Source: Bacteroidota bacterium (GTDB lineage: Bacteria > Bacteroidota > Bacteroidia > AKYH767-A > JAHEYN01). From it: 64,000 bases of DNA. The notes beneath the pieces were generated by a model, which made no database searches, was not told where the DNA came from, and worked only from the letters and a program-made list of their open reading frames with translations. How positions within the stretch are numbered: position 1 is the stretch's first letter; every line of letters begins with the position of its first letter. The stretch lies in the NCBI GenBank assembly GCA_023251555.1, contig JAHEYN010000007.1:1-64000 (forward strand), read 5' to 3'. Below are positions 1 to 64,000 of the stretch, one piece after another. A program made the translations under genes and the position numbers.

Positions 1-275
1 GTTGTATTGTGGCAGGCGGAGCACTTGGCTTCGAAGACAACTTTCCCCTGTGTTGAGGCTGCCTGATCGGGGGCTCCCAGGGTGATGTCTTTGAATCTTC
101 CCACTCCCTGCCCGTCGTCCCTGACTTCGGCAGCAGCGGGAACTTCCGCAGCCGCAGCATTTTCGGTTCCTTCTTTTGTGGAATTATTTCCGCAACTGCT
201 CACTCCGATCATTATGGAGATTAACGATGCGGGGAGGAGCATTTTTGTTCTCAGTTGTGTGTTCATGGTTTTCAT
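1..275 (-). CDS. Cytochrome c lipoprotein, 3' part cut by window edge
   Basis: The reverse strand opens with ATG at 275 and stays open to the window edge (91 codons). The N-terminus is a lipoprotein signal: charged MKTMNTQLRTK start, short hydrophobic stretch, and lipobox VSSC with the modified cysteine at residue 28. A low-complexity Ala/Glu linker follows, then a CSACH sequence at residues 86-90, a covalent haem c site of the CxxCH type. The family role is electron transfer in the periplasm or at a membrane surface. The rest of the domain, including the axial Met, lies outside the window, so the class cannot be told. A second in-frame ATG sits at 266. A TAACTTTG -7 box at 301-308 supports a start at 275. 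Haem binding is well supported; the partner protein is unknown. Confidence 0.8.
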   Translation of the reverse strand, partial: MKTMNTQLRTKMLLPASLISIMIGVSSCGNNSTKEGTENAAAAEVPAAAEVRDDGQGVGRFKDITLGAPDQAASTQGKVVFEAKCSACHNT

Positions 276-300
276 AGTATTGGGGGTTTGGTTTTGGTTA

Positions 301-308
301 CAAAGTTA
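301..308 (-). promoter_or_regulatory. -7 promoter box for the cytochrome c gene
   Basis: On the minus strand this reads TAACTTTG, an exact match to the Bacteroidota TAnnTTTG -7 consensus, 26 nt upstream of the ATG at 275. No clear TTTG -33 box is visible at the expected distance. Confidence 0.5.
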
Positions 309-362
309 GATTCATGCAGTTCCGGGACGAATGACGATTGTCACAGGCCTTCATGATTGAAA

Positions 363-806
363 TCAATAGATGTATAAAGAGTCAATTCCGTTCATAATCC
401 CATTGATTTTTTTTAAGGAAATTCTTGACTGTTCGACACTGCTTCCGCCTATAACTTCAATTTCTTTTTTTAAGGGTTCCAGTCTTAGAAACAGTTCCTG
501 TTCCGCTTCTTTTCCGAGGCGGTTATACTTATTAATACGATCCACGTGGTTGCGGAGGAGCAAGGCAAACTCCTCGTATGCTTTCAGGTTCTCAAATTTC
601 TTTTTATTGAGCAGGGTAAAATTCTCAATGGTGTAATGAAGCCCTCTGAGTTCCTCGGCAGTGGAGGGGTCTGCAGTCCATTTACCGTTTACTCTTGCAG
701 CCTGGAAAGTTCCGGTGTCTTCTTCCGCAGCGGGGGCATTGTCACCGGAGGGAGCCCCGCAACTGAAAGCCAATAAGAATAATAGTAAAACAGGGATTAG
801 CCTCAT
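363..806 (-). CDS. Small lipoprotein of unknown function
   Basis: This is a 147-residue protein starting MRLIPVLLLFLLAFSC, a lipoprotein signal with lipobox AFSC. An Ala/Glu/Asp-rich linker follows, then a mostly helical charged domain (many Lys, Glu, Leu) ending in DSLYIY. I do not recognise the domain. The frame is open to 863, but the start at 806 is preferred: it puts the signal peptide at the N-terminus, and a TATCTTTG -7 box at 861-868 would place the transcription start downstream of the longer start. It is divergent from the fasciclin lipoprotein at 968. It probably acts at the inner face of the outer membrane or the outer leaflet of the inner membrane. Confidence 0.7.
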   Translation of the reverse strand: MRLIPVLLLFLLAFSCGAPSGDNAPAAEEDTGTFQAARVNGKWTADPSTAEELRGLHYTIENFTLLNKKKFENLKAYEEFALLLRNHVDRINKYNRLGKEAEQELFLRLEPLKKEIEVIGGSSVEQSRISLKKINGIMNGIDSLYIY

Positions 807-860
807 GGGTAAATAAAATGCAACGGCAATAATTTTTATTTTTTCCGGCTTGCAGTATGA

Positions 861-868
861 CAAAGATA
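861..868 (-). promoter_or_regulatory. -7 promoter box for the lipoprotein at 363-806
   Basis: Minus strand TATCTTTG matches TAnnTTTG exactly, 54 nt upstream of the ATG at 806. It decides against the longer start at 863, which would lie inside the box. No TTTG -33 box is evident. Confidence 0.55.
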
Positions 869-914
869 AGCCGGGGGGGTGATTTTAATCATTCTCAGAC
901 CGGATAGGTCGAAA

Positions 915-922
915 TAATTTTG
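915..922 (+). promoter_or_regulatory. -7 promoter box for the fasciclin gene
   Basis: Plus strand TAATTTTG matches TAnnTTTG, 45 nt before the ATG at 968. With the box at 861-868 it makes a divergent promoter pair in a 161-bp gap. No -33 box is visible. Confidence 0.45.
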
Positions 923-967
923 TTGTGGGTTTAAATATATAACGATTAAATTAAAACCAGAAAAATT

Positions 968-1528
968 ATGAAAAGGATTTTATATACTGCATTAATTGCT
1001 TCTCTTGCTGCCTGCAGCAATGAAGGTGTAAAGGAACAAAATAATGATGGCGGGGCAGTGCCTGCGGAACAACCTGCCGCCGGGCAATCCTTGGTCCAGG
1101 ATGACCAGTCTCAGAAAGACATTGTGAAGGTGGCTGTGGGCTCAAAAGATCACACCACTCTTGTCGCTGCACTGAAGGCTGCCGAATACGTGGATGTACT
1201 CTCCAATGCGGGACCGTTTACTGTCTTCGCTCCCACCAATGCGGCTTTTGACAAGCTTCCTGCAGGTACCGTGGATGGTCTTCTCAAACCTGAAGCAAAG
1301 AAAGATCTCCGCAATGTGCTGGAATATCATGTGACCTTGAGCGCCCTGAAGCCTGAAAATCTGAAAGACGGGCAGACATTGGGGATGGTCAATGGCGACA
1401 ATGTGTCTGTAAGTGTGAAGGATGAGAAAATCCGGATCAACGGGGCCAATGTTCTTGCATCAGTTCCCGCATCCAACGGGATGATATATGTAATTGATGC
1501 GGTGCTGCTGCCGCCGGCAAAAAAGTGA
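968..1528 (+). CDS. Fasciclin (FAS1) domain lipoprotein
   Basis: This 186-residue protein starts with a lipoprotein signal (MKRILYTALIASLAAC, lipobox LAAC). A Glu/Gln/Asn linker leads into one FAS1 domain from about residue 50 to the end. Visible FAS1 hallmarks are the H1-like stretch GPFTVFAPTNAAFDKLP, the LEYHV strand near the middle, and the closing NGMIYVIDAVLLPP. FAS1 domains mediate adhesion or ligand binding at the cell surface; bacterial single-domain forms are common as secreted or lipid-anchored proteins, and their ligand is usually unknown. It stands alone, convergent with the polysaccharide operon that ends at 1541. The family call is firm and the exact role is open. Confidence 0.92.
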   Translation: MKRILYTALIASLAACSNEGVKEQNNDGGAVPAEQPAAGQSLVQDDQSQKDIVKVAVGSKDHTTLVAALKAAEYVDVLSNAGPFTVFAPTNAAFDKLPAGTVDGLLKPEAKKDLRNVLEYHVTLSALKPENLKDGQTLGMVNGDNVSVSVKDEKIRINGANVLASVPASNGMIYVIDAVLLPPAKK

Positions 1529-1540
1529 TTTCCCGGCCGT

Positions 1541-2401
1541 TCAGGACCCAATCAGTCCCCTGGCATAGCGGTACAGGTTTCTTCCTGTGTCAAACAGCAG
1601 ATAAGAAAGTATCTGCAAAGGGTTTGAGGATATGTTTAAGGCAAAGTGGTAACGGTAAGAGAGGCTGGAAGAAGATCTGATATTGAAAAAATAATCCCTG
1701 ATGCTGACTTTCGCTTTCGAAATTCCTGTTTCCCTGATGTGGCTTTTTACAACAGCTTTGTAATTTATCAGTAAATTAAATCCGGCTTTTCTTGCCCTGG
1801 CCGAGAACTCATAATCGGCTCCGTAGTGAGGGAAGTGTTTGAAATTGTATAAACCGATGGTTGTAAAGACCTGAAACGGAATCAGCGTTCCCCTGCCGGG
1901 CAGGGTAGATACGGGGAAAATGCCCGATGATTCCCGGAGGATGGCACTTAGCTTTTCTCCCTGGTTGAAAACCCTGTGTTTGGCTGTCCAGAAATTGATG
2001 GAAACTCCCCCGTCATAAATTCTTTCATTGTCGTTAATATCTACTGATACAGAGCCAATCAGGCTGCCCGGATGAGCGAGGGTACAGGACAGCAGTGAGG
2101 AAAGATAGTCTTCGTTTACGATAAGGTCGTTGTTGAGTGTAAGTATATAGTCGTTGTTGCTTCCCCGCTTTAGTGCGTAATCCACACCTTTGTTGATGGA
2201 TCTGGTCCACCAGAGGTTCCCGTCTCCGGTGAGTACGGTAACTCCCGGGAATTCGGCGGCCAGCATTTCCCGGGTCCCGTCGGAGGAGCCGTCATCAATA
2301 ACCACCAGTTTGTAGTCTTTGCAGGTTTGCTTATCGAGAGAGGCAAGGCAGTCCCTTGTAAAGATCTTCCGGTTATGAACGGGTATCAGGATGTAAATCA
2401 T
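1541..2401 (-). CDS. Family 2 glycosyltransferase
   Basis: This 286-residue protein has the GT-A nucleotide-sugar fold: an N-terminal strand YILIPVHNR, the VIDDGSSDGT motif at about residues 34-43, and the NND motif near 90-92 as the likely DxD-type metal site. The middle carries PGRGTLIPF and HYGADYEF, acceptor-side motifs of the rhamnosyl/galactosyl-transferase branch of GT2. No strong membrane segment is seen, so it probably works at the cytoplasmic membrane face, adding a sugar to the lipid-linked repeat unit. The start overlaps the end of the polymerase gene by 4 nt, so translation is probably coupled. It is the last gene of the operon. The sugar specificity cannot be read from sequence. 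Confidence 0.92.
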   Translation of the reverse strand: MIYILIPVHNRKIFTRDCLASLDKQTCKDYKLVVIDDGSSDGTREMLAAEFPGVTVLTGDGNLWWTRSINKGVDYALKRGSNNDYILTLNNDLIVNEDYLSSLLSCTLAHPGSLIGSVSVDINDNERIYDGGVSINFWTAKHRVFNQGEKLSAILRESSGIFPVSTLPGRGTLIPFQVFTTIGLYNFKHFPHYGADYEFSARARKAGFNLLINYKAVVKSHIRETGISKAKVSIRDYFFNIRSSSSLSYRYHFALNISSNPLQILSYLLFDTGRNLYRYARGLIGS

Positions 2402-3549
2402 GATGCACCAGCAATAATTGGCCTTGGACCGTTAGGGGGAAGAGGGGGAAGCAGAGTGTTTCTTCCCAGCAGGTTTTTATCACGGGACATAAAATAAAAA
2501 TAAAAGATCATGTAATCGGTGATAAAGCTGGTAAAATAATAGCCGTCTGTAATTCCGCGGATTGCAGTCCCCAGGAGGAGTATGCCGAGCATCTTATTGA
2601 TTCTGAACAGGGACCTGATGACATGGAAAAAGAAGAAGATGTAAATAAGTGAAAAGATGCCTGACTGTATAAAGGCATTGAGGTATGAGTTGTGTAGGTT
2701 GTTCGTGGTATCGTCGGACGACAGGTGGTAATGAAACTGAGTGTTCTTTTCCAGCCCGGCGAAGAAGCTTTTCAGGTTCATCTGCTCGGCGAGGTCGGAG
2801 AAGAGGATAAGCCTGTCGGTACCTATTTCTTCGGTGGTAATCCTGTTGTACAGTTCAGTATGGGTAAAAAGACCGGAGAAAACATAACATGCCGTTATGA
2901 AAAAAGCAAAGAGGAGGATTGCCCTGTATTTGTTCTTCGATGAGAGTCCCATGAAAAAAAGAGCTGAAAGGTAGAACAGGGCGGTGAGGGAGGAAGAGAA
3001 TCCCCCTGCGAAGAGGCAGGTGATAAAAATGATGAATAAGGGATAATGTCTGGGGCGGTGGTTGCTTTTGAGCGAAAGCGCATAATATATGACATACAGG
3101 TTAAACAGGTAAATCCCCACATAGTTTCTTCCCACAAGCGATCCTACTGAGAAAAAGACATCCTCAAGGGTGCCGTGTATGGCAAAGTAGGAGAGAAAAA
3201 AGAAGCAGAGCAGCATGAGATTGTAAAAGAAGATATGCCTGTTTGAAACGGATTCATAAGCCAGGTATCCGAGCATGCCGCTCATAATCATATTGGTGAG
3301 GGCGTTATCCCGTCCCTTTAACAGCATGGGTACAAGAAATACAGAAAGGGAAAGCAGAACCACCTTAACAAGGACATCAAGATATTTCAGATTCAGGATG
3401 ACTGCAATGCTGTAGCACAGCATCACCGCAAGCATCAGGAAATAGATATAGTAATCCTTGTCAATGGTGGCATTGGGGGAGGGGATGAGGTATAAATTTA
3501 TGCCGATTAACAATATGCCCGTGACAAGGGGCGAGAGTAATTGTTTCAC
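2398..3549 (-). CDS. O-antigen polymerase/ligase-like membrane protein (Wzy-like)
   Basis: This 383-residue protein is strongly hydrophobic, with about ten transmembrane segments and a larger hydrophilic loop at about residues 240-285 (around HTELYNRITTEEIGTDR and FHYHLSSDDTTNN). The loop is followed by LHNSYLNAFIQSGI; an H-N-x-x-L pattern at this place is characteristic of O-antigen ligase/polymerase (Wzy_C type) proteins. It would polymerise or ligate surface polysaccharide repeat units at the outer face of the inner membrane. The start overlaps the methyltransferase stop by 4 nt and its stop overlaps the GT2 start by 4 nt. Wzy and WaaL cannot be separated by sequence alone; the neighbouring Wzx-like and Wzz-like genes favour Wzy. 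Confidence 0.8.
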   Translation of the reverse strand: MKQLLSPLVTGILLIGINLYLIPSPNATIDKDYYIYFLMLAVMLCYSIAVILNLKYLDVLVKVVLLSLSVFLVPMLLKGRDNALTNMIMSGMLGYLAYESVSNRHIFFYNLMLLCFFFLSYFAIHGTLEDVFFSVGSLVGRNYVGIYLFNLYVIYYALSLKSNHRPRHYPLFIIFITCLFAGGFSSSLTALFYLSALFFMGLSSKNKYRAILLFAFFITACYVFSGLFTHTELYNRITTEEIGTDRLILFSDLAEQMNLKSFFAGLEKNTQFHYHLSSDDTTNNLHNSYLNAFIQSGIFSLIYIFFFFHVIRSLFRINKMLGILLLGTAIRGITDGYYFTSFITDYMIFYFYFMSRDKNLLGRNTLLPPLPPNGPRPIIAGAS

Positions 3550-4253
3550 GAAACACGCTTTCTTTTGAGGAAGATGGAATCAGAATATACGATGTGCCCG
3601 TTCCCGGAGTTGAAGGTTTGTACCATATTTCCTGCAAATTCAAACCCAAGCGGGACAATTATCCGGTAGAGGTCATCAAACAGGAGTTGCCGGTCGTAAA
3701 GAATCTCGTAGCTCATTTCGACGAGGAGAATTTCGGCATTCCGGATGGTGTTGATGCCGCCTTTTATCACCCTGTCTTCAAAACCCTGCACATCAATCTT
3801 TACGAGGTAAGGTCTTCCGGCAAGATTCAGGCCCGGGGCAATCCCGTCGAGTGTTTTTATAGTAATGGTTTCTTTCGTGGATCTGCTGGTATGGCTGTAA
3901 AGCTCCTTATGCAGGTTAGTCATCGGGAGGATGGATGAACTCGGGGAATGTTCACTCACAAATATTTCTGTTTCCCCGTCCGCTTCCCCGAGTGCATAGT
4001 TGAACGCTGTGACATTCAGGGCTGAGGATCTTTTCAGCAGTTCTTCATAACATTTTTTAACGGGCTCGAAAGAATAGATCTGCGCCCCGGGGAGAATTTT
4101 ATGAAATATTTCAGCAAACTGGCCGGTGTTTGCACCTATGTCAAGGACTGCGGAGATATTTCTTTCCCTGATCCAGCCGTAATTCGGGGGGGTGTACTTT
4201 TTTATGTCGATACCTGCGGCATGCAGGACATCCTTAATTAATTTTTTTATCAT
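3546..4253 (-). CDS. FkbM family SAM-dependent methyltransferase
   Basis: This 235-residue protein has the class I methyltransferase motif AVLDIGANTGQFAE at about residues 35-48 (SAM binding), an acidic SFEPV strand end near 70 that typically contacts the SAM ribose, and the FkbM-type VKIDVQGFEDRVIKGG segment near 150. FkbM enzymes O-methylate sugars or secondary metabolites, and in polysaccharide clusters they usually cap or decorate glycans. It lies 3 nt after the acetyltransferase stop and overlaps the polymerase start by 4 nt, so it belongs to the operon. The substrate is inferred to be a glycan from context. Confidence 0.9.
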   Translation of the reverse strand: MIKKLIKDVLHAAGIDIKKYTPPNYGWIRERNISAVLDIGANTGQFAEIFHKILPGAQIYSFEPVKKCYEELLKRSSALNVTAFNYALGEADGETEIFVSEHSPSSSILPMTNLHKELYSHTSRSTKETITIKTLDGIAPGLNLAGRPYLVKIDVQGFEDRVIKGGINTIRNAEILLVEMSYEILYDRQLLFDDLYRIIVPLGFEFAGNMVQTFNSGNGHIVYSDSIFLKRKRVS

Positions 4254-4256
4254 CCC

Positions 4257-4931
4257 TTATTGATATTTTTCGCGGAATTTCCTGATGTCGTGAAAGATTC
4301 TGAAATTTTCTTTCAGCCACGGGACATCCCTGTTCCACCATTCGGTCTTGTTGAGAAAGTTTATTTCTTCTTCGCTGAACCTGTATTTGATCAGCCTGGC
4401 GGGAACTCCGCCCACAATGGCATACGACGGTACGTCTTTTGTCACAACGGCACCGGAGGCTATGATTGCCCCGTTTCCAATGGCCACACCATCCATGATA
4501 AGGGCATTGGATCCGATCCATACATCATTCCCGATGGTAACAGGCTCGTATTCCCTGAAGTAATCTTTATCTGCGAAGGTGACCTGTGGCTTTTTGTTCC
4601 CTGAATAAAATGCAGGGTGCGTGGATACCAGTACCTGTGAAGGATGCTTCCCCAGGCCGCATTTTACATTTTCCCCTATCGAACAGAATTTTCCTATGTG
4701 CGTCCTGGCTATGAAAGAGTTCCTGTTTACATAAGAGAAATCTCCCATCTTCACATCCACAAGCGTTACATGGTCATAAATGGTGTTGTTTTTCCCGAAC
4801 CTGCAATTCTGCACATGTGATAAGTATCCCAGGCTGAACCCTCTTCCCATCATGGAAAAGGAAAGAGCGGTTTTTTTCAGTGTCCAGTTAAGCCAGATGG
4901 TGAACGGGTTCTTGAACAGGTTTTTCATCAT
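4257..4931 (-). CDS. Left-handed beta-helix O-acetyltransferase (CatB-like)
   Basis: This protein of about 224 residues contains imperfect hexapeptide repeats of the left-handed beta-helix type (IGKFCSIGENVKCGLG, then VTIGNDVWIGSNALIMDG and AIGNGAIIASGAVVTKDV). Conserved CatB/xenobiotic acetyltransferase features are the catalytic-type histidine in VSTHPAFYS and the closing IVGGVPARLIKYRF. These enzymes move acetyl from acetyl-CoA to hydroxyls, here probably on a sugar. The frame is open to an ATG at 4967, but that would overlap the upstream gene by 80 nt; the tandem ATGs at 4931/4928 give about 44 nt overlap and are preferred. Confidence 0.85.
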   Translation of the reverse strand: MMKNLFKNPFTIWLNWTLKKTALSFSMMGRGFSLGYLSHVQNCRFGKNNTIYDHVTLVDVKMGDFSYVNRNSFIARTHIGKFCSIGENVKCGLGKHPSQVLVSTHPAFYSGNKKPQVTFADKDYFREYEPVTIGNDVWIGSNALIMDGVAIGNGAIIASGAVVTKDVPSYAIVGGVPARLIKYRFSEEEINFLNKTEWWNRDVPWLKENFRIFHDIRKFREKYQ

Positions 4932-5802
4932 ATAGTTTTCCGGTATCGCATCTTTCGAAAGCATCAATATAGGTTACCGAGCTTGCATTGGATATTTTTG
5001 CGCCAAGTACTTCTGCATAATCATTGAGGACTTCATAGCCGTAAAACATACGGGCAATGGCGGAAAAGATACCGTGCATGGTAAAGGCTCTACCGCCGGG
5101 AGTATTGTCGTAAAAGGGTACCAGCGGTGCTTCTCTTTTGTCATAGAAATGATGATCCCTGAAACAGACCTGCCGGGATTCATTGAGTTCCAGCTCCTTA
5201 TGCCAGGAGTGATCTGCACCTAAAAGATAAATTTTCTTAAAGCCGTTGTTGAGGGCAAGGAATAAGGCCATAACGAGTACGTTCTGCGCAGGCGGGATGC
5301 CAATATTTTTTTTATAAGCAAAGAGACGGAACCATCGGTAGCCTTCAACGAGAGTGTCGTTAAAAAAACAAACATGTATATTGCTGCAGCCATCAAATAC
5401 GGATTTCCATAATATGCTTCTCCGCGCCCTGAAAGGAATGTAGATGGTTATGTTCCAGGTTGTTTTTTTTCTTATAAGACCGATAGCCTCTTTAATGGTT
5501 TCGAGCATATCCTCGGTTGCGTTTTCATCCCAGAGAAGCGGGTCAAGAAAAACGTAATAGGCCGGCCTGATCAATTCGTAGCTTTCTGATTTTACAAACA
5601 GGTTGACGCAGCAGACGGTCTTCCCCGCATAAAAGGACTCCCGCCCCAGGATATCGGTTTTCAGGGAAGGTCCGTTCCCGAATACATAACAGGGCTGCGG
5701 CTTTTCTTCCGTATCTTCTGTTTTTGTACGGTGGGGGTAGTTCCGGATGACTTTCAGCATGGAACTTACTGTGAGCACCAGATTTTTCAGGTTTTCCTTC
5801 AT
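4888..5802 (-). CDS. MptE-like (DUF115-type) Rossmann protein of polysaccharide cluster
   Basis: This 304-residue protein has no clear membrane segment. The diagnostic part is CYVFGNGPSLK at about residues 38-48, a glycine-rich nucleotide-binding-like loop found in MptE-like/DUF115 proteins, followed by a conserved VNLF strand, PAYYVFLDP, and further on KIYLLGADHSWH and HHFYDKR. Proteins with this arrangement are frequent in bacterial surface glycan clusters and some resemble sialyltransferase or motility-accessory proteins, but the reaction is not established for this branch. It sits between the flippase (45 nt gap) and the acetyltransferase (overlap). The family call is moderately sure; I give no function beyond glycan-related. 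Confidence 0.6.
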   Translation of the reverse strand: MKENLKNLVLTVSSMLKVIRNYPHRTKTEDTEEKPQPCYVFGNGPSLKTDILGRESFYAGKTVCCVNLFVKSESYELIRPAYYVFLDPLLWDENATEDMLETIKEAIGLIRKKTTWNITIYIPFRARRSILWKSVFDGCSNIHVCFFNDTLVEGYRWFRLFAYKKNIGIPPAQNVLVMALFLALNNGFKKIYLLGADHSWHKELELNESRQVCFRDHHFYDKREAPLVPFYDNTPGGRAFTMHGIFSAIARMFYGYEVLNDYAEVLGAKISNASSVTYIDAFERCDTGKLYDEKPVQEPVHHLA

Positions 5803-5847
5803 GAGGCGTGGAATGGGCGAACCCGTATTTGCTCCTGCAAAGTAATA

Positions 5848-7143
5848 TTATTTATAAAAACTAAACCACGGCATGGGGTATATTTTATTGGAAAGGTACC
5901 ATGTGAGAAGGAAGAAAATAAGGTTGGATAGGGCAGTGGCATAGGCAGCCCCTATGGCTCCGAAATGCAGGATGAAAAAATAATTCAGGATGAGGTTCAG
6001 GATCGCATTCCCGAAGGTGAGATAGGCGAGTACATAAGTCTTCTTTTCATAAAAAATGAAATTCGTTACGGTAAAATACATCCCGAAAAAAGAATACCCG
6101 AGTGCAATCCAGAGGACAAAAGGAAGGCAGTCAATGAATTTAATGTTAATGAAAGAAAATGTGAAGAACAGAGGGGCGCAGAGGTTTACGGCGAAAGCAA
6201 ATACAAGTGCAAAGGCGGAAAAAAGATAAATCTGCTTTACAATTTTTTTCTTTTTTTCGGGAGTGATTTCTTTCAGTTGCCCGAACAGGTGCGGAACCCA
6301 TGCGTTGTTGAAAGAACTCATTACGATGGAAACAAGAATCGCAATATTGTAGGCCATGGCATAAAAGCCGAGTGTCCTTTCTCCTGTCATTTTTGAAATA
6401 AAAAGCCGGTCGGACAGGTTCAGTATCATTCCCCCGATCACATGCGGGATCAGCGGGATCCCGAACCGGAGTGCTTCGGTTATATGCTTTTTCCGGATAC
6501 TTAAAGTGAAATATTTCATTTTTCTGATTACTGCTGCAGCTATGAGCAGGAAGATGAAATAGGAGAGATAGATTCCATAGGCCCTTCCCTGCCATTGCAT
6601 TTTGCAGGCGATGACAAAAAAAAGCGTCAGAGTGATGTTTGTCAGGGTAAGTGCTATCTGGTAGGTGGCGTAATTATGGGGTTCCTTCCTGACCTGAAAA
6701 ATGATGAGGATGATGTTTGAACAGCCCTGCAGGAAAGCAAAGAGCGGGATGGCAATCATCCACCAGAAGGGAAGATTCAGGAAATTCGCAAGGAAATCCC
6801 TGAAGATGAAAAAGAGGAGAGAGAGGATCAGCATTGAACAGGCAGGAATGATCAGGGCTGAACTGATATAACGGGGAAGTTCTTCTTTATCCATCCGGAA
6901 AAATTCAGTCCCGATGGCACTGTCAACTCCCGCAATTACGAGCGGGATGGCGAAAGATATACTTACTGATAAGAGCGAAAGGGTGCCGTAATCTTCCGTG
7001 CTTAAATAGCTGCTCAGAACGGGAAGCAGTAAAAACTGAACGCCGGAGTTCAGTATGCTTGTGAAAGTATAGATAGACATTGACTTGAAAAAGATCCTGA
7101 ACCCGCCGAGGGAAAAAAAAGAAGTCCTGTTGAAAATACTCAT
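5848..7143 (-). CDS. Oligosaccharide flippase (Wzx-like)
   Basis: This 431-residue protein has twelve to fourteen predicted transmembrane segments and starts with the typical short cytoplasmic lead before SIYTFTSILNSGVQFLLLP. The pattern of an N-terminal amphipathic segment, the STEDYGTLSLLSV loop after the first helix, and FGIPLIPHVIGG near the middle is characteristic of polysaccharide-biosynthesis flippases of the MOP superfamily. It would move undecaprenol-linked repeat units across the inner membrane for the polymerase encoded downstream. It follows the Wzz-like gene by 30 nt. The substrate is unknown. Confidence 0.9.
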   Translation of the reverse strand: MSIFNRTSFFSLGGFRIFFKSMSIYTFTSILNSGVQFLLLPVLSSYLSTEDYGTLSLLSVSISFAIPLVIAGVDSAIGTEFFRMDKEELPRYISSALIIPACSMLILSLLFFIFRDFLANFLNLPFWWMIAIPLFAFLQGCSNIILIIFQVRKEPHNYATYQIALTLTNITLTLFFVIACKMQWQGRAYGIYLSYFIFLLIAAAVIRKMKYFTLSIRKKHITEALRFGIPLIPHVIGGMILNLSDRLFISKMTGERTLGFYAMAYNIAILVSIVMSSFNNAWVPHLFGQLKEITPEKKKKIVKQIYLFSAFALVFAFAVNLCAPLFFTFSFINIKFIDCLPFVLWIALGYSFFGMYFTVTNFIFYEKKTYVLAYLTFGNAILNLILNYFFILHFGAIGAAYATALSNLIFFLLTWYLSNKIYPMPWFSFYK

Positions 7144-7173
7144 GGCTTCATTATTCGGAATGCCTGCACGGGA

Positions 7174-8256
7174 TTATGAGCGGGAAGAGAGCCTGTATGC
7201 ATCCGAATATATTTTCCGGAGTCCCAGGTATCCGAATATCATAATAAAGCCGAGAAATCCCCCCACAGCAGTGTATAAAATCCTGGATGCCTTGTTCCGT
7301 TCCAGCGGGAGTATGGGTTTGTCAATGATTTGAATAACAGGTGCGTTAAGCAACAGGTTGAACTTGGCCATTTCGAGATTTTTGGTGCCTTCGGCATACA
7401 TTACGGTAAGGATTTCAACCTCTCTCCTCATCTTTACTTCCTCAATGTATCCCTGCACCTTTACCAGCCTGTTGCTTCCGTCTTTCCACCTGGCATAGGT
7501 GTTTTCGGCTATGTTAAGTGCATTTGCAACAGAGTCAACCCTATCCTGTATTACCGTGAGGTTTTCCCTGTCTTTCTGTGTTTTGTTTGAGAGGTAAAAT
7601 TCGCTCAGGGCATCAATGGTGTATTCGCAGAAGTATTTGGAAAACAGTTCCGACGGAGTTTCTACTTTCACTTCAATGATTCCTGATTTGGTATCCTTCC
7701 CGATGGTGAGGCATTTCTTTATGATATTCCTGTAGAAAAGGCCTATGATACTGTCCTGAAGAAAAGTAAGCTTTTCCAGGTCAGGGGTGGTAAACCTGAA
7801 ATTTTTCAGGTAATCAATCTTCTCGTACCTTTTTCTGATATTATACATATCAAGGTAGTGATTTGCAAGAAAATCCTTTTTCCCGCCAATCTCGGCTTTC
7901 ATAAGCAGGGCGGTGTACACAACCCTTCTTGACTTCAGGATTTCAACCAGTTTATCCTCATCCACGGCATAGCCCCCCGCTCCTGCAATGAGTCCGAGTT
8001 GTCCTGCAAGCTGCAGGGCGCTTGAAAGGCCGCTCCCTCCGCCGGGAGCATTTTTGCCTCCGTCGAGCATGAGCGAGCTCTGGGCAATGTAAGTCGTTTT
8101 CCGGATAATAGAGTAAGTCAAGCCCAGGCTTGCAGCCAGTAAAGTCCATGCAATGATTGGTTTCCACCTGGAAATGTAATAATCCCGGTATTCCCGGAGC
8201 TTCTGCATGGCTTCAATGATGGATACTTCTTCTTTTTTGTCAGTGGTCTGTTGCAT
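7174..8256 (-). CDS. Polysaccharide chain-length determinant (Wzz-like)
   Basis: This 360-residue protein has two membrane segments, at about residues 35-52 (IIAWTLLAASLGLTYSI) and near the C-terminus (ILYTAVGGFLGFIMIFGYLG). Between them is a long mostly helical periplasmic part, including a charged coiled segment around residues 235-290. The Pro-rich VIQIIDKPILPLERNKASR just before the second segment is the Wzz signature. There is no cytoplasmic tyrosine-kinase domain, so this is the short co-polymerase form. It controls polymer length together with Wzy. It is the first gene of the operon, with a -7 box at 8333-8340. Confidence 0.92.
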   Translation of the reverse strand: MQQTTDKKEEVSIIEAMQKLREYRDYYISRWKPIIAWTLLAASLGLTYSIIRKTTYIAQSSLMLDGGKNAPGGGSGLSSALQLAGQLGLIAGAGGYAVDEDKLVEILKSRRVVYTALLMKAEIGGKKDFLANHYLDMYNIRKRYEKIDYLKNFRFTTPDLEKLTFLQDSIIGLFYRNIIKKCLTIGKDTKSGIIEVKVETPSELFSKYFCEYTIDALSEFYLSNKTQKDRENLTVIQDRVDSVANALNIAENTYARWKDGSNRLVKVQGYIEEVKMRREVEILTVMYAEGTKNLEMAKFNLLLNAPVIQIIDKPILPLERNKASRILYTAVGGFLGFIMIFGYLGLRKIYSDAYRLSSRS

Positions 8257-8332
8257 GGTTGAATATCGCTAATAGACTTTGTTTTTAAGGGTATGGTTAT
8301 TCCCGGGAGTTGCCCGGCATGGCATGTGGCCG

Positions 8333-8340
8333 CAAAGATA
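8333..8340 (-). promoter_or_regulatory. -7 promoter box of the polysaccharide operon
   Basis: Minus strand TATCTTTG matches TAnnTTTG, 76 nt before the wzz-like ATG at 8256. The leader between box and ATG holds short GC-rich CCCGGG-type palindromes that could fold in the transcript. No TTTG -33 box is seen. Confidence 0.5.
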
Positions 8341-8418
8341 GAAAGTTTTGCAGTTTCGGTATGGAGGACGATAAAAAGGATTCCCCGGGATCGGATTTTC
8401 AAAGGCTGTTAAAGAATT

Positions 8419-8467
8419 GTTCCCGGGACTGAACACTTCCGTAAGCTCAGCGCTCACTCCCGGGAAC
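8419..8467 (-). terminator. Inverted repeat after the giant adhesin gene, possible terminator
   Basis: A perfect 10-bp inverted repeat (GTTCCCGGGA at 8419-8428 and TCCCGGGAAC at 8458-8467) with a 29-nt loop starts 9 nt after the stop of the giant minus-strand gene. No long U-tract follows, so termination is plausible but not certain. Confidence 0.45.
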
Positions 8468-8475
8468 AGGTAGAG

Positions 8476-11400
8476 TTATCTTACTACCGAAAGCCTTGAA
8501 AGGGGCACCGGAGCAGCATTGCCTTTGAGATATGACAGGATGTATACTCCCCCTGAGATCGACGACACATCCATGCTGTACCTCTGTACGCCTTTTACAA
8601 GAGTGAAATTGCTTGTCTGCAGCACCTTCCTGCCCGTAACATCACTTACCTGGAAACGGATAGTGCCGGGCTCTTCGCGGTCGTACAGCATCTCAATGCT
8701 GATATGATCCCCCGCAGGGTTGGGATAAACTGAAGAGAGAGACATTCCGTCGCTTTCCGCAATCTCATGAACAGCACTAAAGTTGTCCACGAAGATGAGG
8801 CTGGAGTCTATGGTTATAATCACACTGTTGAACAGGGTGTCGGAAGTGGTGACATCAAATGTTTTGGACAGGACAGAGGTGTCAACAGGAACGCCCGTTA
8901 CATCAACCCAGAGGTAGTAGCTGCCAACCGGTACATTGCTGAAATAGAAAATACCTTTGGTGGGTCCTGCACTGTCGGTTACATCAGACATGACAGGGAT
9001 CCCCGTGCTCTTGCTTACCAGCGAGGTGTTGATCCCTCCAAGGGGATCGCCGGGCCCCATCATTTTGAAGGCTCCTTCTACTACAATCCCGCTGATGGTG
9101 CCGGGCCCCAAAGGAGATATGGCTTCCCTCACCCCGATATCAATACCCGAAGTGTCCGAAACGACCGACAGGATTTTTGCATTGACCCAGAATGCTGTAT
9201 CGCCGTAATAGGTGGGAATAGATAACGGGTAAGCAATCTTGTCCGGCTCGGCAAGGATGAGATAATTATCGGTAACTACCGCACTGAAGGTATACGTCCC
9301 GCCTGCACCTATAGCCGTGGAATCATACTTGCTCATGGCTGTGTTGGTGGAGTCGTTGACAATCAGGAACACCATGCCCGCGTTTACGGCAGATGAATAA
9401 GTCTGGTTGTATACAGTTCCTGAGATGATATGGGTGGTGATGCTGACGATAGTGCTTATCGTGTCACTGCATCCTGAACCACTGTATGCAATAAGCATGG
9501 CGGTATAGGATCCTCCCGTGGAGTAACTGTGTATTGGATTGGCTGAAGATGAAGCGCCCCCGTCGCCAAAATCCCACTGGTAAGTTGAAGCGCCGGAAGA
9601 TGTATTGTTAAATGCCACGGACAACCCATTGATGCCGTATGTGAATCCGGCCAAAGGGACAAGATTTACAGTTATAACCTCCGCAGCGGAAGTAGCGACA
9701 CAGCCATTGATATCAGTAACATCTACGGTAAAGGAACCGGAAGCAGAAACTGTGATGGACTGAGTGGTAGCGGAATTACTCCATAGATAAGAGGAGCCGG
9801 ATGAAGCAGTCAGTACAACACTTCCGCCTGAGCAGAAGGTAGTAGGCCCTCCGGGAGTGATGGCAGGAGTAGTGGGAGTGTTAACGGTAACGAGAATGGT
9901 GTCTGTAGATGAACATCCGAGATTGTCGCTTACAGCCAGCACATAAGTGGTAGTGGAAGCTGGTGTAACATTAGGATTGGCAAGCGTTGAAGAAAATCCT
10001 GCCGGTAATGAGGTCCAGGAATAGGAGTAAGGGGCAGTACCTCCTGAGACTGAGGGAGCACCTCCGATACTTGCAGATGCTCCGTTACAAATACTCACGT
10101 CAGCTCCTGCATTTGCAACAGGGGCGGGATTTACTGTAACATTTGTACTGGGAGATATTCCGGTGCATCCGTTCACATCCGAAACAGTCACATAATAGCT
10201 TCCGGACGATGTCACGTTTATAGACTGGGTTGTAGCTCCGCCAGGGGACCACAGGTAAGTGGATGCGGCACTTGAAGAGAGATTTAAACTGCCTCCCCCG
10301 CAGAAGGTGGTGGGGCCGCCGGGAGTGATAGCAGGAGTGGGGTTGTTGTTAACTGTTACAATCACTGTATCTGTAGACGAACAGCCGCTTGCATTTGCGG
10401 CGGTTAAGGTGTAAGTGGTGGTTACCGCAGGCATAGCGGAGGGGTTTGCGCAGGTAGTGCAGCTTAGTCCTCCGGAGGGAGTCCAGAGGTAAGAGGTTCC
10501 CCCTGTTCCGTTTAGCGAAGCACTTCCGCCCTGGCAGATGGACTGGTCAGCACCTGCGTTGGCCGGAGGGAGGGAGTTTACTGTAACAAGCACGGTATCA
10601 TAAGCCTGGCAGCCGGCAGAGTCCGTAACAGTCAGGAAATAGCTGGTGTTTGCAGATGGGGCATGAGAAGGATTGGCGAGGGTGGAAGAAAACCCGGCAG
10701 GAGAGGATGTCCATGTGTAGCTGTATGAAGACCCGCTTCCTCCGCTGGCAGCGGGGGATCCGCCGATTACGTGCGAGAATCCCTGGCAAAAAGCAGTATC
10801 AGCGCCTGCGTAGGCAGAAGGAGACGGATTTACAACTATGTAGTTGGACAACAGCAGGGTGTCTGCCCCGTAGATATTTGATGCTACGAGAGTAGCGTCA
10901 TAGGTTCCGCTTGCAGAATATGTTACAACGGGGTTCTGTGCCGCAGTGGTGGCGGGGCTTCCGCCGGGGAAGGACCACGACCAGGATGCAGCAGCATTGG
11001 TACTGAGGTCTGTGTAAGTAACATTGCCTCCCGGGCACATGCTGTTGGGTGTTCCGCTGAAATTAGCCAGCGGAGAGGTTCCGTAAATATGGACATCATC
11101 AATGGAGATCGAGTTAAAAGCACCGCTGCCATTTGCTTCCCATGCAAAGTAACAGACTCCGCTGGAGCCTACAGTAATGGTATCGCTCGAGAGGTTCCAT
11201 GCCGTGTCGTTCAGAAAGCCCAGATCATGGATCAGTGTTGTCATGGCTGCCGTATCCTGGGAGGCTCCGATCCTGAGCTGGAGATTCTGGGCGTTATACG
11301 GTGCTCCGGCTTTATACCAGAAATCGATAATGTAGTTTTTCCCTGCATCAAGCTGGAAGCAGCGGGAAAGCAGCCAGTGCTCAACATAAGTTCCATCGGG

Positions 11401-13326
11401 GTTGCCGGGAGATGTCATGAGCGAGGATCCTGAATGGGCTTTGGACGGGACGCTTTCTTTAGTCCATAATGGGATGTTGGTATCTGCATTCACAGCCCGC
11501 CATCCTGTACCTGCTCCCTCAAAACCTTCGGTGTAGGAGCTTGTGTAAATGTCGATGGGGGTGAGATTGTCGAAAGGAAGATAAATGCTGTCGTTGTTAC
11601 TGTTTCCGTCGCCGGTAAGGTCTGTCCATGCTTTGATATGATGGAGCCCGGGTCCCGAGAGATCGGCTGTTCCTGTAAAAGTATAAGTGGCGGTGTTCCC
11701 GGAATAAATGGTTCCCGGGAATGTCTCGGAAACAATGGCTCCTCCGTCGGCACGGAAGCTGACGGGTACATTATAAACAGAATCCAGTCCGTAGTTCCGG
11801 ATGCTTACTGTTACCGGTTCGGATGCAGAATACCCGCATACGGCTGGTGCGGGAGGGTTCACATCAACGACTCCTGCATCGCCCGGGTGTACGCTTGAGA
11901 TCTCAACATCATCCAGATAAAGAAATCCCTGGCAGGCAGGTGAGTATGCGTGCCATCCGAGATAATACGTTCCCGGAGCCTGGACAATAAAGTTCTGTGC
12001 AGCCTCGCTATACTGGGTGTTGCTTACTCCTGAGAGGTTAATGAGGGTGTCGTTCATATAAAGGGTATCCGGAGCGACGCCAATCTTAAGCATCAGGTTT
12101 TCTGCTGATCCCGTTCCTGACCTGTACCAGAAAGAGGCACGGTAAACCCTGCCTGTGTCAAGCTGGAAGCAGCGGGAGAACCACCAGTCATCGGCATCCA
12201 TGGTGCAGTTTGTGGAATATTTCACATAGCGGGTGCCGGTGTGCGCACTTCCTGTTGTATTGACAACCCAGGAGGATCCGTCCCTGTTACCGTCTAATGT
12301 TTTCCAGCCTGCATTGTCATCGGCGGGCTCAAAGCCGTAATGGTAGTTGATAGGCCATACCGCCTGGGGGTTTACATTTTCAACTGTTTTCACGACAGTA
12401 TCATTCATGGTGTTCAAATCTCCTGCAAGGGAAGTCCAGGCTTTGATGGTGTGTGTGCCGGGGGCGGAGAGGTCTGCCGGGGTAGAGAATGAATAGTTGA
12501 AAGACTGTCCTACCGATATGAATCCCATAGCTTCGGTAACGGGGGTGTTGTTGTCAATGCGGTAGGAAATGTTCACGCTTCCCTGTCCGGCATTGCCGAG
12601 GTTGGCGACACCGACGGAAACCAGCTCGGAATTAGTAAGCCCGCATGCGGAAAAAGGAGTATCCACGCCGAGGAGCGCCACATCCGCTGAGGGAAGGGGT
12701 GTAAAGATCATCCTGCACTGGGGCTTTTGCCCTGAAACAGTTGTGGTAACAACTCCGCACTGGGAAGCAGCATCAAGCCGTACATAACGGAACCCGTTGG
12801 TTACCGGTGAGTTGTATATCCTCAGGCGCCCGCTCGGGTCGTAGTTGGTAACCTGATCGAAGCAAATGTCAAGAAGTATGTTGTCCGTCCCGTTCCACGA
12901 AAATGCAGGGGAGAGGTTGAGGAGGTCAAATCCGTATCCGGAGGGGGAATAGGATGGAGTGTAATAAACGGTTTGCATGCTCACCGTATCTTCCGAAGAG
13001 ACATCTCCGGCGGTGGTATGCTTCATCCTGATGGTGAAGTTCGGTAGAGAATATACGGGGGAACCTTCCATGAAAAAACCGAACTTTGAAAGAGTGCCGG
13101 CTCCTGATTTCCCTGCAGCATTGATTTCCGAAGCGGTGTATAACACCTGGCAGTGAAGGCTCCTGTACCATATGTTAACGGGAGACGCATCCTTGGGAGA
13201 TGTGATTACGTTGCCGCTTCCCAGCTGGATGTTCTGACCGTGAAGGGATGCAGTGAGCAGCATGCAAAGAACGGGGAGCAGGAATCCGGCAAGGATCCTG
13301 CGGGAGGGTGAAGTAGTAATATTCAT
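8476..13326 (-). CDS. Giant T9SS-exported adhesin-like protein with PKD/Ig-like repeats
   Basis: This protein has 1616 residues from the ATG at 13326. The signal peptide is MNITTSPSRRILAGFLLPV onward, ending near SLHGQ. Next come CARDB-like segments (starting near VALLGVDTPFSACG), alternating with two jelly-roll/MAM-like blocks whose openings are YHYGFEPADD and YTEGFEGAG. Then follow a PKD domain (SWSWSFPGGSPA), four Ig/PKD-like repeats opening with AGADxxxCxG or a PGGPTTFC variant, a second PKD (YQWDFGDGG) and a Cna-B-like segment. The C-terminus is a type A T9SS sorting domain (SSVYPNPAGDHISIEML, DVTGRKVL, GVYILSY). It would be exported by T9SS and anchored or released at the surface; adhesion is inferred from the domains. 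The frame is open to 13470, but the promoter at 13391-13422 and the signal peptide place the start at 13326. Confidence 0.9.
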   Translation of the reverse strand: MNITTSPSRRILAGFLLPVLCMLLTASLHGQNIQLGSGNVITSPKDASPVNIWYRSLHCQVLYTASEINAAGKSGAGTLSKFGFFMEGSPVYSLPNFTIRMKHTTAGDVSSEDTVSMQTVYYTPSYSPSGYGFDLLNLSPAFSWNGTDNILLDICFDQVTNYDPSGRLRIYNSPVTNGFRYVRLDAASQCGVVTTTVSGQKPQCRMIFTPLPSADVALLGVDTPFSACGLTNSELVSVGVANLGNAGQGSVNISYRIDNNTPVTEAMGFISVGQSFNYSFSTPADLSAPGTHTIKAWTSLAGDLNTMNDTVVKTVENVNPQAVWPINYHYGFEPADDNAGWKTLDGNRDGSSWVVNTTGSAHTGTRYVKYSTNCTMDADDWWFSRCFQLDTGRVYRASFWYRSGTGSAENLMLKIGVAPDTLYMNDTLINLSGVSNTQYSEAAQNFIVQAPGTYYLGWHAYSPACQGFLYLDDVEISSVHPGDAGVVDVNPPAPAVCGYSASEPVTVSIRNYGLDSVYNVPVSFRADGGAIVSETFPGTIYSGNTATYTFTGTADLSGPGLHHIKAWTDLTGDGNSNNDSIYLPFDNLTPIDIYTSSYTEGFEGAGTGWRAVNADTNIPLWTKESVPSKAHSGSSLMTSPGNPDGTYVEHWLLSRCFQLDAGKNYIIDFWYKAGAPYNAQNLQLRIGASQDTAAMTTLIHDLGFLNDTAWNLSSDTITVGSSGVCYFAWEANGSGAFNSISIDDVHIYGTSPLANFSGTPNSMCPGGNVTYTDLSTNAAASWSWSFPGGSPATTAAQNPVVTYSASGTYDATLVASNIYGADTLLLSNYIVVNPSPSAYAGADTAFCQGFSHVIGGSPAASGGSGSSYSYTWTSSPAGFSSTLANPSHAPSANTSYFLTVTDSAGCQAYDTVLVTVNSLPPANAGADQSICQGGSASLNGTGGTSYLWTPSGGLSCTTCANPSAMPAVTTTYTLTAANASGCSSTDTVIVTVNNNPTPAITPGGPTTFCGGGSLNLSSSAASTYLWSPGGATTQSINVTSSGSYYVTVSDVNGCTGISPSTNVTVNPAPVANAGADVSICNGASASIGGAPSVSGGTAPYSYSWTSLPAGFSSTLANPNVTPASTTTYVLAVSDNLGCSSTDTILVTVNTPTTPAITPGGPTTFCSGGSVVLTASSGSSYLWSNSATTQSITVSASGSFTVDVTDINGCVATSAAEVITVNLVPLAGFTYGINGLSVAFNNTSSGASTYQWDFGDGGASSSANPIHSYSTGGSYTAMLIAYSGSGCSDTISTIVSITTHIISGTVYNQTYSSAVNAGMVFLIVNDSTNTAMSKYDSTAIGAGGTYTFSAVVTDNYLILAEPDKIAYPLSIPTYYGDTAFWVNAKILSVVSDTSGIDIGVREAISPLGPGTISGIVVEGAFKMMGPGDPLGGINTSLVSKSTGIPVMSDVTDSAGPTKGIFYFSNVPVGSYYLWVDVTGVPVDTSVLSKTFDVTTSDTLFNSVIITIDSSLIFVDNFSAVHEIAESDGMSLSSVYPNPAGDHISIEMLYDREEPGTIRFQVSDVTGRKVLQTSNFTLVKGVQRYSMDVSSISGGVYILSYLKGNAAPVPLSRLSVVR

Positions 13327-13390
13327 GAGCAATTGGGTTAGGGGTGTTTTATGTGAATAAGTCTTTGGCAGAATTCTATCCTGAGCAGGA

Positions 13391-13422
13391 CAAATATAAC
13401 CTGTGTTTCTTCCGGGGTCAAG
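13391..13422 (-). promoter_or_regulatory. Promoter of the giant adhesin gene
   Basis: Minus strand has a TATATTTG -7 box (13398-13391) and, 20 nt upstream, CTTG (13422-13419), one base off the TTTG -33 box. The expected leader is about 58 nt to the ATG at 13326. Confidence 0.6.
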
Positions 13423-13501
13423 CCCATCTTCTCTTTTTCTTACCCGGTCAAATACCCCTGAAATATACATCTTAAACTTCTGATTCGCAAGTTTTTTTTC
13501 T

Positions 13502-13509
13502 TAGCTTTG
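13502..13509 (+). promoter_or_regulatory. -7 promoter box of the thioredoxin-like gene
   Basis: Plus strand TAGCTTTG matches TAnnTTTG, 33 nt before the ATG at 13543. No clear -33 box. Confidence 0.5.
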
Positions 13510-13542
13510 TTGTCATCTGCATTATAATAAAAACCTACACAC

Positions 13543-14733
13543 ATGAAAAATCTCCGGATAAAAATCACGCTTACAGGATTAATGCTGGCTGCCGGTCTGT
13601 GTTTAAATGCTCAGAACCGTTCTATCCGTTTTGAAGAGGGATCCTGGCGGGATATTCTTGCAAAATCTGCAGCGGAAAAGAAACCTGTATTCCTTGATGC
13701 TTATACATCCTGGTGTGGTCCCTGCAAATGGATGTCGAAGAATATTTTTACCAATGACACGGTGGCGGATTATTATAACGGGAATTTTATATGTGCGAAG
13801 ATTGACATGGAAAAAGGCGAAGGGGTGGAGATAGCAAAGAAGTATGATGTGAGGGCCTATCCGACACTTTTGTTTATCGGGCAGAACGGGGAGGTGTTGC
13901 ACCGCCTGTGCGGGTCGCGTGAGGCTGCGGTTTTTGTGCAGGATGGAAAAAATGCATTTGACAATTCCCTGAACTATGCCGGGTACAGGAAAAAATTTGA
14001 GGGTGGGAATATGGATCCTTCATTTCTCGGTGGCTATATCTCCTATCTTAGTAATGCCTGTATGCCGTGTGATGATATCCTGAATGCATATTTCAGAACA
14101 CAGAAGCCCGAAGCACTCACCTCAAGGGCTAACTGGGAGATGATAAAATCATTTTCACGCAGGGTTGAGTCCCCTGAATTCATTTACCTCGAGACCCATT
14201 TGAATGATTTTTCAGCTCTTTATACAAGGGATTCCGTGGGAGAGAAAATTACGGATGTGTATTATGATAACATGATGACTGCTTTGCATAAGAAGGATTC
14301 GGCTTCTTATTTCCATTTCAGGGAAAAGCTCAGGAGTTCCGGGTTGCAGCAGGCGGAAAAAACAATGCTGTATGCCGATATGTCTTATTTCAGTGCGAAC
14401 GGGCAGTGGAATAAATATGCAGGCGCGGCGGAGCTTTACATTGCAAAATACGGCATGAACGAATGGCAGCTTCTCAACGGTGTTGCCTGGAACTTTTATG
14501 AACACCTTGAGGATAATACGAATCTCCAGAAAGCCATGCGCTGGGTTAATAAATCCATACAGCTCAGCGATAATTATTTCAACAATGATACCCGTGCCAG
14601 CCTTTTGTACAAACTGGGCAGGAAAGATGAGGCGATGAAGGCTGCAGAGGCAGCCATCGCCCTTGCTAAAAAGTCGGGGGATGATTACAAATCAACGGAA
14701 GATCTGCTGGCGAAGATCAGGGAGATGAAGTGA
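13543..14733 (+). CDS. Periplasmic thioredoxin-like protein with C-terminal helical repeat domain
   Basis: This 396-residue protein has a signal peptide ending near CLNAQ (residues 1-24). A thioredoxin fold follows at about 26-135, with active site WCGPC at 57-61 and the cis-proline in RAYPTLL at 107. The motif and the VFLDAYTSWCGP strand resemble thioredoxins of the DUF255/Thioredoxin_7 type. The remaining 260 residues are helical, and the end (ASLLYKLGRKDEAMKAAEAAI) looks like TPR. A separate CMPC pair occurs near residue 178. It probably reduces or isomerises disulfides in exported proteins; the many Cys in the neighbouring adhesin make that a possible client, by inference. It is transcribed alone, divergent from the adhesin. 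Confidence 0.88.
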   Translation: MKNLRIKITLTGLMLAAGLCLNAQNRSIRFEEGSWRDILAKSAAEKKPVFLDAYTSWCGPCKWMSKNIFTNDTVADYYNGNFICAKIDMEKGEGVEIAKKYDVRAYPTLLFIGQNGEVLHRLCGSREAAVFVQDGKNAFDNSLNYAGYRKKFEGGNMDPSFLGGYISYLSNACMPCDDILNAYFRTQKPEALTSRANWEMIKSFSRRVESPEFIYLETHLNDFSALYTRDSVGEKITDVYYDNMMTALHKKDSASYFHFREKLRSSGLQQAEKTMLYADMSYFSANGQWNKYAGAAELYIAKYGMNEWQLLNGVAWNFYEHLEDNTNLQKAMRWVNKSIQLSDNYFNNDTRASLLYKLGRKDEAMKAAEAAIALAKKSGDDYKSTEDLLAKIREMK

Positions 14734-15293
14734 AAAGTTTTTGATGTAATTGATTATATCGCCAGTCAAAAAGAACGCCACAGCGGGAAAACAGGCTTTT
14801 CTTAATCCGCCTTCACGCTCTGCTTACTTAAGAAGGTTCAGATTCTCTTCAGGGGTAAACTTTCTTTTCTTGTTTTCCATGTTTCCTGATTTAGCGGTAC
14901 AAAACTATTCTTTAAGTTTTGCCCAGCCAATTAGGGGATTAGAACAGCATTTCGCGTTACAGAGTGGCTGCGGGAATATCGTGGACACTTTTCGCTTTGT
15001 ACGGAACATTGTCGTAAATCGGGTGTTGTACGAAGCCGCATTCGCGGTTTTTGTACAGGACAAATTTAGCGAAAAGTAAATCGCCCCGTTGAACAAAATG
15101 AAAGGGGCGGGAGTGGCGCCCAAGCGCCACGTAGCCACTTTCAAGCGAAGCGGTTTTGTTCAACGTTTTCAGGCCTTGCGCCGTTTTTTGCTATGTCAAG
15201 TTACATATTTGAGCGTTAACACGCAAAAAATGGAGCAAGACCTGTGTTATAGGTTGGCTGCGGCACACAGGTACGTCTATGTACATGTCCGCT
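14734..15293. other. 560-bp gap: repeat-rich, palindromic, one weak short ORF
   Basis: No convincing gene. The minus strand holds an open 68-codon frame at 14957-15163 (starts MNKTASLESGYVALG, ends SVHDIPAATL) which is spanned and overlapped by nested palindromes; it looks like a translated repeat element rather than an independent gene, although its codon pattern is not random. A short TTAATCCGCC stretch near 14801-14812 resembles the start of the extragenic repeats at 29.3, 31.5 and 55.3 kb. Near 15215-15308 are GTTAAC, GTTATAGG and GCCTAAC motifs around an 8-bp inverted repeat (ACCTGTGT at 15240-15247, ACACAGGT at 15265-15272). Confidence 0.5.
15087..15165. repeat. Nested palindrome, 12-bp outer arms
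   Basis: CGTTGAACAAAA at 15087-15098 is perfectly inverted at 15154-15165. Inside it are AGTGGC (15112-15117) with GCCACT (15134-15139) and the tighter TGGCGC-CCAA-GCGCCA (15114-15129). The strand could extrude a long branched hairpin. This architecture is typical of mobile or recombination-active repeats, but no transposase is nearby. Confidence 0.75.
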
Positions 15294-15746
15294 TTATTTT
15301 TGCCTAACATAAATATGTGTCGGCACGTCAAAAGCATTTTCAGTAATATATAAAGAATCAATTCCTAAAAGTCTAACTAGGCTTTCACCTGGGAATTCTC
15401 TTTTCTTTGAGAACAAAGTATTTCTATGGAATTCAAGTTTGAAAAAGTTACCGTATGAATTTGAGCTCTCACTATATGTGATTCGTCCACCCTCAAACCT
15501 TTTACCGTCCTTTTTGATTTCGTATTTGCCCTTGTCAATGAATTCTATTGTCTTCGTCGAACCGGTATTGTCGGGTGTCAAGGTCGAGAATTCACCGCTG
15601 GTCTTTGCCCACTGCCAAGTCCCAGACAAAGTCTTGGCGTCCCCAGTCAGTTTGTCCTTTTTACAACTTGTCATTACGAGAACGAAAGCCGAAAAGAAAA
15701 GCAAGGTCTTTGCCGTCGTGATTGTTTTATGTCTGAGGTCAAGCAT
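15294..15746 (-). CDS. Small lipoprotein, possibly lipocalin-like
   Basis: This 150-residue protein has a lipoprotein signal with a long N-region (KTLLFFSAFVLVMTSC, lipobox MTSC, Cys at 28). The mature part opens with KTLSGTWQWAKT, a pattern seen in small lipocalin-like lipoproteins of Bacteroidota where a GxW motif starts the first strand. Strands such as TIEFIDKGKYEIKKDGK and DSLYITENAFDVPTHIYVR suggest a beta barrel. The ligand is unknown. The gene stands alone in the palindromic island; its last codons contain ATGTTAGGC, similar to the ATGTTATCG at the end of the nuclease gene. Function beyond lipoprotein is unresolved. Confidence 0.65.
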   Translation of the reverse strand: MLDLRHKTITTAKTLLFFSAFVLVMTSCKKDKLTGDAKTLSGTWQWAKTSGEFSTLTPDNTGSTKTIEFIDKGKYEIKKDGKRFEGGRITYSESSNSYGNFFKLEFHRNTLFSKKREFPGESLVRLLGIDSLYITENAFDVPTHIYVRQK

Positions 15747-15815
15747 AAATTAAAGGTACGAATAAATTTGTCAAGCAGAAAGTCATTTGTCTACGGTAAT
15801 TGTCCCGCAGCTTAC

Positions 15816-15993
15816 CCCCAGTTCGGCGTAGCGTCCCGCTATGTCGTTGATTTTTCCGGTACCTTACCAAATTGCCATTGATTGATCATTGTACAGTATT
15901 CCATCCCCCGTTTGGCGTAGCGTCCCGCTACGTCGTTGATTTTTCCGGTACCTTACCGAATTGCCATTGATTGATCATTGTACAGTATTCCAT
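15816..15993. repeat. Two tandem copies of an 89-bp direct repeat
   Basis: Copy 1 at 15816-15904 and copy 2 at 15905-15993 differ at only a few positions. Each begins with CCCCC, holds GGCGTAGCGTCCCGCTACG (itself a hairpin, CGTAGCG/CGCTACG; copy 1 has CTATG in place of CTACG), then TTCCGGTACCTTACC and TTGATCATTGTACAG. The head of the unit occurs again inverted at 16162-16193. They lie upstream of the small lipoprotein gene. Confidence 0.9.
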
Positions 15994-16304
15994 CCGCCGG
16001 TTTGCTATCCACCAAGACCCCACGAGTGGCTCTGTTATTTCCGCGTAAAAGGATCAACCCATTCTACTACCTGCAGCGTAAGGTATAAAAGCAAATATTT
16101 ATCAGGTAACCAGAGCCTTTGTATTCCTTTTGACTTTTCGGCCGGAGGCCGGGTTGCTTCAGCGACGTAGCGGGACGCTACGCCAAACGGGGGGAAATTT
16201 TCAGAATGGTTTAAAAAAGAGAGTTGTGCAACATTGACTTTATGTTAGCTGCTGCCGTGCTTTTCACACGAAGCGATTCAGCCCGAAATCCGCACACACT
16301 TTGT
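15994..16304. other. Gap between repeats and nuclease gene
   Basis: It contains no convincing gene. The only structures seen are the inverted copy of the 89-bp repeat head at 16162-16193 and a short segment at 16242-16314 flanked by GTTAGC and GATAAC that overlaps the 3' end of the nuclease gene and holds small hairpins (for example GCTT-TTCACACG-AAGC). Confidence 0.5.
16162..16193 (-). repeat. Inverted copy of the head of the 89-bp repeat
   Basis: This is the reverse complement of the first 32 bases of copy 2 (15905-15936), including the hairpin core. Together with the tandem copies it brackets about 170 bp of non-coding sequence. Confidence 0.85.
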
Positions 16305-17519
16305 TCAAGCGATAACATTTGTCCCTCTCCATCTGTAAGCTCGCCTAAATCCTTTTGTCATTGCTTCTTTCACAGTCGTAACGTAAAACTCTCCTCGATT
16401 CTTAATCAAAGTTTTGTCATATTGCTGGTCAAATGGCAAATGATAAATTTTTTCTCCAGTAACAGCAAGATTACATTTAATTACTGGATATTTAGCTAAT
16501 GGTTTTTCTTGCTCAACCTTAATACCAAGAGCATCAGCGAATCGCTTAGCTGTGTCTGATAATTTGGTAGTGGTAATGAAGGTTGCTTTTATTTCGCCAG
16601 AACTTATCAAGTCCGGGAACAGTGTTAATGTCTTTTTCCTGTTAACTATCTCTTTATGTTCAATAAAATATTTAACGGCTGTGCCATATAATTGGTTAAT
16701 ATGCTTTTCATGTATTGTCTTATACGAAGCCCAACATTTACATTGAACAATTTCAATAGTCTCTCCTTTCTTGCATACCAAGTCTCTTCCTAAATCTTCC
16801 AATCCCTTTTCTATGCCTTGATAATTAACATCAAAACCATTCTGTTCGTAGAGATAGCCGATATAACGTTCATAATCTCTACCTATTTGCCATGGCTGAC
16901 CTCTCGAAGAGAAATACCTATCAAGAGCTTTTTGATTTCTAACTTCTTCGGATAACGTCTCATACTCTGCTCTTGGAATATATTTTAATACAGGATCAAT
17001 ATCTTCGTCCTCATCCTCATCTTGCTTTGTAACCGATTGCAAAAGGTCATCAAGATTTTCTCCGATGTATTCAGTTATCCATGGGAATAATGTCTCATAG
17101 TAGGTCACGAAATTTTGTGCTATTTTGAATTGCTTTCTAAGTGTTCTATTCTGTGAACCAATTGTTTTTACGGCTTCCGCACTGCTATATGCAGGATGGC
17201 CTTTAACTTTTAGATAATGCTCTATTTCAGAGTCTATATATTGATAGAATTCCGAAATTGCATCCGCAAGCCACGGGAAAGCTTTAGATTTTTCTTCAAA
17301 TATTTTTTTAAGTGCTTTCTCGTTACTTAGAATATACTGTTGCCGTCTTTCAATTTCATTTCTTAGCTCGGCTTCTCTTTCAGTAAATTTTTTTTCTTTT
17401 TCCTCTAAGACAGTAAGAATATCATTGTAGCTTTTAAAAAGCTCTTTATTTGTTTTCTCAATTTCTTGAATTTGTTTGAGCTTGAGAGATAATTCTTTGT
17501 TTCTGCTCGTAAAGTACAT
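16305..17519 (-). CDS. Coiled-coil protein with Mrr-like PD-(D/E)XK nuclease domain
   Basis: In this 404-residue protein, residues 1-75 are a charged coiled coil, and 80-150 a helical segment with two FPW motifs (AFPWLADAI, LFPWITEYI). Residues 160-175 are an acidic Glu/Asp linker, and about 205-345 a restriction-endonuclease-like domain. Candidate catalytic residues are E217 (GRDYERYIGYLYEQNGFDV), D246 (LGRDLV) and Q259/K261 (IVQCKCW), the E-D-QxK arrangement of Mrr-type nucleases. Such domains cut DNA in defence or methyl-directed restriction. The ATG overlaps the stop of the upstream membrane protein (TAATG), so the pair is translationally coupled. No methyltransferase is present. A role in phage or plasmid defence is inferred, not shown. 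Confidence 0.75.
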   Translation of the reverse strand: MYFTSRNKELSLKLKQIQEIEKTNKELFKSYNDILTVLEEKEKKFTEREAELRNEIERRQQYILSNEKALKKIFEEKSKAFPWLADAISEFYQYIDSEIEHYLKVKGHPAYSSAEAVKTIGSQNRTLRKQFKIAQNFVTYYETLFPWITEYIGENLDDLLQSVTKQDEDEDEDIDPVLKYIPRAEYETLSEEVRNQKALDRYFSSRGQPWQIGRDYERYIGYLYEQNGFDVNYQGIEKGLEDLGRDLVCKKGETIEIVQCKCWASYKTIHEKHINQLYGTAVKYFIEHKEIVNRKKTLTLFPDLISSGEIKATFITTTKLSDTAKRFADALGIKVEQEKPLAKYPVIKCNLAVTGEKIYHLPFDQQYDKTLIKNRGEFYVTTVKEAMTKGFRRAYRWRGTNVIA

Positions 17520-17950
17520 TAGTGAGGGTTAAATATATTTCTTAAATCTTTTTCGACTGCTATCTCCCATTTTGTCTTTCCTTTACCCCATCTTTTAGTT
17601 GAAAATAGTTCTGTTATTTCATTTGACTTTTTTTCTAATGTAAGTTGCTCTGCTCTGATTGCCTTTTTTTCTCTAACATAGTATGTTTTCCTTTCTTTTT
17701 CATCCAGTTCACGATTACGTTTCATAATTTCCAATTTCTTTTGTGTCCACTCGTCCAATGAATTTAGTTTTTCCCTATGATTCAATATGTTTTGTTCAAT
17801 AGATTCAAACGAGACTTTCTCTGCCTCTAATAACATTTGTTCAACTTTCCTTTTGTTTAATATAAAGTCAAGAATTTCTTGAATTATCCAAACTGTAATC
17901 CCAATTATTGGAATTGCCAGGGCAAAAAGAATTACTATCCAATCTTTCAT
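17519..17950 (-). CDS. Small membrane coiled-coil protein coupled to the nuclease gene
   Basis: It has 143 residues from the ATG at 17950. One membrane helix lies near the N-terminus (DWIVILFALAIPIIGITVWI), followed by a long charged coiled coil at about residues 30-125 and a basic end (KRWGKGKTKWEIAVEKDL). The frame is open to 18031, but the longer start would run through a palindrome and put unrelated residues before the helix. The protein probably sits in the inner membrane with its coil in the cytoplasm. Its stop overlaps the start of the Mrr-like nuclease gene (TAATG), so the two probably act together, possibly through their coiled coils. I do not recognise a named family. Confidence 0.65.
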   Translation of the reverse strand: MKDWIVILFALAIPIIGITVWIIQEILDFILNKRKVEQMLLEAEKVSFESIEQNILNHREKLNSLDEWTQKKLEIMKRNRELDEKERKTYYVREKKAIRAEQLTLEKKSNEITELFSTKRWGKGKTKWEIAVEKDLRNIFNPH

Positions 17951-17984
17951 TTCGATATCGCAGTATAGCAGAACGGTTCGGGGG

Positions 17985-18086
17985 TTTGCGAAGTGGCGGA
18001 TTAAAACGCACATCACTGTCCCATAGCACAAAGATATTTAAAAGTACAAAACTTTCTACTCGCAAAGAAGCCGCCATTTTCGCAAA
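17985..18086. repeat. Imperfect inverted repeat upstream of the membrane protein/nuclease pair
   Basis: TTTGCGAAGTGGCGG at 17985-17999 is mirrored by CCGCCATTTTCGCAAA at 18071-18086 with one extra base in an arm. The spacer of about 70 bp is AT-rich. The right edge continues into ACATGTTGTGGGG. It marks one border of the accessory unit. Confidence 0.7.
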
Positions 18087-18224
18087 TGTCAGGCACATGT
18101 TGTGGGGTATCACGCAATATAGAGGTGGATATACGTGGGCTTAGATATTGAGCTTGTCGAGGTGACTTTGGTTTCTAAGCATAAAGTTGAGTGTGATGAA
18201 GGGTGTTGAGGGGTTAGTCTATGG

Positions 18225-18989
18225 TTAATCCGCTGACGTTTCGGCTGTTTGACTACACAGTTTCAGGAACAGTTTAAGGGCTTTTTTCTTTTCCGGATCG
18301 AAAGAATAGCTGATAGAATTCGAGAGATAAGTTTCCTCCTTTTTCCCCAGTTTGTATTTTTTTGCTGTTGCAGTGAGATTATGAATTCCTTTTCCAACGG
18401 CCTTTCCGAAGGTGCTGCGGAATTTCCGGGGAATATTTTTTTGTGCTGCCCAGCATGCAAAGACAAAAGGGAGCTCCGTAAACTTCATCCATTCTGCAGC
18501 GAGGTCATATTCATATTTGAAATGCCCGTTCAGGTTAAGCGCCCTGTCGCCTATCACTAAACCTGCTGTAGTACCCCTGATTTTTTTTTCATAACCAGGC
18601 TTTCCTTTTTTCCAGAGAGGGGAGATATGCCAGTGGTGCCTGGACAGGATTTTGACGAGTGAAACGGATGTTCTCGATTCGCTGTCGAGGTATATTGTTT
18701 TGATCTTTTCAAGGGGCACCCTGCTGTATAGCATCACAGATCGCACCTTGCCTTTTGCCCCGATACAGTACCCCGTGATGATGCGGTGATTGGGAAGCGA
18801 GGAAAGAACGGACACGGGAACCAGGCCGATATCCGCTTTTCCGGAGAGCAGTTTTTCCGCACATACCGATGGAGTGTCCTTGTCCAGTTTTATCAACCCG
18901 GAAACAGCGCCTGATTCAAGGCCGAAAATCATGGGCAGGGTGTTCAGGTAAGATACCGCAGAGACATTTATTTTTTTCTCATTTTTCAT
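18225..18989 (-). CDS. mqnA: Chorismate dehydratase MqnA (futalosine menaquinone pathway)
   Basis: It has 254 residues from the ATG at 18989. The opening KINVSAVSYLNTLPMIFGL is the MqnA signature (substrate-binding-protein fold), followed by DTPSVCAEKLLSGKADIGLVPVSVL and later RTSVSLVKILSRHHW. MqnA removes water from chorismate to give 3-enolpyruvylbenzoate, the first step of the futalosine route to menaquinone, in the cytoplasm. The frame is open to 19052, but that overlaps the upstream gene by 50 nt, while the ATG at 18989 leaves a 13-nt gap and begins right before the conserved strand. It is the last gene of the efflux operon. The MqnP-like prenyltransferase at 30.6 kb fits the same pathway. 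Confidence 0.92.
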   Translation of the reverse strand: MKNEKKINVSAVSYLNTLPMIFGLESGAVSGLIKLDKDTPSVCAEKLLSGKADIGLVPVSVLSSLPNHRIITGYCIGAKGKVRSVMLYSRVPLEKIKTIYLDSESRTSVSLVKILSRHHWHISPLWKKGKPGYEKKIRGTTAGLVIGDRALNLNGHFKYEYDLAAEWMKFTELPFVFACWAAQKNIPRKFRSTFGKAVGKGIHNLTATAKKYKLGKKEETYLSNSISYSFDPEKKKALKLFLKLCSQTAETSAD

Positions 18990-19002
18990 ATCATGAAGCC
19001 CT

Positions 19003-19683
19003 TCATGAAATGCCGGGAGCAAACTCCGAAGCCTTGATTTCATCAAATGCACCCGGATAATTTTTTTCCATCTTCCCGGAAATTTCGGTAATACAGGATT
19101 CTATTTTACTGCAGTTCCCGGGATCAAGCTCCCGGATGCCCGTACGCATGCAGATCTTATTGAGGGCATACACAATATGCTGTGTCCCGGAGTATGAGTA
19201 TAAATACCTGCTGGTTTTAAACCTCATAAAATGGCGGGAGAATTTTTCGTGGGAGTAGCCGGGATGTCCGCCGAGAAGATTTTCTATGTGAGACTCATCA
19301 ATTTCCGCCAGGTCGTTATAGAAATTACGGCAGACGTGATTTTCATGCAGCACAATCATCCTGTCAAGGATAATTTCGAGAAGGATGTGTGCAATGAAAA
19401 AAGATTTACGTTCAGGATGGATAAACCCGGAACGGGCAAACTGATCTTTAATCATTCCGTAATGAAGCTTGAAAAATTCGGAATTGTGAAAAGCCTTATC
19501 CGCCAGGAAATGTTTTTCAATTCCTTCCTGCAGTAATTTTCCGGTATTTGTTTCGTATGGTTTCATGGAGTGCAGCTTCAGCCGTGGATGACTCTGCCGG
19601 AGGAGGTCGGGGAATACTGAGGCAAACCTGAAATAGGGCGAGGGGTGATGCTGTTCGAGATAGTAGTGGCTGAGGAAGTTCAT
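19003..19683 (-). CDS. Acyl carrier protein phosphodiesterase-like protein (AcpH family)
   Basis: This 226-residue protein opens with MNFLSHYYLEQ, the conserved start of AcpH-type ACP phosphodiesterases (usually MNxLAHxxL), and has FRFASVFPDL in place of the usual G-N-x-x-x-D-x-x-K region. Conserved histidines at the N-terminus, in KAFHNSEFFKL and in FFIAHILLEIILDRMIV suggest a metal-dependent HD-like active site, with an ExxxDR helix. E. coli AcpH removes phosphopantetheine from ACP; in Bacteroidota the substrate of this divergent branch is unproven. It is 6 nt downstream of the ABC ATPase gene and 13 nt upstream of mqnA. Confidence 0.7.
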   Translation of the reverse strand: MNFLSHYYLEQHHPSPYFRFASVFPDLLRQSHPRLKLHSMKPYETNTGKLLQEGIEKHFLADKAFHNSEFFKLHYGMIKDQFARSGFIHPERKSFFIAHILLEIILDRMIVLHENHVCRNFYNDLAEIDESHIENLLGGHPGYSHEKFSRHFMRFKTSRYLYSYSGTQHIVYALNKICMRTGIRELDPGNCSKIESCITEISGKMEKNYPGAFDEIKASEFAPGIS

Positions 19684-19689
19684 GGTCTT

Positions 19690-20376
19690 TTACGGGCTAA
19701 CCACTTCCCCGTCTTTCAGTGTGATAGTGCGGTCTGTTCTGGACGCCAGACCCATGTCATGGGTGACGATTAAGATTGTTTGGTTAAATTTCTCTTTAAG
19801 TTCTTTGAAAATTCCGAACACTGTTTCCGAATTTTTCGAATCCAGGTTCCCGGTGGGTTCGTCCCCGAAAATAATCTTCGGGTTGTTTATTAAAGCCCTT
19901 GCTATGGCAACGCGCTGCTGCTGCCCGCCCGAGAGTTTGCTGCTTTTTTTCAGGGCCTGGTCATCGAGCCCCAGCAGTTTCAATTTTTCATGTGCGTGGC
20001 TGTATATTTCTTCTTCGCTGTATTTTCCGAGTCTCAGTGCAGGCAGTGCGACATTATCCAGCACGGTGAATTCCGGGAGGAGATAGTGAAACTGGAATAC
20101 GAATCCTATTTTTTCATTCCTGATACGTGCGTGATCATCGGGCCTCATTTTGCCAAGCTCTTCCCCGTCGAGAAGAATGGTTCCGCTGTAACCGGTATCA
20201 AGTGTGGAAAGGGTATAGAGCAGCGTTGATTTCCCGCTCCCGGAAGCGCCTACAATAGACACAAATTCTCCTTCTTCTATTGACACATTTACATTTTTCA
20301 GGGCCTGGAATTCCACGGGGTCGTGAAAAAATTTGTTAAGACCGATAGTCCGGAGTATGTGGCTGCCCGCATTCAT
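19690..20376 (-). CDS. ABC transporter ATP-binding protein (LolD/MacB-type)
   Basis: This 228-residue protein has Walker A GASGSGKST at 43-51, a Q-loop in FVFQFHYLLPEF near 95, signature LSGGQQQRVAIARAL at 148-162, Walker B IIFGDEPTGNLD at 168-179, and the H-loop histidine in IVTHDMGLA. Length and sequence fit the LolD/MacB/FtsE group, which powers FtsX-like permeases. Its start overlaps the permease stop by 4 nt. With the permease and the adaptor upstream it forms a MacAB-like exporter; lipoprotein release (Lol) is the alternative but does not explain the adaptor. Confidence 0.95.
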   Translation of the reverse strand: MNAGSHILRTIGLNKFFHDPVEFQALKNVNVSIEEGEFVSIVGASGSGKSTLLYTLSTLDTGYSGTILLDGEELGKMRPDDHARIRNEKIGFVFQFHYLLPEFTVLDNVALPALRLGKYSEEEIYSHAHEKLKLLGLDDQALKKSSKLSGGQQQRVAIARALINNPKIIFGDEPTGNLDSKNSETVFGIFKELKEKFNQTILIVTHDMGLASRTDRTITLKDGEVVSP

Positions 20377-21635
20377 TTGCTCCTTATAATATCCATCGGG
20401 TCGATCTTTGCTGCTTTGCGGGCAGGCAGGTAGCCTGCAATTCCTGTGACCAGAAGAGCAAACAGGAATGCAGTAACATAAAAAGCCGGACTCTGGTTGA
20501 AGTACAGGTATTTCATGGAAACAAATCCTTTGATATTCATGGGGATGCTTCCGACGATATGCGTGATGATGAAGCCGAACCCCATGCCAAGTATTCCGCC
20601 AAAAAGCCCTATGATAAGGGATTCCATGAGAAAAATTTTTTTAATGTCTCCGTTTCTGAAGCCCACTGCTTTGAGGATGGCGATATCCGGCATCTTTTCG
20701 TAGATAATCATCATGAGTATGTTAAAAATTCCGAATCCGGAAACAATCATGATAGAAGCGATAACCAGGCTGGTGACCATATTCTGCAGCTTGAAAACGC
20801 CGAAGATGTTGGCATTGGCAGTTTTCCAGTCGTCGGCCTTATAACCAAACCGTTTTTCAAATTCAGATGCAAGTTCGCCGGCCCGGTCAATGTTTTTAAG
20901 TTTTATGTTAATGTCCGTGATATAGGAGCCGTCAACCTGAAGGAGCTTCTGTGCATTTCTTAGATTCACGAACGCCCGCGTTTTATCCACTTCGGTAAGC
21001 CCGGATTCATTGATTCCTACCACTTTCATTTCGAGCGTAACACCCATGGGAGAGATAATGCTGAGTAAGTCTTCCATTTTTGCGCCCAGTTTTTCTGCCA
21101 GCCCTGCGCCGAGAATAATGCCGTTGGGTATTGTCAGCAGCCGGGTGGTGTTTCCTTCTTTCATATTCGCGGAAAGGCCGAAGAGAAGGTCTTCTTTCTC
21201 GATGAGCACCCCGGAAACAAATCCTGCCTGCTGTGCAATCCCCATCTTGAAAATAACCTGGGACGCAAGGAAAGGCGAAACCCCCGCGACGTCGGGATGC
21301 CGTTCGATGATTTTTACAATTTCGTTCCCGTTCCGGATTTTCAGGTCATCTTCCCTGGGTTTCTGATTGCGGACAACAACCCAGTCTTTTCGGGGGTCAT
21401 GCAGTTTGCCGGCAATGCTTTTCCTGTTTTTGTCCGCTTCGTTGTGGATGCGGATGTTCGCCGTGGTATTGATGGTTTTGTCGATGAAGGTAGTCTGGAA
21501 TCCCGTGATGAGGCCTGCCTGGAAGATAAAGATGGCGATGCCGAACATTACGCCCAGGGTTGCCACGATGGTCTGCCTTTTCTTGGCAACAAGATGCGTG
21601 AGGGCAATCCTGGCGAGCGGTTTGTTGCTGTTCAT
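20373..21635 (-). CDS. FtsX-like/MacB-type ABC permease
   Basis: In this 420-residue protein, one membrane helix near the N-terminus (TIVATLGVMFGIAIFIFQAGL) is followed by a large extracytoplasmic MacB-type domain (about 45-280), then three helices in the FtsX domain (from VTSLVIASIMIVSGFGIFNIL) and a closing PARKAAKIDPMDIIRSK, typical of MacB/LolC/E permeases. It has no fused ATPase; the separate ATPase gene overlaps by 4 nt. It works in the inner membrane, coupling ATP hydrolysis to movement of a periplasmic domain. With the adaptor (7 nt upstream) it should form a tripartite pump, probably using the TolC encoded in the same operon. Confidence 0.9.
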   Translation of the reverse strand: MNSNKPLARIALTHLVAKKRQTIVATLGVMFGIAIFIFQAGLITGFQTTFIDKTINTTANIRIHNEADKNRKSIAGKLHDPRKDWVVVRNQKPREDDLKIRNGNEIVKIIERHPDVAGVSPFLASQVIFKMGIAQQAGFVSGVLIEKEDLLFGLSANMKEGNTTRLLTIPNGIILGAGLAEKLGAKMEDLLSIISPMGVTLEMKVVGINESGLTEVDKTRAFVNLRNAQKLLQVDGSYITDINIKLKNIDRAGELASEFEKRFGYKADDWKTANANIFGVFKLQNMVTSLVIASIMIVSGFGIFNILMMIIYEKMPDIAILKAVGFRNGDIKKIFLMESLIIGLFGGILGMGFGFIITHIVGSIPMNIKGFVSMKYLYFNQSPAFYVTAFLFALLVTGIAGYLPARKAAKIDPMDIIRSK

Positions 21636-21642
21636 TATTTTT

Positions 21643-22740
21643 TCAGGGCTTCACCAGCACATCTTTCTCATCAATGCCGGATAGAATTTCGGTGTATTCC
21701 AGGTCTTCGATGCCTTTCTTTACCACGCGGGCCGCGCTGCCTTTTTTCAGCCTGACTTTATTTGCGTCGAAAATGAATTCTCTCGGTATGACCAGTGCAT
21801 TTTGTTTTTCGGATATAAGAATGTTGGCTTCTGCCGACATGCCCGAATAAAAAACCGCGCTGCCTGTGCTGCCTAATGAGGCAATGACTTTTGACGTTTT
21901 GTTAAGCAGGCTTATTCTGGGATAAATTTCCTGCACAGTTCCTTTGAAGACCTGCTCTTTGAAAGCATCAACCGACAGCAGCACCTGCTGGCCTTTCGTG
22001 AGCCGTGCGACATCTGTTTCATCTACGAGAAGCTCAGCCTCAAATTTTGCCGGGTCACCTATTTCCATCAGGGGAAGCTGGGGCCCGATGAGTTCTCCTT
22101 CATTAAAGGCCACATCATAGACAATGCCTGTCATAACCGAGAAGATGGTAAAGTCTTTTTTCCCCAGCAGTTGCGCCTGGTACTGGTTCTCTGCATTTTT
22201 AAGCTCCATGCCGAGGCGTTCTTTTGTGCTGCGGAGGGTGTTGAGTGCCCGGGTGTAATTTTGCTTTGATATATCCGCCTGGGTTTTGGCCTGGTCAGAG
22301 GCAAGGGGAGAGGTGGCATTGCTTTTCAGCAGGTTTGAGAACCTGGCGTAATTAGCCGAGTCCAGCTCATATTTTGATTTTGCAGAAGCCACTTCCTGCT
22401 TCATGGCTGTAATTATGGCCGACTGCTCATCTGCATTATTCCTTGCAAGGTCCAATATGTTTTTTGCAGTGCTTACGCTGAGTTCTGCAGCCTCGTTCAG
22501 GATTGTTATGAGAGGCTGTCCGGCAGCAACGGCATCTCCTGCTTTTATATGAATATGCTGAATGTATCCCGGCAGCTTGCTGAAAACTTTGTAATGCCCT
22601 GCGGGATATATTTTTCCGGATGCATAAACCGCTTCCGTAATATTTTTCCGCACCGGGCTGATAGTGTTGCCGCCGGGAGAGCATGCAGCAAGGGCTGCAA
22701 GAAGGAGACTGCCGGAAAGGAACTGCGTATTTGTCTTCAT
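21643..22740 (-). CDS. Periplasmic adaptor (HlyD/MacA-like) lipoprotein
   Basis: This 365-residue protein has a lipoprotein signal with lipobox LAAC (LLLAALAACSPGG). A biotinyl-lipoyl-like part (ILNEAAELSVST preceded by GDAVAAGQPLITI) is split by a helical hairpin at about 85-195, then the lipoyl second half (KDFTIFSVMTGIVYDVAFNEGELIG) and beta-barrel and membrane-proximal domains follow. Adaptors link an inner-membrane pump with TolC. It sits 7 nt after the RND gene and 7 nt before the ABC permease; order and the MacA-like layout suggest it serves the ABC pump, while a second adaptor upstream serves the RND pump. That assignment is inferred. Confidence 0.9.
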   Translation of the reverse strand: MKTNTQFLSGSLLLAALAACSPGGNTISPVRKNITEAVYASGKIYPAGHYKVFSKLPGYIQHIHIKAGDAVAAGQPLITILNEAAELSVSTAKNILDLARNNADEQSAIITAMKQEVASAKSKYELDSANYARFSNLLKSNATSPLASDQAKTQADISKQNYTRALNTLRSTKERLGMELKNAENQYQAQLLGKKDFTIFSVMTGIVYDVAFNEGELIGPQLPLMEIGDPAKFEAELLVDETDVARLTKGQQVLLSVDAFKEQVFKGTVQEIYPRISLLNKTSKVIASLGSTGSAVFYSGMSAEANILISEKQNALVIPREFIFDANKVRLKKGSAARVVKKGIEDLEYTEILSGIDEKDVLVKP

Positions 22741-22747
22741 TCCTGTT

Positions 22748-25700
22748 TTATTTTATGAGTCTGACAACTTTTGCTTTCGCCCTCTCGGAGAGGAGATACA
22801 TCACGGGTACGAGTATAAGGGTAAGAAAGGTGGCGAAGCTGAGGCCGAAGATGATCGTCCAGGAGAGCGGCCCCCAGAAGGCTACGCTGTCGCCCCCGAA
22901 ATAAATGTGCGGATTCAGTTCGGAAAACAGCGTCCCGAAGTCTATATTCAGTCCCACCGCAAGGGGGATCATGCCGAGGATGGTGGCGGTGGCCGTGAGC
23001 AGCACCGGGGTCATCCTCGTTTTTCCTGCCTGTATCACCGCATCAAACACCGGCACACCCTGGCTCCTGAGCATATCTGTGAATTCCACGAGGAGAATCC
23101 CGTTCCTTACTACGATTCCGCCGAGAGCAACGATTCCCACGCCTGTCATCACCACCGAGATATCCATATTGAAAATACTCAGTCCGAGGAGGACACCGAT
23201 AATGCTGAACAGGATTTCGCTGATGATGATTACCGGTTTGGAGGTAGAGTTAAACTGTGTGACAAGGATCAGGAAAATGATTCCAAGCGCCAGGAGCAGT
23301 GCTCTTCCGAGAAAAGAGGCTGTTTCCTTCTGCTGTTCGCTCTCCCCGGTCATGGTTACGCTGACGCCTTCGGGAGCATTGAAGCCACTGATGCTGCTCT
23401 TGATTTTTGAAACCACTTCGTTGGGGTTGAACCCGCCGAGGACATTGGAAGAGAGTGTCACCAGGCGTTTCTGATTTTTTCGCTTGATGTTGCTGTAGCT
23501 GCTCGAGTAATGAATATCCGAAAACGCTGAAACAGGTACCTGCCGTATAGTTCCGCCCATGTTCATGTCCCTGTAAATGACCTTTATTTCTTTCAGCCTT
23601 TCTATATTATTTCTCTGATCTTCCCTGTAGCGGAGCTGTATGGGATACTCATCGTCCTCATCCCTGAATTTTGAAATCTCCTTTCCGTAGATGGCGTTTC
23701 TGAGCTCCATGCCAACCTGTGCAGTGGAGATGCCCTCCCGGTTGGCTCTTTCCCTGTCAATGCTGAAAACAATTTCGGGCTTGTTATCCTGGAGGTCGGA
23801 CTTCAGGTCTTCCACACCGGGAACCTGGAGAGAGTCAAGATAATGCTTGAGGCGCAGCGAAGCGGAAATGAGATCTTCCATTTTGTCGCCGCTCACTTCG
23901 ATATTGATGGGTTTTTCCGTGGGAGGGCCCGCACGTTCCTGGTCCACACTTATTTCCACGCCGGGAAGACCTTTCACGCCTTCCCTTATTTTCTCAAGAA
24001 CTGCGGAAGTTGACTTCCCGTTTCTTTTTGCGTATTCCACGAAAGCAACTTCCACTTTTCCCTTATTGGAATAGATGCCTCTGTCGCCTCCCGCGCCCCC
24101 TTCGGTTGCCCCCACAGCCACATTGGAAATAACTGACTCCACAAGAGGATTGTTCTCTCCTATTACATTGTAAACCCTGTTCTCGGCAATTCTTGTGACC
24201 GAGTCGGTATATGCCTGGTCGGTGCCCACCGGAAGATTCAGGTATACATAGGCAAAGTTGGGCTCCGCCCTGGGAAAGAATACCACCTTGGGCTTCCTCA
24301 CTACAGTGAGGAAAATGGAGAAGAAAAAGAGAAGGACGGTCAGCCCCAGCATTTTATAGGGGCGCTGAAGTGCCCACCTCAGGAGGTTTTCGTACTTATT
24401 CTGGAAGGCAGGCCATAGTTTCTGCTGGAAGGCAGTAATCCATTTACTGAAGACATAACGGTTCAGCCATATAAGCAGCAGCATAAGGAGGATAAAATTG
24501 CCTGTTCCCCATGCATGGCTCATGTAAAAAATAAGGGCCATCGCGATAAAGACGATGGAGAGGACTTTCAGACTCTTCTTCGGTTGTTTTCCTTCATGGT
24601 GAGGCTTCATAAAAGCCACGGCAAATACGGGGTTGATGATGTACGCCACCAGCAGCGACGCAAGGAGGGTGATGATAAGGGTGATGGGGAGGAAGTGCAT
24701 GAACTTTCCGATAATACCTGTCCAGAAGGCAAGCGGAAAAAAAGGAGCAAGGGTGGTGAGTGTTCCTGAAAGTACAGGCAGGAATACTTCTCCGGCGGCA
24801 TTCTTGGCAGCGGTAATGATGCCGACTTTCCCGTTGTCGTATATCCGGTGGGTGTTTTCTATGATCACGATGGCATCGTCAACCACTATGCCCAGCCCCA
24901 GCAGGAAGGCGAACAGCACAATCATGTTCAGGGTGAATCCTATGCCGGGCATGATGAGGAAGGCCAGGAACATGGACAGAGGGACTGACAGTCCCACGAA
25001 TACCGCGTTCGTTGTGCCCATGAAAAACATCAGCACTATGGTAACAAGTACAAACCCGATTATAATGGTGTTGATAAGGTCGTGCAGGGTATGCCTCGTC
25101 TGTGTTGACTGGTCGCCGGTGATGACGATTTTCAGGTCTTTGGGAAAAGTACTGTCCTGGAGCTCCTTCACGATGGACCTTATTTTGTCGGAGGATTCGA
25201 TGAGGTTTTCCCCGGCCCGCTTGATGATGTTCAGTGTGATTACATTTTTGTGATTCAGCCGTGCATAACTTTCCTGCTCCCTGTAGGTGTCCTTTACTTC
25301 CGCAATATCCTTAAGATAGATAGAAGCGCCGTTGATTGATTTCACGATAATGTTTCCAATTTCATCCACGGTTTTAAACTCCCCGCTTACACTTATGGAA
25401 CGCCTCATCGCATCCATTTTTACGGTACCGCCGGAAATAATCATATTTTCATACTTCACAGCTCTTTCTATATCTCCCATGGACACCTGCGCTGCCTGCA
25501 TCTTGTACATATCGGCATTGACCTGTATCTCTCTTTCCAGCGCTCCCGCAATGTCCACCCTCGTGATCTCTTTCATGGATTCAATCCTGTCCTTGAGAAG
25601 GTCCGCGAAATTTTTCAGTTTGTTCAGATCAAAATCCCCCGAGATGTTCACGAACATGATGGGCAGTTCAGAGAACTCAACCTCCATGACGTTTGGATCT

Positions 25701-26095
25701 TTTGGAAGGTCATTGGGCAGGTCGGCCCTTGCCTTGTCCACAGCATCTTTTACTTTTTGCTTTGCCGGAGCCACTTCCGTTTCGGTTCCGAACTCCACGA
25801 TAACATTAGAAAAATCCTGTATGGAGTTACTCGTAAGTTTTTTAACCCCGGCGATGGATTTGATTTGTTTTTCAAGAGGTTTGGTCACCAGGTTTTCCAT
25901 GTCAGCAGGAGAAGTGCCGGGGTAAAAAGTGCTGACATATATAGTGGGAATTACGATATCCGGAAATTTTTCTTTCGGGAGGCTCATATATGAAAATATG
26001 CCGCAGAGGGTGATGATTGCCGTCAGGACAAAGATGCTTGTCCGGTTATCAATTGACCAGCTGGTAGGCCTGAATTCTTTAAAAAGATCTTTCAT
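22748..26095 (-). CDS. RND efflux pump inner-membrane transporter (HAE1/AcrB-like)
   Basis: In this 1115-residue protein, the first helix (TSIFVLTAIITLCGIFSYMS) and the start of the porter domain with SLPKEKFPDIVIPTIYV are typical of RND transporters. The TM4 region contains GLGIVVDDAIVIIENTHR, where the adjacent Asp pair is the proton relay and the E-N-x-x-R is family signature. The second half repeats the pattern (GGIVVRNGILLVEFTD). It is somewhat longer than AcrB, with a hydrophobic insert of two helices around residue 510-550 (VLSIVFIAMALIFYM). It exports small molecules by proton antiport. It follows its adaptor by 42 nt. Confidence 0.95.
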   Translation of the reverse strand: MKDLFKEFRPTSWSIDNRTSIFVLTAIITLCGIFSYMSLPKEKFPDIVIPTIYVSTFYPGTSPADMENLVTKPLEKQIKSIAGVKKLTSNSIQDFSNVIVEFGTETEVAPAKQKVKDAVDKARADLPNDLPKDPNVMEVEFSELPIMFVNISGDFDLNKLKNFADLLKDRIESMKEITRVDIAGALEREIQVNADMYKMQAAQVSMGDIERAVKYENMIISGGTVKMDAMRRSISVSGEFKTVDEIGNIIVKSINGASIYLKDIAEVKDTYREQESYARLNHKNVITLNIIKRAGENLIESSDKIRSIVKELQDSTFPKDLKIVITGDQSTQTRHTLHDLINTIIIGFVLVTIVLMFFMGTTNAVFVGLSVPLSMFLAFLIMPGIGFTLNMIVLFAFLLGLGIVVDDAIVIIENTHRIYDNGKVGIITAAKNAAGEVFLPVLSGTLTTLAPFFPLAFWTGIIGKFMHFLPITLIITLLASLLVAYIINPVFAVAFMKPHHEGKQPKKSLKVLSIVFIAMALIFYMSHAWGTGNFILLMLLLIWLNRYVFSKWITAFQQKLWPAFQNKYENLLRWALQRPYKMLGLTVLLFFFSIFLTVVRKPKVVFFPRAEPNFAYVYLNLPVGTDQAYTDSVTRIAENRVYNVIGENNPLVESVISNVAVGATEGGAGGDRGIYSNKGKVEVAFVEYAKRNGKSTSAVLEKIREGVKGLPGVEISVDQERAGPPTEKPINIEVSGDKMEDLISASLRLKHYLDSLQVPGVEDLKSDLQDNKPEIVFSIDRERANREGISTAQVGMELRNAIYGKEISKFRDEDDEYPIQLRYREDQRNNIERLKEIKVIYRDMNMGGTIRQVPVSAFSDIHYSSSYSNIKRKNQKRLVTLSSNVLGGFNPNEVVSKIKSSISGFNAPEGVSVTMTGESEQQKETASFLGRALLLALGIIFLILVTQFNSTSKPVIIISEILFSIIGVLLGLSIFNMDISVVMTGVGIVALGGIVVRNGILLVEFTDMLRSQGVPVFDAVIQAGKTRMTPVLLTATATILGMIPLAVGLNIDFGTLFSELNPHIYFGGDSVAFWGPLSWTIIFGLSFATFLTLILVPVMYLLSERAKAKVVRLIK

Positions 26096-26137
26096 AAGTT
26101 TTAATATTTTGCCCCGGGGAACTGAATCCCGGCAGTG

Positions 26138-27244
26138 TCAGAATTTTATCTCATCCCCTTCATTGAGGTTCTGGTATCCTGTGGTGATAAGCCTGTCGCC
26201 GGCAGCAAGGCCTTTCGTTATTTCCGTGAGTCCGTCGCAGGCGTTCCCGGCAGCCACTGCTCTTTTTTGCGCGTAGTTTTTCCCGTTGCGTTCGGCAGCG
26301 ACATAAACGAAATTGCCCGCAGCCGAATACTGTATCATGTTAACAGGGACAACCACAGCAGCGTTGTTTTCGTAGTCCATAATCTTGAGGATGGATATCA
26401 TGTTGGGATAATAACCCCCTCCTTCCAGGGTAATCTCCACGTTGAAAGTCCTGTTGAGCGTGTTAATGGCTCCAGAAACATGCGTGAGAGTTGTTTCCGT
26501 TTCCTTATGCAGATCCGGGAATTCGATTTTTACGCGGTCTCCTTTTTTCACTTTTGCGATATACGACTCTGCCAGTTCCCCTTTAACTTTCAGTTTGGAG
26601 TAATTGACCACTCTCACTGCGGTCATGCCGGGCATTACGGCCTGCCCGGCTTTCACATCAATTTCATCCACCACCCCGCTGATGGGAGATTTTATTTTTG
26701 TCATCTCAAGCTGTTCATTAAGGGTAGCAAGTTTTTTGTCAAGGGATTCGAGGTTGTTCTTTGCCGAGAGATATTGTATTTCCGTTCCTATCTTCTGTTC
26801 CCACAGATTTTTCTGTTTCTGGAAGAGGGTGTTTGCAAAAGTCCTTGCATTCTGAACCTCCTCGATTCCCTGGAGTATGACCTGATTGTCCTGTTCGGCA
26901 AGGACCTGGCCTTTTTTCACTTCTTCCCCGGTGCTCACATTTATTTTACTGATGGTGCCCGGCGCTTTTGGGCTTACGCCTATATTTTCATCTCCGTCCA
27001 CCTTTGCCTGGATTTTAATAAAATGCCTGAACGGCTGCAGGCTAATGGCGGTAAGCAGTACATTTTTTGCCTTGCTGCTGACTGCCGTGGTATCCGAGGC
27101 AGAAATCTCCTTTTCAAGAGACTCTATTTTTACCTGCAGGTCAGCCTGTTGTTTTTTCAGTTTATCAAGCTGTGATTTTTTGTCGCCGGGTGAACATCCC
27201 GCAAGCAGGAGAAGCGAGAGAGGGAGCAAATAATTTGTTTTCAT
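26138..27244 (-). CDS. RND periplasmic adaptor lipoprotein
   Basis: This 368-residue protein has the signal MKTNYLLPLSLLLLAGC, lipobox LAGC. Residues 20-50 form a coiled coil (LDKLKKQQADLQVKIESLEKEI), then the lipoyl half-motif GTISKINVSTGEEVKKGQVLAEQD, a helical hairpin, and its partner SPISGVVDEIDVKAGQAVMPG. The beta-barrel domain follows and the end (RLITTGYQNLNEGDEIKF) is the usual membrane-proximal strand. It bridges the RND pump encoded next (42 nt) and the TolC-like channel encoded upstream (28 nt). Confidence 0.93.
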   Translation of the reverse strand: MKTNYLLPLSLLLLAGCSPGDKKSQLDKLKKQQADLQVKIESLEKEISASDTTAVSSKAKNVLLTAISLQPFRHFIKIQAKVDGDENIGVSPKAPGTISKINVSTGEEVKKGQVLAEQDNQVILQGIEEVQNARTFANTLFQKQKNLWEQKIGTEIQYLSAKNNLESLDKKLATLNEQLEMTKIKSPISGVVDEIDVKAGQAVMPGMTAVRVVNYSKLKVKGELAESYIAKVKKGDRVKIEFPDLHKETETTLTHVSGAINTLNRTFNVEITLEGGGYYPNMISILKIMDYENNAAVVVPVNMIQYSAAGNFVYVAAERNGKNYAQKRAVAAGNACDGLTEITKGLAAGDRLITTGYQNLNEGDEIKF

Positions 27245-27272
27245 AAATAGAGATTGTTTTAAGTGAGTTTTT

Positions 27273-28625
27273 TTATTTTATTAGTCCGGACGCTTTTTCG
27301 TAATCCGTTTTGGCTATAAGTGCATCATACAGGGCGCCGTAATAATTAACCTGGGCTTCCTTCAGTGTTGTTTCCGCGGTCATGATTTCAAGGCTGGATC
27401 CTACTCCCTGTTCATATTTGGCTTTGGCCGTATTGTAAATGGTTTCTGCCAGCTCGGTATTTTTTTTCTGTGTGACGAGGGAGGCTGCAGCATTGCGGTA
27501 TCCTGCAAGTGAGGAACGGAGCTCCAGGCTGATGGCCGACTCAAGATTTTTAAGTGAGTTTTTTGTTTTCAGGACATTCAGGGATGCCTGGCGGATACGC
27601 TGGGAGTTCTGCAGCCCGTCGAAAAGAGGAACATTAAGGGTGGCGCCCACGATGCTGAAAGGGTACCATGGCTTTCCCGATTCAAAAATATCCATTGTAT
27701 TCCTCTGTGCCTGGGTGCTTAAGTTTCCGTATGCGACGAGAGTGGGGATGTAATGGAGCCTGTTTCGCCTTGCATCAAGCATATTGAGCCGGAGTTGAGA
27801 TTGCAATAACGAATATTCGACCCGGTTTGAATAATTAAAAGCAGCCGTATCCGCAGGAAGAATTTTATCTAAGGAAGAAATGTTTAATGAGTCGGATAAA
27901 ATAAGGGGCGCATTAAGGTCAAAGCCCATCTGGAATTTCAGGAGTGCTTCGGAAAGTGCGATTAGACGGCCGGTTTTTTCTTTTTCGGTGAGGATATTGT
28001 TGAATGCGAGCTCAATGCGATCAAGGTCGGTCTTTTCCACGAACCCGTTGTCAAACATGACCTTCGTATCGTCTTTCAGTTTCTTAAGCCTGCTGATATT
28101 GGCGTCAAGGAGCTTCATCCGCTCACGGCTTACAAGCACTGTATAATAAGCTTTTGCTACGGCGGCTTTTGTTTCTATGCATGTTCGTTCATAATTTTTC
28201 TCTGACAGTTCGATGAAAGTTTTCGAAGCCTGCAGCCCCACGAGGTAATCGCTGTTGAAAATGAGCTGGCTGGCCTGGATCGCTGCCGTGGCATTATATT
28301 GTGTCCCGAACTTGAGGGGTATGAAAGAACCTTTCGGCCCTCCGAATTTTTCCCCCGGAAGGAGATTGGTTGGCAGCTCTATAAAGTCTTTCACATCAAG
28401 GCTGCTGCCCACCTGGGGAAACCCCATGCCCGCCACTTCGTTTCTTTTTGCCTTTGCAATGTTCCTGTCGAGCCCTGCATTCAGCACGCCGGCGCTGTTT
28501 TTCAGTGCATACTCCTGGGCTTCGGCGAGGGAGAATCTTCCTGCTGCAGAGTTGTTATCCTGGGCATTCAGCAGTTGGGTGGCTGCCATAAACAGGAAAA
28601 GGGGAGAGAAGAATTTTTTTCTCAT
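27273..28625 (-). CDS. TolC-family outer membrane efflux channel
   Basis: This 450-residue protein has a signal peptide ending near LLNAQ. It shows the two-fold structural repeat of TolC proteins: FSLAEAQEYALKNSAGVLNA at the first helical hairpin and a second hairpin starting near FNYSNRVEYSLLQSQLRL, with the closing ANTTLKEAQVNYYGALYDALIAKTDYEKA-type helix. It forms the trimeric duct through the outer membrane. Only one TolC gene is present in an operon with two inner-membrane pumps, so it may be shared; this is inferred. It begins 3 nt before the regulator stop codon on the minus strand. Confidence 0.92.
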   Translation of the reverse strand: MRKKFFSPLFLFMAATQLLNAQDNNSAAGRFSLAEAQEYALKNSAGVLNAGLDRNIAKAKRNEVAGMGFPQVGSSLDVKDFIELPTNLLPGEKFGGPKGSFIPLKFGTQYNATAAIQASQLIFNSDYLVGLQASKTFIELSEKNYERTCIETKAAVAKAYYTVLVSRERMKLLDANISRLKKLKDDTKVMFDNGFVEKTDLDRIELAFNNILTEKEKTGRLIALSEALLKFQMGFDLNAPLILSDSLNISSLDKILPADTAAFNYSNRVEYSLLQSQLRLNMLDARRNRLHYIPTLVAYGNLSTQAQRNTMDIFESGKPWYPFSIVGATLNVPLFDGLQNSQRIRQASLNVLKTKNSLKNLESAISLELRSSLAGYRNAAASLVTQKKNTELAETIYNTAKAKYEQGVGSSLEIMTAETTLKEAQVNYYGALYDALIAKTDYEKASGLIK

Positions 28626-28627
28626 AA

Positions 28628-29254
28628 TCAGATGCTTATTACCGGCAAATCGGATGCCTTTTTATATTTATGAATCATTTTGTATCCTTTCAGCGTGACA
28701 ATCCCATAAAGAAAATGTTCGAGCATCGCCAGTTGTACCTTGTGCAGGTCGCAGTAGTCGGGCGGGAAAATTTCAGGGTCCATGGCCATTTCCACTTCCC
28801 CTATGCGCAGCCTTGCCATCAGGGTGGGATCGAGATTTTTACGGTATAAGCCTTTCCGCACCCCTTTCCTGATATTATTCTCAACCACTTTCAGGATGTT
28901 CTTTTCCTTGAACTCCCTGAACTGGTTCCACGCATGCGGATGGTATTTCCTCAGGTCATAGAACAGGATGGCATTCACCTGGTTGAAAACGCACTTCATG
29001 TATTTCATGGAGAGAAAAATTTCTTCGATAGGGTTCCGGGAAGAAGAAGTTATTTTTAAAAGGTTTTCCCGGTGGCATGCATAGTCTTTCTTGCAGAGAT
29101 TGTTGATGATCTCATCTTTGTCTTTAAAATGCCGGTATATTGTTTTCTTGGACATGCCGAGGTGGGCGGCTATGTCATCCATGGTGACGCTCTTCGCTCC
29201 GTACCTGAAAAAGAGCTCCCTGGCGGCGGGTATTATCAGATCTTTTGTTTTCAA
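28628..29254 (-). CDS. TetR-family transcriptional regulator
   Basis: This 208-residue protein has an N-terminal helix-turn-helix at residues 10-55 with the TetR signature SVTMDDIAAHLGMSKKTIYRHFKDKDEI. The C-terminal part is helical and probably binds a ligand. As first gene of the efflux operon it is expected to repress its own promoter (29274-29304) and be relieved by pump substrates, as is common for TetR-linked efflux. An inverted repeat GGAAAC-N16-GTTTCC at 29283-29310 overlaps that promoter and is the candidate operator. Confidence 0.92.
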   Translation of the reverse strand: MKTKDLIIPAARELFFRYGAKSVTMDDIAAHLGMSKKTIYRHFKDKDEIINNLCKKDYACHRENLLKITSSSRNPIEEIFLSMKYMKCVFNQVNAILFYDLRKYHPHAWNQFREFKEKNILKVVENNIRKGVRKGLYRKNLDPTLMARLRIGEVEMAMDPEIFPPDYCDLHKVQLAMLEHFLYGIVTLKGYKMIHKYKKASDLPVISI

Positions 29255-29273
29255 AGGGGTTTTATTGCCGGCG

Positions 29274-29310
29274 CAAAACTATGGAAACAATTTTTATTTC
29301 CAAAGTTTCC
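29274..29310 (-). promoter_or_regulatory. Efflux operon promoter with overlapping candidate TetR operator
   Basis: Minus strand carries TTTG (29304-29301), a 19-nt spacer and TAGTTTTG (29281-29274): both consensus boxes of a Bacteroidota promoter, 19 nt upstream of the TetR ATG. An inverted repeat, GGAAAC at 29283-29288 and GTTTCC at 29305-29310, spans the spacer and -33 box, so a bound dimer would block the polymerase. Confidence 0.7.
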
Positions 29311-29320
29311 GTGATAATTT

Positions 29321-29481
29321 TTCATTCCGCCTCCGCGTTCCGCTACGGCGGACAAGAAGGTCTTGGGTTAATTCCCCGCAGCTTGCTGCGCAATGATGAT
29401 CAAATTCCCTTAAGATACCTCGCTGCTTGTGGCGAGGTAGTTCATTCCGCCTCCGCGTTCCGCTACGGCGGACAAGCAGGA
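29321..29481. repeat. Extragenic palindromic repeat, one full and one partial copy
   Basis: The full unit (29321-29440) has three hairpin modules: TCCGCC...GGCGGA, CCCCGCAGC-TTGCTGCG, and TACCTCGC...GCGAGGTA, linked by fixed single-stranded spacers such as ATGATGATCAAATTCCC. A second copy of only the first module follows at 29441-29481. The same unit occurs at 31504-31629. Confidence 0.9.
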
Positions 29482-29556
29482 CTCTCCGTCAGATGTTTTT
29501 CTGTCCGGAATTTACGTATCTTTTCACTCACGTAATATCTGTCCGGCGTGGTGTCC

Positions 29557-30621
29557 ATGAGCGAAGAAAATCAGCATATTCCCGTACACGGCAGAGGAGC
29601 AGGCCTCAATACAGCCAACCCTTTCAGCAGGTATGCATATACCGCGGAGCACCTTGAGGGGATTGATGAGCCGCTTCTTTCAAATACCGCCACCCGTTTT
29701 TTCAATGAGCATGCAAGGCATATTGTCAATAAGGTAGAGAGCCCGGATACCCATATGGGGTATTCCATGAATCCTTACCAGGGCTGTGAGCACGGATGCA
29801 TTTATTGTTATGCAAGAAACAGCCATCACTACTGGGGATTCAGTGCTGGTCTGGATTTTGAGAGGAATATAGTTGTAAAGCATAATGCCCCGGCCCTGCT
29901 TGAAAAGCAGTTTCTTGACAGGAAATGGGAACCGGCTCCCATCCTGCTTTCCGGCAATACCGACTGCTACCAGCCTGTTGAGAGGAAGCTGGAAATCACC
30001 AGAAAGCTTCTTGCTGTTTGCCTGAAGTACAGGAACCCTGTCAGCATTATCACAAAGAACAGCCTGATTCTCCGGGACATTGATATCCTCTCTGATCTGG
30101 CAAAACAAAACCTTGTTCACGTGATGATTACTGTCACCACGCTTAAAGAGGAACTCCGCCTGAAGATGGAACCCCGTACAGTAACGGGCAGGAACCGGCT
30201 CCGGGTGATAGGGGCTCTTACGAAAGCATCAGTACCTGTTGGCGTAATGACGGCCCCGCTTATTCCGGGGCTTAACAGTGAAGAGATGCCAGGCATCATA
30301 CGCAATGCTGCGGATCATGGAGCTTCCACTGCAGGCTATACCATCGTACGGCTCAACGGGTCCGTAGGTGATATTTTCCGAGAATGGTTGTATAAAAACT
30401 TCCCTGATGCAGCGGAGAAAGTTATGAATCAGGTAGCAGAATGCCATGGCGGAAAGATAAACGACAGCCGCTTTGGAACAAGGATGAAAGGTGAAGGACT
30501 TTTCGCAGAGGCTTTGCGTCAGGTGTTTAAAATTGCAGTGAAAAAATATATGAAACCTTCCGGCTTTGAGTTTAATCTTTCTGCATTTACACGCGAACCG
30601 CAACAGTACAGCCTGTTCTGA
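29557..30621 (+). CDS. PA0069-type radical SAM protein (SplB-related)
   Basis: It has 354 residues from the ATG at 29557 (a GTG 9 nt upstream is also in frame). The [4Fe-4S] cluster motif C77-x3-C81-x2-C84 lies in YQGCEHGCIYCYARN, the radical SAM signature. The segments GAGLNTANPF near the start, SGNTDCYQPVER, RLKMEPRTVTGRNRL-type text in the middle and RLNGSVGDIF near 265 fit the PA0069/Rv2578c family, which is related to spore photoproduct lyase but whose substrate is unknown. The closing SAFTREPQQYSLF is typical of the family. It is convergent with the prenyltransferase gene (7-nt gap). The radical SAM call is certain; the reaction is not. Confidence 0.93.
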   Translation: MSEENQHIPVHGRGAGLNTANPFSRYAYTAEHLEGIDEPLLSNTATRFFNEHARHIVNKVESPDTHMGYSMNPYQGCEHGCIYCYARNSHHYWGFSAGLDFERNIVVKHNAPALLEKQFLDRKWEPAPILLSGNTDCYQPVERKLEITRKLLAVCLKYRNPVSIITKNSLILRDIDILSDLAKQNLVHVMITVTTLKEELRLKMEPRTVTGRNRLRVIGALTKASVPVGVMTAPLIPGLNSEEMPGIIRNAADHGASTAGYTIVRLNGSVGDIFREWLYKNFPDAAEKVMNQVAECHGGKINDSRFGTRMKGEGLFAEALRQVFKIAVKKYMKPSGFEFNLSAFTREPQQYSLF

Positions 30622-30628
30622 AGGGTTG

Positions 30629-31492
30629 TTATTTCGAAAAGAAATCCAGGCAGAAAAAAATGAAGAAGAGGATGCTCGCCAGTCCGTTGGTGGTGAAGAA
30701 AGCAAGGTTTACCCTGCGCAGGTCTCCCGGCTTTACAAGTGTTTGCTGGTATATGAGTAATCCTGTGAAGCAGGCGGCACCTGTCCAGTAATACAGCCCG
30801 AAATGCCCATATAATCCTGCTATTACGAGTAGTCCTGCAGAGAAGAAATGACAAATTCTTGACAGTGCCAGGGCTTTGTTTTTTCCTAAGAGGGCAGGAA
30901 GTGATTTCAGCCGGAGTTGCTTATCGAAGGCTTCATCCTGCATGGCATAAATGATGTCGAAGCCCCCTACCCAGAAAAGAACCAGCAGGGAGAATAACAC
31001 CGGGAGCCATGCAAAAGCTCCGGTTACGGCAATATAGGCTCCTGCGGGAGCAAGCGAGAGTCCAAGCCCGAGGACGAAATGGCAGAGTACGGTGAATCGC
31101 TTGGTGTAACTGTATCCGAGGATGACAACGAGGGCTGCCGGGGACAGGAAAAAACAAAGAGAGTTGATTAGTGCAGCCGCTCCCATAAACAGCAGTGAAC
31201 AGCAGATAGTGAACAGCAGAGCAGAGCGCGGGGATATCACGCCTGCAGGTATCTCCCGCATAGAGGTACGTACGTTCAGCTTGTCGATGTCCCTGTCCAG
31301 GAAACGGTTGAATGCCATTGCTGCGCTTCGTGCAGATACCATACAGACCAGCACCATGAGCAAGGTTTTCCAGGGGAAAGAATTTCCCTCCCGGGCTGAT
31401 ACCCCCATCAGGAAGCCGGCAAGGGCAAAAGGAAGGGCAAAAACAGTGTGACTGAATTTTACGAGGGAGAAATATTTTCCGATGCGGGCCAT
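30629..31492 (-). CDS. mqnP: UbiA-family prenyltransferase, probably MqnP
   Basis: This 287-residue protein has about eight to nine membrane helices. First Asp-rich motif: NRFLDRDIDKLNVRT (about residues 62-76); second: FDIIYAMQDEAFDKQLRLKSLP (about 187-208). These bind Mg-diphosphate in UbiA enzymes. The AFNRxLDRDID form with the closing R-T-x-x-R-E-I-P is found in 4-hydroxybenzoate-type and MqnP prenyltransferases rather than MenA. With mqnA elsewhere in the window, MqnP of the futalosine pathway is the best guess: it would attach the polyprenyl tail to dihydroxynaphthoate in the inner membrane. UbiA for ubiquinone is unlikely in Bacteroidota, which use menaquinone. Confidence 0.8.
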   Translation of the reverse strand: MARIGKYFSLVKFSHTVFALPFALAGFLMGVSAREGNSFPWKTLLMVLVCMVSARSAAMAFNRFLDRDIDKLNVRTSMREIPAGVISPRSALLFTICCSLLFMGAAALINSLCFFLSPAALVVILGYSYTKRFTVLCHFVLGLGLSLAPAGAYIAVTGAFAWLPVLFSLLVLFWVGGFDIIYAMQDEAFDKQLRLKSLPALLGKNKALALSRICHFFSAGLLVIAGLYGHFGLYYWTGAACFTGLLIYQQTLVKPGDLRRVNLAFFTTNGLASILFFIFFCLDFFSK

Positions 31493-31503
31493 GAGAAATG
31501 GAT

Positions 31504-31629
31504 TTAATCCGCCTCCGCGTTCCGCTCCGGCGGACGGGAAGGTCTTGGGTTAATTCCCCGCAGCCTGCTGCGGCAATGATGATCAAATTCCCTTAAGATG
31601 CCTCGCTGCTTGCGGCGAGGCAGTTCATT
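31504..31629. repeat. Extragenic palindromic repeat, full copy
   Basis: It has the same three-hairpin unit as 29321-29440. In the third hairpin the pair A29417-T29438 is replaced by G31600-C31621, so the stem is kept. It lies just upstream of the prenyltransferase start. Confidence 0.9.
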
Positions 31630-31630
31630 A

Positions 31631-31660
31631 GAAACCCCTGCAGTACAGTGCAGGGGTTTC
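31631..31660. terminator. Strong hairpin after the subtilase gene
   Basis: A perfect 12-bp stem (GAAACCCCTGCA / TGCAGGGGTTTC) with a 6-nt loop lies 26 nt past the subtilase stop. It is symmetric and lacks a T-run in either direction, so it may act as a bidirectional block or an RNA-stabilising end. Confidence 0.65.
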
Positions 31661-31686
31661 ACGCCGAATGTTATTTTGCGGGGAAC

Positions 31687-33858
31687 TTATTCAACAAGCA
31701 TCCTGCGGGTTTTTATTGTTTTTCCGTCCACTATGATGCTGTAAAAGTAAACTCCCGCCTCCAGTTTCGCGGAAGAGAAGCTGATGGCGCCGTTCTTTTC
31801 GTTAACGGGAATTGTTGCAACCGTTTTCCCGATGATGTCATACACCACCATATTTGCTTTCGAATAATTTCCGGAGCGCGAAAGGTCGCAATATATAGTA
31901 GTGTGGCCTGAGAACGGGTTGGGGTAGTTAGCCAGGAGCAGGCTTTGGGCACCCGTTTCATCTGTCCCTGTGGGGCATCCGGCAACGAGTGTATAGGCAT
32001 CTACTTTTCCGTATCCCCATGCATTATTGGGCGTGGTGCCCGTGTAGTTGTCTGTAATAGGACACGCAAAGAGTGCAGTTCTCACATCTGAAACAGAAGC
32101 ATTGGGATAGCGCTGCAGGTAAAGTGCTGCGCATCCTGCCACGACCGGCGAGGCGCTTGAAGTACCTCCGTCGAGGATATGAAGTCCGCCTGCTCCAACG
32201 CCGTGTGGATAATTGGAAATATAGAAAGGCATGTCCGTGAGTACTCCGCAGGAAAGTGTCCAGTCGCCGGGGGCTGCAATCTCCGGCTTAATCCTTCCGT
32301 CGCGTGTGGGGCCCTTGCTTGAAGCAATTGAAAGGTCTCCAAGAACCATTCCCGTTGTATCATGCTCCACCCCGATAACGGAAGAATAGGAGATCCTGTT
32401 GTTATAGTTCGCCACGGTGATGGTGTTTGGGGCACACTGGAAACTGCTTACGATAGTCTGGTTTTTATCGGGCATTACATACCTCTTTATTGCCGGGAAC
32501 TGGGTAGTGTCAGGCAGGTTGCCGGAAATAAGTTCAAATGCCCAGAGGTCAAATTTTCCGCTTCCCTTGGTGATCAGCCTCCAGTTGTAGGCAGTGGAAT
32601 CCGGATTGATAATGATGGTCATGGCATACCTTCCTTCGGCATAGCCTGCAGTGTATGTAAGCTGGGCAAACCTGCTGCTGCCGGCGTACAGGGAATCATA
32701 TTTGAACACTCCAAGGAAGGGAGTAAGCGTTTTAAACGGCGTCTGGCTCATGGGCATGTAGGAGGGAGTTACCTGGTCGGCACCGATTGCAAATTGTACA
32801 TTTTCGAAACTGCCTGTGTCACCCCACATCTGGAGGAAAATCTGCCCGGTGCTGTTCACCCAGGTGAAGAGAGAATCCGAAGTGACGGTGTATCCGAGGT
32901 GGTAGGGGATGTGCCCCGCGTTACCTGCCGCCGCCACCAGTACCTGTCCGTTCCTGTTTGCAATGAGGTCGTTGATTCTTATGGCCTGCTGGTCGCGCCC
33001 ATCATGAGATCCGTAATAATCCCCGACGCTGGCATTGATAACGCAGGGTTTGCCCATGGCAGCCGCTTTGTCAAAGATATACTCAACGGCATCTCCCACG
33101 GATGAGAGCCAGTTCTGGGAGTCAAAGTTCAGTTCTACGGAAATAATATCTGCATTGGGAGCTGAGCCTTTATAGTTGTTGAGGGCAAGGCCGTTTCCTG
33201 CTGCGATACCGCTCACGTGGTTGCCATGCCCGAGGTAGAAGCTGGAGCTTTTTACTTTATTGTCACTGTTGATGAGGCTGTCAATCTGGGTGCTGTCCCA
33301 TTCCTGGCCATACCCATATTGCTGCGGGGAATTTGCCGAATCAGGCAGGTTGTGGCTCCACCAGTATTTGATGCGGGTCTTCCCGAACTCATCCCGGAAG
33401 TCGGGGTGGAAATAATCAATACCCCCGTCGATCACACCAATCACTATGCCTGTGCCATCGTAACCCTGGGGGAGAGGGGGAAAGCCCATCTGCACAATGT
33501 TGGCCCTGCTGTTAACGGCAGCCCTGTCGTTTAGAGGTTTTACGTGAGAGCAGTTCTCCTCTATTCTCTGTACAAAGGGGCTTCCGGCAAGAGTTGAGAT
33601 TTTACTCAGGGGAAGATGGAGCACGGCAATATCGGCGATAGAGGATATGTTTTTCCCGCCCAGGCTTTCGGTAAGGCTTTGAATCTGTGCAACATCTCCT
33701 TTCACGAGAAGCGAAATGATGCGGTCGGATTTTGTCTCGCCCCTGTTATATTTTTCAATTTCGTTTGCCACGAAGAAATTCATCTTAAGGTATTGCTGAG
33801 CAATGCTTAAGCAGCTTCCGGTCAGCAAAAGGGAAAGAGAGAGGATAATTTTTTTCAT
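31687..33858 (-). CDS. T9SS-exported subtilisin-like (S8) serine peptidase
   Basis: This 723-residue protein has a signal peptide ending near CLSIAQQ (residue 21). An inhibitor-like propeptide region covers about 25-105. The S8 catalytic triad is D144 (IGVIDGGIDYFHPDF), H211 (GHGNHVSGIAAGN) and S567 (DGGTSSASPVVAG); the oxyanion Asn is in CVINASVGD at 275. A large insert between about 320 and 480 is beta-rich. The C-terminus is a T9SS sorting domain (LANYPNPFSGHT, VYDIIGKTVA, GVYFYSI). It probably digests protein outside the cell. It has a clear promoter (33884-33916). Family and export route are firm; substrate and calcium use are unknown. Confidence 0.95.
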   Translation of the reverse strand: MKKIILSLSLLLTGSCLSIAQQYLKMNFFVANEIEKYNRGETKSDRIISLLVKGDVAQIQSLTESLGGKNISSIADIAVLHLPLSKISTLAGSPFVQRIEENCSHVKPLNDRAAVNSRANIVQMGFPPLPQGYDGTGIVIGVIDGGIDYFHPDFRDEFGKTRIKYWWSHNLPDSANSPQQYGYGQEWDSTQIDSLINSDNKVKSSSFYLGHGNHVSGIAAGNGLALNNYKGSAPNADIISVELNFDSQNWLSSVGDAVEYIFDKAAAMGKPCVINASVGDYYGSHDGRDQQAIRINDLIANRNGQVLVAAAGNAGHIPYHLGYTVTSDSLFTWVNSTGQIFLQMWGDTGSFENVQFAIGADQVTPSYMPMSQTPFKTLTPFLGVFKYDSLYAGSSRFAQLTYTAGYAEGRYAMTIIINPDSTAYNWRLITKGSGKFDLWAFELISGNLPDTTQFPAIKRYVMPDKNQTIVSSFQCAPNTITVANYNNRISYSSVIGVEHDTTGMVLGDLSIASSKGPTRDGRIKPEIAAPGDWTLSCGVLTDMPFYISNYPHGVGAGGLHILDGGTSSASPVVAGCAALYLQRYPNASVSDVRTALFACPITDNYTGTTPNNAWGYGKVDAYTLVAGCPTGTDETGAQSLLLANYPNPFSGHTTIYCDLSRSGNYSKANMVVYDIIGKTVATIPVNEKNGAISFSSAKLEAGVYFYSIIVDGKTIKTRRMLVE

Positions 33859-33883
33859 TGGATAAAGGGTTGTTGTTATTTAA

Positions 33884-33916
33884 CAAAGATAACTCATTGA
33901 CGGGTTAATAAGCAAA
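33884..33916 (-). promoter_or_regulatory. Subtilase promoter
   Basis: Minus strand has TTTG (33916-33913), a 21-nt spacer and TATCTTTG (33891-33884): both consensus boxes, 25 nt before the ATG at 33858. Confidence 0.75.
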
Positions 33917-34087
33917 TAGCGGTTGATTCTGTTTCCCACCGCTCATAATTTACTGGCTACTAAATTATTTTTTAAATTTAGTACAGTCAATTAGGGGGGG
34001 GTAGTACACTTTTTGTTGTGCGCATCCTCTACTTTTTGTCCGAGGCGATTCACTCCAATGTCAGGATGAATATTTGTTAGATGCGAT

Positions 34088-34891
34088 TCATTCTGCTTTG
34101 TAATTAATTGCTTGCGGAAGCATTTGTAAAAACGGAAGCGCTTTGGAATAATTCAATTCTTCATAGTCCAAACCCAAACGCCTGATGTTGTTGTAATATG
34201 TTTGATGATGCTCGTAGTAATTTCTTTCTGATTGGATGAACCATGCTTTGTCTCCCAACTTTTCTGCAATGAACCATTTTTCCAAGAGCCGTGAAGTTCT
34301 TCCGTTGCCATCTTCAAACGGATGAATTTTTACGAACACCAAATGCAGCATGGAAGCAAAAAACAAAACTTCTTCAAAAGTTAATCTTGCTTTTAGCAGT
34401 GTTGCAATGTCGGCATAGAGTTTTTTTATTTCCGATTTTACCTTGTAGGGAGCAACGGCTGCATATTCAATCTTGCCGTCTCTGGTAATGACAAACATAT
34501 TTCCCGTTCTTATTTTTCCCTGCTGCGATTTTTGCAAAATATGTTTGGTGAGTTGTGTATGTGCCTGTTCCAAAGTTTTTGCAGAAAGTTTTGTTTTCTG
34601 TGCAAACAAGTATGCATCATACAAGTCGTCAATCTTTCGTGTGTAGTCGGGTTGATATTTTGTGCCAAAGCGTTTGTGTTTGATGAAAGAGTCAAGTTCA
34701 ATATTTTCTCCTTCAATCTTAGAGGAGAACACTGCGGAAACAGAAGTGTAGAAACTAAAAGTTTTAATACTCAATTCACTGTCATGCAATTTCGCAAAGT
34801 GTTGCTTTGCATTTTTATAAAAACTCTTTTTATAAAGTTCCAATAAACCTGTCGGAATTATTTTAAAGGATAATTTCATTTGGTCGTGCAT
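34088..34891 (-). CDS. Fic family protein (AMPylase-like), class II
   Basis: In this 267-residue protein, the Fic active site HPFEDGNGR is at residues 190-198, complete with the catalytic His and the phosphate-binding GNGR. An N-terminal inhibitory helix motif, S-x-x-x-E-G (SSKIEG at 56-61), is present, so the enzyme should be autoinhibited like class II Fic proteins, by glutamate 60 reaching the ATP pocket. Fic enzymes transfer AMP (or another nucleotide part) to hydroxyls of target proteins. No antitoxin gene is next to it, in line with the built-in inhibition. AT-rich surroundings and its isolation suggest it may have been acquired. Confidence 0.92.
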   Translation of the reverse strand: MHDQMKLSFKIIPTGLLELYKKSFYKNAKQHFAKLHDSELSIKTFSFYTSVSAVFSSKIEGENIELDSFIKHKRFGTKYQPDYTRKIDDLYDAYLFAQKTKLSAKTLEQAHTQLTKHILQKSQQGKIRTGNMFVITRDGKIEYAAVAPYKVKSEIKKLYADIATLLKARLTFEEVLFFASMLHLVFVKIHPFEDGNGRTSRLLEKWFIAEKLGDKAWFIQSERNYYEHHQTYYNNIRRLGLDYEELNYSKALPFLQMLPQAINYKAE

Positions 34892-35282
34892 AATTCAGTT
34901 TCAAATATCGGCATTTTCTTCTTCTTTTAATCGTAGGTATATCAGTGTAAGCATTGGCGGTAACAAGTATACACCTGCGTAAATTTACTTTTATGTACAC
35001 CAACTGCTAATATGGGAGTTATTATGCGTATTCCGGGATTTGTTTTACGCACTTTATTTTTGCATTATTCTCGTGAAAAATCAGCGATTATCATAATGCG
35101 AAATCTTCGGCTTGACTCACATAAATATTCAATTATAAATATGTTGTATATGCATATTTTTGAATAAAAAGTAACATATAAACTTTTAGGTATATTTATG
35201 ACTTACAGTATTTATATAAAATATGTTTGAACAGTAAACACACTCATACTATTATTGATTTGGGAAATTAAAACCTGATCAC
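34892..35282. other. 391-bp gap upstream of the propeller array
   Basis: No gene is seen. The gap is AT-rich, holds a 7-bp inverted repeat (GCATTAT at 35062-35068, ATAATGC at 35093-35099) and ends with the promoter-like block at 35200-35229. It separates the minus-strand genes from the plus-strand array. Confidence 0.6.
35200..35229 (+). promoter_or_regulatory. Promoter-like block of the propeller array
   Basis: GACTTACAG (35200-35208), nine bases later AAAATATGTTTG (35218-35229), which includes a TATGTTTG -7 box 53 nt before the ATG. The same pair of motifs occurs at 41086-41115. Confidence 0.6.
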
Positions 35283-38200
35283 ATGAAGCAATATTGTTAC
35301 CTTATTCTTTGCACATCCTTGTTTTTTTACGAGGCAGCAAATGCAACTGTTGTAACCATAGGCACTGCTGCCAGTTCGGACAACAATATTCCCATCCTGA
35401 TTACCGCGGGGGCCAGTACTACGAAATACACGGATTTTGTGGGAATTATATACAGTGGTGAATTAACTGCCGCCGGGGCCATTTCCGGGGTTATCAACTC
35501 CATTTCCTTTTATAAATATACTGCGTATGGTTATACTGCCGGAAACCTGAACCTCAGCATCTACATGGTACACACCACCCAGTTCGGAATTTCCACATCT
35601 GCATCATGGGATACCCAGTTTGCAGCCGATAATCCTACTCTTGTATACAGCACAACCACGGGGAGCATAACTGCAGTCGCCGGCTGGAAGACCTTTACTA
35701 CCAATGGCGCATTTACGTGGAATGGCACAGACCATGTCAAAATATACTTGCGGGCATACAAACCCAGCAATGGACCCACTTCTTTTCCAACCTGGGCTGT
35801 TAATACAACGATGGCTAAACCGGATGGAGCAGCATGGACAGGAACAGCCTCTCCTCCCGGTACTCCTGCTCCTATAGCCAGAAGGCCCCAGATGCAGCTT
35901 GATATATCCACTCCTAAAGTTGACGCGGGGATCAGTGCCGTAACCGGCCCCGCCAACCCTTTTGCATCAGGAGGAACATATAATGTGGATGTAACACTTA
36001 ATTACTTTAACAATTCTTTCTGTACCACCGCCAACATGACCGGTGCCACCATCAACTGGGAAGTTGATGGCGTTGCACAGGTTTCTTATAGCTGGTCGGG
36101 CAGCGTGGCGATTGGCGCCAGCACGACTGCCACCATCGGTTCTTTTAACTTTTCGGCACAGACGCATACGATAAAAGCCTGGACATCAAACCCTAACGGC
36201 GCAGGCGATGCCGTGACCTCGAATGATACGGCTTATATTGTGCTCACCTGCTCATCCGCTCCTGTCGCGGATGTGGACTGGGCAACGCAATCCGTGACAA
36301 TAGACTTTGATAAAGATTGTCCTTCCTCTGCAGCCATGTACACTTTTAATCTTTCTACCGGCAATGACCCCAATTCAAGAATCTGCAGTTACTCTTCCAG
36401 CGGAACCGTTGGAGGAACGGTAAGTATTACATTCCCTGCAGGAACTGCATTCCAGACTCTCGGAGGAACTTTTAATGGTGTTACACTCGGTACCATCACT
36501 CCTTCGGGAACAACGCTTACTTTTAATGTTCCGGGCACTTCTCCGTTACTGGTTAATACCAACTCTTCAATTACAATAATTATAAAAGGGATATTAAACC
36601 CTCCGGCAGGAAGTTACAATTTTGCCGTCAACACTATTAAGGTGAAAAACCTCAGCGGGGGATGGGATCAGCACAGCACTGCTGCTATTCCCATCACCAT
36701 TAATTCATGTACATTCTCACAAACTGCATTTGTAGTCAAATTTGATCAGAGTGCAGCCAATTTCAGAACCGGTTCAGTGATGCAGGCATCCAACGGGAAT
36801 TACTTTGTCGAGGGAATACTCACTTCCCTTTTTCTTGCCTGCCTGGATAACCAGGGGAATTTTTTATGGTCCAATGGTTACACGGGAGGAGACGGCTTGT
36901 CTACAATGGTGCAAAGTACGGATGGGAATATTGTTTTATCCGATGGTGGTTCATGGAATACATACAAGCTATTTAAGGTTGATGCTTCTAACGGCAACGT
37001 TATGTGGGGGTCTGCCTATACGGGATCTACAGATATTAATGCACAGGAAATAGGAGGAATCATCATCAGGACAACAGATGGAGGGTATCTGCTGGGTGGA
37101 GGTGCTAATTACTGGCATGGAAATGTTGGCGGGGAAGCATATTTGGTCAAAACGAACGCAAACGGCACCTGGCAATGGGATAAGGCCTATGTGGGTACTG
37201 GTACGGCAAGTTCCGGCGGCATGGGCTGCATAAGGCAGACAACAGATGGAGGCTTTGTTATGGCAGGAAGTTCAACTATGTATGCGCCGGGTTATTCCAA
37301 TAGTCTTTTTGTGGTAAAAGCAAACAGCGTTGGTACATTTCAATGGGCGAAAGCCTATGGTGAGACCTCAAGAAATGACTGGGCCAAGGATATACGGCAG
37401 ACGACTGACGGCGGATATATGGTCCTGGGTAATTCCTATCCCGGAGGCCCCACCACAGAAAGCACTCCGGTTTTGATTAAGATCAATGCTTCCGGAACAA
37501 TGCAGTGGGTGAAAAAATACGGGGGAGTCAAGAGGGAAGAAGGGGTTTCAATAGTACAGAGTACAGACGGAAACTTTGTAATATTGGGGCATACGCAAAC
37601 CTATAACATAGGAGGCAACCTTCTGATGGATCCTTCCCTGATGAAAACAGACCCCAATGGAAATGTTTTATGGGCAAGATCCTATGGAGGAACTACCAGC
37701 GATTACATATATGGGGCATCCCATCAGCAGCTTGCGCTGACTGCCGATGGAGGTTATTTCTTTGCATACACTACGGCTGTTACAGGACCTTCTGCTGAAT
37801 ACATCACTGTTGTCAAGACTGATGCCAACGGCTTCACAGCCTGCAACCAGCAAGCCTTTCTCCCCTCAGTTACAGATGCCACATCTCTTTTTATGACTGT
37901 GAATGCTACTCCTGCTGAGATGAACGGAGGGTCCCCCGCAGGAGCTCTGACATATACCGCTTCCTCACTGAATAACTATTCATCTGTATGCGTTCCCATA
38001 GTTTTACCGGTAGAAGTGCTTTCCCTTTCCGGTTACAGCAGGAATGATATGAATGTACTTGAATGGATAACAGCCAGCGAACTGAATAATGATTATTTCA
38101 GCGTTGAAAGAAGTGATGAGGGGGATTTTTTTGAAAGCATAGGAAAAGTAAAAGGATCGGGAAACGCAACATTCCCCCGGGATTATTCATTCACAGATAT

Positions 38201-38552
38201 CTCTCATGGCGGGAAGGGAGTGGTCTATTACCGCCTCAGGCAGGTTGACTTTGACGGGAACTACGCTTACTCAAACATAATATCAATCACCCGATCACCC
38301 GATCACTCAATCACCATTTATCCTGTGCCTGCCCGGGGAGAACTGGTTTATGAAATTTATTCGGATGAAAAATCGGAAAAGGAAGTTTCAGTCATTGATT
38401 TGATTGGAAGTGAAGTATTGAATGAACGCATTAAGGTGGTGAGAGGCAGAAATACATTCAGGCTTGACATTAATAATCTCTCGCAGGGAGCTTATATAAT
38501 GAAGATAAACGACAACTGCGGGCAGCGCCAGGAAAAATTTATAAAACAATAA
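35283..38552 (+). CDS. T9SS-exported protein with seven TDGGY-type propeller repeats
   Basis: This 1089-residue protein has a signal peptide ending near AANAT. An N-terminal beta-rich domain (about 25-200) is followed by a CARDB-like domain (VDAGISAVTGPANPFASGGTY onward). Then come seven repeats of about 50-60 residues between 480 and 880 with the pattern Q-T-T-D-G-G-x...G...L-x-K-T-D-x-x-G-x-x-x-W, probably a seven-bladed beta-propeller. Next is the linker shared across the array (LPVEVLSLSGYSRNDMNVLEW, FSVERSDEG, YYRLRQVDFDGNY), and finally a type A sorting domain (ITIYPVPARGELVYE, DLIGSEVL, GAYIMKI, ends EKFIKQ). It is the first gene of the array, 11 nt before the next. It is surface-exported; ligand binding is inferred. 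Confidence 0.88.
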   Translation: MKQYCYLILCTSLFFYEAANATVVTIGTAASSDNNIPILITAGASTTKYTDFVGIIYSGELTAAGAISGVINSISFYKYTAYGYTAGNLNLSIYMVHTTQFGISTSASWDTQFAADNPTLVYSTTTGSITAVAGWKTFTTNGAFTWNGTDHVKIYLRAYKPSNGPTSFPTWAVNTTMAKPDGAAWTGTASPPGTPAPIARRPQMQLDISTPKVDAGISAVTGPANPFASGGTYNVDVTLNYFNNSFCTTANMTGATINWEVDGVAQVSYSWSGSVAIGASTTATIGSFNFSAQTHTIKAWTSNPNGAGDAVTSNDTAYIVLTCSSAPVADVDWATQSVTIDFDKDCPSSAAMYTFNLSTGNDPNSRICSYSSSGTVGGTVSITFPAGTAFQTLGGTFNGVTLGTITPSGTTLTFNVPGTSPLLVNTNSSITIIIKGILNPPAGSYNFAVNTIKVKNLSGGWDQHSTAAIPITINSCTFSQTAFVVKFDQSAANFRTGSVMQASNGNYFVEGILTSLFLACLDNQGNFLWSNGYTGGDGLSTMVQSTDGNIVLSDGGSWNTYKLFKVDASNGNVMWGSAYTGSTDINAQEIGGIIIRTTDGGYLLGGGANYWHGNVGGEAYLVKTNANGTWQWDKAYVGTGTASSGGMGCIRQTTDGGFVMAGSSTMYAPGYSNSLFVVKANSVGTFQWAKAYGETSRNDWAKDIRQTTDGGYMVLGNSYPGGPTTESTPVLIKINASGTMQWVKKYGGVKREEGVSIVQSTDGNFVILGHTQTYNIGGNLLMDPSLMKTDPNGNVLWARSYGGTTSDYIYGASHQQLALTADGGYFFAYTTAVTGPSAEYITVVKTDANGFTACNQQAFLPSVTDATSLFMTVNATPAEMNGGSPAGALTYTASSLNNYSSVCVPIVLPVEVLSLSGYSRNDMNVLEWITASELNNDYFSVERSDEGDFFESIGKVKGSGNATFPRDYSFTDISHGGKGVVYYRLRQVDFDGNYAYSNIISITRSPDHSITIYPVPARGELVYEIYSDEKSEKEVSVIDLIGSEVLNERIKVVRGRNTFRLDINNLSQGAYIMKINDNCGQRQEKFIKQ

Positions 38553-38563
38553 CCCTCTGATTT

Positions 38564-40594
38564 ATGAAAAAGACGATATGCTATGTCGTACCATTTGCAC
38601 TCTTTTGCTTATCCTTAGTTCCTTCAGCATCTTCCGGGCAGGGTTCCGTGATATGGGCAACTTATTATGGCTCTACCGATGAAGATGATTCGGAAGGCAT
38701 CACCACAGATCCGTGGGGAAATGTTTTTCTTGCCGGCACCACTACAAGTGGATCAGGCATTGCAACAGCCGGTGCTTACCAGACCTTTCTTGCGACGAAT
38801 CCCTTCCCGCCCAGCTACGATGCGTTTCTTGCCAAGTTCGGCACGGGGGGGAATCTCCTGTGGTGTACATATTTCGGCGGAACGAATAATGAAAATGCAT
38901 ACGCCACTGCTTCGGATATTAATGGAAACGTATACATGAGCGGATATACCACCAGCTCTTCCGGAGTTGCTTCGGCAGGGGCGTTTAAGACCAGCTACAG
39001 TGGCGGGGTGGACGCATTTCTTGTGAAGTTCAATTCAGCCGGAACTTTCCAGTGGTCAACCTATTACGGGGGTACCGGCGACGACCGCGGCTATGGTCTT
39101 TCTACGGATGCCTCCGGGAATGCATATCTTGCCGGGACTTGCGCAAGCGCTGCCAATATTGCCTCCGGTGGCTTCCAGACTACTTATGGCGGAGCATCAG
39201 ATGCATATCTCGTTAAGTTTACTTCTGCGGGAGCCCGTGTGTGGGCCACTTATTATGGAGGCAGCGGCTTTGAATACGGTTATTGTACCGCTATAGAGCC
39301 TGCTTCAGGGAATGTATACCTTGCCGGTGAAACCGGGAGTGCCGCCGGTATCGCTACGGCAGGAGCATATAAAACCACGAACAGCGGCGGCGGTGATGCT
39401 TTCGTTGTGAAATTTGACCCTTCGGGCGGCCGGTTATGGGGCACCTATTATGGCGGAACCAGTTCCGAGGAGGCTTTTGGTATTGCCACAGATGCTACTC
39501 TCAGCTTATATATGGGAGGGAGTACGGCAAGCAGCACAGGCATTGCGTCTCCTTCAGGTTTTAAAACAAATTATGGAGGAGTGGCAGATGCATATCTGGT
39601 AAAGTTCGATGCATCCGGCGTGCGGCAATGGGCAACATACTACGGGCAGTCGGATCCCGAAGAGATGATCCGCACCTGTGTCGCCACAGACCCCGCTTCC
39701 GGGAATGTCTTTCTTGTCGGGGATACATACAACGCCTCAACAGGCAATCCTTCGGGCATGGCTTACTTAGGCTACCAGTTAAACCTGAACGGGTATGAAA
39801 ATGAGTTCATGGTTACTTTCGATCCTAACGGGAACCGCAACTGTGCCACTTATTATGGATTCAATGAGGAGGAGGCCGGAAAAGTGGCTATGGATGGAAA
39901 CGGGAATGTATATATGGTGGGACATACAAGCAGTCCCGGAATGGCTACCCCGGGCGGATTCCAGACCGATTTTGCCGGTGGCCCTTCCGATGCATACGTG
40001 GTGAAATTTGCTGCCTGTATCGTGTTGCCCGTGGAGCTGGTTTCTTTCAGGGCAAGGCAGACCATTCCTTCTGAAATACTTACCTCATGGGTTACGGCAA
40101 GCGAAACAAATAACGACTACTTTATACTCGAACGGAGTACAGACGGAGTGTATTTTGAACCCGTTGCGAAAATAAAGGGGGCCGGTAACAGCACCACTGA
40201 AAGGAAGTATGAGTTTACCGATCACGTTCCTGCCGTAAACACCAAACAACAAACCCTGTACTATCGCCTTAAGCAGTATGACTATAACGACAATTACACG
40301 TATTCCCGGGTTATCTCCATGAGCAACAAAGCCAGGAGTCGTGCGGTGAATGTTTATCCTAATCCTTCCGGCGGGGATATAAGCTGCGAGTTCTATAGCA
40401 GCCTGACCACTCCGGCAACAATTACCGTAAGAGATATCTTCGGGAATATAATGCAGCAAAAGAAAATTTTAAAACCTTCAAAAGGATTGAATACCATTCC
40501 GCTTGAAGTAACTTCCCTTTCAGGCGGTATGTATTTCATCCAGGTTGATTATGATCTCAGCCAGGTACAATTAGTGAAGTTTGTTAAACAATAA
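38564..40594 (+). CDS. T9SS-exported protein with seven SBBP-like propeller repeats
   Basis: This 676-residue protein has a signal peptide ending near SASSGQG. Seven repeats of about 60 residues follow, each starting near W-x-T-Y-Y-G-G and containing G-N-V-Y-L-A-G-x-T and D-A-x-L-V-K-F, the SBBP/beta-propeller type. They are followed by the common linker (LPVELVSFRARQTIPSEI, NNDYFILERSTDG) and a sorting domain (VNVYPNPSGGDISCEFY, DIFGNIMQ, GGMYFIQV, ends VKFVKQ). Its N-terminal repeats are close in type to those of 61441-63450 at the far end of the array, but they share no obvious DNA identity. The gap to the upstream gene is 11 nt, so it is probably cotranscribed. Confidence 0.88.
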   Translation: MKKTICYVVPFALFCLSLVPSASSGQGSVIWATYYGSTDEDDSEGITTDPWGNVFLAGTTTSGSGIATAGAYQTFLATNPFPPSYDAFLAKFGTGGNLLWCTYFGGTNNENAYATASDINGNVYMSGYTTSSSGVASAGAFKTSYSGGVDAFLVKFNSAGTFQWSTYYGGTGDDRGYGLSTDASGNAYLAGTCASAANIASGGFQTTYGGASDAYLVKFTSAGARVWATYYGGSGFEYGYCTAIEPASGNVYLAGETGSAAGIATAGAYKTTNSGGGDAFVVKFDPSGGRLWGTYYGGTSSEEAFGIATDATLSLYMGGSTASSTGIASPSGFKTNYGGVADAYLVKFDASGVRQWATYYGQSDPEEMIRTCVATDPASGNVFLVGDTYNASTGNPSGMAYLGYQLNLNGYENEFMVTFDPNGNRNCATYYGFNEEEAGKVAMDGNGNVYMVGHTSSPGMATPGGFQTDFAGGPSDAYVVKFAACIVLPVELVSFRARQTIPSEILTSWVTASETNNDYFILERSTDGVYFEPVAKIKGAGNSTTERKYEFTDHVPAVNTKQQTLYYRLKQYDYNDNYTYSRVISMSNKARSRAVNVYPNPSGGDISCEFYSSLTTPATITVRDIFGNIMQQKKILKPSKGLNTIPLEVTSLSGGMYFIQVDYDLSQVQLVKFVKQ

Positions 40595-40609
40595 AAACAA
40601 AATTTAATA

Positions 40610-40825
40610 ATGATAGGATTTCATTTTGCAGACGGGTTCATGGATTTCGATGCATGGAGCCTTGATGGATACGGCACTCCTGTATATGCTTCTCAGGAAA
40701 AGAAGAATGGGAAAAATCCGGCTAAGAGAATGTATTCACCATCAAAGAAAAACAAGCGTCGGGGCCCCCGGAAAACAGCCCCCGGTTCATTGCCGTATCA
40801 TCATATGCAGGGCCCCGGTTTTTAG
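40610..40825 (+). CDS. Mini-protein with MIG-x-x-FADGF start, copy 1
   Basis: This 71-residue unknown protein begins 15 nt after the preceding T9SS gene. Its first 21 residues, MIGFHFADGFMDFDAWSLDG, are closely matched by the mini-protein at 41164-41340; the remainder is rich in Lys, Arg and Pro (KKNKRRGPRKTAPG) and very basic. There is no signal peptide, so it should stay in the cytoplasm. The shared acidic-aromatic head with a basic tail suggests binding of a nucleic acid or a charged partner, but that is speculation. Conservation between the two copies is the main evidence that it is translated. Confidence 0.55.
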   Translation: MIGFHFADGFMDFDAWSLDGYGTPVYASQEKKNGKNPAKRMYSPSKKNKRRGPRKTAPGSLPYHHMQGPGF

Positions 40826-41163
40826 AGCGTACCTCCACCCACTTTATTATTTTCAAACTATAACGCCTTCCGGACTTTTTGGCGCTGTACTATTTCCCGG
40901 CGGTCAGGGGGAATGTTCTCAGTTATAGTATCAGAGACGGGTGGCATTAATCCCATGGCCACGAAATCATCAGATCATTGTATATAGAAGGTTGTCCCCG
41001 CCTCAATATCTGACTTTCAGTTTAATTTTTATAAAAATATCGTTTTATGTCTTAAAATGCATAATATTTATGTGTATTATATTCAGACTTACAGCCATAG
41101 AGAAAATATGTTTTGTAAAAAGCGTATACCTGCAGGTAAATTGCTTTAAATAACAATCAAAAA
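40826..41163. other. 338-bp gap with second promoter-like block
   Basis: No convincing gene. The last 130 bp are AT-rich and end in the promoter-like block at 41086-41115, so transcription may restart here inside the array. Confidence 0.6.
41086..41115 (+). promoter_or_regulatory. Promoter-like block inside the array
   Basis: GACTTACAG (41086-41094), eight bases later AAAATATGTTTTG (41103-41115); the same elements as at 35200-35229, with one additional T in the -7-like box. It sits 48 nt before mini-protein copy 2. Confidence 0.5.
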
Positions 41164-41340
41164 ATGATAGGATTACAATTTGCAGACGGATTCAGGGATT
41201 TCGATATGTGGATCCTTGAAGGTACAGAAGTTCCCCCTTTATACCGTATTGCCATAAAAAACAGGGAAGTTAAACACCCGCCCAGAAAAGGAAACGGACA
41301 TGGGAAAAAAGAGAACTCCCGGAAAGTTATAAAAAAGTAA
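41164..41340 (+). CDS. Mini-protein with MIG-x-x-FADGF start, copy 2
   Basis: This 58-residue protein starts MIGLQFADGFRDFDMWILEG and ends in a basic tail (KHPPRKGNGHGKK, RKVIKK). It is a paralogue of the mini-protein at 40610-40825: identical at MIG, FADGF, DFD, W, L and G, while the tails share only composition. It has no signal peptide. It lies 48 nt after a promoter-like block and 30 nt before the next T9SS gene, so it may be the leader gene of a sub-operon. I do not recognise the family. Confidence 0.55.
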   Translation: MIGLQFADGFRDFDMWILEGTEVPPLYRIAIKNREVKHPPRKGNGHGKKENSRKVIKK

Positions 41341-41370
41341 TAATTGTTCCTCTTGGAAAGATATAAAGTA

Positions 41371-43371
41371 ATGACCAGGGTGATAATTTTCCTGGCATTC
41401 CCGTATTATTCGCATGCACAGTGGTCCACTAACTCAGCTGTAAATAATGTCCTGAGTGTTGCTGCCAACAACCAGTGGAACGTCGCGACCAACAACCAGT
41501 GGAAGCAGTTTATCATCAGCGACGGAAGCGGGGGAGCTATTGTCGTGTGGAAAGATGAACGTAACGGAACTACAAACGGGGATGTCTTTGCGCAGCGGAT
41601 AGATGTGAACGGTGTAGTGCAATGGACTACAGATGGGGTGGCAATCTGTACTCAGCCTTATGACCAGCTTTTTCCTACGCTCACAACCGATGGATCCGGC
41701 GGCGCGATCATTACCTGGTATGATTGCAGGAGATTCGCCAGCACTTCCACCACCGACATCTATGCACAGCGGATCAGTTCCGCCGGCGTGCCTCAATGGG
41801 CAACAGACGGGGTGGTTATCTGTACCCAGCTGGCCAATAAAAGCCAACAGTATCCGAACATCACAAGTGACGGAAGCGGAGGAGCTATCATTACCTGGTA
41901 TGGCCTGAGGAATTCCGGGCCCTTAACCAATGAAATTTATGCACAGCGCATTGACGGCAGCGGAAATGTCCTCTGGCCGGTCAACGGAGTGTCAATATGC
42001 TCGGCAACCAATAGCCAGTATTATCCCACTATTGCTTCTGACGGTGCGGGCGGAGCTATTATCTCCTGGTATGATTACCGCAGTTCCTCCAATTATGATA
42101 TTTACGCCCAGCGGGTGGATGGAAGCGGAGTGGTTCAATGGGCTACGGACGGGCTGGCGGTTTGCACTGCAATAAACAATAACTGGAAGCAAACAATGAT
42201 CAGCGATGGATCCGGGGGTGCAATTATAGTATGGCATGATTACAGAGCCGGTGCCACCGCCGATATCTATGCCCAGAGGGTGGATGCCTCAGGGGTAATG
42301 CAATGGACAACCGACGGAGTCGCAATATGTACCGCTGCCAATGACCAGAGTATCCCGACCATGATAACAGACGGATCGGGAGGATGTATCATTACATGGC
42401 ATGATGCGAGAGTCGCTGGCAACGACGATGTCTATGCCCAGCGGGTAAATGCATCGGGTGCAGTTCAGTGGACAGCAGACGGGATTGCAATATGTGCGGC
42501 AACAGGGAGTCAGCACAGTCCGACTATAATCAGCGACGGAAGCGGGGGTGCTTATATTACATGGTATGATCTCAGGAATGGAACCAACTGGGATGTTTAT
42601 GCCCAGAGAATAAACCTTTCGGGTGTTTCCCAGTGGATAACCGACGGCGTGGATATATGCACCGCAGCAGGCAACCAGTGGTATCCGCAGCTGGCGCCTT
42701 CAACATGCGGGGCTATTATTGCCTGGCATGATTACCGCGGGGGAACTTATAATGATATGTATGCCCAGCAGGTGAGTCCTGCCGGCGTCCTCGGTGGTAC
42801 ATGCCCCCTTCCCCTTGAATTGATTTTGTTTACCGCTCATTATTCAGGCCGGGAAAATATCCTCGAATGGAAAACCGGTTCCGAAATCAACAATGATTTT
42901 TTTGCTGTCGAAAGAAGTTATGACGGGAAAAATTTTGAGGAAATCGGAAAAGTAAGGGGGGCAGGAAACGCATCAGTTCCCCGGAACTACTCATTCACCG
43001 ATCCGCACGCCCTTTCCAAGAGAATGGAGGCCGGTGAAGAGGTATACTACCGCCTGAAGCAGGTTGACTTTGACGGGCGTTTCATATACTCCAATACAGT
43101 CTCAGTCACCCGGCCGCTCAATCATCAAATCAGTGTTTACCCCATTCCCTCCGGGAAGGAAGTAACCTGCTCGTTTTATTCAAGTGGAAAGTCAGAGGTG
43201 AAAATAGTCGTGTCAGATTTAATGGGGAGTATTCTCATGAGTGAAAATCGCTGTGTTGTGAGCGGCGAGAACAGCTTCCGCATGGATATATCCCGTCTCC
43301 CTCATGGAATATATTTCATCATTGTAAGTGATGGTTTAAAACAGGATCAGACAAGATTTATTAAAGAATAA
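41371..43371 (+). CDS. T9SS-exported protein with eight DGSGGA/YAQR repeats
   Basis: It has 666 residues from the ATG at 41371 (a TTG at 41344 is in frame but gives a poorer signal peptide). The signal is MTRVIIFLAFPYYSHAQ. Eight repeats of about 50-55 residues follow, each with S-D-G-S-G-G-A-I-I-x-W-x-D-x-R, then D-I-Y-A-Q-R and G-x-x-Q-W-x-T-D-G-x-x-I-C; the eighth is degenerate. The pattern suits a beta-propeller, but the family is not one I can name. The common linker (LPLELILFTAHYSGRENILEW, YYRLKQVDFDGRF) and a sorting domain (ISVYPIPSGKEVTCSFY, DLMGSILM, GIYFIIV, ends TRFIKE) close it. Confidence 0.85.
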   Translation: MTRVIIFLAFPYYSHAQWSTNSAVNNVLSVAANNQWNVATNNQWKQFIISDGSGGAIVVWKDERNGTTNGDVFAQRIDVNGVVQWTTDGVAICTQPYDQLFPTLTTDGSGGAIITWYDCRRFASTSTTDIYAQRISSAGVPQWATDGVVICTQLANKSQQYPNITSDGSGGAIITWYGLRNSGPLTNEIYAQRIDGSGNVLWPVNGVSICSATNSQYYPTIASDGAGGAIISWYDYRSSSNYDIYAQRVDGSGVVQWATDGLAVCTAINNNWKQTMISDGSGGAIIVWHDYRAGATADIYAQRVDASGVMQWTTDGVAICTAANDQSIPTMITDGSGGCIITWHDARVAGNDDVYAQRVNASGAVQWTADGIAICAATGSQHSPTIISDGSGGAYITWYDLRNGTNWDVYAQRINLSGVSQWITDGVDICTAAGNQWYPQLAPSTCGAIIAWHDYRGGTYNDMYAQQVSPAGVLGGTCPLPLELILFTAHYSGRENILEWKTGSEINNDFFAVERSYDGKNFEEIGKVRGAGNASVPRNYSFTDPHALSKRMEAGEEVYYRLKQVDFDGRFIYSNTVSVTRPLNHQISVYPIPSGKEVTCSFYSSGKSEVKIVVSDLMGSILMSENRCVVSGENSFRMDISRLPHGIYFIIVSDGLKQDQTRFIKE

Positions 43372-43395
43372 CTCTAAAATTTCAACCCTATTATT

Positions 43396-45078
43396 ATGAA
43401 AAAGAAAATCACATCCATTATTAGCCTGGCAGCGATGCTCCTGGGGTTGCACAATGCAAACTGTTTTGCACAGAACATCGCAGCCGGAAGGTATCATTCG
43501 CTGTTTGTCTGTACAGGCGGAACTGTTAATGCCTGCGGGTATGATAACCATGGCCAGCTGGGTGACGGGGGTCTTGTTGACCAGTTTGCGCCTGTCCAGG
43601 TAAGCGGGCTCACGGGCATTACGGCTGTTGCTGCAGGAATATACCATTCACTTTTTCTTAAAAGCGATGGTACCGTGTGGGCATGCGGATATAACCTCCA
43701 TGGTGAACTCGGCGATGGTACAAACAACCAGCATTCCACTCCTATACAGGTGAGCGGGCTTTCCAATATTGTCGCTATAGCGGCAGGATATTATCATTCC
43801 GTGTTTCTCAGGGGTGATGGCACAGTATGGGCATGCGGGTGGAATACCTACGGGCAGATTGGTGATGGGACTACCGGTGTTGACAGGTTGCTTCCCGTCC
43901 AGGTGAGCGGGCTTACAGGTATCATGGCGCTTGGAACGGGAGGCTATCACTCTCTTTATCTTAAAAATGATAATACTGCCTGGTCGTGCGGATACAATGG
44001 TTTCGGGCAGCTGGGGGACGGAACCAATGTTGCGAAATCCACACCCTTTCAGATAGCCACCCTTTCAGGAATTGTTCACCTGGCCGGAGGTGATAACCAT
44101 TCCCTTTTTGTTAAAAATGATGGAACAGCATGGTCCTGCGGATACAACAACCTTTACGGCCAGCTCGGCGACGGAACTAATACCAACAGGTATACTCCCG
44201 TGCCGGTAACGGGGCTTACAGGTATTTTAAAGTGCGCAACAGGAACATATAACTCTATGTTTGTGAAGAACGACGGTACCGTGTGGACATGTGGGAACAA
44301 TCAGTCGGGGCAGCTGGGCTATGCCAGCCCCGGCACAACTACCTGTCTGCAGGTTACCACGCTGTCCGGCATCCTGACCGTGGCGGGAGGATGGAACCAC
44401 TCCATATTTATTCAAAATACCGGCGCAGTATATACATGCGGACAGGATGGTGACGGGCAATTAGGCGATGGTAGTCCCGCTTCCAATAAAACAATTCCTG
44501 TGCAGGCGCTCACAACTTCATGCATTATCCTGCCTGTGAACCTTGTTTCTTTCAGCGGAAGAAACATGGGCGGTAAAAATATCCTCGAATGGAAAACCGG
44601 TTCCGAAATCAATAATGCTTGTTTTATTGTTGAACGAAGTTCAGATGAAAATAATTTTGAACCTGTAGGAAAAGTAAACGGGGCAGGCAATTCTATCGGT
44701 GAGAAAAATTATTCTTTTACTGATGAATACCCTTTCCCGGGAACAAATTATTACCGGTTGAAGCAGGTTGATTACGATGGCAACTTTTCTTATTCAAAAA
44801 CAATTTCTATAAAAACCAACGACAAACGACACACAATAAACACCTACCCTGTTCCATCTGATAAAGAATTAAACTATGAATTTTATTCGGAGAGAAATGT
44901 TGAAGCGATTATTACTGTGTTGGATGTGCTTGGAAACATTGTTTCACAAACACCTGTGAAAACAAAGCATGGGATGAATAAATCACAACTTGAGATTACA
45001 GGTTTATCAAAAGGGGTGTATTTTCTGAAAATGGATAATGGAATGGAACAATCACAAAATATATTTATTAAACAGTAA
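43396..45078 (+). CDS. T9SS-exported RCC1-repeat propeller protein
   Basis: This 560-residue protein has a signal peptide ending near NCFAQN. Seven RCC1-type repeats, about 50 residues each, follow with the hallmarks G-x-Y-H-S-L-F-L-K-x-D-G-T-V-W-A-C-G and G-Q-L-G-D-G-T. RCC1 forms a seven-bladed propeller, first known from the eukaryotic chromatin protein; secreted bacterial versions occur in many phyla. Next are the common linker (LPVNLVSFSGRNMGGKNILEW) and a sorting domain (INTYPVPSDKELNYEFY, DVLGNIVS, GVYFLKM, ends NIFIKQ). The last 440 nt are almost identical to those of the next genes. Confidence 0.92.
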   Translation: MKKKITSIISLAAMLLGLHNANCFAQNIAAGRYHSLFVCTGGTVNACGYDNHGQLGDGGLVDQFAPVQVSGLTGITAVAAGIYHSLFLKSDGTVWACGYNLHGELGDGTNNQHSTPIQVSGLSNIVAIAAGYYHSVFLRGDGTVWACGWNTYGQIGDGTTGVDRLLPVQVSGLTGIMALGTGGYHSLYLKNDNTAWSCGYNGFGQLGDGTNVAKSTPFQIATLSGIVHLAGGDNHSLFVKNDGTAWSCGYNNLYGQLGDGTNTNRYTPVPVTGLTGILKCATGTYNSMFVKNDGTVWTCGNNQSGQLGYASPGTTTCLQVTTLSGILTVAGGWNHSIFIQNTGAVYTCGQDGDGQLGDGSPASNKTIPVQALTTSCIILPVNLVSFSGRNMGGKNILEWKTGSEINNACFIVERSSDENNFEPVGKVNGAGNSIGEKNYSFTDEYPFPGTNYYRLKQVDYDGNFSYSKTISIKTNDKRHTINTYPVPSDKELNYEFYSERNVEAIITVLDVLGNIVSQTPVKTKHGMNKSQLEITGLSKGVYFLKMDNGMEQSQNIFIKQ

Positions 45079-45092
45079 CGAATAAATTAAAA

Positions 45093-46829
45093 ATGAAAAT
45101 CATAAAAAAAATGACACTTGCAAAATTCATTGCTTTGATATTTACCTGCTGCCTGTGCTCGGTTTCTACTGCACAAAAGATTGCGGGGGGAGTTTTTCAT
45201 TCTCTTGCCGTATGTAACAACGGAACGGTTATGAGCTGGGGGTATGATTCTAATGGTCAGCTTGGAGACGGGGGTACTAATACCGATAAAAGTTTTCCCG
45301 TTTCGGTAGTGGGACTAACAGGGATCACCGGGGTTGCGGGCGGATACTATCATTCATTAGCAGTTGATAATTCCGGCAATGTATGGAGTTGGGGAGATGA
45401 TGCCCGCGGGCAACTGGGTGACAATGCCACGCTTACTGCATACTCTACACCTGTGGCAGTGACATCGATATCCGGCGTTAGTGCTGTTTCTGCAGGATGG
45501 TATCACTCCATTGCCCTTGATAATACGGGTAAAGTGTGGGGATGGGGTTACGACCAGGTATATGGCGCAGTGGGTGATAATGCAGCACTGGTAAACCAGC
45601 CAACCCCGGTTGCAGTAAGTCCTGCGTGGGGCGTAAATACTATTACAGCTATTTCGGCCGGAGAATACCATTCTCTTGCACTTGACAATACGGGGAAGGT
45701 ATGGGCCTGGGGTATGGGCACTTACGGGCAATTAGGTAATGGGGGCAATTCGGTTCAACCTACTCCGGTAGCAGTCACTGCTTCCTGGGGGTCAAATACA
45801 ATCATTGCAATTGCTGCCGGAGGAACTCATTCCCTTGCACTTGATAATACGGGAAAGGTCTGGAGCTGGGGGCAGGATAACAATGGTCAGTTGGGCGATA
45901 ATGCAGCTCTCTCCAATCAATCTGTTCCTGTTGCCGTAAGCGTTCCCTGGCCTGGAACTATCACAGCTATTTCTGCGGGACAGTCCTCTTCTTTTGCTAT
46001 TGACAACACCGGCAAGGTCTGGGCCTGGGGTTTTGATCAGTTTTATGGCTCGCTGGGTGATAATGCAACCCTCGCAGATCAGCCTACGCCTGTTCCCGTG
46101 AGTATTGCATGGGGAACGAACACCATCACTGCTATTGCATCAGGAAGCAGGCATTCTCTTGTTATTGACAATACGGGTCTACTATGGGGATGGGGACAGG
46201 ATATAAACGGCCAGATAGGTGATAATATGTCGCTCACAAATCATTACACCCCTGTACTGACAGGGCTTTCCTGCACGGCACTGTCTGTTCAGCTGCTTTA
46301 TTTTAAAGGGAAGTATGAACAAAACACAGCACTCCTTGAGTGGAGCTCGGCAAATGAGATAAATAACGAATCATTTATTGTCGAACGCAGCAGATATGAA
46401 AATAATTTTGAACCTGTAGGAGAAGTAAAAGGAGCAGGTAATTCAACAGTTGAAAAAAACTATTCTTTCATTGATAAATACCCTTTCCCGGGAACAAATT
46501 ATTACCGGTTGAAGCAGGTTGATTACGATGGCAACTTTTCTTATTCAAAAACTATTTCAATAACAACCAGCGACAAACGACACACAATAAACATCTACCC
46601 TGTTCCATCCGATAAAGAGTTAAACTGTGAGTTTTATTCTTCCGAAAATTTTCTGGTGGATATTGCGGTAACGGATGTGCTCGGGAATACCATACTGCGG
46701 AAGGACTTAAAGGCAAAACAGGGGATGAATAAGGAAAAAATTGACATTGAAATTTTATCTCCCGGAATATATTTTCTGAAAATATATGATGGTATAAAAC
46801 AAGAACAGATGGAATTGATAAAACAATAA
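45093..46829 (+). CDS. T9SS-exported RCC1-repeat propeller protein, second copy type
   Basis: This 578-residue protein has a signal peptide ending near VSTAQ. Seven RCC1 repeats follow, here with the pattern H-S-L-A-L-D-N-T-G-K-V-W-x-W-G-x-x-x-x-G-Q-L-G-D-N and sometimes an inserted PVAVSxxWGxNTITAI strand. It is similar in type to the neighbour at 43396 but uses W-G instead of C-G blade ends, so the two are diverged paralogues. The linker (VQLLYFKGKYEQNTALLEW) and sorting domain (INIYPVPSDKELNCEFY, DVLGNTIL, GIYFLKI, ends MELIKQ) are nearly identical at DNA level to neighbouring genes. The 3' tail matches the remnant at 58024-58100. Confidence 0.92.
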   Translation: MKIIKKMTLAKFIALIFTCCLCSVSTAQKIAGGVFHSLAVCNNGTVMSWGYDSNGQLGDGGTNTDKSFPVSVVGLTGITGVAGGYYHSLAVDNSGNVWSWGDDARGQLGDNATLTAYSTPVAVTSISGVSAVSAGWYHSIALDNTGKVWGWGYDQVYGAVGDNAALVNQPTPVAVSPAWGVNTITAISAGEYHSLALDNTGKVWAWGMGTYGQLGNGGNSVQPTPVAVTASWGSNTIIAIAAGGTHSLALDNTGKVWSWGQDNNGQLGDNAALSNQSVPVAVSVPWPGTITAISAGQSSSFAIDNTGKVWAWGFDQFYGSLGDNATLADQPTPVPVSIAWGTNTITAIASGSRHSLVIDNTGLLWGWGQDINGQIGDNMSLTNHYTPVLTGLSCTALSVQLLYFKGKYEQNTALLEWSSANEINNESFIVERSRYENNFEPVGEVKGAGNSTVEKNYSFIDKYPFPGTNYYRLKQVDYDGNFSYSKTISITTSDKRHTINIYPVPSDKELNCEFYSSENFLVDIAVTDVLGNTILRKDLKAKQGMNKEKIDIEILSPGIYFLKIYDGIKQEQMELIKQ

Positions 46830-46862
46830 ATAAAGGATTAACAATTGTAAAAACAAAAGACA

Positions 46863-49800
46863 ATGAAAAAAATTATGAAACTCTTGTTTTCAGGTAAACA
46901 AACTGCATTTGCAGTGTGTTTATCTCTGTTTTCCTTTTCAGGAATTCAAAAAGCAAATGCGGCTGCTACTTCAACCATAGCCTCGGCTAACCCTGCAGTG
47001 CCTGCAGCCAATATTGTTCAGAGCTCGGTAAAACAATCCATATACAGTTTTACCATAGCTGTATCGGGAACCACTCCGGCTCCCAATTTAACGGGATTTA
47101 CTTTTACTACGGCAGGAACTTATCTGCTGACAGATGTTACCAAATTTCAGTTGTGGTCTAATACAATTAATGATTTGGCATCTGCATCACAGATCAGTAC
47201 GGATATTACAGCAACACTTGGTGCGGGCGCTCATCCTTTCGCTGCTTTTTCCCAGCCAATGGCCATAGGGAGTACTTACTATTTCTGGGTAACCACAGAT
47301 GTGGCAGCAGCAGCAGTACTTGCACGGACCATTACAGTTTCTGCAATTACAACTGCAAGCATTACAGTTTCTGCCGGAAGTAAAGCAGGTTCAGCATTTG
47401 CCGGAGGAGCACAAACGATAATTGCCCCGTTTACTTCAACTATCTCATCAGCTAACCCTGCAGTACCGGTAGCCAATATTCTTCAGGGTTCGGTAAAACA
47501 GCCCGTATACAGTTTTAATATAGATGTGGCCGGAACCGGTACAAATCCAAACCTGACCGGATTTAATTTTACTACCGCAGGAACTTATCTGGCAGCAGAT
47601 GTTACCAAATTTCAGCTGTGGTATAATACGATTAATGATTTGGCATCTGCATCACAGATCAGTACCAATATCACAACAACACTTGGCCCGGCCACACATA
47701 CATTTGCTGCTTTTTCGCAGACAATGGCTATAGGCGGCACTTACTACTTCTGGGTAACTACTGATGTTGCCTTAGCTGCCCTGATTACCAAAACCCTTAC
47801 CACCAATGCAATTACAACCGCCAACATAACTGTTTCCGGAGGAAATAAAGCAGGTACAGCATTTGCAGGGGGAACACAAACAATAACATCAACCTTTACT
47901 TCAACTATAGCATCATCTAATCCTGCAGTACCGGTTGCGAATCTTTCTCAGGGTTCGGTAAAACAACCCATATACAGTTTTAATATAGATGTGGCCGGAA
48001 CCGGTACAAATCCAAATCTTACGGGGTTTACTTTTACTACCAATGCCGGCTATGTGATCGCAGATGTTACCAAATTTCAGCTGTGGTACAATACGATTAA
48101 TGATTTGGCATCTGCATCACAGATCAGTACCAATATCACAACAACACTTGGCCCGGGTGCACACCCTTTCGCTGCTTTTTCCCAGGCAATGCCTATAGGA
48201 GCCACTTATTATTTCTGGGTAACCACAGATGTGGCTGCTATTGCCATACCCAACAATACCATAACCGTTGCGGCAATTACAACCGCAAGCACAACTATTT
48301 CTACCGGGGGGAAAGTGGGTACTCCTTTTATCGGCGGAACACAAACGATAACAGGGGCTCTTTCAACCCTCGCCTCGCCCAGTCCTTCACTGCCTGTAGC
48401 CAATATTTCCCAGGGTTCAGTAAAACAGCCCATATACTTTTTTAATATGGCTGTAAGCGGCAGTGGTGCAAATCCGGATTTAACCGGATTTAATTTTTCC
48501 AGCTATGGAACCTGTACAGCAACTGATATTTCAAAATTTCAGTTGTGGTATAATACGATTAATGACTTGGCATCTGCATCACAGATTAGTACAGATATTA
48601 CAGCAGCACTTGGTGCGGGTGCCCATACTTTTGCTGCATTCTCTCAGTCACTGCCTATAGGCAGCACTTGCTATTTCTGGGTAACAACAGATGTAAACTC
48701 AAATGCCACTCCTGCCCGTTATGTCGGAGTTAGTGCAATTACAACTGCAAACATTACATTTTCATACGGAGGTAAAACGGGTAGTGCTTCCATGAGTTTG
48801 TCACAAACGGTAATAGGTGCTCTTTCAACCCTCGCATCCCCTAATCCTGCAGTGCCTGCATCAAACATGTTCCCCGGTTCGGTAAAACAGCCCGTATACA
48901 ATTTTACATTAACCGTTGCCGGAAACAGTTCAAATCCAAATCTGACCGGGGTTACTTTTACCACCAATGCCGGTTATTTAGCTGCAGATGTTACAAAATT
49001 CCAATTGTGGTACAATACTACCAATAATTTGTCAACTGCCACGCAAATCAGCACAGACATTGTGACAACACTCGGCCCCGGCACACATTCTTTCGCTGCT
49101 TTTTCTCAGGCAATAGCTATAGGAGGTCCTTACTACTTCTGGATAACCACAGATGTAGACGCATCTCCCACACTGGCTAATACTGTTACCGTTGCTGCAA
49201 TGACAACTGCAGACCTCACCGTTTCATACGGTGCTAAATTAGGTGCTGCATTTATCGGAGGAACACAAACGATAGCGGCAACTATTTCAACCATTGCATC
49301 GGCTAATCCTGCAATACCGGCAGCATTTATAAATGCAGGCTCAGTGAAACAGCAGGTATACAGTTTTAATATAACTGTAAGCGGATCGGGAGCAGCCCCA
49401 AATTTGACCGGATTTACTTTTACCACCAACTCCGGTTATCTGGCAACTGATATTTCAAAATTTCAGTTGTGGTATAGTACTGTTAATAATTTAGCAACTG
49501 CCACGCAGATCAGTACGGACATTGTAACTACGCTTGGTCCGGGTGCACATTCCTTCGCTGCCTTTTCCCAGGCAATGCCTGTAGGAGGTCCTTACTATTT
49601 CTGGGTAACTACAGATGTGGCCACGGCCCTTGGCGGTAATTATATTACCGTTGCTGCAATTACAACTGCAAACATTACTGTTTCTTCCGGAGGTGTGGCG
49701 GGGACTGCATATGCCGGAGGAGCACAAACGATTCTTGCCATCCCTGCTGTAAATGGTACAGCTGCTCCCTTTGAAAAAACATATCCATACATGGTTGGTA

Positions 49801-51599
49801 ATGGGTGGACCCAGAACTCTAATTGCCTGGAAACTCCCGATAATTACCTGGTGCTTTTTGGATCATCTACCATATTCGGCTGGTCAGATTACATCATAAA
49901 ACTAAGCAATAACGGCAGTTTGGTGTGGGCAAGAGGATACACCAATCCTAATATAATCAATACATGGCAAAACTATGGGATTCAGCTTAGCAGCGGAGAT
50001 TATATTGTATGCGGCAATCCGGGTACTGCAAGTCCTGATGAATTGGCGATGTTAATGAAAGTTAACAGTACCGGTGATGTTTTGTGGGCAAAGCGTTATG
50101 GGGGAATTCTGCAATCTGTAGGACCATGGAAACGGGATGGTATAGGGGAAGTGGTTGAAACAGCTGGCGGTCTTGTGTTTGGCGGATATACTACTCAGTA
50201 TTCCTGGGATAATACGTATCATGATTATACCTTAATAAAAACAGATTTAAATGGAAATGTAATCTGGTCATTTACCGGTTACATAAACGGTTTCAATAGT
50301 TATGACGGTATTAATTATCTGAGAGAATCCAATACCGGCGGCTTTTATATGGCCGGGTACCTATCGGCAATAGTTCAATGGGTAGGTAAAACAGATGCGA
50401 ATGGCAATGTGCTTTGGTCGAATACATATTCAAATCATAACTTGTTGTATGGAATAGAAGCAACCTCTGATGGCGGTTGCATGATTTTGGGAAGTAGTAG
50501 TACAATAGCTGCGGGTAATTATGCTACTTTAATGAAGTTATCATCTACGGGGAGCGTGGAATGGGCTAACGGATATAAAGGGGATGAAGGGAATGACGTT
50601 GTTCAAACCACTGATGGCAGTTATGTGGTTTGCGGCAGTGTTACTGCTGCCGGTGGATTGGGTAATAGTGACGGATGGGTATTTAAAACCGATCCTAATG
50701 GTGCATTATTATGGTCTAAACTTTATGGTGGATCGAAGAATGATTATTTCAATAGTGTGACAGAAACTGCGGATGGAGGTTATTTTTTAGGCGGGAGGTC
50801 AGACACATGGTCCCCTGGGAGTAATGGGGCAGGTGCATGGTCAATGAAAATAAATCCGGATGGAACTAACCCTGCTGCCTGTAACACCACCACTTATGCT
50901 CCTGCGGTTGTTGATTATGCAGCAACAATTAGTGTTGCCCCGTCTGGTCTTATTCAGGTCAGCACTGCTATTACACCCACGGTTGAGACTTATACAGCAA
51001 ATACAGTTGCCCCGCAGGAAAGTTGCTGCTCGGGCACCTGCACTCAGGTATTGCCGGTGGCATTGGTTTCCTTTACAGGAAAGAATTCAGGAGAAACCAA
51101 TGTGATGGAATGGCTTACTGTTTCAGAAACCAGGAGTGATTATTTTGTTGTTGAAAGAAGCCGGGATGGAAAAACATTTGAACCTGTAGGAAAAGTAAAA
51201 GGAGCAGGGAATTCAACAGTTGAAAAAACTTATTCTTTTACGGATGAACATCCTTTCTCAGGAATAAATTATTACCGCCTGAAGCAGGTTGATTACGATG
51301 GAAACTTTTCTTATTCCCAAACTGTTTCTGTAACAACAATGCATGAATCAGCAATAATAAAAATTTATCCTGTTCCGTCAGGAAAAGAATTAAGCTGCGA
51401 GTTTTATTCGGATGAAAATTCTGAAATAAAAATTTATGTAACGGATGTGCTCGGGAATACTATGCTCCGCAAGGACTTAAAGGCAAAACAAGGATTGAAT
51501 AAGGATAAAATTGATATTGAAAAACTCCCCCATGGTATTTATTATCTTGAGATGAATGACAGGACAAGGCAGAGCCAGTTGAAGTTTGTGAAAGAGTAA
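46863..51599 (+). CDS. T9SS-exported protein: six 155-residue repeats plus seven-repeat propeller
   Basis: This 1578-residue protein has a signal peptide ending near KANAA. The first half (about 37-960) is six tandem repeats of about 155 residues, each opening STIASANPAVPAANI-like and containing GSVKQPVYSF, NLTGFTFTT, VTKFQLWYNT, ASQISTDI, AAFSQ and YYFWVTTDVA. They look like the beta-sandwich domain often placed before neuraminidase-type propellers (BNR-associated N-terminal domain). The second half has seven T-D-G-G-Y-type repeats (about 975-1340), then the common linker (LPVALVSFTGKNSGETNVMEW) and a sorting domain (IKIYPVPSGKELSCEFY, DVLGNTML, GIYYLEM, ends LKFVKE). It is the largest array member. 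Confidence 0.9.
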   Translation: MKKIMKLLFSGKQTAFAVCLSLFSFSGIQKANAAATSTIASANPAVPAANIVQSSVKQSIYSFTIAVSGTTPAPNLTGFTFTTAGTYLLTDVTKFQLWSNTINDLASASQISTDITATLGAGAHPFAAFSQPMAIGSTYYFWVTTDVAAAAVLARTITVSAITTASITVSAGSKAGSAFAGGAQTIIAPFTSTISSANPAVPVANILQGSVKQPVYSFNIDVAGTGTNPNLTGFNFTTAGTYLAADVTKFQLWYNTINDLASASQISTNITTTLGPATHTFAAFSQTMAIGGTYYFWVTTDVALAALITKTLTTNAITTANITVSGGNKAGTAFAGGTQTITSTFTSTIASSNPAVPVANLSQGSVKQPIYSFNIDVAGTGTNPNLTGFTFTTNAGYVIADVTKFQLWYNTINDLASASQISTNITTTLGPGAHPFAAFSQAMPIGATYYFWVTTDVAAIAIPNNTITVAAITTASTTISTGGKVGTPFIGGTQTITGALSTLASPSPSLPVANISQGSVKQPIYFFNMAVSGSGANPDLTGFNFSSYGTCTATDISKFQLWYNTINDLASASQISTDITAALGAGAHTFAAFSQSLPIGSTCYFWVTTDVNSNATPARYVGVSAITTANITFSYGGKTGSASMSLSQTVIGALSTLASPNPAVPASNMFPGSVKQPVYNFTLTVAGNSSNPNLTGVTFTTNAGYLAADVTKFQLWYNTTNNLSTATQISTDIVTTLGPGTHSFAAFSQAIAIGGPYYFWITTDVDASPTLANTVTVAAMTTADLTVSYGAKLGAAFIGGTQTIAATISTIASANPAIPAAFINAGSVKQQVYSFNITVSGSGAAPNLTGFTFTTNSGYLATDISKFQLWYSTVNNLATATQISTDIVTTLGPGAHSFAAFSQAMPVGGPYYFWVTTDVATALGGNYITVAAITTANITVSSGGVAGTAYAGGAQTILAIPAVNGTAAPFEKTYPYMVGNGWTQNSNCLETPDNYLVLFGSSTIFGWSDYIIKLSNNGSLVWARGYTNPNIINTWQNYGIQLSSGDYIVCGNPGTASPDELAMLMKVNSTGDVLWAKRYGGILQSVGPWKRDGIGEVVETAGGLVFGGYTTQYSWDNTYHDYTLIKTDLNGNVIWSFTGYINGFNSYDGINYLRESNTGGFYMAGYLSAIVQWVGKTDANGNVLWSNTYSNHNLLYGIEATSDGGCMILGSSSTIAAGNYATLMKLSSTGSVEWANGYKGDEGNDVVQTTDGSYVVCGSVTAAGGLGNSDGWVFKTDPNGALLWSKLYGGSKNDYFNSVTETADGGYFLGGRSDTWSPGSNGAGAWSMKINPDGTNPAACNTTTYAPAVVDYAATISVAPSGLIQVSTAITPTVETYTANTVAPQESCCSGTCTQVLPVALVSFTGKNSGETNVMEWLTVSETRSDYFVVERSRDGKTFEPVGKVKGAGNSTVEKTYSFTDEHPFSGINYYRLKQVDYDGNFSYSQTVSVTTMHESAIIKIYPVPSGKELSCEFYSDENSEIKIYVTDVLGNTMLRKDLKAKQGLNKDKIDIEKLPHGIYYLEMNDRTRQSQLKFVKE
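46971..49740 (+). repeat. Six tandem ~460-bp repeats inside the gene
   Basis: Unit starts lie near 46971, 47436, 47901, 48363, 48823 and 49287, so periods are 460-465 bp and the frame is kept. Units are highly similar, more so between 2 and 3. Such arrays readily gain or lose units by slippage or unequal recombination. Confidence 0.85.
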
Positions 51600-51641
51600 C
51601 AATAATTAATATTAACAATTATAATAATGGGAGGAAAAATT

Positions 51642-53417
51642 ATGAAAAAGATTAGTTCATCACACAGTATGATTCGTGCAGCGATCATCGCTTGCCTGTT
51701 ACCGGTTTTTTCACCGGCGCAAACCTTTACAAACCTCTACACGGCGACAACCAATCCCAGCACGGGCTCTGATGTGGCCCTGGCGGTTACTGCCGATGCT
51801 ACTGCAATTTATGTTGCAGGTTATGACCTCACCAATGGTACAGACTACCAGTGGCGTATTGAAAAGCGTGATCTCGCTACCGGCGGTCTGATTGGCGGTT
51901 TCGGAACAGGAGGGGTGGTAACATCCAACCCCAGTACCGGCACTGATAATGCCACTGCCATCACAGTTGATGCGACAGGGATATACATAGCCGGGCAGGA
52001 TGGCAACGGGGGATATGAATGGTACATGGAGAAACGGAATCTTACCACCGGTGCGCTGATATGGTCAAAAACCAGTAATCCAAGCGCAGGCGATGACGGG
52101 GCTACCGCCATTGCGGTGGATGGCAGCGGAGTTTACATAGCAGGATTTGACGACATCCTGGTAGGGACCAATTACCAATGGAGGATAGAGAAGCGTGATT
52201 TGACAACAGGGAATCTTATAGGCGGTTTTGGGACAGGGGGTGTGATAACAAGTAATGTGAGCACAAGTTATGATTATGCATATGGGATGACCATCGATGC
52301 CAGCGGGATTTATGTTGCGGGAGTTGATTATAACCCGAACTATGAGTGGCGCATCGAGAAACGGGATTTGACCACAGGGGCCATTATATGGACACAGTAC
52401 AGCAATCCGACCACGGGTTCTGATAAAGCCTGGGCAATTGCAGCCGATGCGACCGCAATTTATATTGCAGGATATGATTTTGTTGTGGGAACTGATTGGG
52501 AATGGCGTATTGAAAAGCGTGATTTGACCACAGGAAACCTGATTGGCGGCTTCGGAACAGGAGGGGTAGTTAAAAGCAATCCGAGCGGAGCTCTCGATAA
52601 TGCTGTGGGAATAACTGTCAATGCCGCCGGTATTTTTGTGGCAGGTTACGATAACATACCCACGAACAATGAATGGAGGGTAGAGAAGCGGGATCTTACT
52701 ACCGGTGCGCTTCTTTGTAATGTTACAGTCAATCCGGCCCTTGCCGATGCCGACAGGACTACCGGAATTACCTCTGACGGAACGGGGATTTATGTGGTGG
52801 GATACGATGATAGCCAGAGCAGTTTTGATGCTCAGTGGCGCATAGAGAAATATGACTTATGCGGAACGCTCCCTGTCAAACTGCTTTCCTTTGACGGGAG
52901 AAATGAGGAAAGAGATATCCGGTTGCTGTGGACTACCGCCACAGAACAGAACAATGACTATTTCAGTGTTGAAAGGAGTTCTGATGGACAAATATTTGAA
53001 GAAATCGGAACAAAAAAAGGAGCAGGTAATTCAACAGTTGAAAAAACTTATTCTTTTACTGATGAACATCCTTTCTCGGGAATCAATTATTACCGGTTGA
53101 AGCAGGTTGATTACGATGGCAATTTCACGTACTCAAAAATTATTTCTATAACAACCGGCGACAAACGACAAACAATAACCATCTATCCTGTTCCATCCGA
53201 TAAAGAATTAAACTGCGAGTTTTATTCGGATGAAAATGCCATGGTAAATATTGCGGTAACGGATGTGCTCGGTAATACTATACTCCGGAAGGACTTAAAG
53301 TCAAAACATGGGATGAATAAGGAGAATCTTGATATCAGTAACTTATCACAAGGGGTGTATTTTCTGAGAATAGATAATGGAATTCAACAATCGCAAATAA
53401 AATTTATAAGACAATAA
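51642..53417 (+). CDS. T9SS-exported protein with seven WRIEKRDL repeats
   Basis: It has 591 residues from the ATG at 51642. An in-frame ATG at 51627 begins ATGGGAGGAAAA, and that GGGAGG is better read as a Shine-Dalgarno-like stretch for the second ATG. The signal peptide ends near VFSPAQ. Seven repeats of about 55 residues follow, each with S-T-G-x-D-x-A-x-A-I, I-Y-V-A-G-Y-D, W-R-I-E-K-R-D-L-T-T-G and often G-G-F-G-T-G-G-V; I cannot name the family, but the length and strand pattern suit a propeller. The common linker (LPVKLLSFDGRNEERDIRLLW) and sorting domain (ITIYPVPSDKELNCEFY, DVLGNTIL, GVYFLRI, ends IKFIRQ) follow. Confidence 0.85.
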   Translation: MKKISSSHSMIRAAIIACLLPVFSPAQTFTNLYTATTNPSTGSDVALAVTADATAIYVAGYDLTNGTDYQWRIEKRDLATGGLIGGFGTGGVVTSNPSTGTDNATAITVDATGIYIAGQDGNGGYEWYMEKRNLTTGALIWSKTSNPSAGDDGATAIAVDGSGVYIAGFDDILVGTNYQWRIEKRDLTTGNLIGGFGTGGVITSNVSTSYDYAYGMTIDASGIYVAGVDYNPNYEWRIEKRDLTTGAIIWTQYSNPTTGSDKAWAIAADATAIYIAGYDFVVGTDWEWRIEKRDLTTGNLIGGFGTGGVVKSNPSGALDNAVGITVNAAGIFVAGYDNIPTNNEWRVEKRDLTTGALLCNVTVNPALADADRTTGITSDGTGIYVVGYDDSQSSFDAQWRIEKYDLCGTLPVKLLSFDGRNEERDIRLLWTTATEQNNDYFSVERSSDGQIFEEIGTKKGAGNSTVEKTYSFTDEHPFSGINYYRLKQVDYDGNFTYSKIISITTGDKRQTITIYPVPSDKELNCEFYSDENAMVNIAVTDVLGNTILRKDLKSKHGMNKENLDISNLSQGVYFLRIDNGIQQSQIKFIRQ

Positions 53418-53437
53418 ATAATTTTATTATTAAAACC

Positions 53438-55306
53438 ATGAAACAAATTTATACAATCGTTCAATTATTCTTTTTAGTAGTACTTATTGCTCCCACATGC
53501 ATTAGCCAAACGACATTTCAAACAGCTTATACTATTCCAATTTCGACAAACCCTCCTTATTCCACTGCTACCATAAAGAATACCACAGATGGGGGCTATA
53601 TTATTGGAAGTGCTGGATCAATCAGTGGTTATAATAATCCGGTAATTGCAAAATTTGATGCAGCATTTAACCTGCAGTGGACATGTTCTTTTGGATATTA
53701 TGGACAACAGCATGGCTTTGGTTCAGTTGCACAGACAACTGATGGGGGGTATATGTGCTTTTTTGATTATGGGTCTGAGCGAGTTGCAAAAGTAAGCAAT
53801 AATGGTACCTTTTTATGGGCAAAGTCTGTTGGAGTAAGTATCGCTGGAGCCGGGCCACTTTGGGATGGCATGGCAACTACAGGTGGCTATGTGATGGTAG
53901 GAAGGGATCAAGCTAATTTAGTTACTGCTCCATACATTTTATTAACTAAGTTAAATGATAATGGATCCAAATTATGGGACAAATGTTATAAATGTAATTC
54001 TATTAGTAATACAGCCGTTGCAACAGGAAAATCTGTAAAACAAACAACAGATGGTGGATTCATAATAGCAGCAGATTATTATTATTCTGCAACTACTCAA
54101 TATGATATTATTCTTATAAAAACAAATTCTGTTGGAGATACTCTTTGGACAAAAATGTACGGTGGTACAGGTAATGATTATAGTAAATCTGTAATGTCCC
54201 TTGCTAATGGCGAATATGCAGTAGGAGGGTATACTACTAGTTTTGGATCAGGAGCCTATGATATTTATTTAATACATACTTCATCGAATGGAAGCATACA
54301 ATGGGCGAAAACCTACGGTGGTACTGGTAGTGAAATTCCAACTTCATTCCATCAAACTACTGATGGTGGATATATTTTTTCCGGAAGAACTACTGGTCCA
54401 GGCAATTCCTATAATGGATTCCTTATCAAGACAGATGCGGTTGGAGACACTCTATGGACAAAAACATACGGAACAACAGCATGGCACGAAAATGATGATG
54501 TACTTCAAACTACTGATGGCGGTTATGCAATAGCAGCTCTTGCATGGACAGATTTGGATATTATAAAAACGGATATCAATGGGGTTACTACAGGATGTTA
54601 TGGAGTTGGCTCTTTTACCATCAACAGTTTTTCACCAACGGTAAGTCCTGGATCTTTTGCAAGTGTTGTTGCTTCTACTTCCAATCCTATAGATCTTACC
54701 GCCTCCTTCAGTACCTTCCCATTAACACCAACTTCATATACCCCTGGATGTACTACATTACCCATAGAAATAATTTCTTTTACTGCTACTAAAACTGCGA
54801 ATGAAAAAGTTGAATTAAATTGGGCAACAGCAAGTGAAATAAACAATAATTGCTTTTCCATAGAACGAGGTACAGATGGGAATAATTTTGAAACAATAGG
54901 AAAAGTAAAGGGGGCCGGAAATTCAACCGGTGAAAAAAAATATTCGTTTACTGATGAACATCCATTCTCAGGAATAAATTATTACCGCCTCAAACAGATT
55001 GATTTTGATGGCAACTATACTTATTCAAAAATTATTTCTGTAACAACAATTAACCATCAACAATTAACCATTTATCCCGTTCCGTCCGATAAAGAATTGA
55101 ACTGCGAGTTTTATTCGGATGAAAATTCCCTGGTAAATATTGCGGTAACGGATGTGCTCGGGAATATCATACTCCGGAAGGACATAAAGGAAAAACATGG
55201 GATGAATAAGGAGAAGCTTGATATCAGCAACTTGTCACAAGGAGTGTATTTTCTGAAAATAGATAATGGAATGCAACAATCGCAAATCAAGTTTATAAAA
55301 CAATGA
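53438..55306 (+). CDS. T9SS-exported protein with seven TDGGY-type repeats
   Basis: This 622-residue protein has a signal peptide ending near CISQT. Seven repeats of about 50 residues follow with N/Q-T-T-D-G-G-Y-x-I...G, L-I-K-T-N-x-x-G-D-T-L-W-T-K-x-Y-G-G, the same type as in 35283, 46863 (second half) and 58117. The first two thirds are distinctly AT-rich, while the 3' end has the composition and near-identical sequence of its neighbours, hinting at a different origin for the two parts. The linker is LPIEIISFTATKTANEKVELNW; the sorting domain has TIYPVPSDKELNCEFY, DVLGNIIL, GVYFLKI and ends IKFIKQ. The next gene follows after an extragenic repeat. Confidence 0.88.
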   Translation: MKQIYTIVQLFFLVVLIAPTCISQTTFQTAYTIPISTNPPYSTATIKNTTDGGYIIGSAGSISGYNNPVIAKFDAAFNLQWTCSFGYYGQQHGFGSVAQTTDGGYMCFFDYGSERVAKVSNNGTFLWAKSVGVSIAGAGPLWDGMATTGGYVMVGRDQANLVTAPYILLTKLNDNGSKLWDKCYKCNSISNTAVATGKSVKQTTDGGFIIAADYYYSATTQYDIILIKTNSVGDTLWTKMYGGTGNDYSKSVMSLANGEYAVGGYTTSFGSGAYDIYLIHTSSNGSIQWAKTYGGTGSEIPTSFHQTTDGGYIFSGRTTGPGNSYNGFLIKTDAVGDTLWTKTYGTTAWHENDDVLQTTDGGYAIAALAWTDLDIIKTDINGVTTGCYGVGSFTINSFSPTVSPGSFASVVASTSNPIDLTASFSTFPLTPTSYTPGCTTLPIEIISFTATKTANEKVELNWATASEINNNCFSIERGTDGNNFETIGKVKGAGNSTGEKKYSFTDEHPFSGINYYRLKQIDFDGNYTYSKIISVTTINHQQLTIYPVPSDKELNCEFYSDENSLVNIAVTDVLGNIILRKDIKEKHGMNKEKLDISNLSQGVYFLKIDNGMQQSQIKFIKQ

Positions 55307-55313
55307 AAATATC

Positions 55314-55375
55314 TTTAATCCGCCTTCGCGTTTCGCTACGGCGGACAAGATGGTCCCGGGCTCACCCCGGGGTTA
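55314..55375. repeat. Extragenic palindromic repeat inside the propeller array
   Basis: The first hairpin module (TCCGCC...GGCGGA) is that of the units at 29.3 and 31.5 kb, but the following hairpin is CCCGGG-CTCA-CCCCGGG. It interrupts the tight gene spacing of the array and may end or stabilise transcripts. Confidence 0.8.
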
Positions 55376-55422
55376 ACACCAATTCATAGATTTTAAAAAC
55401 CCCTCAAAGCAGTTCATGAATT

Positions 55423-57459
55423 ATGAAAACATATACAAAAACATTACTCGTCATACTTGTTATTTATTATTTATTTCCTCTTATCCCTTCCGCCCAGCCA
55501 ACTCTTCTCTGGGCAAAACGAATGGGTGGAACTACTACAGATGCCGGTTATTCCATCGCGGTGGACGGCAGCGGTAATGTTTTTACCACAGGGAAATTTT
55601 TAGGTACAGCTAACTTGGATCCCGGAGCAGGTACTTACAATCTGACTGATCCGGCCGGAGGTGATGTTTTTGTCAGCAAGTTAGATGGAGCGGGTAACTT
55701 TGTTTATGCCAAAAGCATGGGGGGGGCAGGTCAGGGTGCTGGTTATTCCATCGCATTGGACGGAAGCGGCAATATTTATACTACAGGGATTTATGATGGT
55801 ACAGCCGACTTTGACCCCGGAGCGGGTACTTATAATCTGACTTTCGCAGGGAGTTTAGATGTTTTCGTCAGCAAACTGGATGCTTCCGGTAATTTTTTAT
55901 GGGCGAAAAGCTTAGGCGGAACAAGTGATGACAGAGGTTATTCCCTTGCAGTGGATGGCAGCAGTAATGTTTATACCACGGGGTATTTTTATGGTACAGC
56001 CGACTTCGACCCGGGAGCAGGTACTTATAATCTGAATGCTGCAATGGGAGGTTCAGGGTATCCTGATATTTTCATCAGCAAGTTAGATGCATCAGGAAAC
56101 TTTGCATGGGCAAAAAGCATCGGCGGAACATATTATGATTATGGCAGGGCTATCGCGGTGGACGGCAGCGGCAATGTCTATACTGTTGGGTCTTTTTATG
56201 GTACAGTCGACTTCGACCCCGGAGCAGGCACTTACAATCTTACCTCATCGAACTATGATGTTTTCGTCAGTAAGCTGGATGGATCGGGTAACTTTATGTG
56301 GGCAAAAAACATGGGAGGAACAGGTGCCGATGACTGTTGGGCCATAGATGTAGATGCCAGTGGTGATATTTACATTGCCGGAAAATTTGTAGGTGTAGCC
56401 GATTTTGACCCCGGAGCAGGTACTTACAATCTCACTTCTATGGGTACTGATGATATTTTTCTTAGCAGGTTAGATGGATCGGGTAATCTTGTATGGGCGG
56501 TAAGTGCGGGTGGAAATTTAAATGATTACGCTCATTCCGTCACTTTGGATGGTATCGGAAATGTGTATATCATGGGCGATCAGTACAGCGCCACGGTGGA
56601 CTACGACCCTGGTGTGGCCACATTTAATGTGACTAATACGGGTACCGAAGCCAGCTTTATTGCCCGGTATGATATTAACGGCAATTTTCTATGTGCCATG
56701 ACCATTACACCCGGGCATAACGAAACGAATTTTGGTGACAGGCATATAGCTGCGAGCGGTAATAGTGTGTGGGTTACAGCGTCTTTTGATAATGCCCTCG
56801 CTGATTTTGACCCCTGTCCTGCTAATTACTATCCTGGTTTATATGGCAATACGGATGTTTATATAGCAAAGTATGATTTCACCAACTGCAATTGCACGGT
56901 TCTGCCAGTCGAATGGTTTTCATTCACTGGAAGAAATGAAGGAGACCAAAATATTTTGGAATGGACAACTGCAAGTGAAATTAATAACGATCATTTTTCT
57001 GTTGAACGAAGTGACGAGGGGCATAATTTCGAAAAAATAGGCAATGTAAGAGGCATAGTCAACACAAATGAAAAACAAAACTATTCATTCATAGATACAA
57101 ATCCGTTTTCAGGAATAAATTATTATCGCCTGAAACAAACTGACTATAACAGCAAATTCACTTATTCAAAAATCATTTCAATCAACAATCAACAAATCAA
57201 CAAATCAGTAATCAGCATTTATCCCAATCCTTCTGATGGTGAGTTTACTGTTTCCGGTTTGTTGCACCCGGTTATCATAAAAATCTATAACATTTTAGGG
57301 CAGGAAGTTTACTCCATAGGGATGGACCTCCATAACTATAACCGGCAATCCGTTTCTTTGGGAGAAAGCGAAAGTTTTAAACTTAATTTAAATAGTTTGC
57401 CGGCAGGAATGTATTTCTTAAAAGCAGGCAATGCACAAATAAAATTTATTAAGCAGTAA
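55423..57459 (+). CDS. T9SS-exported protein with seven DPGAGTYNL propeller repeats
   Basis: This 678-residue protein has a signal peptide ending near IPSAQ. Seven repeats of about 60 residues follow, containing W-A-K-S-x-G-G, A-V-D-G-S-G-N-V-Y-T-x-G, F-D-P-G-A-G-T-Y-N-L and V-F-V-S-K-L-D-x-S-G-N-F, a variant of the SBBP-type propeller. The common linker (LPVEWFSFTGRNEGDQNILEW, YYRLKQTDYNSKF) is followed by a sorting domain of the YPNP form (ISIYPNPSDGEFTVSG, NILGQEVY, GMYFLKA, ends IKFIKQ), which is diverged from the near-identical neighbours. It follows an extragenic repeat, so it may have its own promoter. Confidence 0.88.
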   Translation: MKTYTKTLLVILVIYYLFPLIPSAQPTLLWAKRMGGTTTDAGYSIAVDGSGNVFTTGKFLGTANLDPGAGTYNLTDPAGGDVFVSKLDGAGNFVYAKSMGGAGQGAGYSIALDGSGNIYTTGIYDGTADFDPGAGTYNLTFAGSLDVFVSKLDASGNFLWAKSLGGTSDDRGYSLAVDGSSNVYTTGYFYGTADFDPGAGTYNLNAAMGGSGYPDIFISKLDASGNFAWAKSIGGTYYDYGRAIAVDGSGNVYTVGSFYGTVDFDPGAGTYNLTSSNYDVFVSKLDGSGNFMWAKNMGGTGADDCWAIDVDASGDIYIAGKFVGVADFDPGAGTYNLTSMGTDDIFLSRLDGSGNLVWAVSAGGNLNDYAHSVTLDGIGNVYIMGDQYSATVDYDPGVATFNVTNTGTEASFIARYDINGNFLCAMTITPGHNETNFGDRHIAASGNSVWVTASFDNALADFDPCPANYYPGLYGNTDVYIAKYDFTNCNCTVLPVEWFSFTGRNEGDQNILEWTTASEINNDHFSVERSDEGHNFEKIGNVRGIVNTNEKQNYSFIDTNPFSGINYYRLKQTDYNSKFTYSKIISINNQQINKSVISIYPNPSDGEFTVSGLLHPVIIKIYNILGQEVYSIGMDLHNYNRQSVSLGESESFKLNLNSLPAGMYFLKAGNAQIKFIKQ

Positions 57460-57487
57460 AGACCAATTACCCTTGAGTAATTCTCGG

Positions 57488-57979
57488 ATGAAGACTATTC
57501 CCCCCAATATTATTGCTTTTCTTATCTGTTGTCTTTTGTCAACTGTCAAATCATATGCTCAGTCCGAAGGATTCCTCAGTATTGCAAATGTACCCGGGAT
57601 AGTGCAGGAAAAATTCAAACTGCTGTACCCCGAACAAGATATTGCCAGGGCAGCATGGGAATATGAGAATGGTGGCTATGAGGCATACATAAAAGATAAA
57701 AAAGGCACTACAGGCGATGTGATGTTTTTTAACACAGAGGGGAAATTAGAGTACCATATTTTTACGGAAGGCAGCATCCGTACGGGTACAGAGCGGGAGA
57801 TAAATGCAGAAGCATTGCCCGAAGCTATCCGGATACATCTGTCAGGAACATACAATGGAAAAATTATCCGTGCATCGGTCGTTAAGTTTGACCTGGAAGA
57901 AAAAACAAAAGGATACAGGGTAATGCTTGAGGATATACAGCTTCTATATGACAGCGAAGGCAGGCTGCAAAAGCAGTGA
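57488..57979 (+). CDS. Secreted PepSY-like protein
   Basis: It has 163 residues from the ATG at 57488 (a TTG at 57473 is in frame but no better). The signal peptide is MKTIPPNIIAFLICCLLST onward, ending near SYAQS. Two tandem units of about 60 residues resemble PepSY-like domains: VPGIVQEKFKLLYPEQDIARAAWEYENGGYEAYI and LPEAIRIHLSGTYNGKIIRASVVKFDLEEKTKGYRVML share the pattern of an amphipathic helix, then a W/V-x-x-E/K strand and a Y-E/R strand. Such proteins occur in the periplasm of Bacteroidota, and their function is unknown. It has no sorting domain, unlike all its neighbours. Confidence 0.65.
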   Translation: MKTIPPNIIAFLICCLLSTVKSYAQSEGFLSIANVPGIVQEKFKLLYPEQDIARAAWEYENGGYEAYIKDKKGTTGDVMFFNTEGKLEYHIFTEGSIRTGTEREINAEALPEAIRIHLSGTYNGKIIRASVVKFDLEEKTKGYRVMLEDIQLLYDSEGRLQKQ

Positions 57980-58023
57980 TGAGGAACACACAAAATATAA
58001 CATGGAATAAGCAATTCGCAATT

Positions 58024-58100
58024 CGATATTACGAATTTATCACAAGAAAATATTGCCTGAATATAAATAACAAGAACAGATAGAATTAATAAAACAATAA
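58024..58100 (+). pseudogene. Decayed 3' end of a T9SS sorting domain gene
   Basis: The sequence matches the 3' end of the gene at 45093-46829: it reads CAAGAACAGATAGAATTAAT then AAAACAATAA, giving KQEQIELIKQ and a stop, against KQEQMELIKQ. The upstream part resembles the tails of other array genes (ATTTATCACAAG...). A stretch in between is missing and the frame is broken. It is what remains of a deleted or converted array member. Confidence 0.75.
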
Positions 58101-58116
58101 TCCGATAATTTCTATT

Positions 58117-61100
58117 ATGAAAACCTCCACCCCCTTTATTCTAAAAGCTGCCCTGCTGCTGGCAGCATGTTATGGCTTGTCAGTACAAAAGAGCCATGCA
58201 GTGATATGTATTACTGCCCCACCTGCCCCTCTTACACTTGCAGTGCCCCCTTCATACATGGGATTTACGAATATTACGCTCAGTGCCATCAACCGCACTT
58301 CCACTGATGACGAGCTTTGGGCAGATGTGAACACGACCAACCAGTCTACCAGGCTTACCCAGAGTACTGCCTACACATTGACATTCACCCATGATGATCT
58401 CTGGAATGTGCTGGTGCGTGCATGGATTGATTATAACAATGATGGAGATTTTCTTGATGCCGGGGAACTGCTGGGTACTTCTGCATTGTCGCCCGGGATG
58501 GGAACCCCTTATACAGGAACGATAAATTTTAACGCTTCGGCCTCAGCCACCGGCTGGAAAAACATGAGAGTTACGGTAGACCTTGACGACGGCTCAATGT
58601 CACTGGGAGCTCCCGTTTCCAACAATTGCTGGTACGGCGAAGTTGAAGATTACCAGGTAAACCTTGCGACATCTGCAGCGATGTCCTATACTTCATGTAC
58701 GACGACCCAGGGCAATACCTCTGTGGTATACCAGAACACTACGGACCAGCAAGTGATAGGCGTAGAGATAGTGACAGGCACAGGAGGAGCATCTCCCCTT
58801 ACAGCCACGAGTTTTACATTCCAGACCAACGGGACTACAAGCATATCGGATATCAGTAATGCGAAGCTGTGGACTACATCAAGCAGCTGCAACTTTGCAG
58901 CTGTAACCCAGCTTGGGGGAACAGTGGCTTCCCCGCCTGCCAGCGGAACACCTTTTACCATCAGCGGATTTACATTTACCCTGGCTCCCGGTACAAATTA
59001 TTTCTGGCTGACCTATGATATATCTCCCACGGCTGTATCCGGGAATGTAATAGATGCACAGTGTACTGCGCTTACGGCAGGAGGTTCTCCGAGAACACCG
59101 GCAACGACATCGCCTGCCGGCTCCCGCCCGATATCCGACGGGTTTACATCTGCAGTTACAACGCAGCCCAACACGGGAGTGGTGGGAGTGTCTATGGCTA
59201 ACCAGCTTGTGGTAGGGGTAGAGGTGACCATAGCATCGCAGACATTGACTGCGACAAGCTTCACGTTTAACACAACGGGATCGACAAATGCCCTCACTGA
59301 TATAGCGAGTGCAAGCTTATGGTACACCGGAACCAATATGACGTTTAACACTGCAACGCAGTTCGGGAGTATAGTGTCCTCGCCCAATGGCAGCTTCTCC
59401 TTCACAGGCTCAACGGCCCTGGCCCCCGGGACATACTATTTTTGGCTGACCTATACGATTTCCGGCAGCGCCACTGTCGGGGACAAAGTGGATGCGCAGT
59501 GTACCTCGCTGACTGTATCGGGGCTGGCACATACCCCCGCACCCACATCTCCAGCAGGTGACAGGACCATTGTGGCAACTGCCAATATCCCGCTTCAGTA
59601 CCAGGCTACTTTCGGTACCACTGCCGATGAGGATGGAATATGTTTTGACCTTACTTCAGACGGAGGATACATTATCAATGCCCGTTACCAGAGTGATTGC
59701 ATGGCATGTCCAAATATGGAACAGGGATGGCTTATTAAAACCGATGCCAGTGCCGCAATTCTATGGAGCAGTATTTTCGGCGGAGGGCATTCGGAAGAAG
59801 GAAGATGGATCAAGACTACAACAGATGGTTATATCGTTGCGGGCGAAACAAACAGCAATGCTCCCATCCAGTTTGATATGAACTTTGCCAAGTTTAACAG
59901 CGCCGGAACCATGCAATGGAATAAGAGCGTTGGATCAACCTCTACCGCCGAAGGATATATGGATATTTACACTCCCAGTTCCGGCATGGTTACCTCCGAC
60001 GGAGGCTTTGTTTTCTGCTGCGAAGGCAGTATCTCAGGCTTCAATAAAGATTTTTATGTTGTTAAAATGACTGCTGCCGGGACCTTTGAATGGGGTACCA
60101 CTATAGGAGGTACTTCAATGGAACTGGCCAACAGTGTTCAGCAGACTACTGAAGGAGGATACATTGTGGCAGGTTCTGGATATATTGGATCCACTAACCA
60201 GGGAGCCTACCTTGTGAAACTGAATTCTGCCGGTACTTTCCAGTGGGGGAAATCGTATGATTATACTTCGTCCGGGACACCTGCGGCCAGGGCTCATGAT
60301 ATCCGCCAGACCAGCGACGGCGGATTTATTGTTGTCGGATCCAGCAGTAATGGTTCCGCCGACTGGGATATGTTGCTGATGAAAACAAACAGTGCCGGAA
60401 CGGTTCAGTGGTACAAATGTTATGGTACTTCAAATAATGAATGGGGATTATCTTTCGCGGCTACTGTCGATGGAGGCTACATCCTGTCAGGTTATGGAAA
60501 CAGTACTAACTACTGGGGTATCTATAATGACGGACTGTTGGTGAAAGTAGATGGAACAGGCGGATTGCAGTGGGCAAAAGCATATGGAGGAGCCCAGGAA
60601 GACCAGGCAATAAAAGTCATGCAGACCACTGACGGTGGTTATGCCTTTACCGGGTATACAAAAAGTTTTGGTGCAGGAGCAGAAGATGTGTGGTTTGGAA
60701 AGACCAATGAAGTTGGAGAGACGGGCGCCAATGCATGTAATTTTCAGTCTCTTTCATTTGCTGTATCATCCGGTGGCACTACTGTTACGGGAGGATCCGG
60801 TGCTGCAAGAGGGGCAATTACCACCAATACCATTGTCGCAGGCTCTCTCTCCGTGACACCCAATATCGTTTGCCAGATTGTTCTGCCCATTGAACTGCTC
60901 GACTTCTCCGCTTCACTTCTTCCTGATAACCAGGTTAAGTGTAATTGGACTACAGGTACTGAAACATATAATGATTATTTCGTTGTTGAACATAGTGTTG
61001 ACGCAAGGTCATTTGCGCCTATTGGATCAGTCCGGGGGGCAGGAAACTCTAATGTGAACCAATATTATTCTTTTAAAGATGAGCACCCTTCTCCCGGTAT

Positions 61101-61434
61101 AAATTACTACCGGCTAAGGCAGGTTGACTTCGACGGGCAATACACATATACACAAGTGGTAAGTGTTGAGATATCCCGATTCCCTTATGTCGTTGTCATC
61201 TTCCCGAACCCCGTACAGAAACAACTCAATTGTGTCATATCTGCCGATCAGAATACAGCAATAACCGCTTCGGTTATTGATATGCTTGGCAATACTGTGG
61301 CAGGCGAAAGGAGAAAACTTTCCCGCGGAAAAAATAATCTCGCCTTCGATATTGCCACCCTCCCGCAGGGAGTTTACCTTTTCCTGGTCAGCGATGGGGT
61401 GAAACAGCAACAGCTGAAATTTGTAAAGGAATAA
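58117..61434 (+). CDS. T9SS-exported protein: GEVED, two BNR-associated-like domains, seven-repeat propeller
   Basis: This 1105-residue protein has a signal peptide ending near SHAV. A GEVED domain covers about 30-185 (AWIDYNNDGDFLDAGELLG, closing WYGEVEDYQV). Two domains of about 145 residues follow with PLTATSFTFQT, DISNAKLW, and LAPGTNYFWLTYDIS, a BNR-associated type related to the repeats of the gene at 46863. Then seven repeats of about 55 residues have T-D-G-G-Y-I-x-x-G and L-V-K-x-N-S-A-G-T-F-Q-W-G-K. The linker is LPIELLDFSASLLPDNQVKCNW; the sorting domain VVIFPNPVQKQLNCVIS, DMLGNTVA, GVYLFLV ends LKFVKE. It is the last but one complete array gene, 6 nt before the next. Confidence 0.9.
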   Translation: MKTSTPFILKAALLLAACYGLSVQKSHAVICITAPPAPLTLAVPPSYMGFTNITLSAINRTSTDDELWADVNTTNQSTRLTQSTAYTLTFTHDDLWNVLVRAWIDYNNDGDFLDAGELLGTSALSPGMGTPYTGTINFNASASATGWKNMRVTVDLDDGSMSLGAPVSNNCWYGEVEDYQVNLATSAAMSYTSCTTTQGNTSVVYQNTTDQQVIGVEIVTGTGGASPLTATSFTFQTNGTTSISDISNAKLWTTSSSCNFAAVTQLGGTVASPPASGTPFTISGFTFTLAPGTNYFWLTYDISPTAVSGNVIDAQCTALTAGGSPRTPATTSPAGSRPISDGFTSAVTTQPNTGVVGVSMANQLVVGVEVTIASQTLTATSFTFNTTGSTNALTDIASASLWYTGTNMTFNTATQFGSIVSSPNGSFSFTGSTALAPGTYYFWLTYTISGSATVGDKVDAQCTSLTVSGLAHTPAPTSPAGDRTIVATANIPLQYQATFGTTADEDGICFDLTSDGGYIINARYQSDCMACPNMEQGWLIKTDASAAILWSSIFGGGHSEEGRWIKTTTDGYIVAGETNSNAPIQFDMNFAKFNSAGTMQWNKSVGSTSTAEGYMDIYTPSSGMVTSDGGFVFCCEGSISGFNKDFYVVKMTAAGTFEWGTTIGGTSMELANSVQQTTEGGYIVAGSGYIGSTNQGAYLVKLNSAGTFQWGKSYDYTSSGTPAARAHDIRQTSDGGFIVVGSSSNGSADWDMLLMKTNSAGTVQWYKCYGTSNNEWGLSFAATVDGGYILSGYGNSTNYWGIYNDGLLVKVDGTGGLQWAKAYGGAQEDQAIKVMQTTDGGYAFTGYTKSFGAGAEDVWFGKTNEVGETGANACNFQSLSFAVSSGGTTVTGGSGAARGAITTNTIVAGSLSVTPNIVCQIVLPIELLDFSASLLPDNQVKCNWTTGTETYNDYFVVEHSVDARSFAPIGSVRGAGNSNVNQYYSFKDEHPSPGINYYRLRQVDFDGQYTYTQVVSVEISRFPYVVVIFPNPVQKQLNCVISADQNTAITASVIDMLGNTVAGERRKLSRGKNNLAFDIATLPQGVYLFLVSDGVKQQQLKFVKE

Positions 61435-61440
61435 TACTGC

Positions 61441-63450
61441 ATGCCGTTTTCCCTGAGAGTTGTAAATAGGGCACTTCTCATATTTGTGTACCTTCTTCCG
61501 GCAGAGGTATTCTCTCAGGGCGCTCCGCTTCAGTGGGCTACCTATTACGGTGGTTCCGCCTCTGAATATTCCAATGCCGTGGTTACTGATGTTTCCGGAA
61601 ATGTTTACCTCGGCGGAACAACGGTCAGTCCCTCAGGAATAGCTTCTCCCGGTTCCTGGCAGACTTCCTACGGAGGAGGTGCCAATGATGCTTATCTCGT
61701 CAAGTTTGACCCATCCGGGAACCGCCTCTGGGCAACTTATTACGGGGGTACAGCCGATGAAGAATGTTACGCTCTTGCAGTTGACGGCGCAGGAAATATT
61801 TATATGGCGGGATATACAGGAAGCTCCGGAGGCATTGCATCCGGAGGATTTCAGAATACCTTTGGCGGAGGTTATGATGCCTTTCTCGTAAAATTTAACT
61901 CTGCCGGAACGCCTCTGTGGTCAAGCTATTACGGCGGCACCGGCGCTGAATACGGATGCGCCCTTTCCATTGATGCATCTGATAACATCTACCTCGGCGG
62001 CCGTACCTACAGCCCTTCCGGGATTGCTTCAGGCGGATCCCAGAATACTTTCGGAGGCGGACTGTGGGATGCTTTTCTTGTGAAATTCAGCTCTTCAGGT
62101 ACACGCCTGTGGGGAACTTACTACGGGGGACTTGGTGATGATATGGGTTACGGAGTAGCTGTAGATGGGGTTTCCGGGAGTGTTTACCTTGACGGATGGA
62201 CCAGCAGTACAGCTAACATTGCTTCCGCCGGGTTTCAGAATACTTTCGGAGGAGGATCGTGGGACGCTTTCCTTGTGAAATTTTCTTCCTCGGGGACACG
62301 TATCTGGGGTACTTACTATGGTAAAACTTTTGATGACGAAGGCTTCAGCGCCTGTACGGATCTTTCAGGGAATGTATACATGGGAGGAGATACCTATAGC
62401 ACTTCCGGCATAGCTTCCGGCGGCTCCCAGAGTACTTTTGGCGGAGGCTTGTATGATGCCTTCCTCGTAAAGTTCGATTCCGGGGGCAACCGCCTATGGG
62501 GTACCTATTACGGCGGAACAGGCAGTGAAGAAAATTTTGGAGTTGTTACGGACCCTGCCGGCAATGTTTATCTTTCGGGCGACAGCTACAGCGCAAACAA
62601 TATTGCTTCCGCCGGATACCAGAATACACGCATCGGAACAGAAAATCCTTTCGTGGCAGTTTTTAATGCTTCAGGCGTGCGCCAGTGCGCTACCTACTAT
62701 GGGCAGGCGCACGACGAAGGCGGACACACCGCGCTTGATGCCTCCGGCAACGTGTACCTCTCGGGATATACACCCGGCACCACCGGTATCGCTACAGCAG
62801 GCGCATTCCAGACAACGTACGGCGGCGGATTATACGATGCTTTCCTCGTGAAACTCAGCGCCTGCGGGACACTCCCGCTTACCCTGCTTTCGTTCTCGGG
62901 CCAGGGCAGGGGAGGAGTGAACAGCCTCCAATGGGAAACTGCCGGCGAAGAGGATAATGATTACTTTGCCGTGGAAAAATCGGTTGACGGGAAAAACTTT
63001 GAGACCATCGGGAAAGTAAATGGATCCGGAAATTCAACCGCCCGGCACAGTTATTCTTTCACGGACTACCTCACATCCTTCTCCTCTCCGGATGGAGATG
63101 GAAGCCGGAGCGGAGATCTGTATTACCGCCTCAGGCAGGTTGACTTTAACGGAAACTATAACTTTTCCCGTGTCATAACGGTCAGTAATGAGAGGATTTT
63201 TTTGTCCCCCCGTGTTTTCCCCAACCCTGTGAATAAACTGCTCTCTCTGGAATTTTATTCTGCAGAAGCAGATCTCTTCGATCTGTCGGTTTCTGATTTT
63301 ACAGGGAGTGTTATGATTCATGAAAAGGTCAGAAGTGTAAAAGGCCTTAACTGCGTTCATGTTATTACAGCTTCTCTGGATCCCGGCCTGTTTGTAATCT
63401 CGCTGTCCGGCGGCCGGAGTGCCTGTAACAGTATTTTTTCAAAGGAGTAA
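61441..63450 (+). CDS. T9SS-exported protein with seven SBBP-like propeller repeats
   Basis: This 669-residue protein has a signal peptide ending near EVFSQG. Seven repeats of about 60 residues follow, starting W-A/G-T-Y-Y-G-G, with G-N-V-Y-L-x-G-x-T-Y-S, G-I-A-S-G-G-x-Q-N-T-F-G-G-G and D-A-F-L-V-K-F, SBBP-type like 38564-40594. The linker reads LPLTLLSFSGQGRGGVNSLQW and the sorting domain SPRVFPNPVNKLLSLEFY, DFTGSVMI, GLFVISL. The last residues (SKE) are shorter than in the others. The start codon lies 6 nt after the previous stop. Confidence 0.88.
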   Translation: MPFSLRVVNRALLIFVYLLPAEVFSQGAPLQWATYYGGSASEYSNAVVTDVSGNVYLGGTTVSPSGIASPGSWQTSYGGGANDAYLVKFDPSGNRLWATYYGGTADEECYALAVDGAGNIYMAGYTGSSGGIASGGFQNTFGGGYDAFLVKFNSAGTPLWSSYYGGTGAEYGCALSIDASDNIYLGGRTYSPSGIASGGSQNTFGGGLWDAFLVKFSSSGTRLWGTYYGGLGDDMGYGVAVDGVSGSVYLDGWTSSTANIASAGFQNTFGGGSWDAFLVKFSSSGTRIWGTYYGKTFDDEGFSACTDLSGNVYMGGDTYSTSGIASGGSQSTFGGGLYDAFLVKFDSGGNRLWGTYYGGTGSEENFGVVTDPAGNVYLSGDSYSANNIASAGYQNTRIGTENPFVAVFNASGVRQCATYYGQAHDEGGHTALDASGNVYLSGYTPGTTGIATAGAFQTTYGGGLYDAFLVKLSACGTLPLTLLSFSGQGRGGVNSLQWETAGEEDNDYFAVEKSVDGKNFETIGKVNGSGNSTARHSYSFTDYLTSFSSPDGDGSRSGDLYYRLRQVDFNGNYNFSRVITVSNERIFLSPRVFPNPVNKLLSLEFYSAEADLFDLSVSDFTGSVMIHEKVRSVKGLNCVHVITASLDPGLFVISLSGGRSACNSIFSKE

Positions 63451-63690
63451 TTTTACTGTTGCCCGCTCTCCCGGGTTTGCCATCCATACGTGCAGGTATT
63501 TCGCAAGAAATAATTGTGAAAAGAAAATTATTTACCGGATCTTCATGTGTGCTTTGGTTATTATAAGTTAAAATTCGCAAAACAATGATTAATAAAATTT
63601 ATAATTCTTCCGAAGTTTTACAAAACATGTTTCAAAAATTTCTGCGTATCTTGTGAAAACATTTTTATAAAAAATCCAACGGAATAAAAT

Positions 63691-64000
63691 ATGAATAACA
63701 AAGTAACTCTTTTGTCGGCAGGTGTGGCAGCATTGTCTGCTACTTTCTTTATTGCCAATGCCCCTTCCCTCATGCAACAGAAGCCCTCACACAGGATTGA
63801 ATCATCCCGTCATGAAGCGGAGGAAGAGGGGAGTGCCGGAGCAGGGGAATGGCTGTATCGGATGAGGGCTAACCGGGTAACGGGTGTGGTAAATCCTGCA
63901 GATGTATACAAAGCATTACAGGATGCAGAAATCATTAATGCCGCTGCTGCAAAGACAAATACACTTACGCTGAACTGGAAAGAACTGGGCCCTGATAACG
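63691..64000 (+). CDS. Exported protein, BNR-like, 3' part beyond the window
   Basis: An ATG at 63691 opens a frame that runs off the right edge after 103 codons. The N-terminus is a signal peptide (MNNKVTLLSAGVAALSA onward, to about residue 24). The visible mature part contains GEWLYRMRANRVTGVVNPADV and ends WKELGPDN. In Bacteroidota proteins this W-x-x-L/E-G-P-D-N stretch normally continues into G-G-R-T and BNR/WD40-type propeller repeats ending in a sorting domain; here that continuation is outside the window, so the call rests on memory of the family. A 240-bp gap with a small ATTTC-GCAA-GAAAT hairpin (63498-63511) separates it from the array. Confidence 0.65.
   Translation, partial: MNNKVTLLSAGVAALSATFFIANAPSLMQQKPSHRIESSRHEAEEEGSAGAGEWLYRMRANRVTGVVNPADVYKALQDAEIINAAAAKTNTLTLNWKELGPDN

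Follow-up and report, generated by a model that had tools for sequence, protein, structure and literature searches.

Neighbouring T9SS-exported beta-propeller genes in a Bacteroidota genome that probably exchange their sorting tails by short-tract gene conversion

The window analysed here is a stretch of 64,000 nucleotides from a Bacteroidota genome. On its plus strand, between positions 35283 and 63450, lie eleven genes whose products each consist of an apparent signal peptide, a propeller made of repeats (the head), a linker and a sorting domain of T9SS type A (Table 1). The genome has several arrays of T9SS-exported beta-propeller genes, of which this one is the longest. The eleven open reading frames are present where the original prediction placed them, and its description of them as consecutive and mostly 6-42 nt apart holds for seven of the ten gaps but not for the other three, which measure 776, 116 and 657 nt. 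The 776-nt gap (38564/41371) contains two related small open reading frames, the 116-nt gap (53438/55423) a REP-like palindrome, and the 657-nt gap (55423/58117) a twelfth gene, which is PepSY-like and not of the T9SS type. Cotranscription is putative, and is suggested only by the common strand and the short gaps. Scans for sigma-70 promoters, Bacteroidota -33/-7 promoters and terminators performed no better than chance, and a search of Rfam gave no match.

Table 1. Genes of the array and tail DNA tracts with a close copy in a neighbouring gene (window positions)
Feature	Position	Strand	Remarks
T9SS protein, N-terminal region then TDGGY-type propeller, 7 repeats	35283..38552	+	linker + sorting tail from 38004
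T9SS protein, SBBP propeller, 7 repeats	38564..40594	+	linker + tail from 40025; class matches CylK
T9SS protein, YAQR-type propeller, 8 repeats	41371..43371	+	linker + tail from 42808
T9SS protein, RCC1 propeller, 7 repeats	43396..45078	+	linker + tail from 44530
T9SS protein, RCC1 propeller, 7 repeats	45093..46829	+	linker + tail from 46281
T9SS protein, six BNR_assoc_N-like repeats (by-eye count), TDGGY propeller, 7 repeats	46863..51599	+	linker + tail from 51051
T9SS protein, WRIEKRDL-type propeller, 7 repeats	51642..53417	+	linker + tail from 52869
T9SS protein, TDGGY propeller, 7 repeats	53438..55306	+	linker + tail from 54758
T9SS protein, SBBP propeller, 7 repeats	55423..57459	+	linker + tail from 56902
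Small exported PepSY-like protein, no sorting tail, breaks array	57488..57979	+	PF11396, 25.6 bits, just under cut-off 28.3
T9SS protein, GEVED + BNR_assoc_N domains, TDGGY propeller, 7 repeats	58117..61434	+	linker + tail from 60883
T9SS protein, SBBP propeller, 7 repeats	61441..63450	+	linker + weak sorting tail from 62872
Tail DNA tract of 43396	44704..44888	+	93% identical over 185 nt to 46455-46639, tail of 45093
Tail DNA tract of 51642 (WRIEKRDL head)	53176..53415	+	91% identical over 240 nt to 55065-55304, tail of 53438 (TDGGY)

The two small open reading frames, 40610-40825 (71 aa) and 41164-41340 (58 aa), have a common start, MIG-x-x-FADGF-x-DFD-x-W, and a basic C-terminus; no relatives of either were found elsewhere among the loci examined. 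The PepSY-like gene has no paralogue in the stretches examined. Just upstream of the array, two minus-strand genes encode a T9SS subtilase (31687-33858) and a protein of the Fic/DOC family (34088-34891). The array is followed by a gene (L032:691-3927, which is positions 63691-66927 of contig C16) for another T9SS protein, with a tail of a different type and a head that gives weak Reg_prop and Sortilin/Vps10 propeller matches.

Membership in the T9SS cargo family is indicated by the C-terminal ends of the proteins. The Pfam sorting domain PF18962 is matched in all eleven, although weakly in 61441 (18.4 bits against a cut-off of 27). As judged by eye, all eleven also have a hydrophobic N-terminal start, and in eight of them the apparent cleavage site is followed directly by Gln, an apparent mature start that would fit the Q-rule (PMC10653852). 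A PorU-type sortase (NF033707) is encoded in the genome and scores over its cut-off, at 1400.7 bits. Proteins of this family are exported by Sec, pass through the T9SS and lose their C-terminal domain (PMC8545088). The proposal that the array joins modular heads to a T9SS export tail is supported, both by the sortase in the genome and by the tail DNA tracts common to unrelated heads that are described below.

The genome (2.84 Mb in 55 contigs) has at least 150 T9SS tails, and the array is their longest run, with ten tails over the cut-off, or eleven with 61441; the next runs are of six and five. When 150 tails were placed at random in 2000 trials, the longest run had a mean of 3.1 and a maximum of 7, and so the array exceeds chance. 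Runs in other genomes, read by eye from positions, reach at most 3-4 in the stretches seen (in one of these genomes, G015, 150 of 271 candidates were scored). Elsewhere in this genome, other arrays carry the same linker and tail on FG-GAP, NHL, Kelch-like, SBBP, TDGGY, YAQR and RCC1 heads.

Repeat counts by motif bear out the numbers originally given, namely seven in ten genes and eight in 41371, and Pfam likewise agrees with the assignment of RCC1 repeats to 43396 and 45093 and of SBBP repeats to 38564, 55423 and 61441. The TDGGY, YAQR and WRIEKRDL classes have no trustworthy Pfam repeat model; weak Pfam calls inside the repeat stretches (DUF1294, RNF220, Ntox28 and TcdB_toxin_midN) were set aside as chance matches. 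The RCC1 heads match UVR8 and RCC1, both of which are seven-bladed propellers. The SBBP and TDGGY heads are homologous to another solved propeller, CylK (PDB 7RON, 7FH6): protein 61441 matches it over 336 residues (about 1e-36), the TDGGY protein 53438 with a value of about 5e-9, and the CylK propeller has seven blades (PMC8916777). The WRIEKRDL type occurs in two of 42 genomes, this one and G031, with seven repeats in both. The claim that all the propellers are seven-bladed nevertheless fails for 41371. Because YAQR relatives in this genome and its order-mates also read as eight repeats (by-eye count), YAQR is an eight-repeat family rather than a seven-repeat one. Structure prediction without alignment gave a mean pLDDT of 41 for 41371 and 43 for 51642, which is too poor for a blade count.

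The heads had also been described as unrelated to one another, and this proved incorrect for most of them. Nine of the eleven belong to one detectable superfamily (SBBP, TDGGY, WRIEKRDL and YAQR), and RCC1 alone stands apart. Double-repeat profiles connect SBBP with TDGGY at 98%, SBBP with WRIEKRDL at 93% and YAQR with TDGGY at 91%, against at most 1.7% for column-shuffled controls of these pairs; the same profiles linked RCC1 to none of the other head classes.

The linker and sorting domain together span about 180 residues. The statement that all eleven genes end in the same linker is correct in the sense of a family, but the identity of neighbouring tails ranges from 34% to 73%. The module is not peculiar to the locus either: linker plus tail occur in all 41 related genomes searched (none of them from the same genus), and all 40 order-mates have the linker. 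Tails within arrays are more alike than tails of different arrays (0.445 versus 0.386, p 0.0002). The original prediction had offered, as its own refutation test, the question of whether the tails are more alike than is usual in the genome, and the answer is split, because the five tails of 43396-55306 have a mean identity of 0.63 whereas the other six, at 0.39, are at the background between arrays genome-wide (about 0.39). In a tree of 61 tails, in which bootstrap support had not settled, the eleven do not form one clade; eight changes are counted, at least three of them forced by well supported branches.

Heads and tails are discordant in that the closest tails belong to proteins with unrelated heads, and proteins with similar SBBP or YAQR heads have tails that diverge. 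Tails on unrelated heads reach a protein identity of 94% in a pair on contig C9 (SBBP/YAQR), 79% in a pair on contig C32 and 73% in the window (51642/53438). The agreement extends to the DNA. In the C9 pair, which consists of the SBBP gene L047:3110-5923 and the YAQR gene L047:7656-9713, the tails are 99.4% identical over 500 nt and 97.1% over the whole 652-nt match, and the identity runs about 120 nt past the stop codon and drops to noise at the start of the linker. The C32 pair has 353 identical nucleotides under FG-GAP and NHL heads. On C32 the constant block includes the signal peptide of the next gene, but the idea that it always does so was dropped, as this is not general in the window.

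Within the window, tracts of 91-94% identity are found in neighbouring tails of 41371-55306. Because a tract test that uses all sites can be confounded by regional conservation, only its third-position version is relied on here. Third positions agree at 43/45 sites in 43396/45093, 53/60 in 51642/53438 and 20/22 in 41371/43396, and each tract reaches the floor p value of 0.0002, where the Bonferroni limit is 0.0009, in a permutation that treats third positions as exchangeable although they are not entirely neutral. In 27 pairs of tails, versus three pairs of heads, there are tracts of 40 nt or longer with at least 90% identity. The pattern is that by which gene conversion is recognised, namely DNA tracts bounded by breakpoints, encompassing silent sites and lying in otherwise different genes. 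Putative local gene conversion of the tails is the best explanation of these tracts. Because six of the eleven tails stand at background similarity, exchange in the window would be either confined to a sub-block or old.

The more conventional account is that whole T9SS genes were duplicated or acquired singly and then diverged, with tails kept alike by the demands of export and no exchange of DNA. This account draws on the presence of the linker and tail throughout the order and on the existence of whole-gene relatives, such as 58117 and a gene on contig C49, which agree in head (66%) as well as tail (70%). Moreover, among 146 T9SS genes of other genomes, only three pairs have tail tracts in common, all with related heads, and therefore the occurrence of unrelated heads on shared tails is restricted, within this limited sample, to the present genome. 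Neighbouring SBBP T9SS genes of another Bacteroidota genome, C13_metabat.bin.6 (L052:6316-11959 and L054:5139-11962), have heads that are 72-76% identical and tails that are alike; these are whole-gene duplicates, unlike the situation in this genome. However, selection on protein keeps neither third positions nor the DNA beyond a stop codon identical, and near-identical tails under unrelated heads go beyond what whole-gene duplication alone can produce, so that gradual accumulation without exchange is quite unlikely. The near-identical tails could instead be an artefact of metagenome assembly, in which reads from different genes were joined at a common repeat. The assembly is divided into those 55 contigs, and two of them, C32 and C6, end within such genes. 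Yet there are several differences between the C9 tails close to the linker, the window tracts are imperfect at 91-94%, and all the joints are in frame and end in one conserved junction motif, which makes an artefact most improbable.

That junction is itself distinctive. In 52 of 60 genes of the genome, including all eleven in the window, the linker is preceded by a Cys at a distance of no more than seven residues, where 9% would be expected; in other genomes it is found in only one of 20 proteins, most of which have other heads. The junction Cys thus marks a standard, lineage-specific joint between head and tail. A second Cys, usually in the last blade, occupies a place typical of the family, at about -50 to -59 in TDGGY, about -60 to -74 in SBBP and -34 in YAQR heads. 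It is the constant position of this residue that counts, rather than its presence, since a Cys is expected in 55% of all 68-residue stretches. In several SBBP genes, including 38564 and 61441, Cys takes the place of the signature Trp in the last repeat. In the SBBP gene L047:3110-5923 of the C9 pair, the junction Cys is missing and all repeats found contain Trp; the head of this gene was possibly imported recently. The head of 51642 has just two Cys residues. In the RCC1 protein 45093, the only other Cys of the head is in the first blade. A putative disulphide between the junction Cys and the second Cys probably closes the propeller.

Taken together, these data make it probable that the genome holds T9SS propeller arrays in which short-tract gene conversion of the tails and a standard joint sustain a recombinable surface repertoire of heads. 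Each protein would be exported by Sec and then cross the outer membrane by way of the T9SS, and the type A sorting domain would be cut off by the PorU-type sortase, as is known for the family. One linker and sorting domain module is attached to propellers of several families, and neighbouring tails would exchange DNA by short-tract conversion, with breakpoints that fall at the linker and tail or within them, leaving the heads different. The joint is standardised by the Cys, 2-7 residues before the linker, and the predicted disulphide to the second Cys would close the propeller. The repertoire of heads, presumably binding modules, could in this way be enlarged or recombined without harm to the export signal, and the array may let the cell re-equip its surface. 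A bolder and rather doubtful version envisages a lineage-specific plug-in, in which a propeller of any family is placed at a fixed Cys-xx-LPV joint, tied to its last blade by the disulphide, maintained by conversion, and with heads swapped as cassettes; if true, the surface repertoire would evolve fast.

The heads might alternatively be mainly enzymes, and the array a set of extracellular enzymes. The nearest solved relative of the SBBP heads, CylK, is an alkylating enzyme (PMC8916777), and other arrays of the genome include NHL and SMP-30-like heads. CylK is a cyanobacterial protein whose N-terminal domain binds Ca, and it carries no T9SS tail. However, its active site lies between the propeller and the N-terminal domain (PMC8916777), which the short SBBP proteins lack. 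Pfam called no catalytic domain in any of the eleven proteins, and the enzyme reading is accordingly unlikely.

Among known systems, the array resembles T9SS type A cargo (TIGR04183 / PF18962), with which it has in common the apparent signal peptide, the variable head, the linker, the C-terminal sorting domain and a sortase in the genome; it differs in the run of eleven, the exchange of tails between heads and the lineage-specific junction Cys. The gingipains and HagA of Porphyromonas gingivalis are likewise surface proteins exported by the T9SS, and their diversity arises from domain rearrangement and allelic exchange (PMC5266723), but they consist of protease catalytic and adhesin domains in a few genes, whereas the array puts many propeller families on a shared tail. 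Polymorphic toxins also combine a constant with an exchangeable part through recombination (PMC3482391). There it is the C-terminus that is exchanged, and the array is reversed, with a variable N-terminus and a constant C-terminus; none of the eleven proteins received a toxin domain call, and no immunity gene was recognised.

T9SS proteins are modular, and to our knowledge the step that joins a head to a tail is seldom observed as it happens. In this genome, the sequence by itself points to recent copying of tails under unrelated propellers, and the junction Cys makes the joint recognisable, which offers a testable mechanism through which free-living Bacteroidota might expand their surface repertoires. 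A literature search found no paper on T9SS propeller arrays, which is weak evidence of novelty because most subscription papers lay outside its scope.

The REP-like palindrome of the 116-nt gap, TCCGCCTTCGCGTTTCGCTACGGCGGA, is located at 55319-55345 in the window, and again at 29326-29352 and 29446-29472. Genome-wide it has 83 matches with at most two mismatches (control 0), often clustered about 70 or 120 nt apart. Thirteen of the sites follow a T9SS tail at a distance of no more than 300 nt downstream, against about 1.3 under random placement, a comparison uncorrected for intergenic bias.

Follow-up and report, generated by a model that had tools for sequence, protein, structure and literature searches.

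The sorting-tail array

The window (the whole stretch of 64,000 nucleotides that was analysed) contains eleven genes in tandem, g35, g38, g41, g43, g45, g46, g51, g53, g55, g58 and g61. Each of the eleven is a complete ORF with a start codon of its own, and in each the tail profile is matched from end to end. The tail is about 549 nt (182 codons) long and has two domains, a fibronectin/Ig-like domain and then a C-terminal type IX secretion system (T9SS) type A sorting domain. The array and the tails of the five genes singled out in an earlier note on this DNA are located as follows.

35283–63450, plus strand: eleven tail-bearing genes in tandem
44530–45078, plus strand: g43 tail, a mosaic of g41-like, g45-like and g51/g53-like blocks (block identities and triplet test)
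46281–46829, plus strand: g45 tail, g43-like before about 46607, then g51/g53-like (triplet g43 to g53, p = 2e-5)
51051–51599, plus strand: g46 tail, 67–71% identical to the other four
52869–53417, plus strand: g51 tail, g46-like before about 53114, then g53-like (triplet p = 2e-5)
54758–55306, plus strand: g53 tail, with two predicted beta-sandwich domains

An ORF check bore out the five genes and the coordinates given for them (43396, 45093, 46863, 51642 and 53438); for the fourth, g51, the ORF finder placed the start at 51627, 15 nt upstream of 51642. The heads had been called unrelated propellers, and here the word "unrelated" was overstated. Pfam identified RCC1 propellers in the heads of both g43 and g45, which share 40% at the amino acid level over 392 residues, and the heads of g46 and g53 share 31% over 261 amino acids. 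The g46 head, made up mostly of six repeats of about 155 codons each, had no Pfam propeller match at E ≤ 0.001, its sole match being PF14873. The Pfam matches of g51 to DUF1294 and RNF220 were discarded as uninformative.

All five genes passed the curated cut-offs of both PF18962 and TIGR04183 at the C-terminus, and g35 and g58 were over the PF18962 cut-off. No match to PF18962 or TIGR04183 was found in g61, despite its full-length match to the tail profile. The model of the g53 tail was all-beta with two predicted beta-sandwich domains (residues 1–97 and 104–182; mean pLDDT 85.9, pTM 0.55). When compared with the PDB, it matched FnIII tandems; latent PorU (6za2) ranked third with an E-value of 1.7e-5, but with a TM of 0.37 and an rmsd of 17.9. 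T9SS machinery is encoded in the same genome, namely SprA, in a single ORF of 2438 aa, and PorP-family matches above the cut-off at eight places. Judged from their sequences, the tails are predicted to direct protein export via the T9SS. By profile they belong to the T9SS type A sorting domain (PF18962/TIGR04183). Such membership is ordinary; the unusual point here is how the tails evolve as a set.

Mosaic tails in the window

The earlier note had described the last 430 nt or so of the five genes as near-identical. Long exact runs were indeed present, but only in blocks. Over 182 codons the five tails are 66.5–77.0% identical (dS 0.67–1.26, dN 0.18–0.34), and this identity is a patchwork in which blocks range from 44 to 100%. 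The last 431 nt of g53 were 85, 78, 81 and 74% identical to the other four tails, the 81% applying to a stretch of only about 350 nt. The longest exact run between window tails is 76 nt (44726/46477), with different flanks. The block GTAACGGATGTGCTCGG, reported in four of the five genes, has exactly four exact occurrences, at 46668, 51438, 53256 and 55145, and none in 100 shuffles; a second 20-mer common to four tails is located at 44761, 46512, 51282 and 53100. Silent positions are shared as well, as had been claimed: silent codon identity was 0.60–0.72 in the ten pairs of the five, whereas the remaining 45 pairs averaged 0.447 and codon usage predicts 0.40. The remaining six tails, said to have diverged, are 44–58% identical to the five, but g41 and g43 have an exact run of 37 nt in common (42854/44576). 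As a whole, the original observation was partly confirmed.

Silent identity was raised within three tracts.

44722–44856 in g43 (46473–46607 in g45), plus strand: g43/g45 tract containing the 76-nt exact run; silent identity 0.95 inside, 0.53 outside
44569–44685 in g43 (42847–42963 in g41), plus strand: g43/g41 tract containing the 37-nt exact run; silent identity 0.81 inside, 0.30 outside
53211–53336 in g51 (55100–55225 in g53), plus strand: g51/g53 tract; silent identity 0.97 inside, 0.62 outside

In the silent-site scan of the window, g43/g45 was the only one of 55 pairs to survive correction (p = 1e-4, corrected 0.005), and it failed in a scan of 1891 pairs (corrected 0.113). The g43/g41 tract (p = 0.0022) was non-significant once corrected, and the g51/g53 tract had p = 0.0017 (corrected 0.093).

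Triplet tests detected breaks in g43, g45 and g51 at 2e-5, which is the floor of the test; the g43 tail switches from g41-like to g45-like near 44622. Two of the eight triplets were non-significant, including that of g46 (g45 to g53, p = 0.19). The PHI test gave p = 0.001 for the five tails and p = 0.54 for the other six, and the trees of the left, middle and right tail segments mostly rejected one another. Silent identity of 0.95 in the g43/g45 tract compares with 0.42 in the homologous heads of the same two genes. By this comparison and by permutation, silent sites are homogenised between paralogues beyond the linked sequence. Tails with the silent divergence of a simple old duplication, and with the same tree as their heads, were not the pattern found.

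Tails elsewhere in the genome and in other genomes

There are about a hundred such tails genome-wide, many of them direct repeats in tandem. The genome is a 55-contig draft, and contigs C32 and C44 start within such arrays. A first set of 62 tails had been picked from tail-similarity matches and might favour neighbours, so the census was repeated around the remaining two-domain tails, and the result was unchanged with 106 tails. This census leaves out tails whose profile match falls short of both domains. The best tail partner was at most 25 kb away for 26 of the 106 tails (3.9 expected), and adjacent tail pairs were above all 5000 permutations.

Tail and head had the same best partner in 6 of 97 genes. 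Close tail pairs carry heads from different families, whose best relatives sit elsewhere. In a pair on C32 with FG-GAP and NHL heads, identity of 43–73% (about 60%) gives way abruptly to a 385-nt exact match, with the break inside the tail. A pair on C9 with unrelated heads has 499 nt of exact identity. A gene scrap, an orphan 3' end, adjoins C9_81110 and is the sole feature to suggest a direction of conversion.

Protein-level AU tests (62 tails, 11 head pairs named) were given no weight: the quick tree search was poor, and held trees outscored free trees twice. Five of them finished, one rejecting the head pair and four not; two pairs were already clades. Because of the poor tree search, DNA quartets were run instead. 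Three of six (Q1–Q3) rejected the head topology, and Q4–Q6, one of them with two window genes, gave no decision. In the control pair g58/C49_47042, head and tail were congruent.

At the DNA level, the tails of this genome were far more similar to one another than to 41 relatives; these relatives are distant, and clear gene orthologues are lacking in them. No same-genus genome was found, and the same-family genome G001 had no match to the g51 head; among 40 other genomes searched with this head three matched, the best being G031 (45% aa). A genome-contig scan returned 14 loci, none from a near relative, at 28–45% aa and chiefly via the tail. At 27 loci (L010–L036) no DNA-level match was found between two tail-bearing ORFs of one locus. 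G021 had 150 sorting-domain places among the matches listed.

In the four genomes compared, neighbour-biased tails were clear in G000 and G015, weak in G001 and absent in the stretches taken from G031. Among 20 ORFs in eight stretches of G015, L108_p_2837 is a head/tail chimaera at 81–88% identity, with the switch at the head/tail border (triplet p ≤ 5e-5). G015 matches of 100% in L110, L112 and L115 were dropped, the 200-nt downstream padding having reached the next gene. G001 (20 tails, 9 stretches) gave three weak matches, all between same-locus neighbours, and G031 (23 tails, 11 stretches) gave no DNA match.

Probable gene conversion of the tail and its alternatives

The tails are mosaics with sharp internal breakpoints, they disagree with their heads, and they resemble their neighbours. 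The earlier note had proposed that recombination homogenises the sorting domain, or that it joins new propellers to an existing tail. The first proposal is well supported by the PHI and triplet tests, the segment trees, the jumps in identity from about 60% to 100% and the head/tail discordance. The second is compatible with that discordance and with the G015 chimaera, and it is not separable from tail conversion because tail conversion can leave the same trace.

We regard recurrent gene conversion that stays within the shared tail as the best reading, and quite probably the correct one. Homologous recombination would repeatedly copy patches of DNA from one tail to another, mostly to or from a near neighbour. 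The patches would stop within the tail, or close to either of its edges where homology runs out, and therefore the cargo heads would escape. The exchange is presumably non-reciprocal and may be carried out by the general homologous recombination machinery. It would be a side effect of the repeated homology among tails that purifying selection keeps alignable, with no dedicated mechanism. Neighbouring genes for different secreted proteins appear to overwrite one another's shared 3' end; tag and cargo would therefore evolve separately.

A possible but rather doubtful alternative is that crossovers in the tails move, add or remove whole heads, array mates sharing tails because new heads joined resident ones. 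The rare agreement of best tail and head partners and the border switch in L108_p_2837 favour this, but the two-ended internal patches in the window and the C32 break, mid-way in a homologous tail, are explained more simply by partial tail conversion; head replacement may still act alongside it as a second process. In a bolder form, which we consider unlikely, the tails serve as recombination handles and T9SS arrays are open modular systems: heads would be shuffled, gained and lost by crossover in a tail that guarantees export, fast cargo turnover being evolved and not a by-product.

Whole-gene tandem duplication with heads diverging faster than tails is very unlikely. Neighbours are most similar and the g43 and g45 heads are homologous, as it predicts, but it does not fit abrupt identity steps within homologous tails, conflict among the trees of tail thirds, different head families behind close tail pairs, or best head relatives located elsewhere. 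Misjoined or collapsed repeats are slightly less probable still: the assembly is a draft, with two contigs beginning inside arrays, and the C9 and C32 exact tracts exceed typical short-read length, but exact runs between window tails reach at most 76 nt with different flanks, tracts vary in divergence, and the chimaera occurs in an independent genome. Hardly credible is similarity without recombination, by purifying selection on the sorting signal plus codon bias; the protein sequence of the YYRLKQVD region is conserved, and even in related genomes this region yields short DNA matches, but silent identity in tracts is 0.95–1.00 against the 0.40 predicted from codon usage, and conservation should be independent of neighbourhood.

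Like pilE/pilS and vlsE antigenic variation, where silent copies convert the variable part of a gene by segmental gene conversion, patchwise conversion of the tails yields mosaics; here, however, conversion affects a constant export tag and takes place between complete genes. Silent-cassette variation, with one expressed locus and truncated silent copies, does not fit the window, the eleven window genes all being complete ORFs. Arg-gingipain genes of Porphyromonas gingivalis were reportedly studied by Nakayama in 1997. Domain rearrangement and gene conversion are described for surface genes of this species in the part of PMC5266723 drawn on here: T9SS-exported surface-protein genes share modules and swap them by recombination, and a few genes differ among strains in their adhesin and catalytic modules. 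In our case the 3' sorting tail is homogenised inside one genome, and the heads are largely non-homologous. In Rhs genes, as far as the cited portion of PMC2935791 goes, a core is decoupled from a variable C-terminal tip and homologous recombination in the core is proposed, so that there too constant and variable parts evolve apart with recombination in the constant part. The order is reversed here, the constant part being 3'; displaced tip fragments are not the rule, and the window ORFs are complete. The open-access papers searched contained no description of conversion between T9SS sorting tails.

Should the tails be homogenised without regard to the heads, phylogenies and orthology assignments of T9SS substrates that are based on the C-terminal region would mislead in such genomes, and the tag sequence would mirror genomic neighbourhood as much as cargo. 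T9SS tags are not freely interchangeable across species, according to the portion of PMC11285876 cited here, and a process that preserves similarity among the tags within a genome could therefore matter functionally. Exchange among tails may also offer Bacteroidota a concrete route to supply a functional export tag to new secreted heads.

The array and its sorting tails

The genome is a 2.84-Mb draft in 55 contigs, and the window lies within contig C16. It contains the following array, whose genes we name by their start in kb (g35, g38, g41 and so on).

35283-63450, + strand, tandem array of eleven large genes (ORFs)

All eleven array genes have a C-terminal tail starting near an LP motif, and a profile built from the array tails matched all of them at full length. 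In a structure model the g53 tail forms two domains, residues 1-97 and 104-182, both of them all-beta; the second is the T9SS type A sorting domain. Both the PF18962 and TIGR04183 cut-offs were passed by all five genes to which the earlier note had drawn attention (g43, g45, g46, g51 and g53). The genome also has the T9SS protein SprA, eight PorP-family places and about a hundred two-domain tails.

Other features of the array were recorded. A short gene inside it (57473-57979, + strand) lacks a sorting tail; its PepSY-like match falls short of the curated cut-off. The g46 head, the cargo part before the tail, has six repeats of about 155 codons at 46970-49736, spaced 462-465 nt and 61-87% identical to reference copies. 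Between g38 and g41 lies a 749-nt gap with two 75-nt copies (40594-40668 and 41148-41222) that are 80% identical, and the spacer 3' of g53 (55307-55422) has, by eye, a GC-rich inverted-repeat-like stretch (CCGCC...GGCGG).

Patchwork identity and recombination in the window

Over 181-182 codons, the five tails, described in the earlier note as near-identical, show 66.5-77.0% identity and dS of 0.67-1.26, and therefore are not near-identical as wholes. The shared DNA blocks it reported among tails were confirmed: GTAACGGATGTGCTCGG is present at exactly four places and was absent from all 100 shuffles. In pairwise block comparison, identity was patchy along the tail. The g43 and g45 tails are about 44-62% identical in the first part and 97-100% around a 76-nt exact run (44726/46477), then fall to about 50% and rise again. 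Where their identity is lowest, g41 and g43 are 82-85% identical. The g51 and g53 tails keep 85-95% identity from about 53150 to the end. Spacers 3' of the stop codons showed no evident relation by eye.

Among the 55 possible pairs of the eleven tails, a silent-codon scan was significant after correction for g43/g45 (p=1e-4, corrected 0.005); g51/g53 (p=0.0017), g41/g43 (0.0022) and g45/g51 (0.0044) did not survive correction. PHI was significant for the five tails (p=0.001), the five plus g41 (0.0005) and all eleven (0.0005), and not for the six others (p=0.54). When 990 ordered triplets were scanned, many reached the permutation floor of 5e-5 (corrected 0.049), while among the 120 triplets that contain none of the five the lowest p was 0.0036. 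Eight chosen triplets were rerun with 50,000 permutations each. In three of them p fell to the 2e-5 floor, and the breaks lay near 44622 (g43), 46607 (g45) and 53114 (g51); three gave p=0.001, 0.003 and 0.03, and two were not significant. Trees of the left, middle and right segments, for which g38 and g61 were omitted and the other nine tails used, were in conflict. Middle data rejected both other trees, right data rejected the left (0.0035) and middle (0.022) trees, and left data rejected the middle tree (0.043) and not the right (0.059).

The g43 and g45 heads are related RCC1 sequences (40% amino acid identity). Their silent identity is 0.42, which is at chance level (0.40), compared with 0.95 in the tail tract. 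The genes g58 and C49_47042 (a tail gene on another contig), whose long heads are homologous, served as a control. Their silent identity was 0.49 for the heads and 0.52 for the tails, and the pair was congruent in the quartet test. DNA quartets rejected the head topology in three of six cases, the other three being without clear rejection. Among the tail genes recovered across the genome, 97 had a head homologue; their best tail partner coincided with the best head partner for 6 genes and was some head homologue for 26.

Tail tracts across the genome

We recovered 106 two-domain tails from the stretches taken. Mean silent identity in 42 adjacent tandem pairs was 0.508, against 0.426 in permutations (p<=0.0002). 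Of the 204 tail pairs within 25 kb, 15 were at least 70% identical, as were 4 of the 5266 pairs on different contigs, and the best partner lay within 25 kb for 26 of the 106 tails (3.9 expected). Exact runs of at least 40 nt were found in 8 of 5565 pairs, six of them within 25 kb. In a wider silent scan of 1891 pairs among the first 62 tails, 14 of the 149 near pairs had p<0.01, as did 18 of the remaining 1742; after correction four pairs remained, three on contig C32 and one on C9. The tails of C48_29055 and C52_76606, on different contigs, are 87-88% identical, which indicates that tail exchange is not purely local.

Fresher cases than those of the window lie on C32 and C9. The heads of an adjacent C32 gene pair match FG-GAP and TIG in one and NHL in the other. 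Their tails start diverged (43-73% in 30-nt steps) and then become fully identical for 385 nt, a tract that opens 352 nt before the stop codon ends and closes 32 nt past that point. A third C32 tail has a 118-nt exact run common to both. The C9 pair, with heads that did not match each other at E<=1e-5, has a 499-nt exact run ending 99 nt past the stop. Simple duplication does not give rise to such abrupt steps within homologous sequence. Past the stop, the C9 run covers the 3' end of a convergent gene. This gene is whole next to C9_85656 and present only as an orphan scrap next to C9_81110, a difference that suggests which way the copying went.

Two related C9 ORFs, 84093-85655 (+) and 87789-89348 (+), of 520 and 519 aa and 52% identical, are convergent with, or beside, the tail genes of this contig; C9_81110 is followed by a 39-aa scrap from the 3' end of the former. 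Contigs C32 and C44 both start (position 1) inside T9SS arrays, their tails cluster in the tail tree, and they may be neighbours broken at repeats. Within the C6 array, a lone orphan 60-residue tail fragment (42262-42429, - strand; profile positions 123-182) looks as if a gene had been lost through recombination.

Mechanism and occurrence in other genomes

Judged from sequence, the tails are shown to be mosaics with sharp internal breakpoints, a bias towards neighbours and decoupling from their heads. Tail patches would be transferred between repeats by non-reciprocal homologous recombination (gene conversion), probably bounded 5' where homology with the heads ends. Some of these traces would also be expected from crossovers that relocate whole heads. 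The internal two-ended patches favour conversion. Breakpoints lie within either tail domain as well as near the linker, so whole-domain shuffling alone does not account for them.

Nakayama 1997 is reportedly a further source on rearrangement or gene conversion of P. gingivalis surface genes. Domain rearrangement and gene conversion in these genes are discussed in passages of one paper (PMC5266723). Like the tail arrays, Rhs genes have decoupled constant and variable parts, as part of another paper describes (PMC2935791), although in Rhs their order is reversed. Searches of an open-access library turned up no report of gene conversion limited to the sorting tails of non-homologous T9SS cargo.

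A 431-nt tail query against 41 other genomes of the order gave matches in 19, all short (up to 158 nt). Stretches from three of the 41 were compared. G031 had no DNA match among 23 tails, and G001 had three weak ones among 20, all neighbour pairs. G015 belongs to another family. For its gene L108_p_2837, identity to L109_m_2166 is mostly 57-84% in 40-codon steps ahead of the tail (75-84% over the final 240 codons there) and 46-61% within the tail; against its neighbour L108_p_8001 the values are 36-72% and 81-88%, and the triplet test gave p<=5e-5. This break at the head/tail border is compatible with a head-moving crossover and equally with conversion. In a second neighbour pair of G015 (L111), the tails are 76% identical and the heads share just a 26-residue match. 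The process therefore extends beyond the genome of the window, and its strength differs among genomes.
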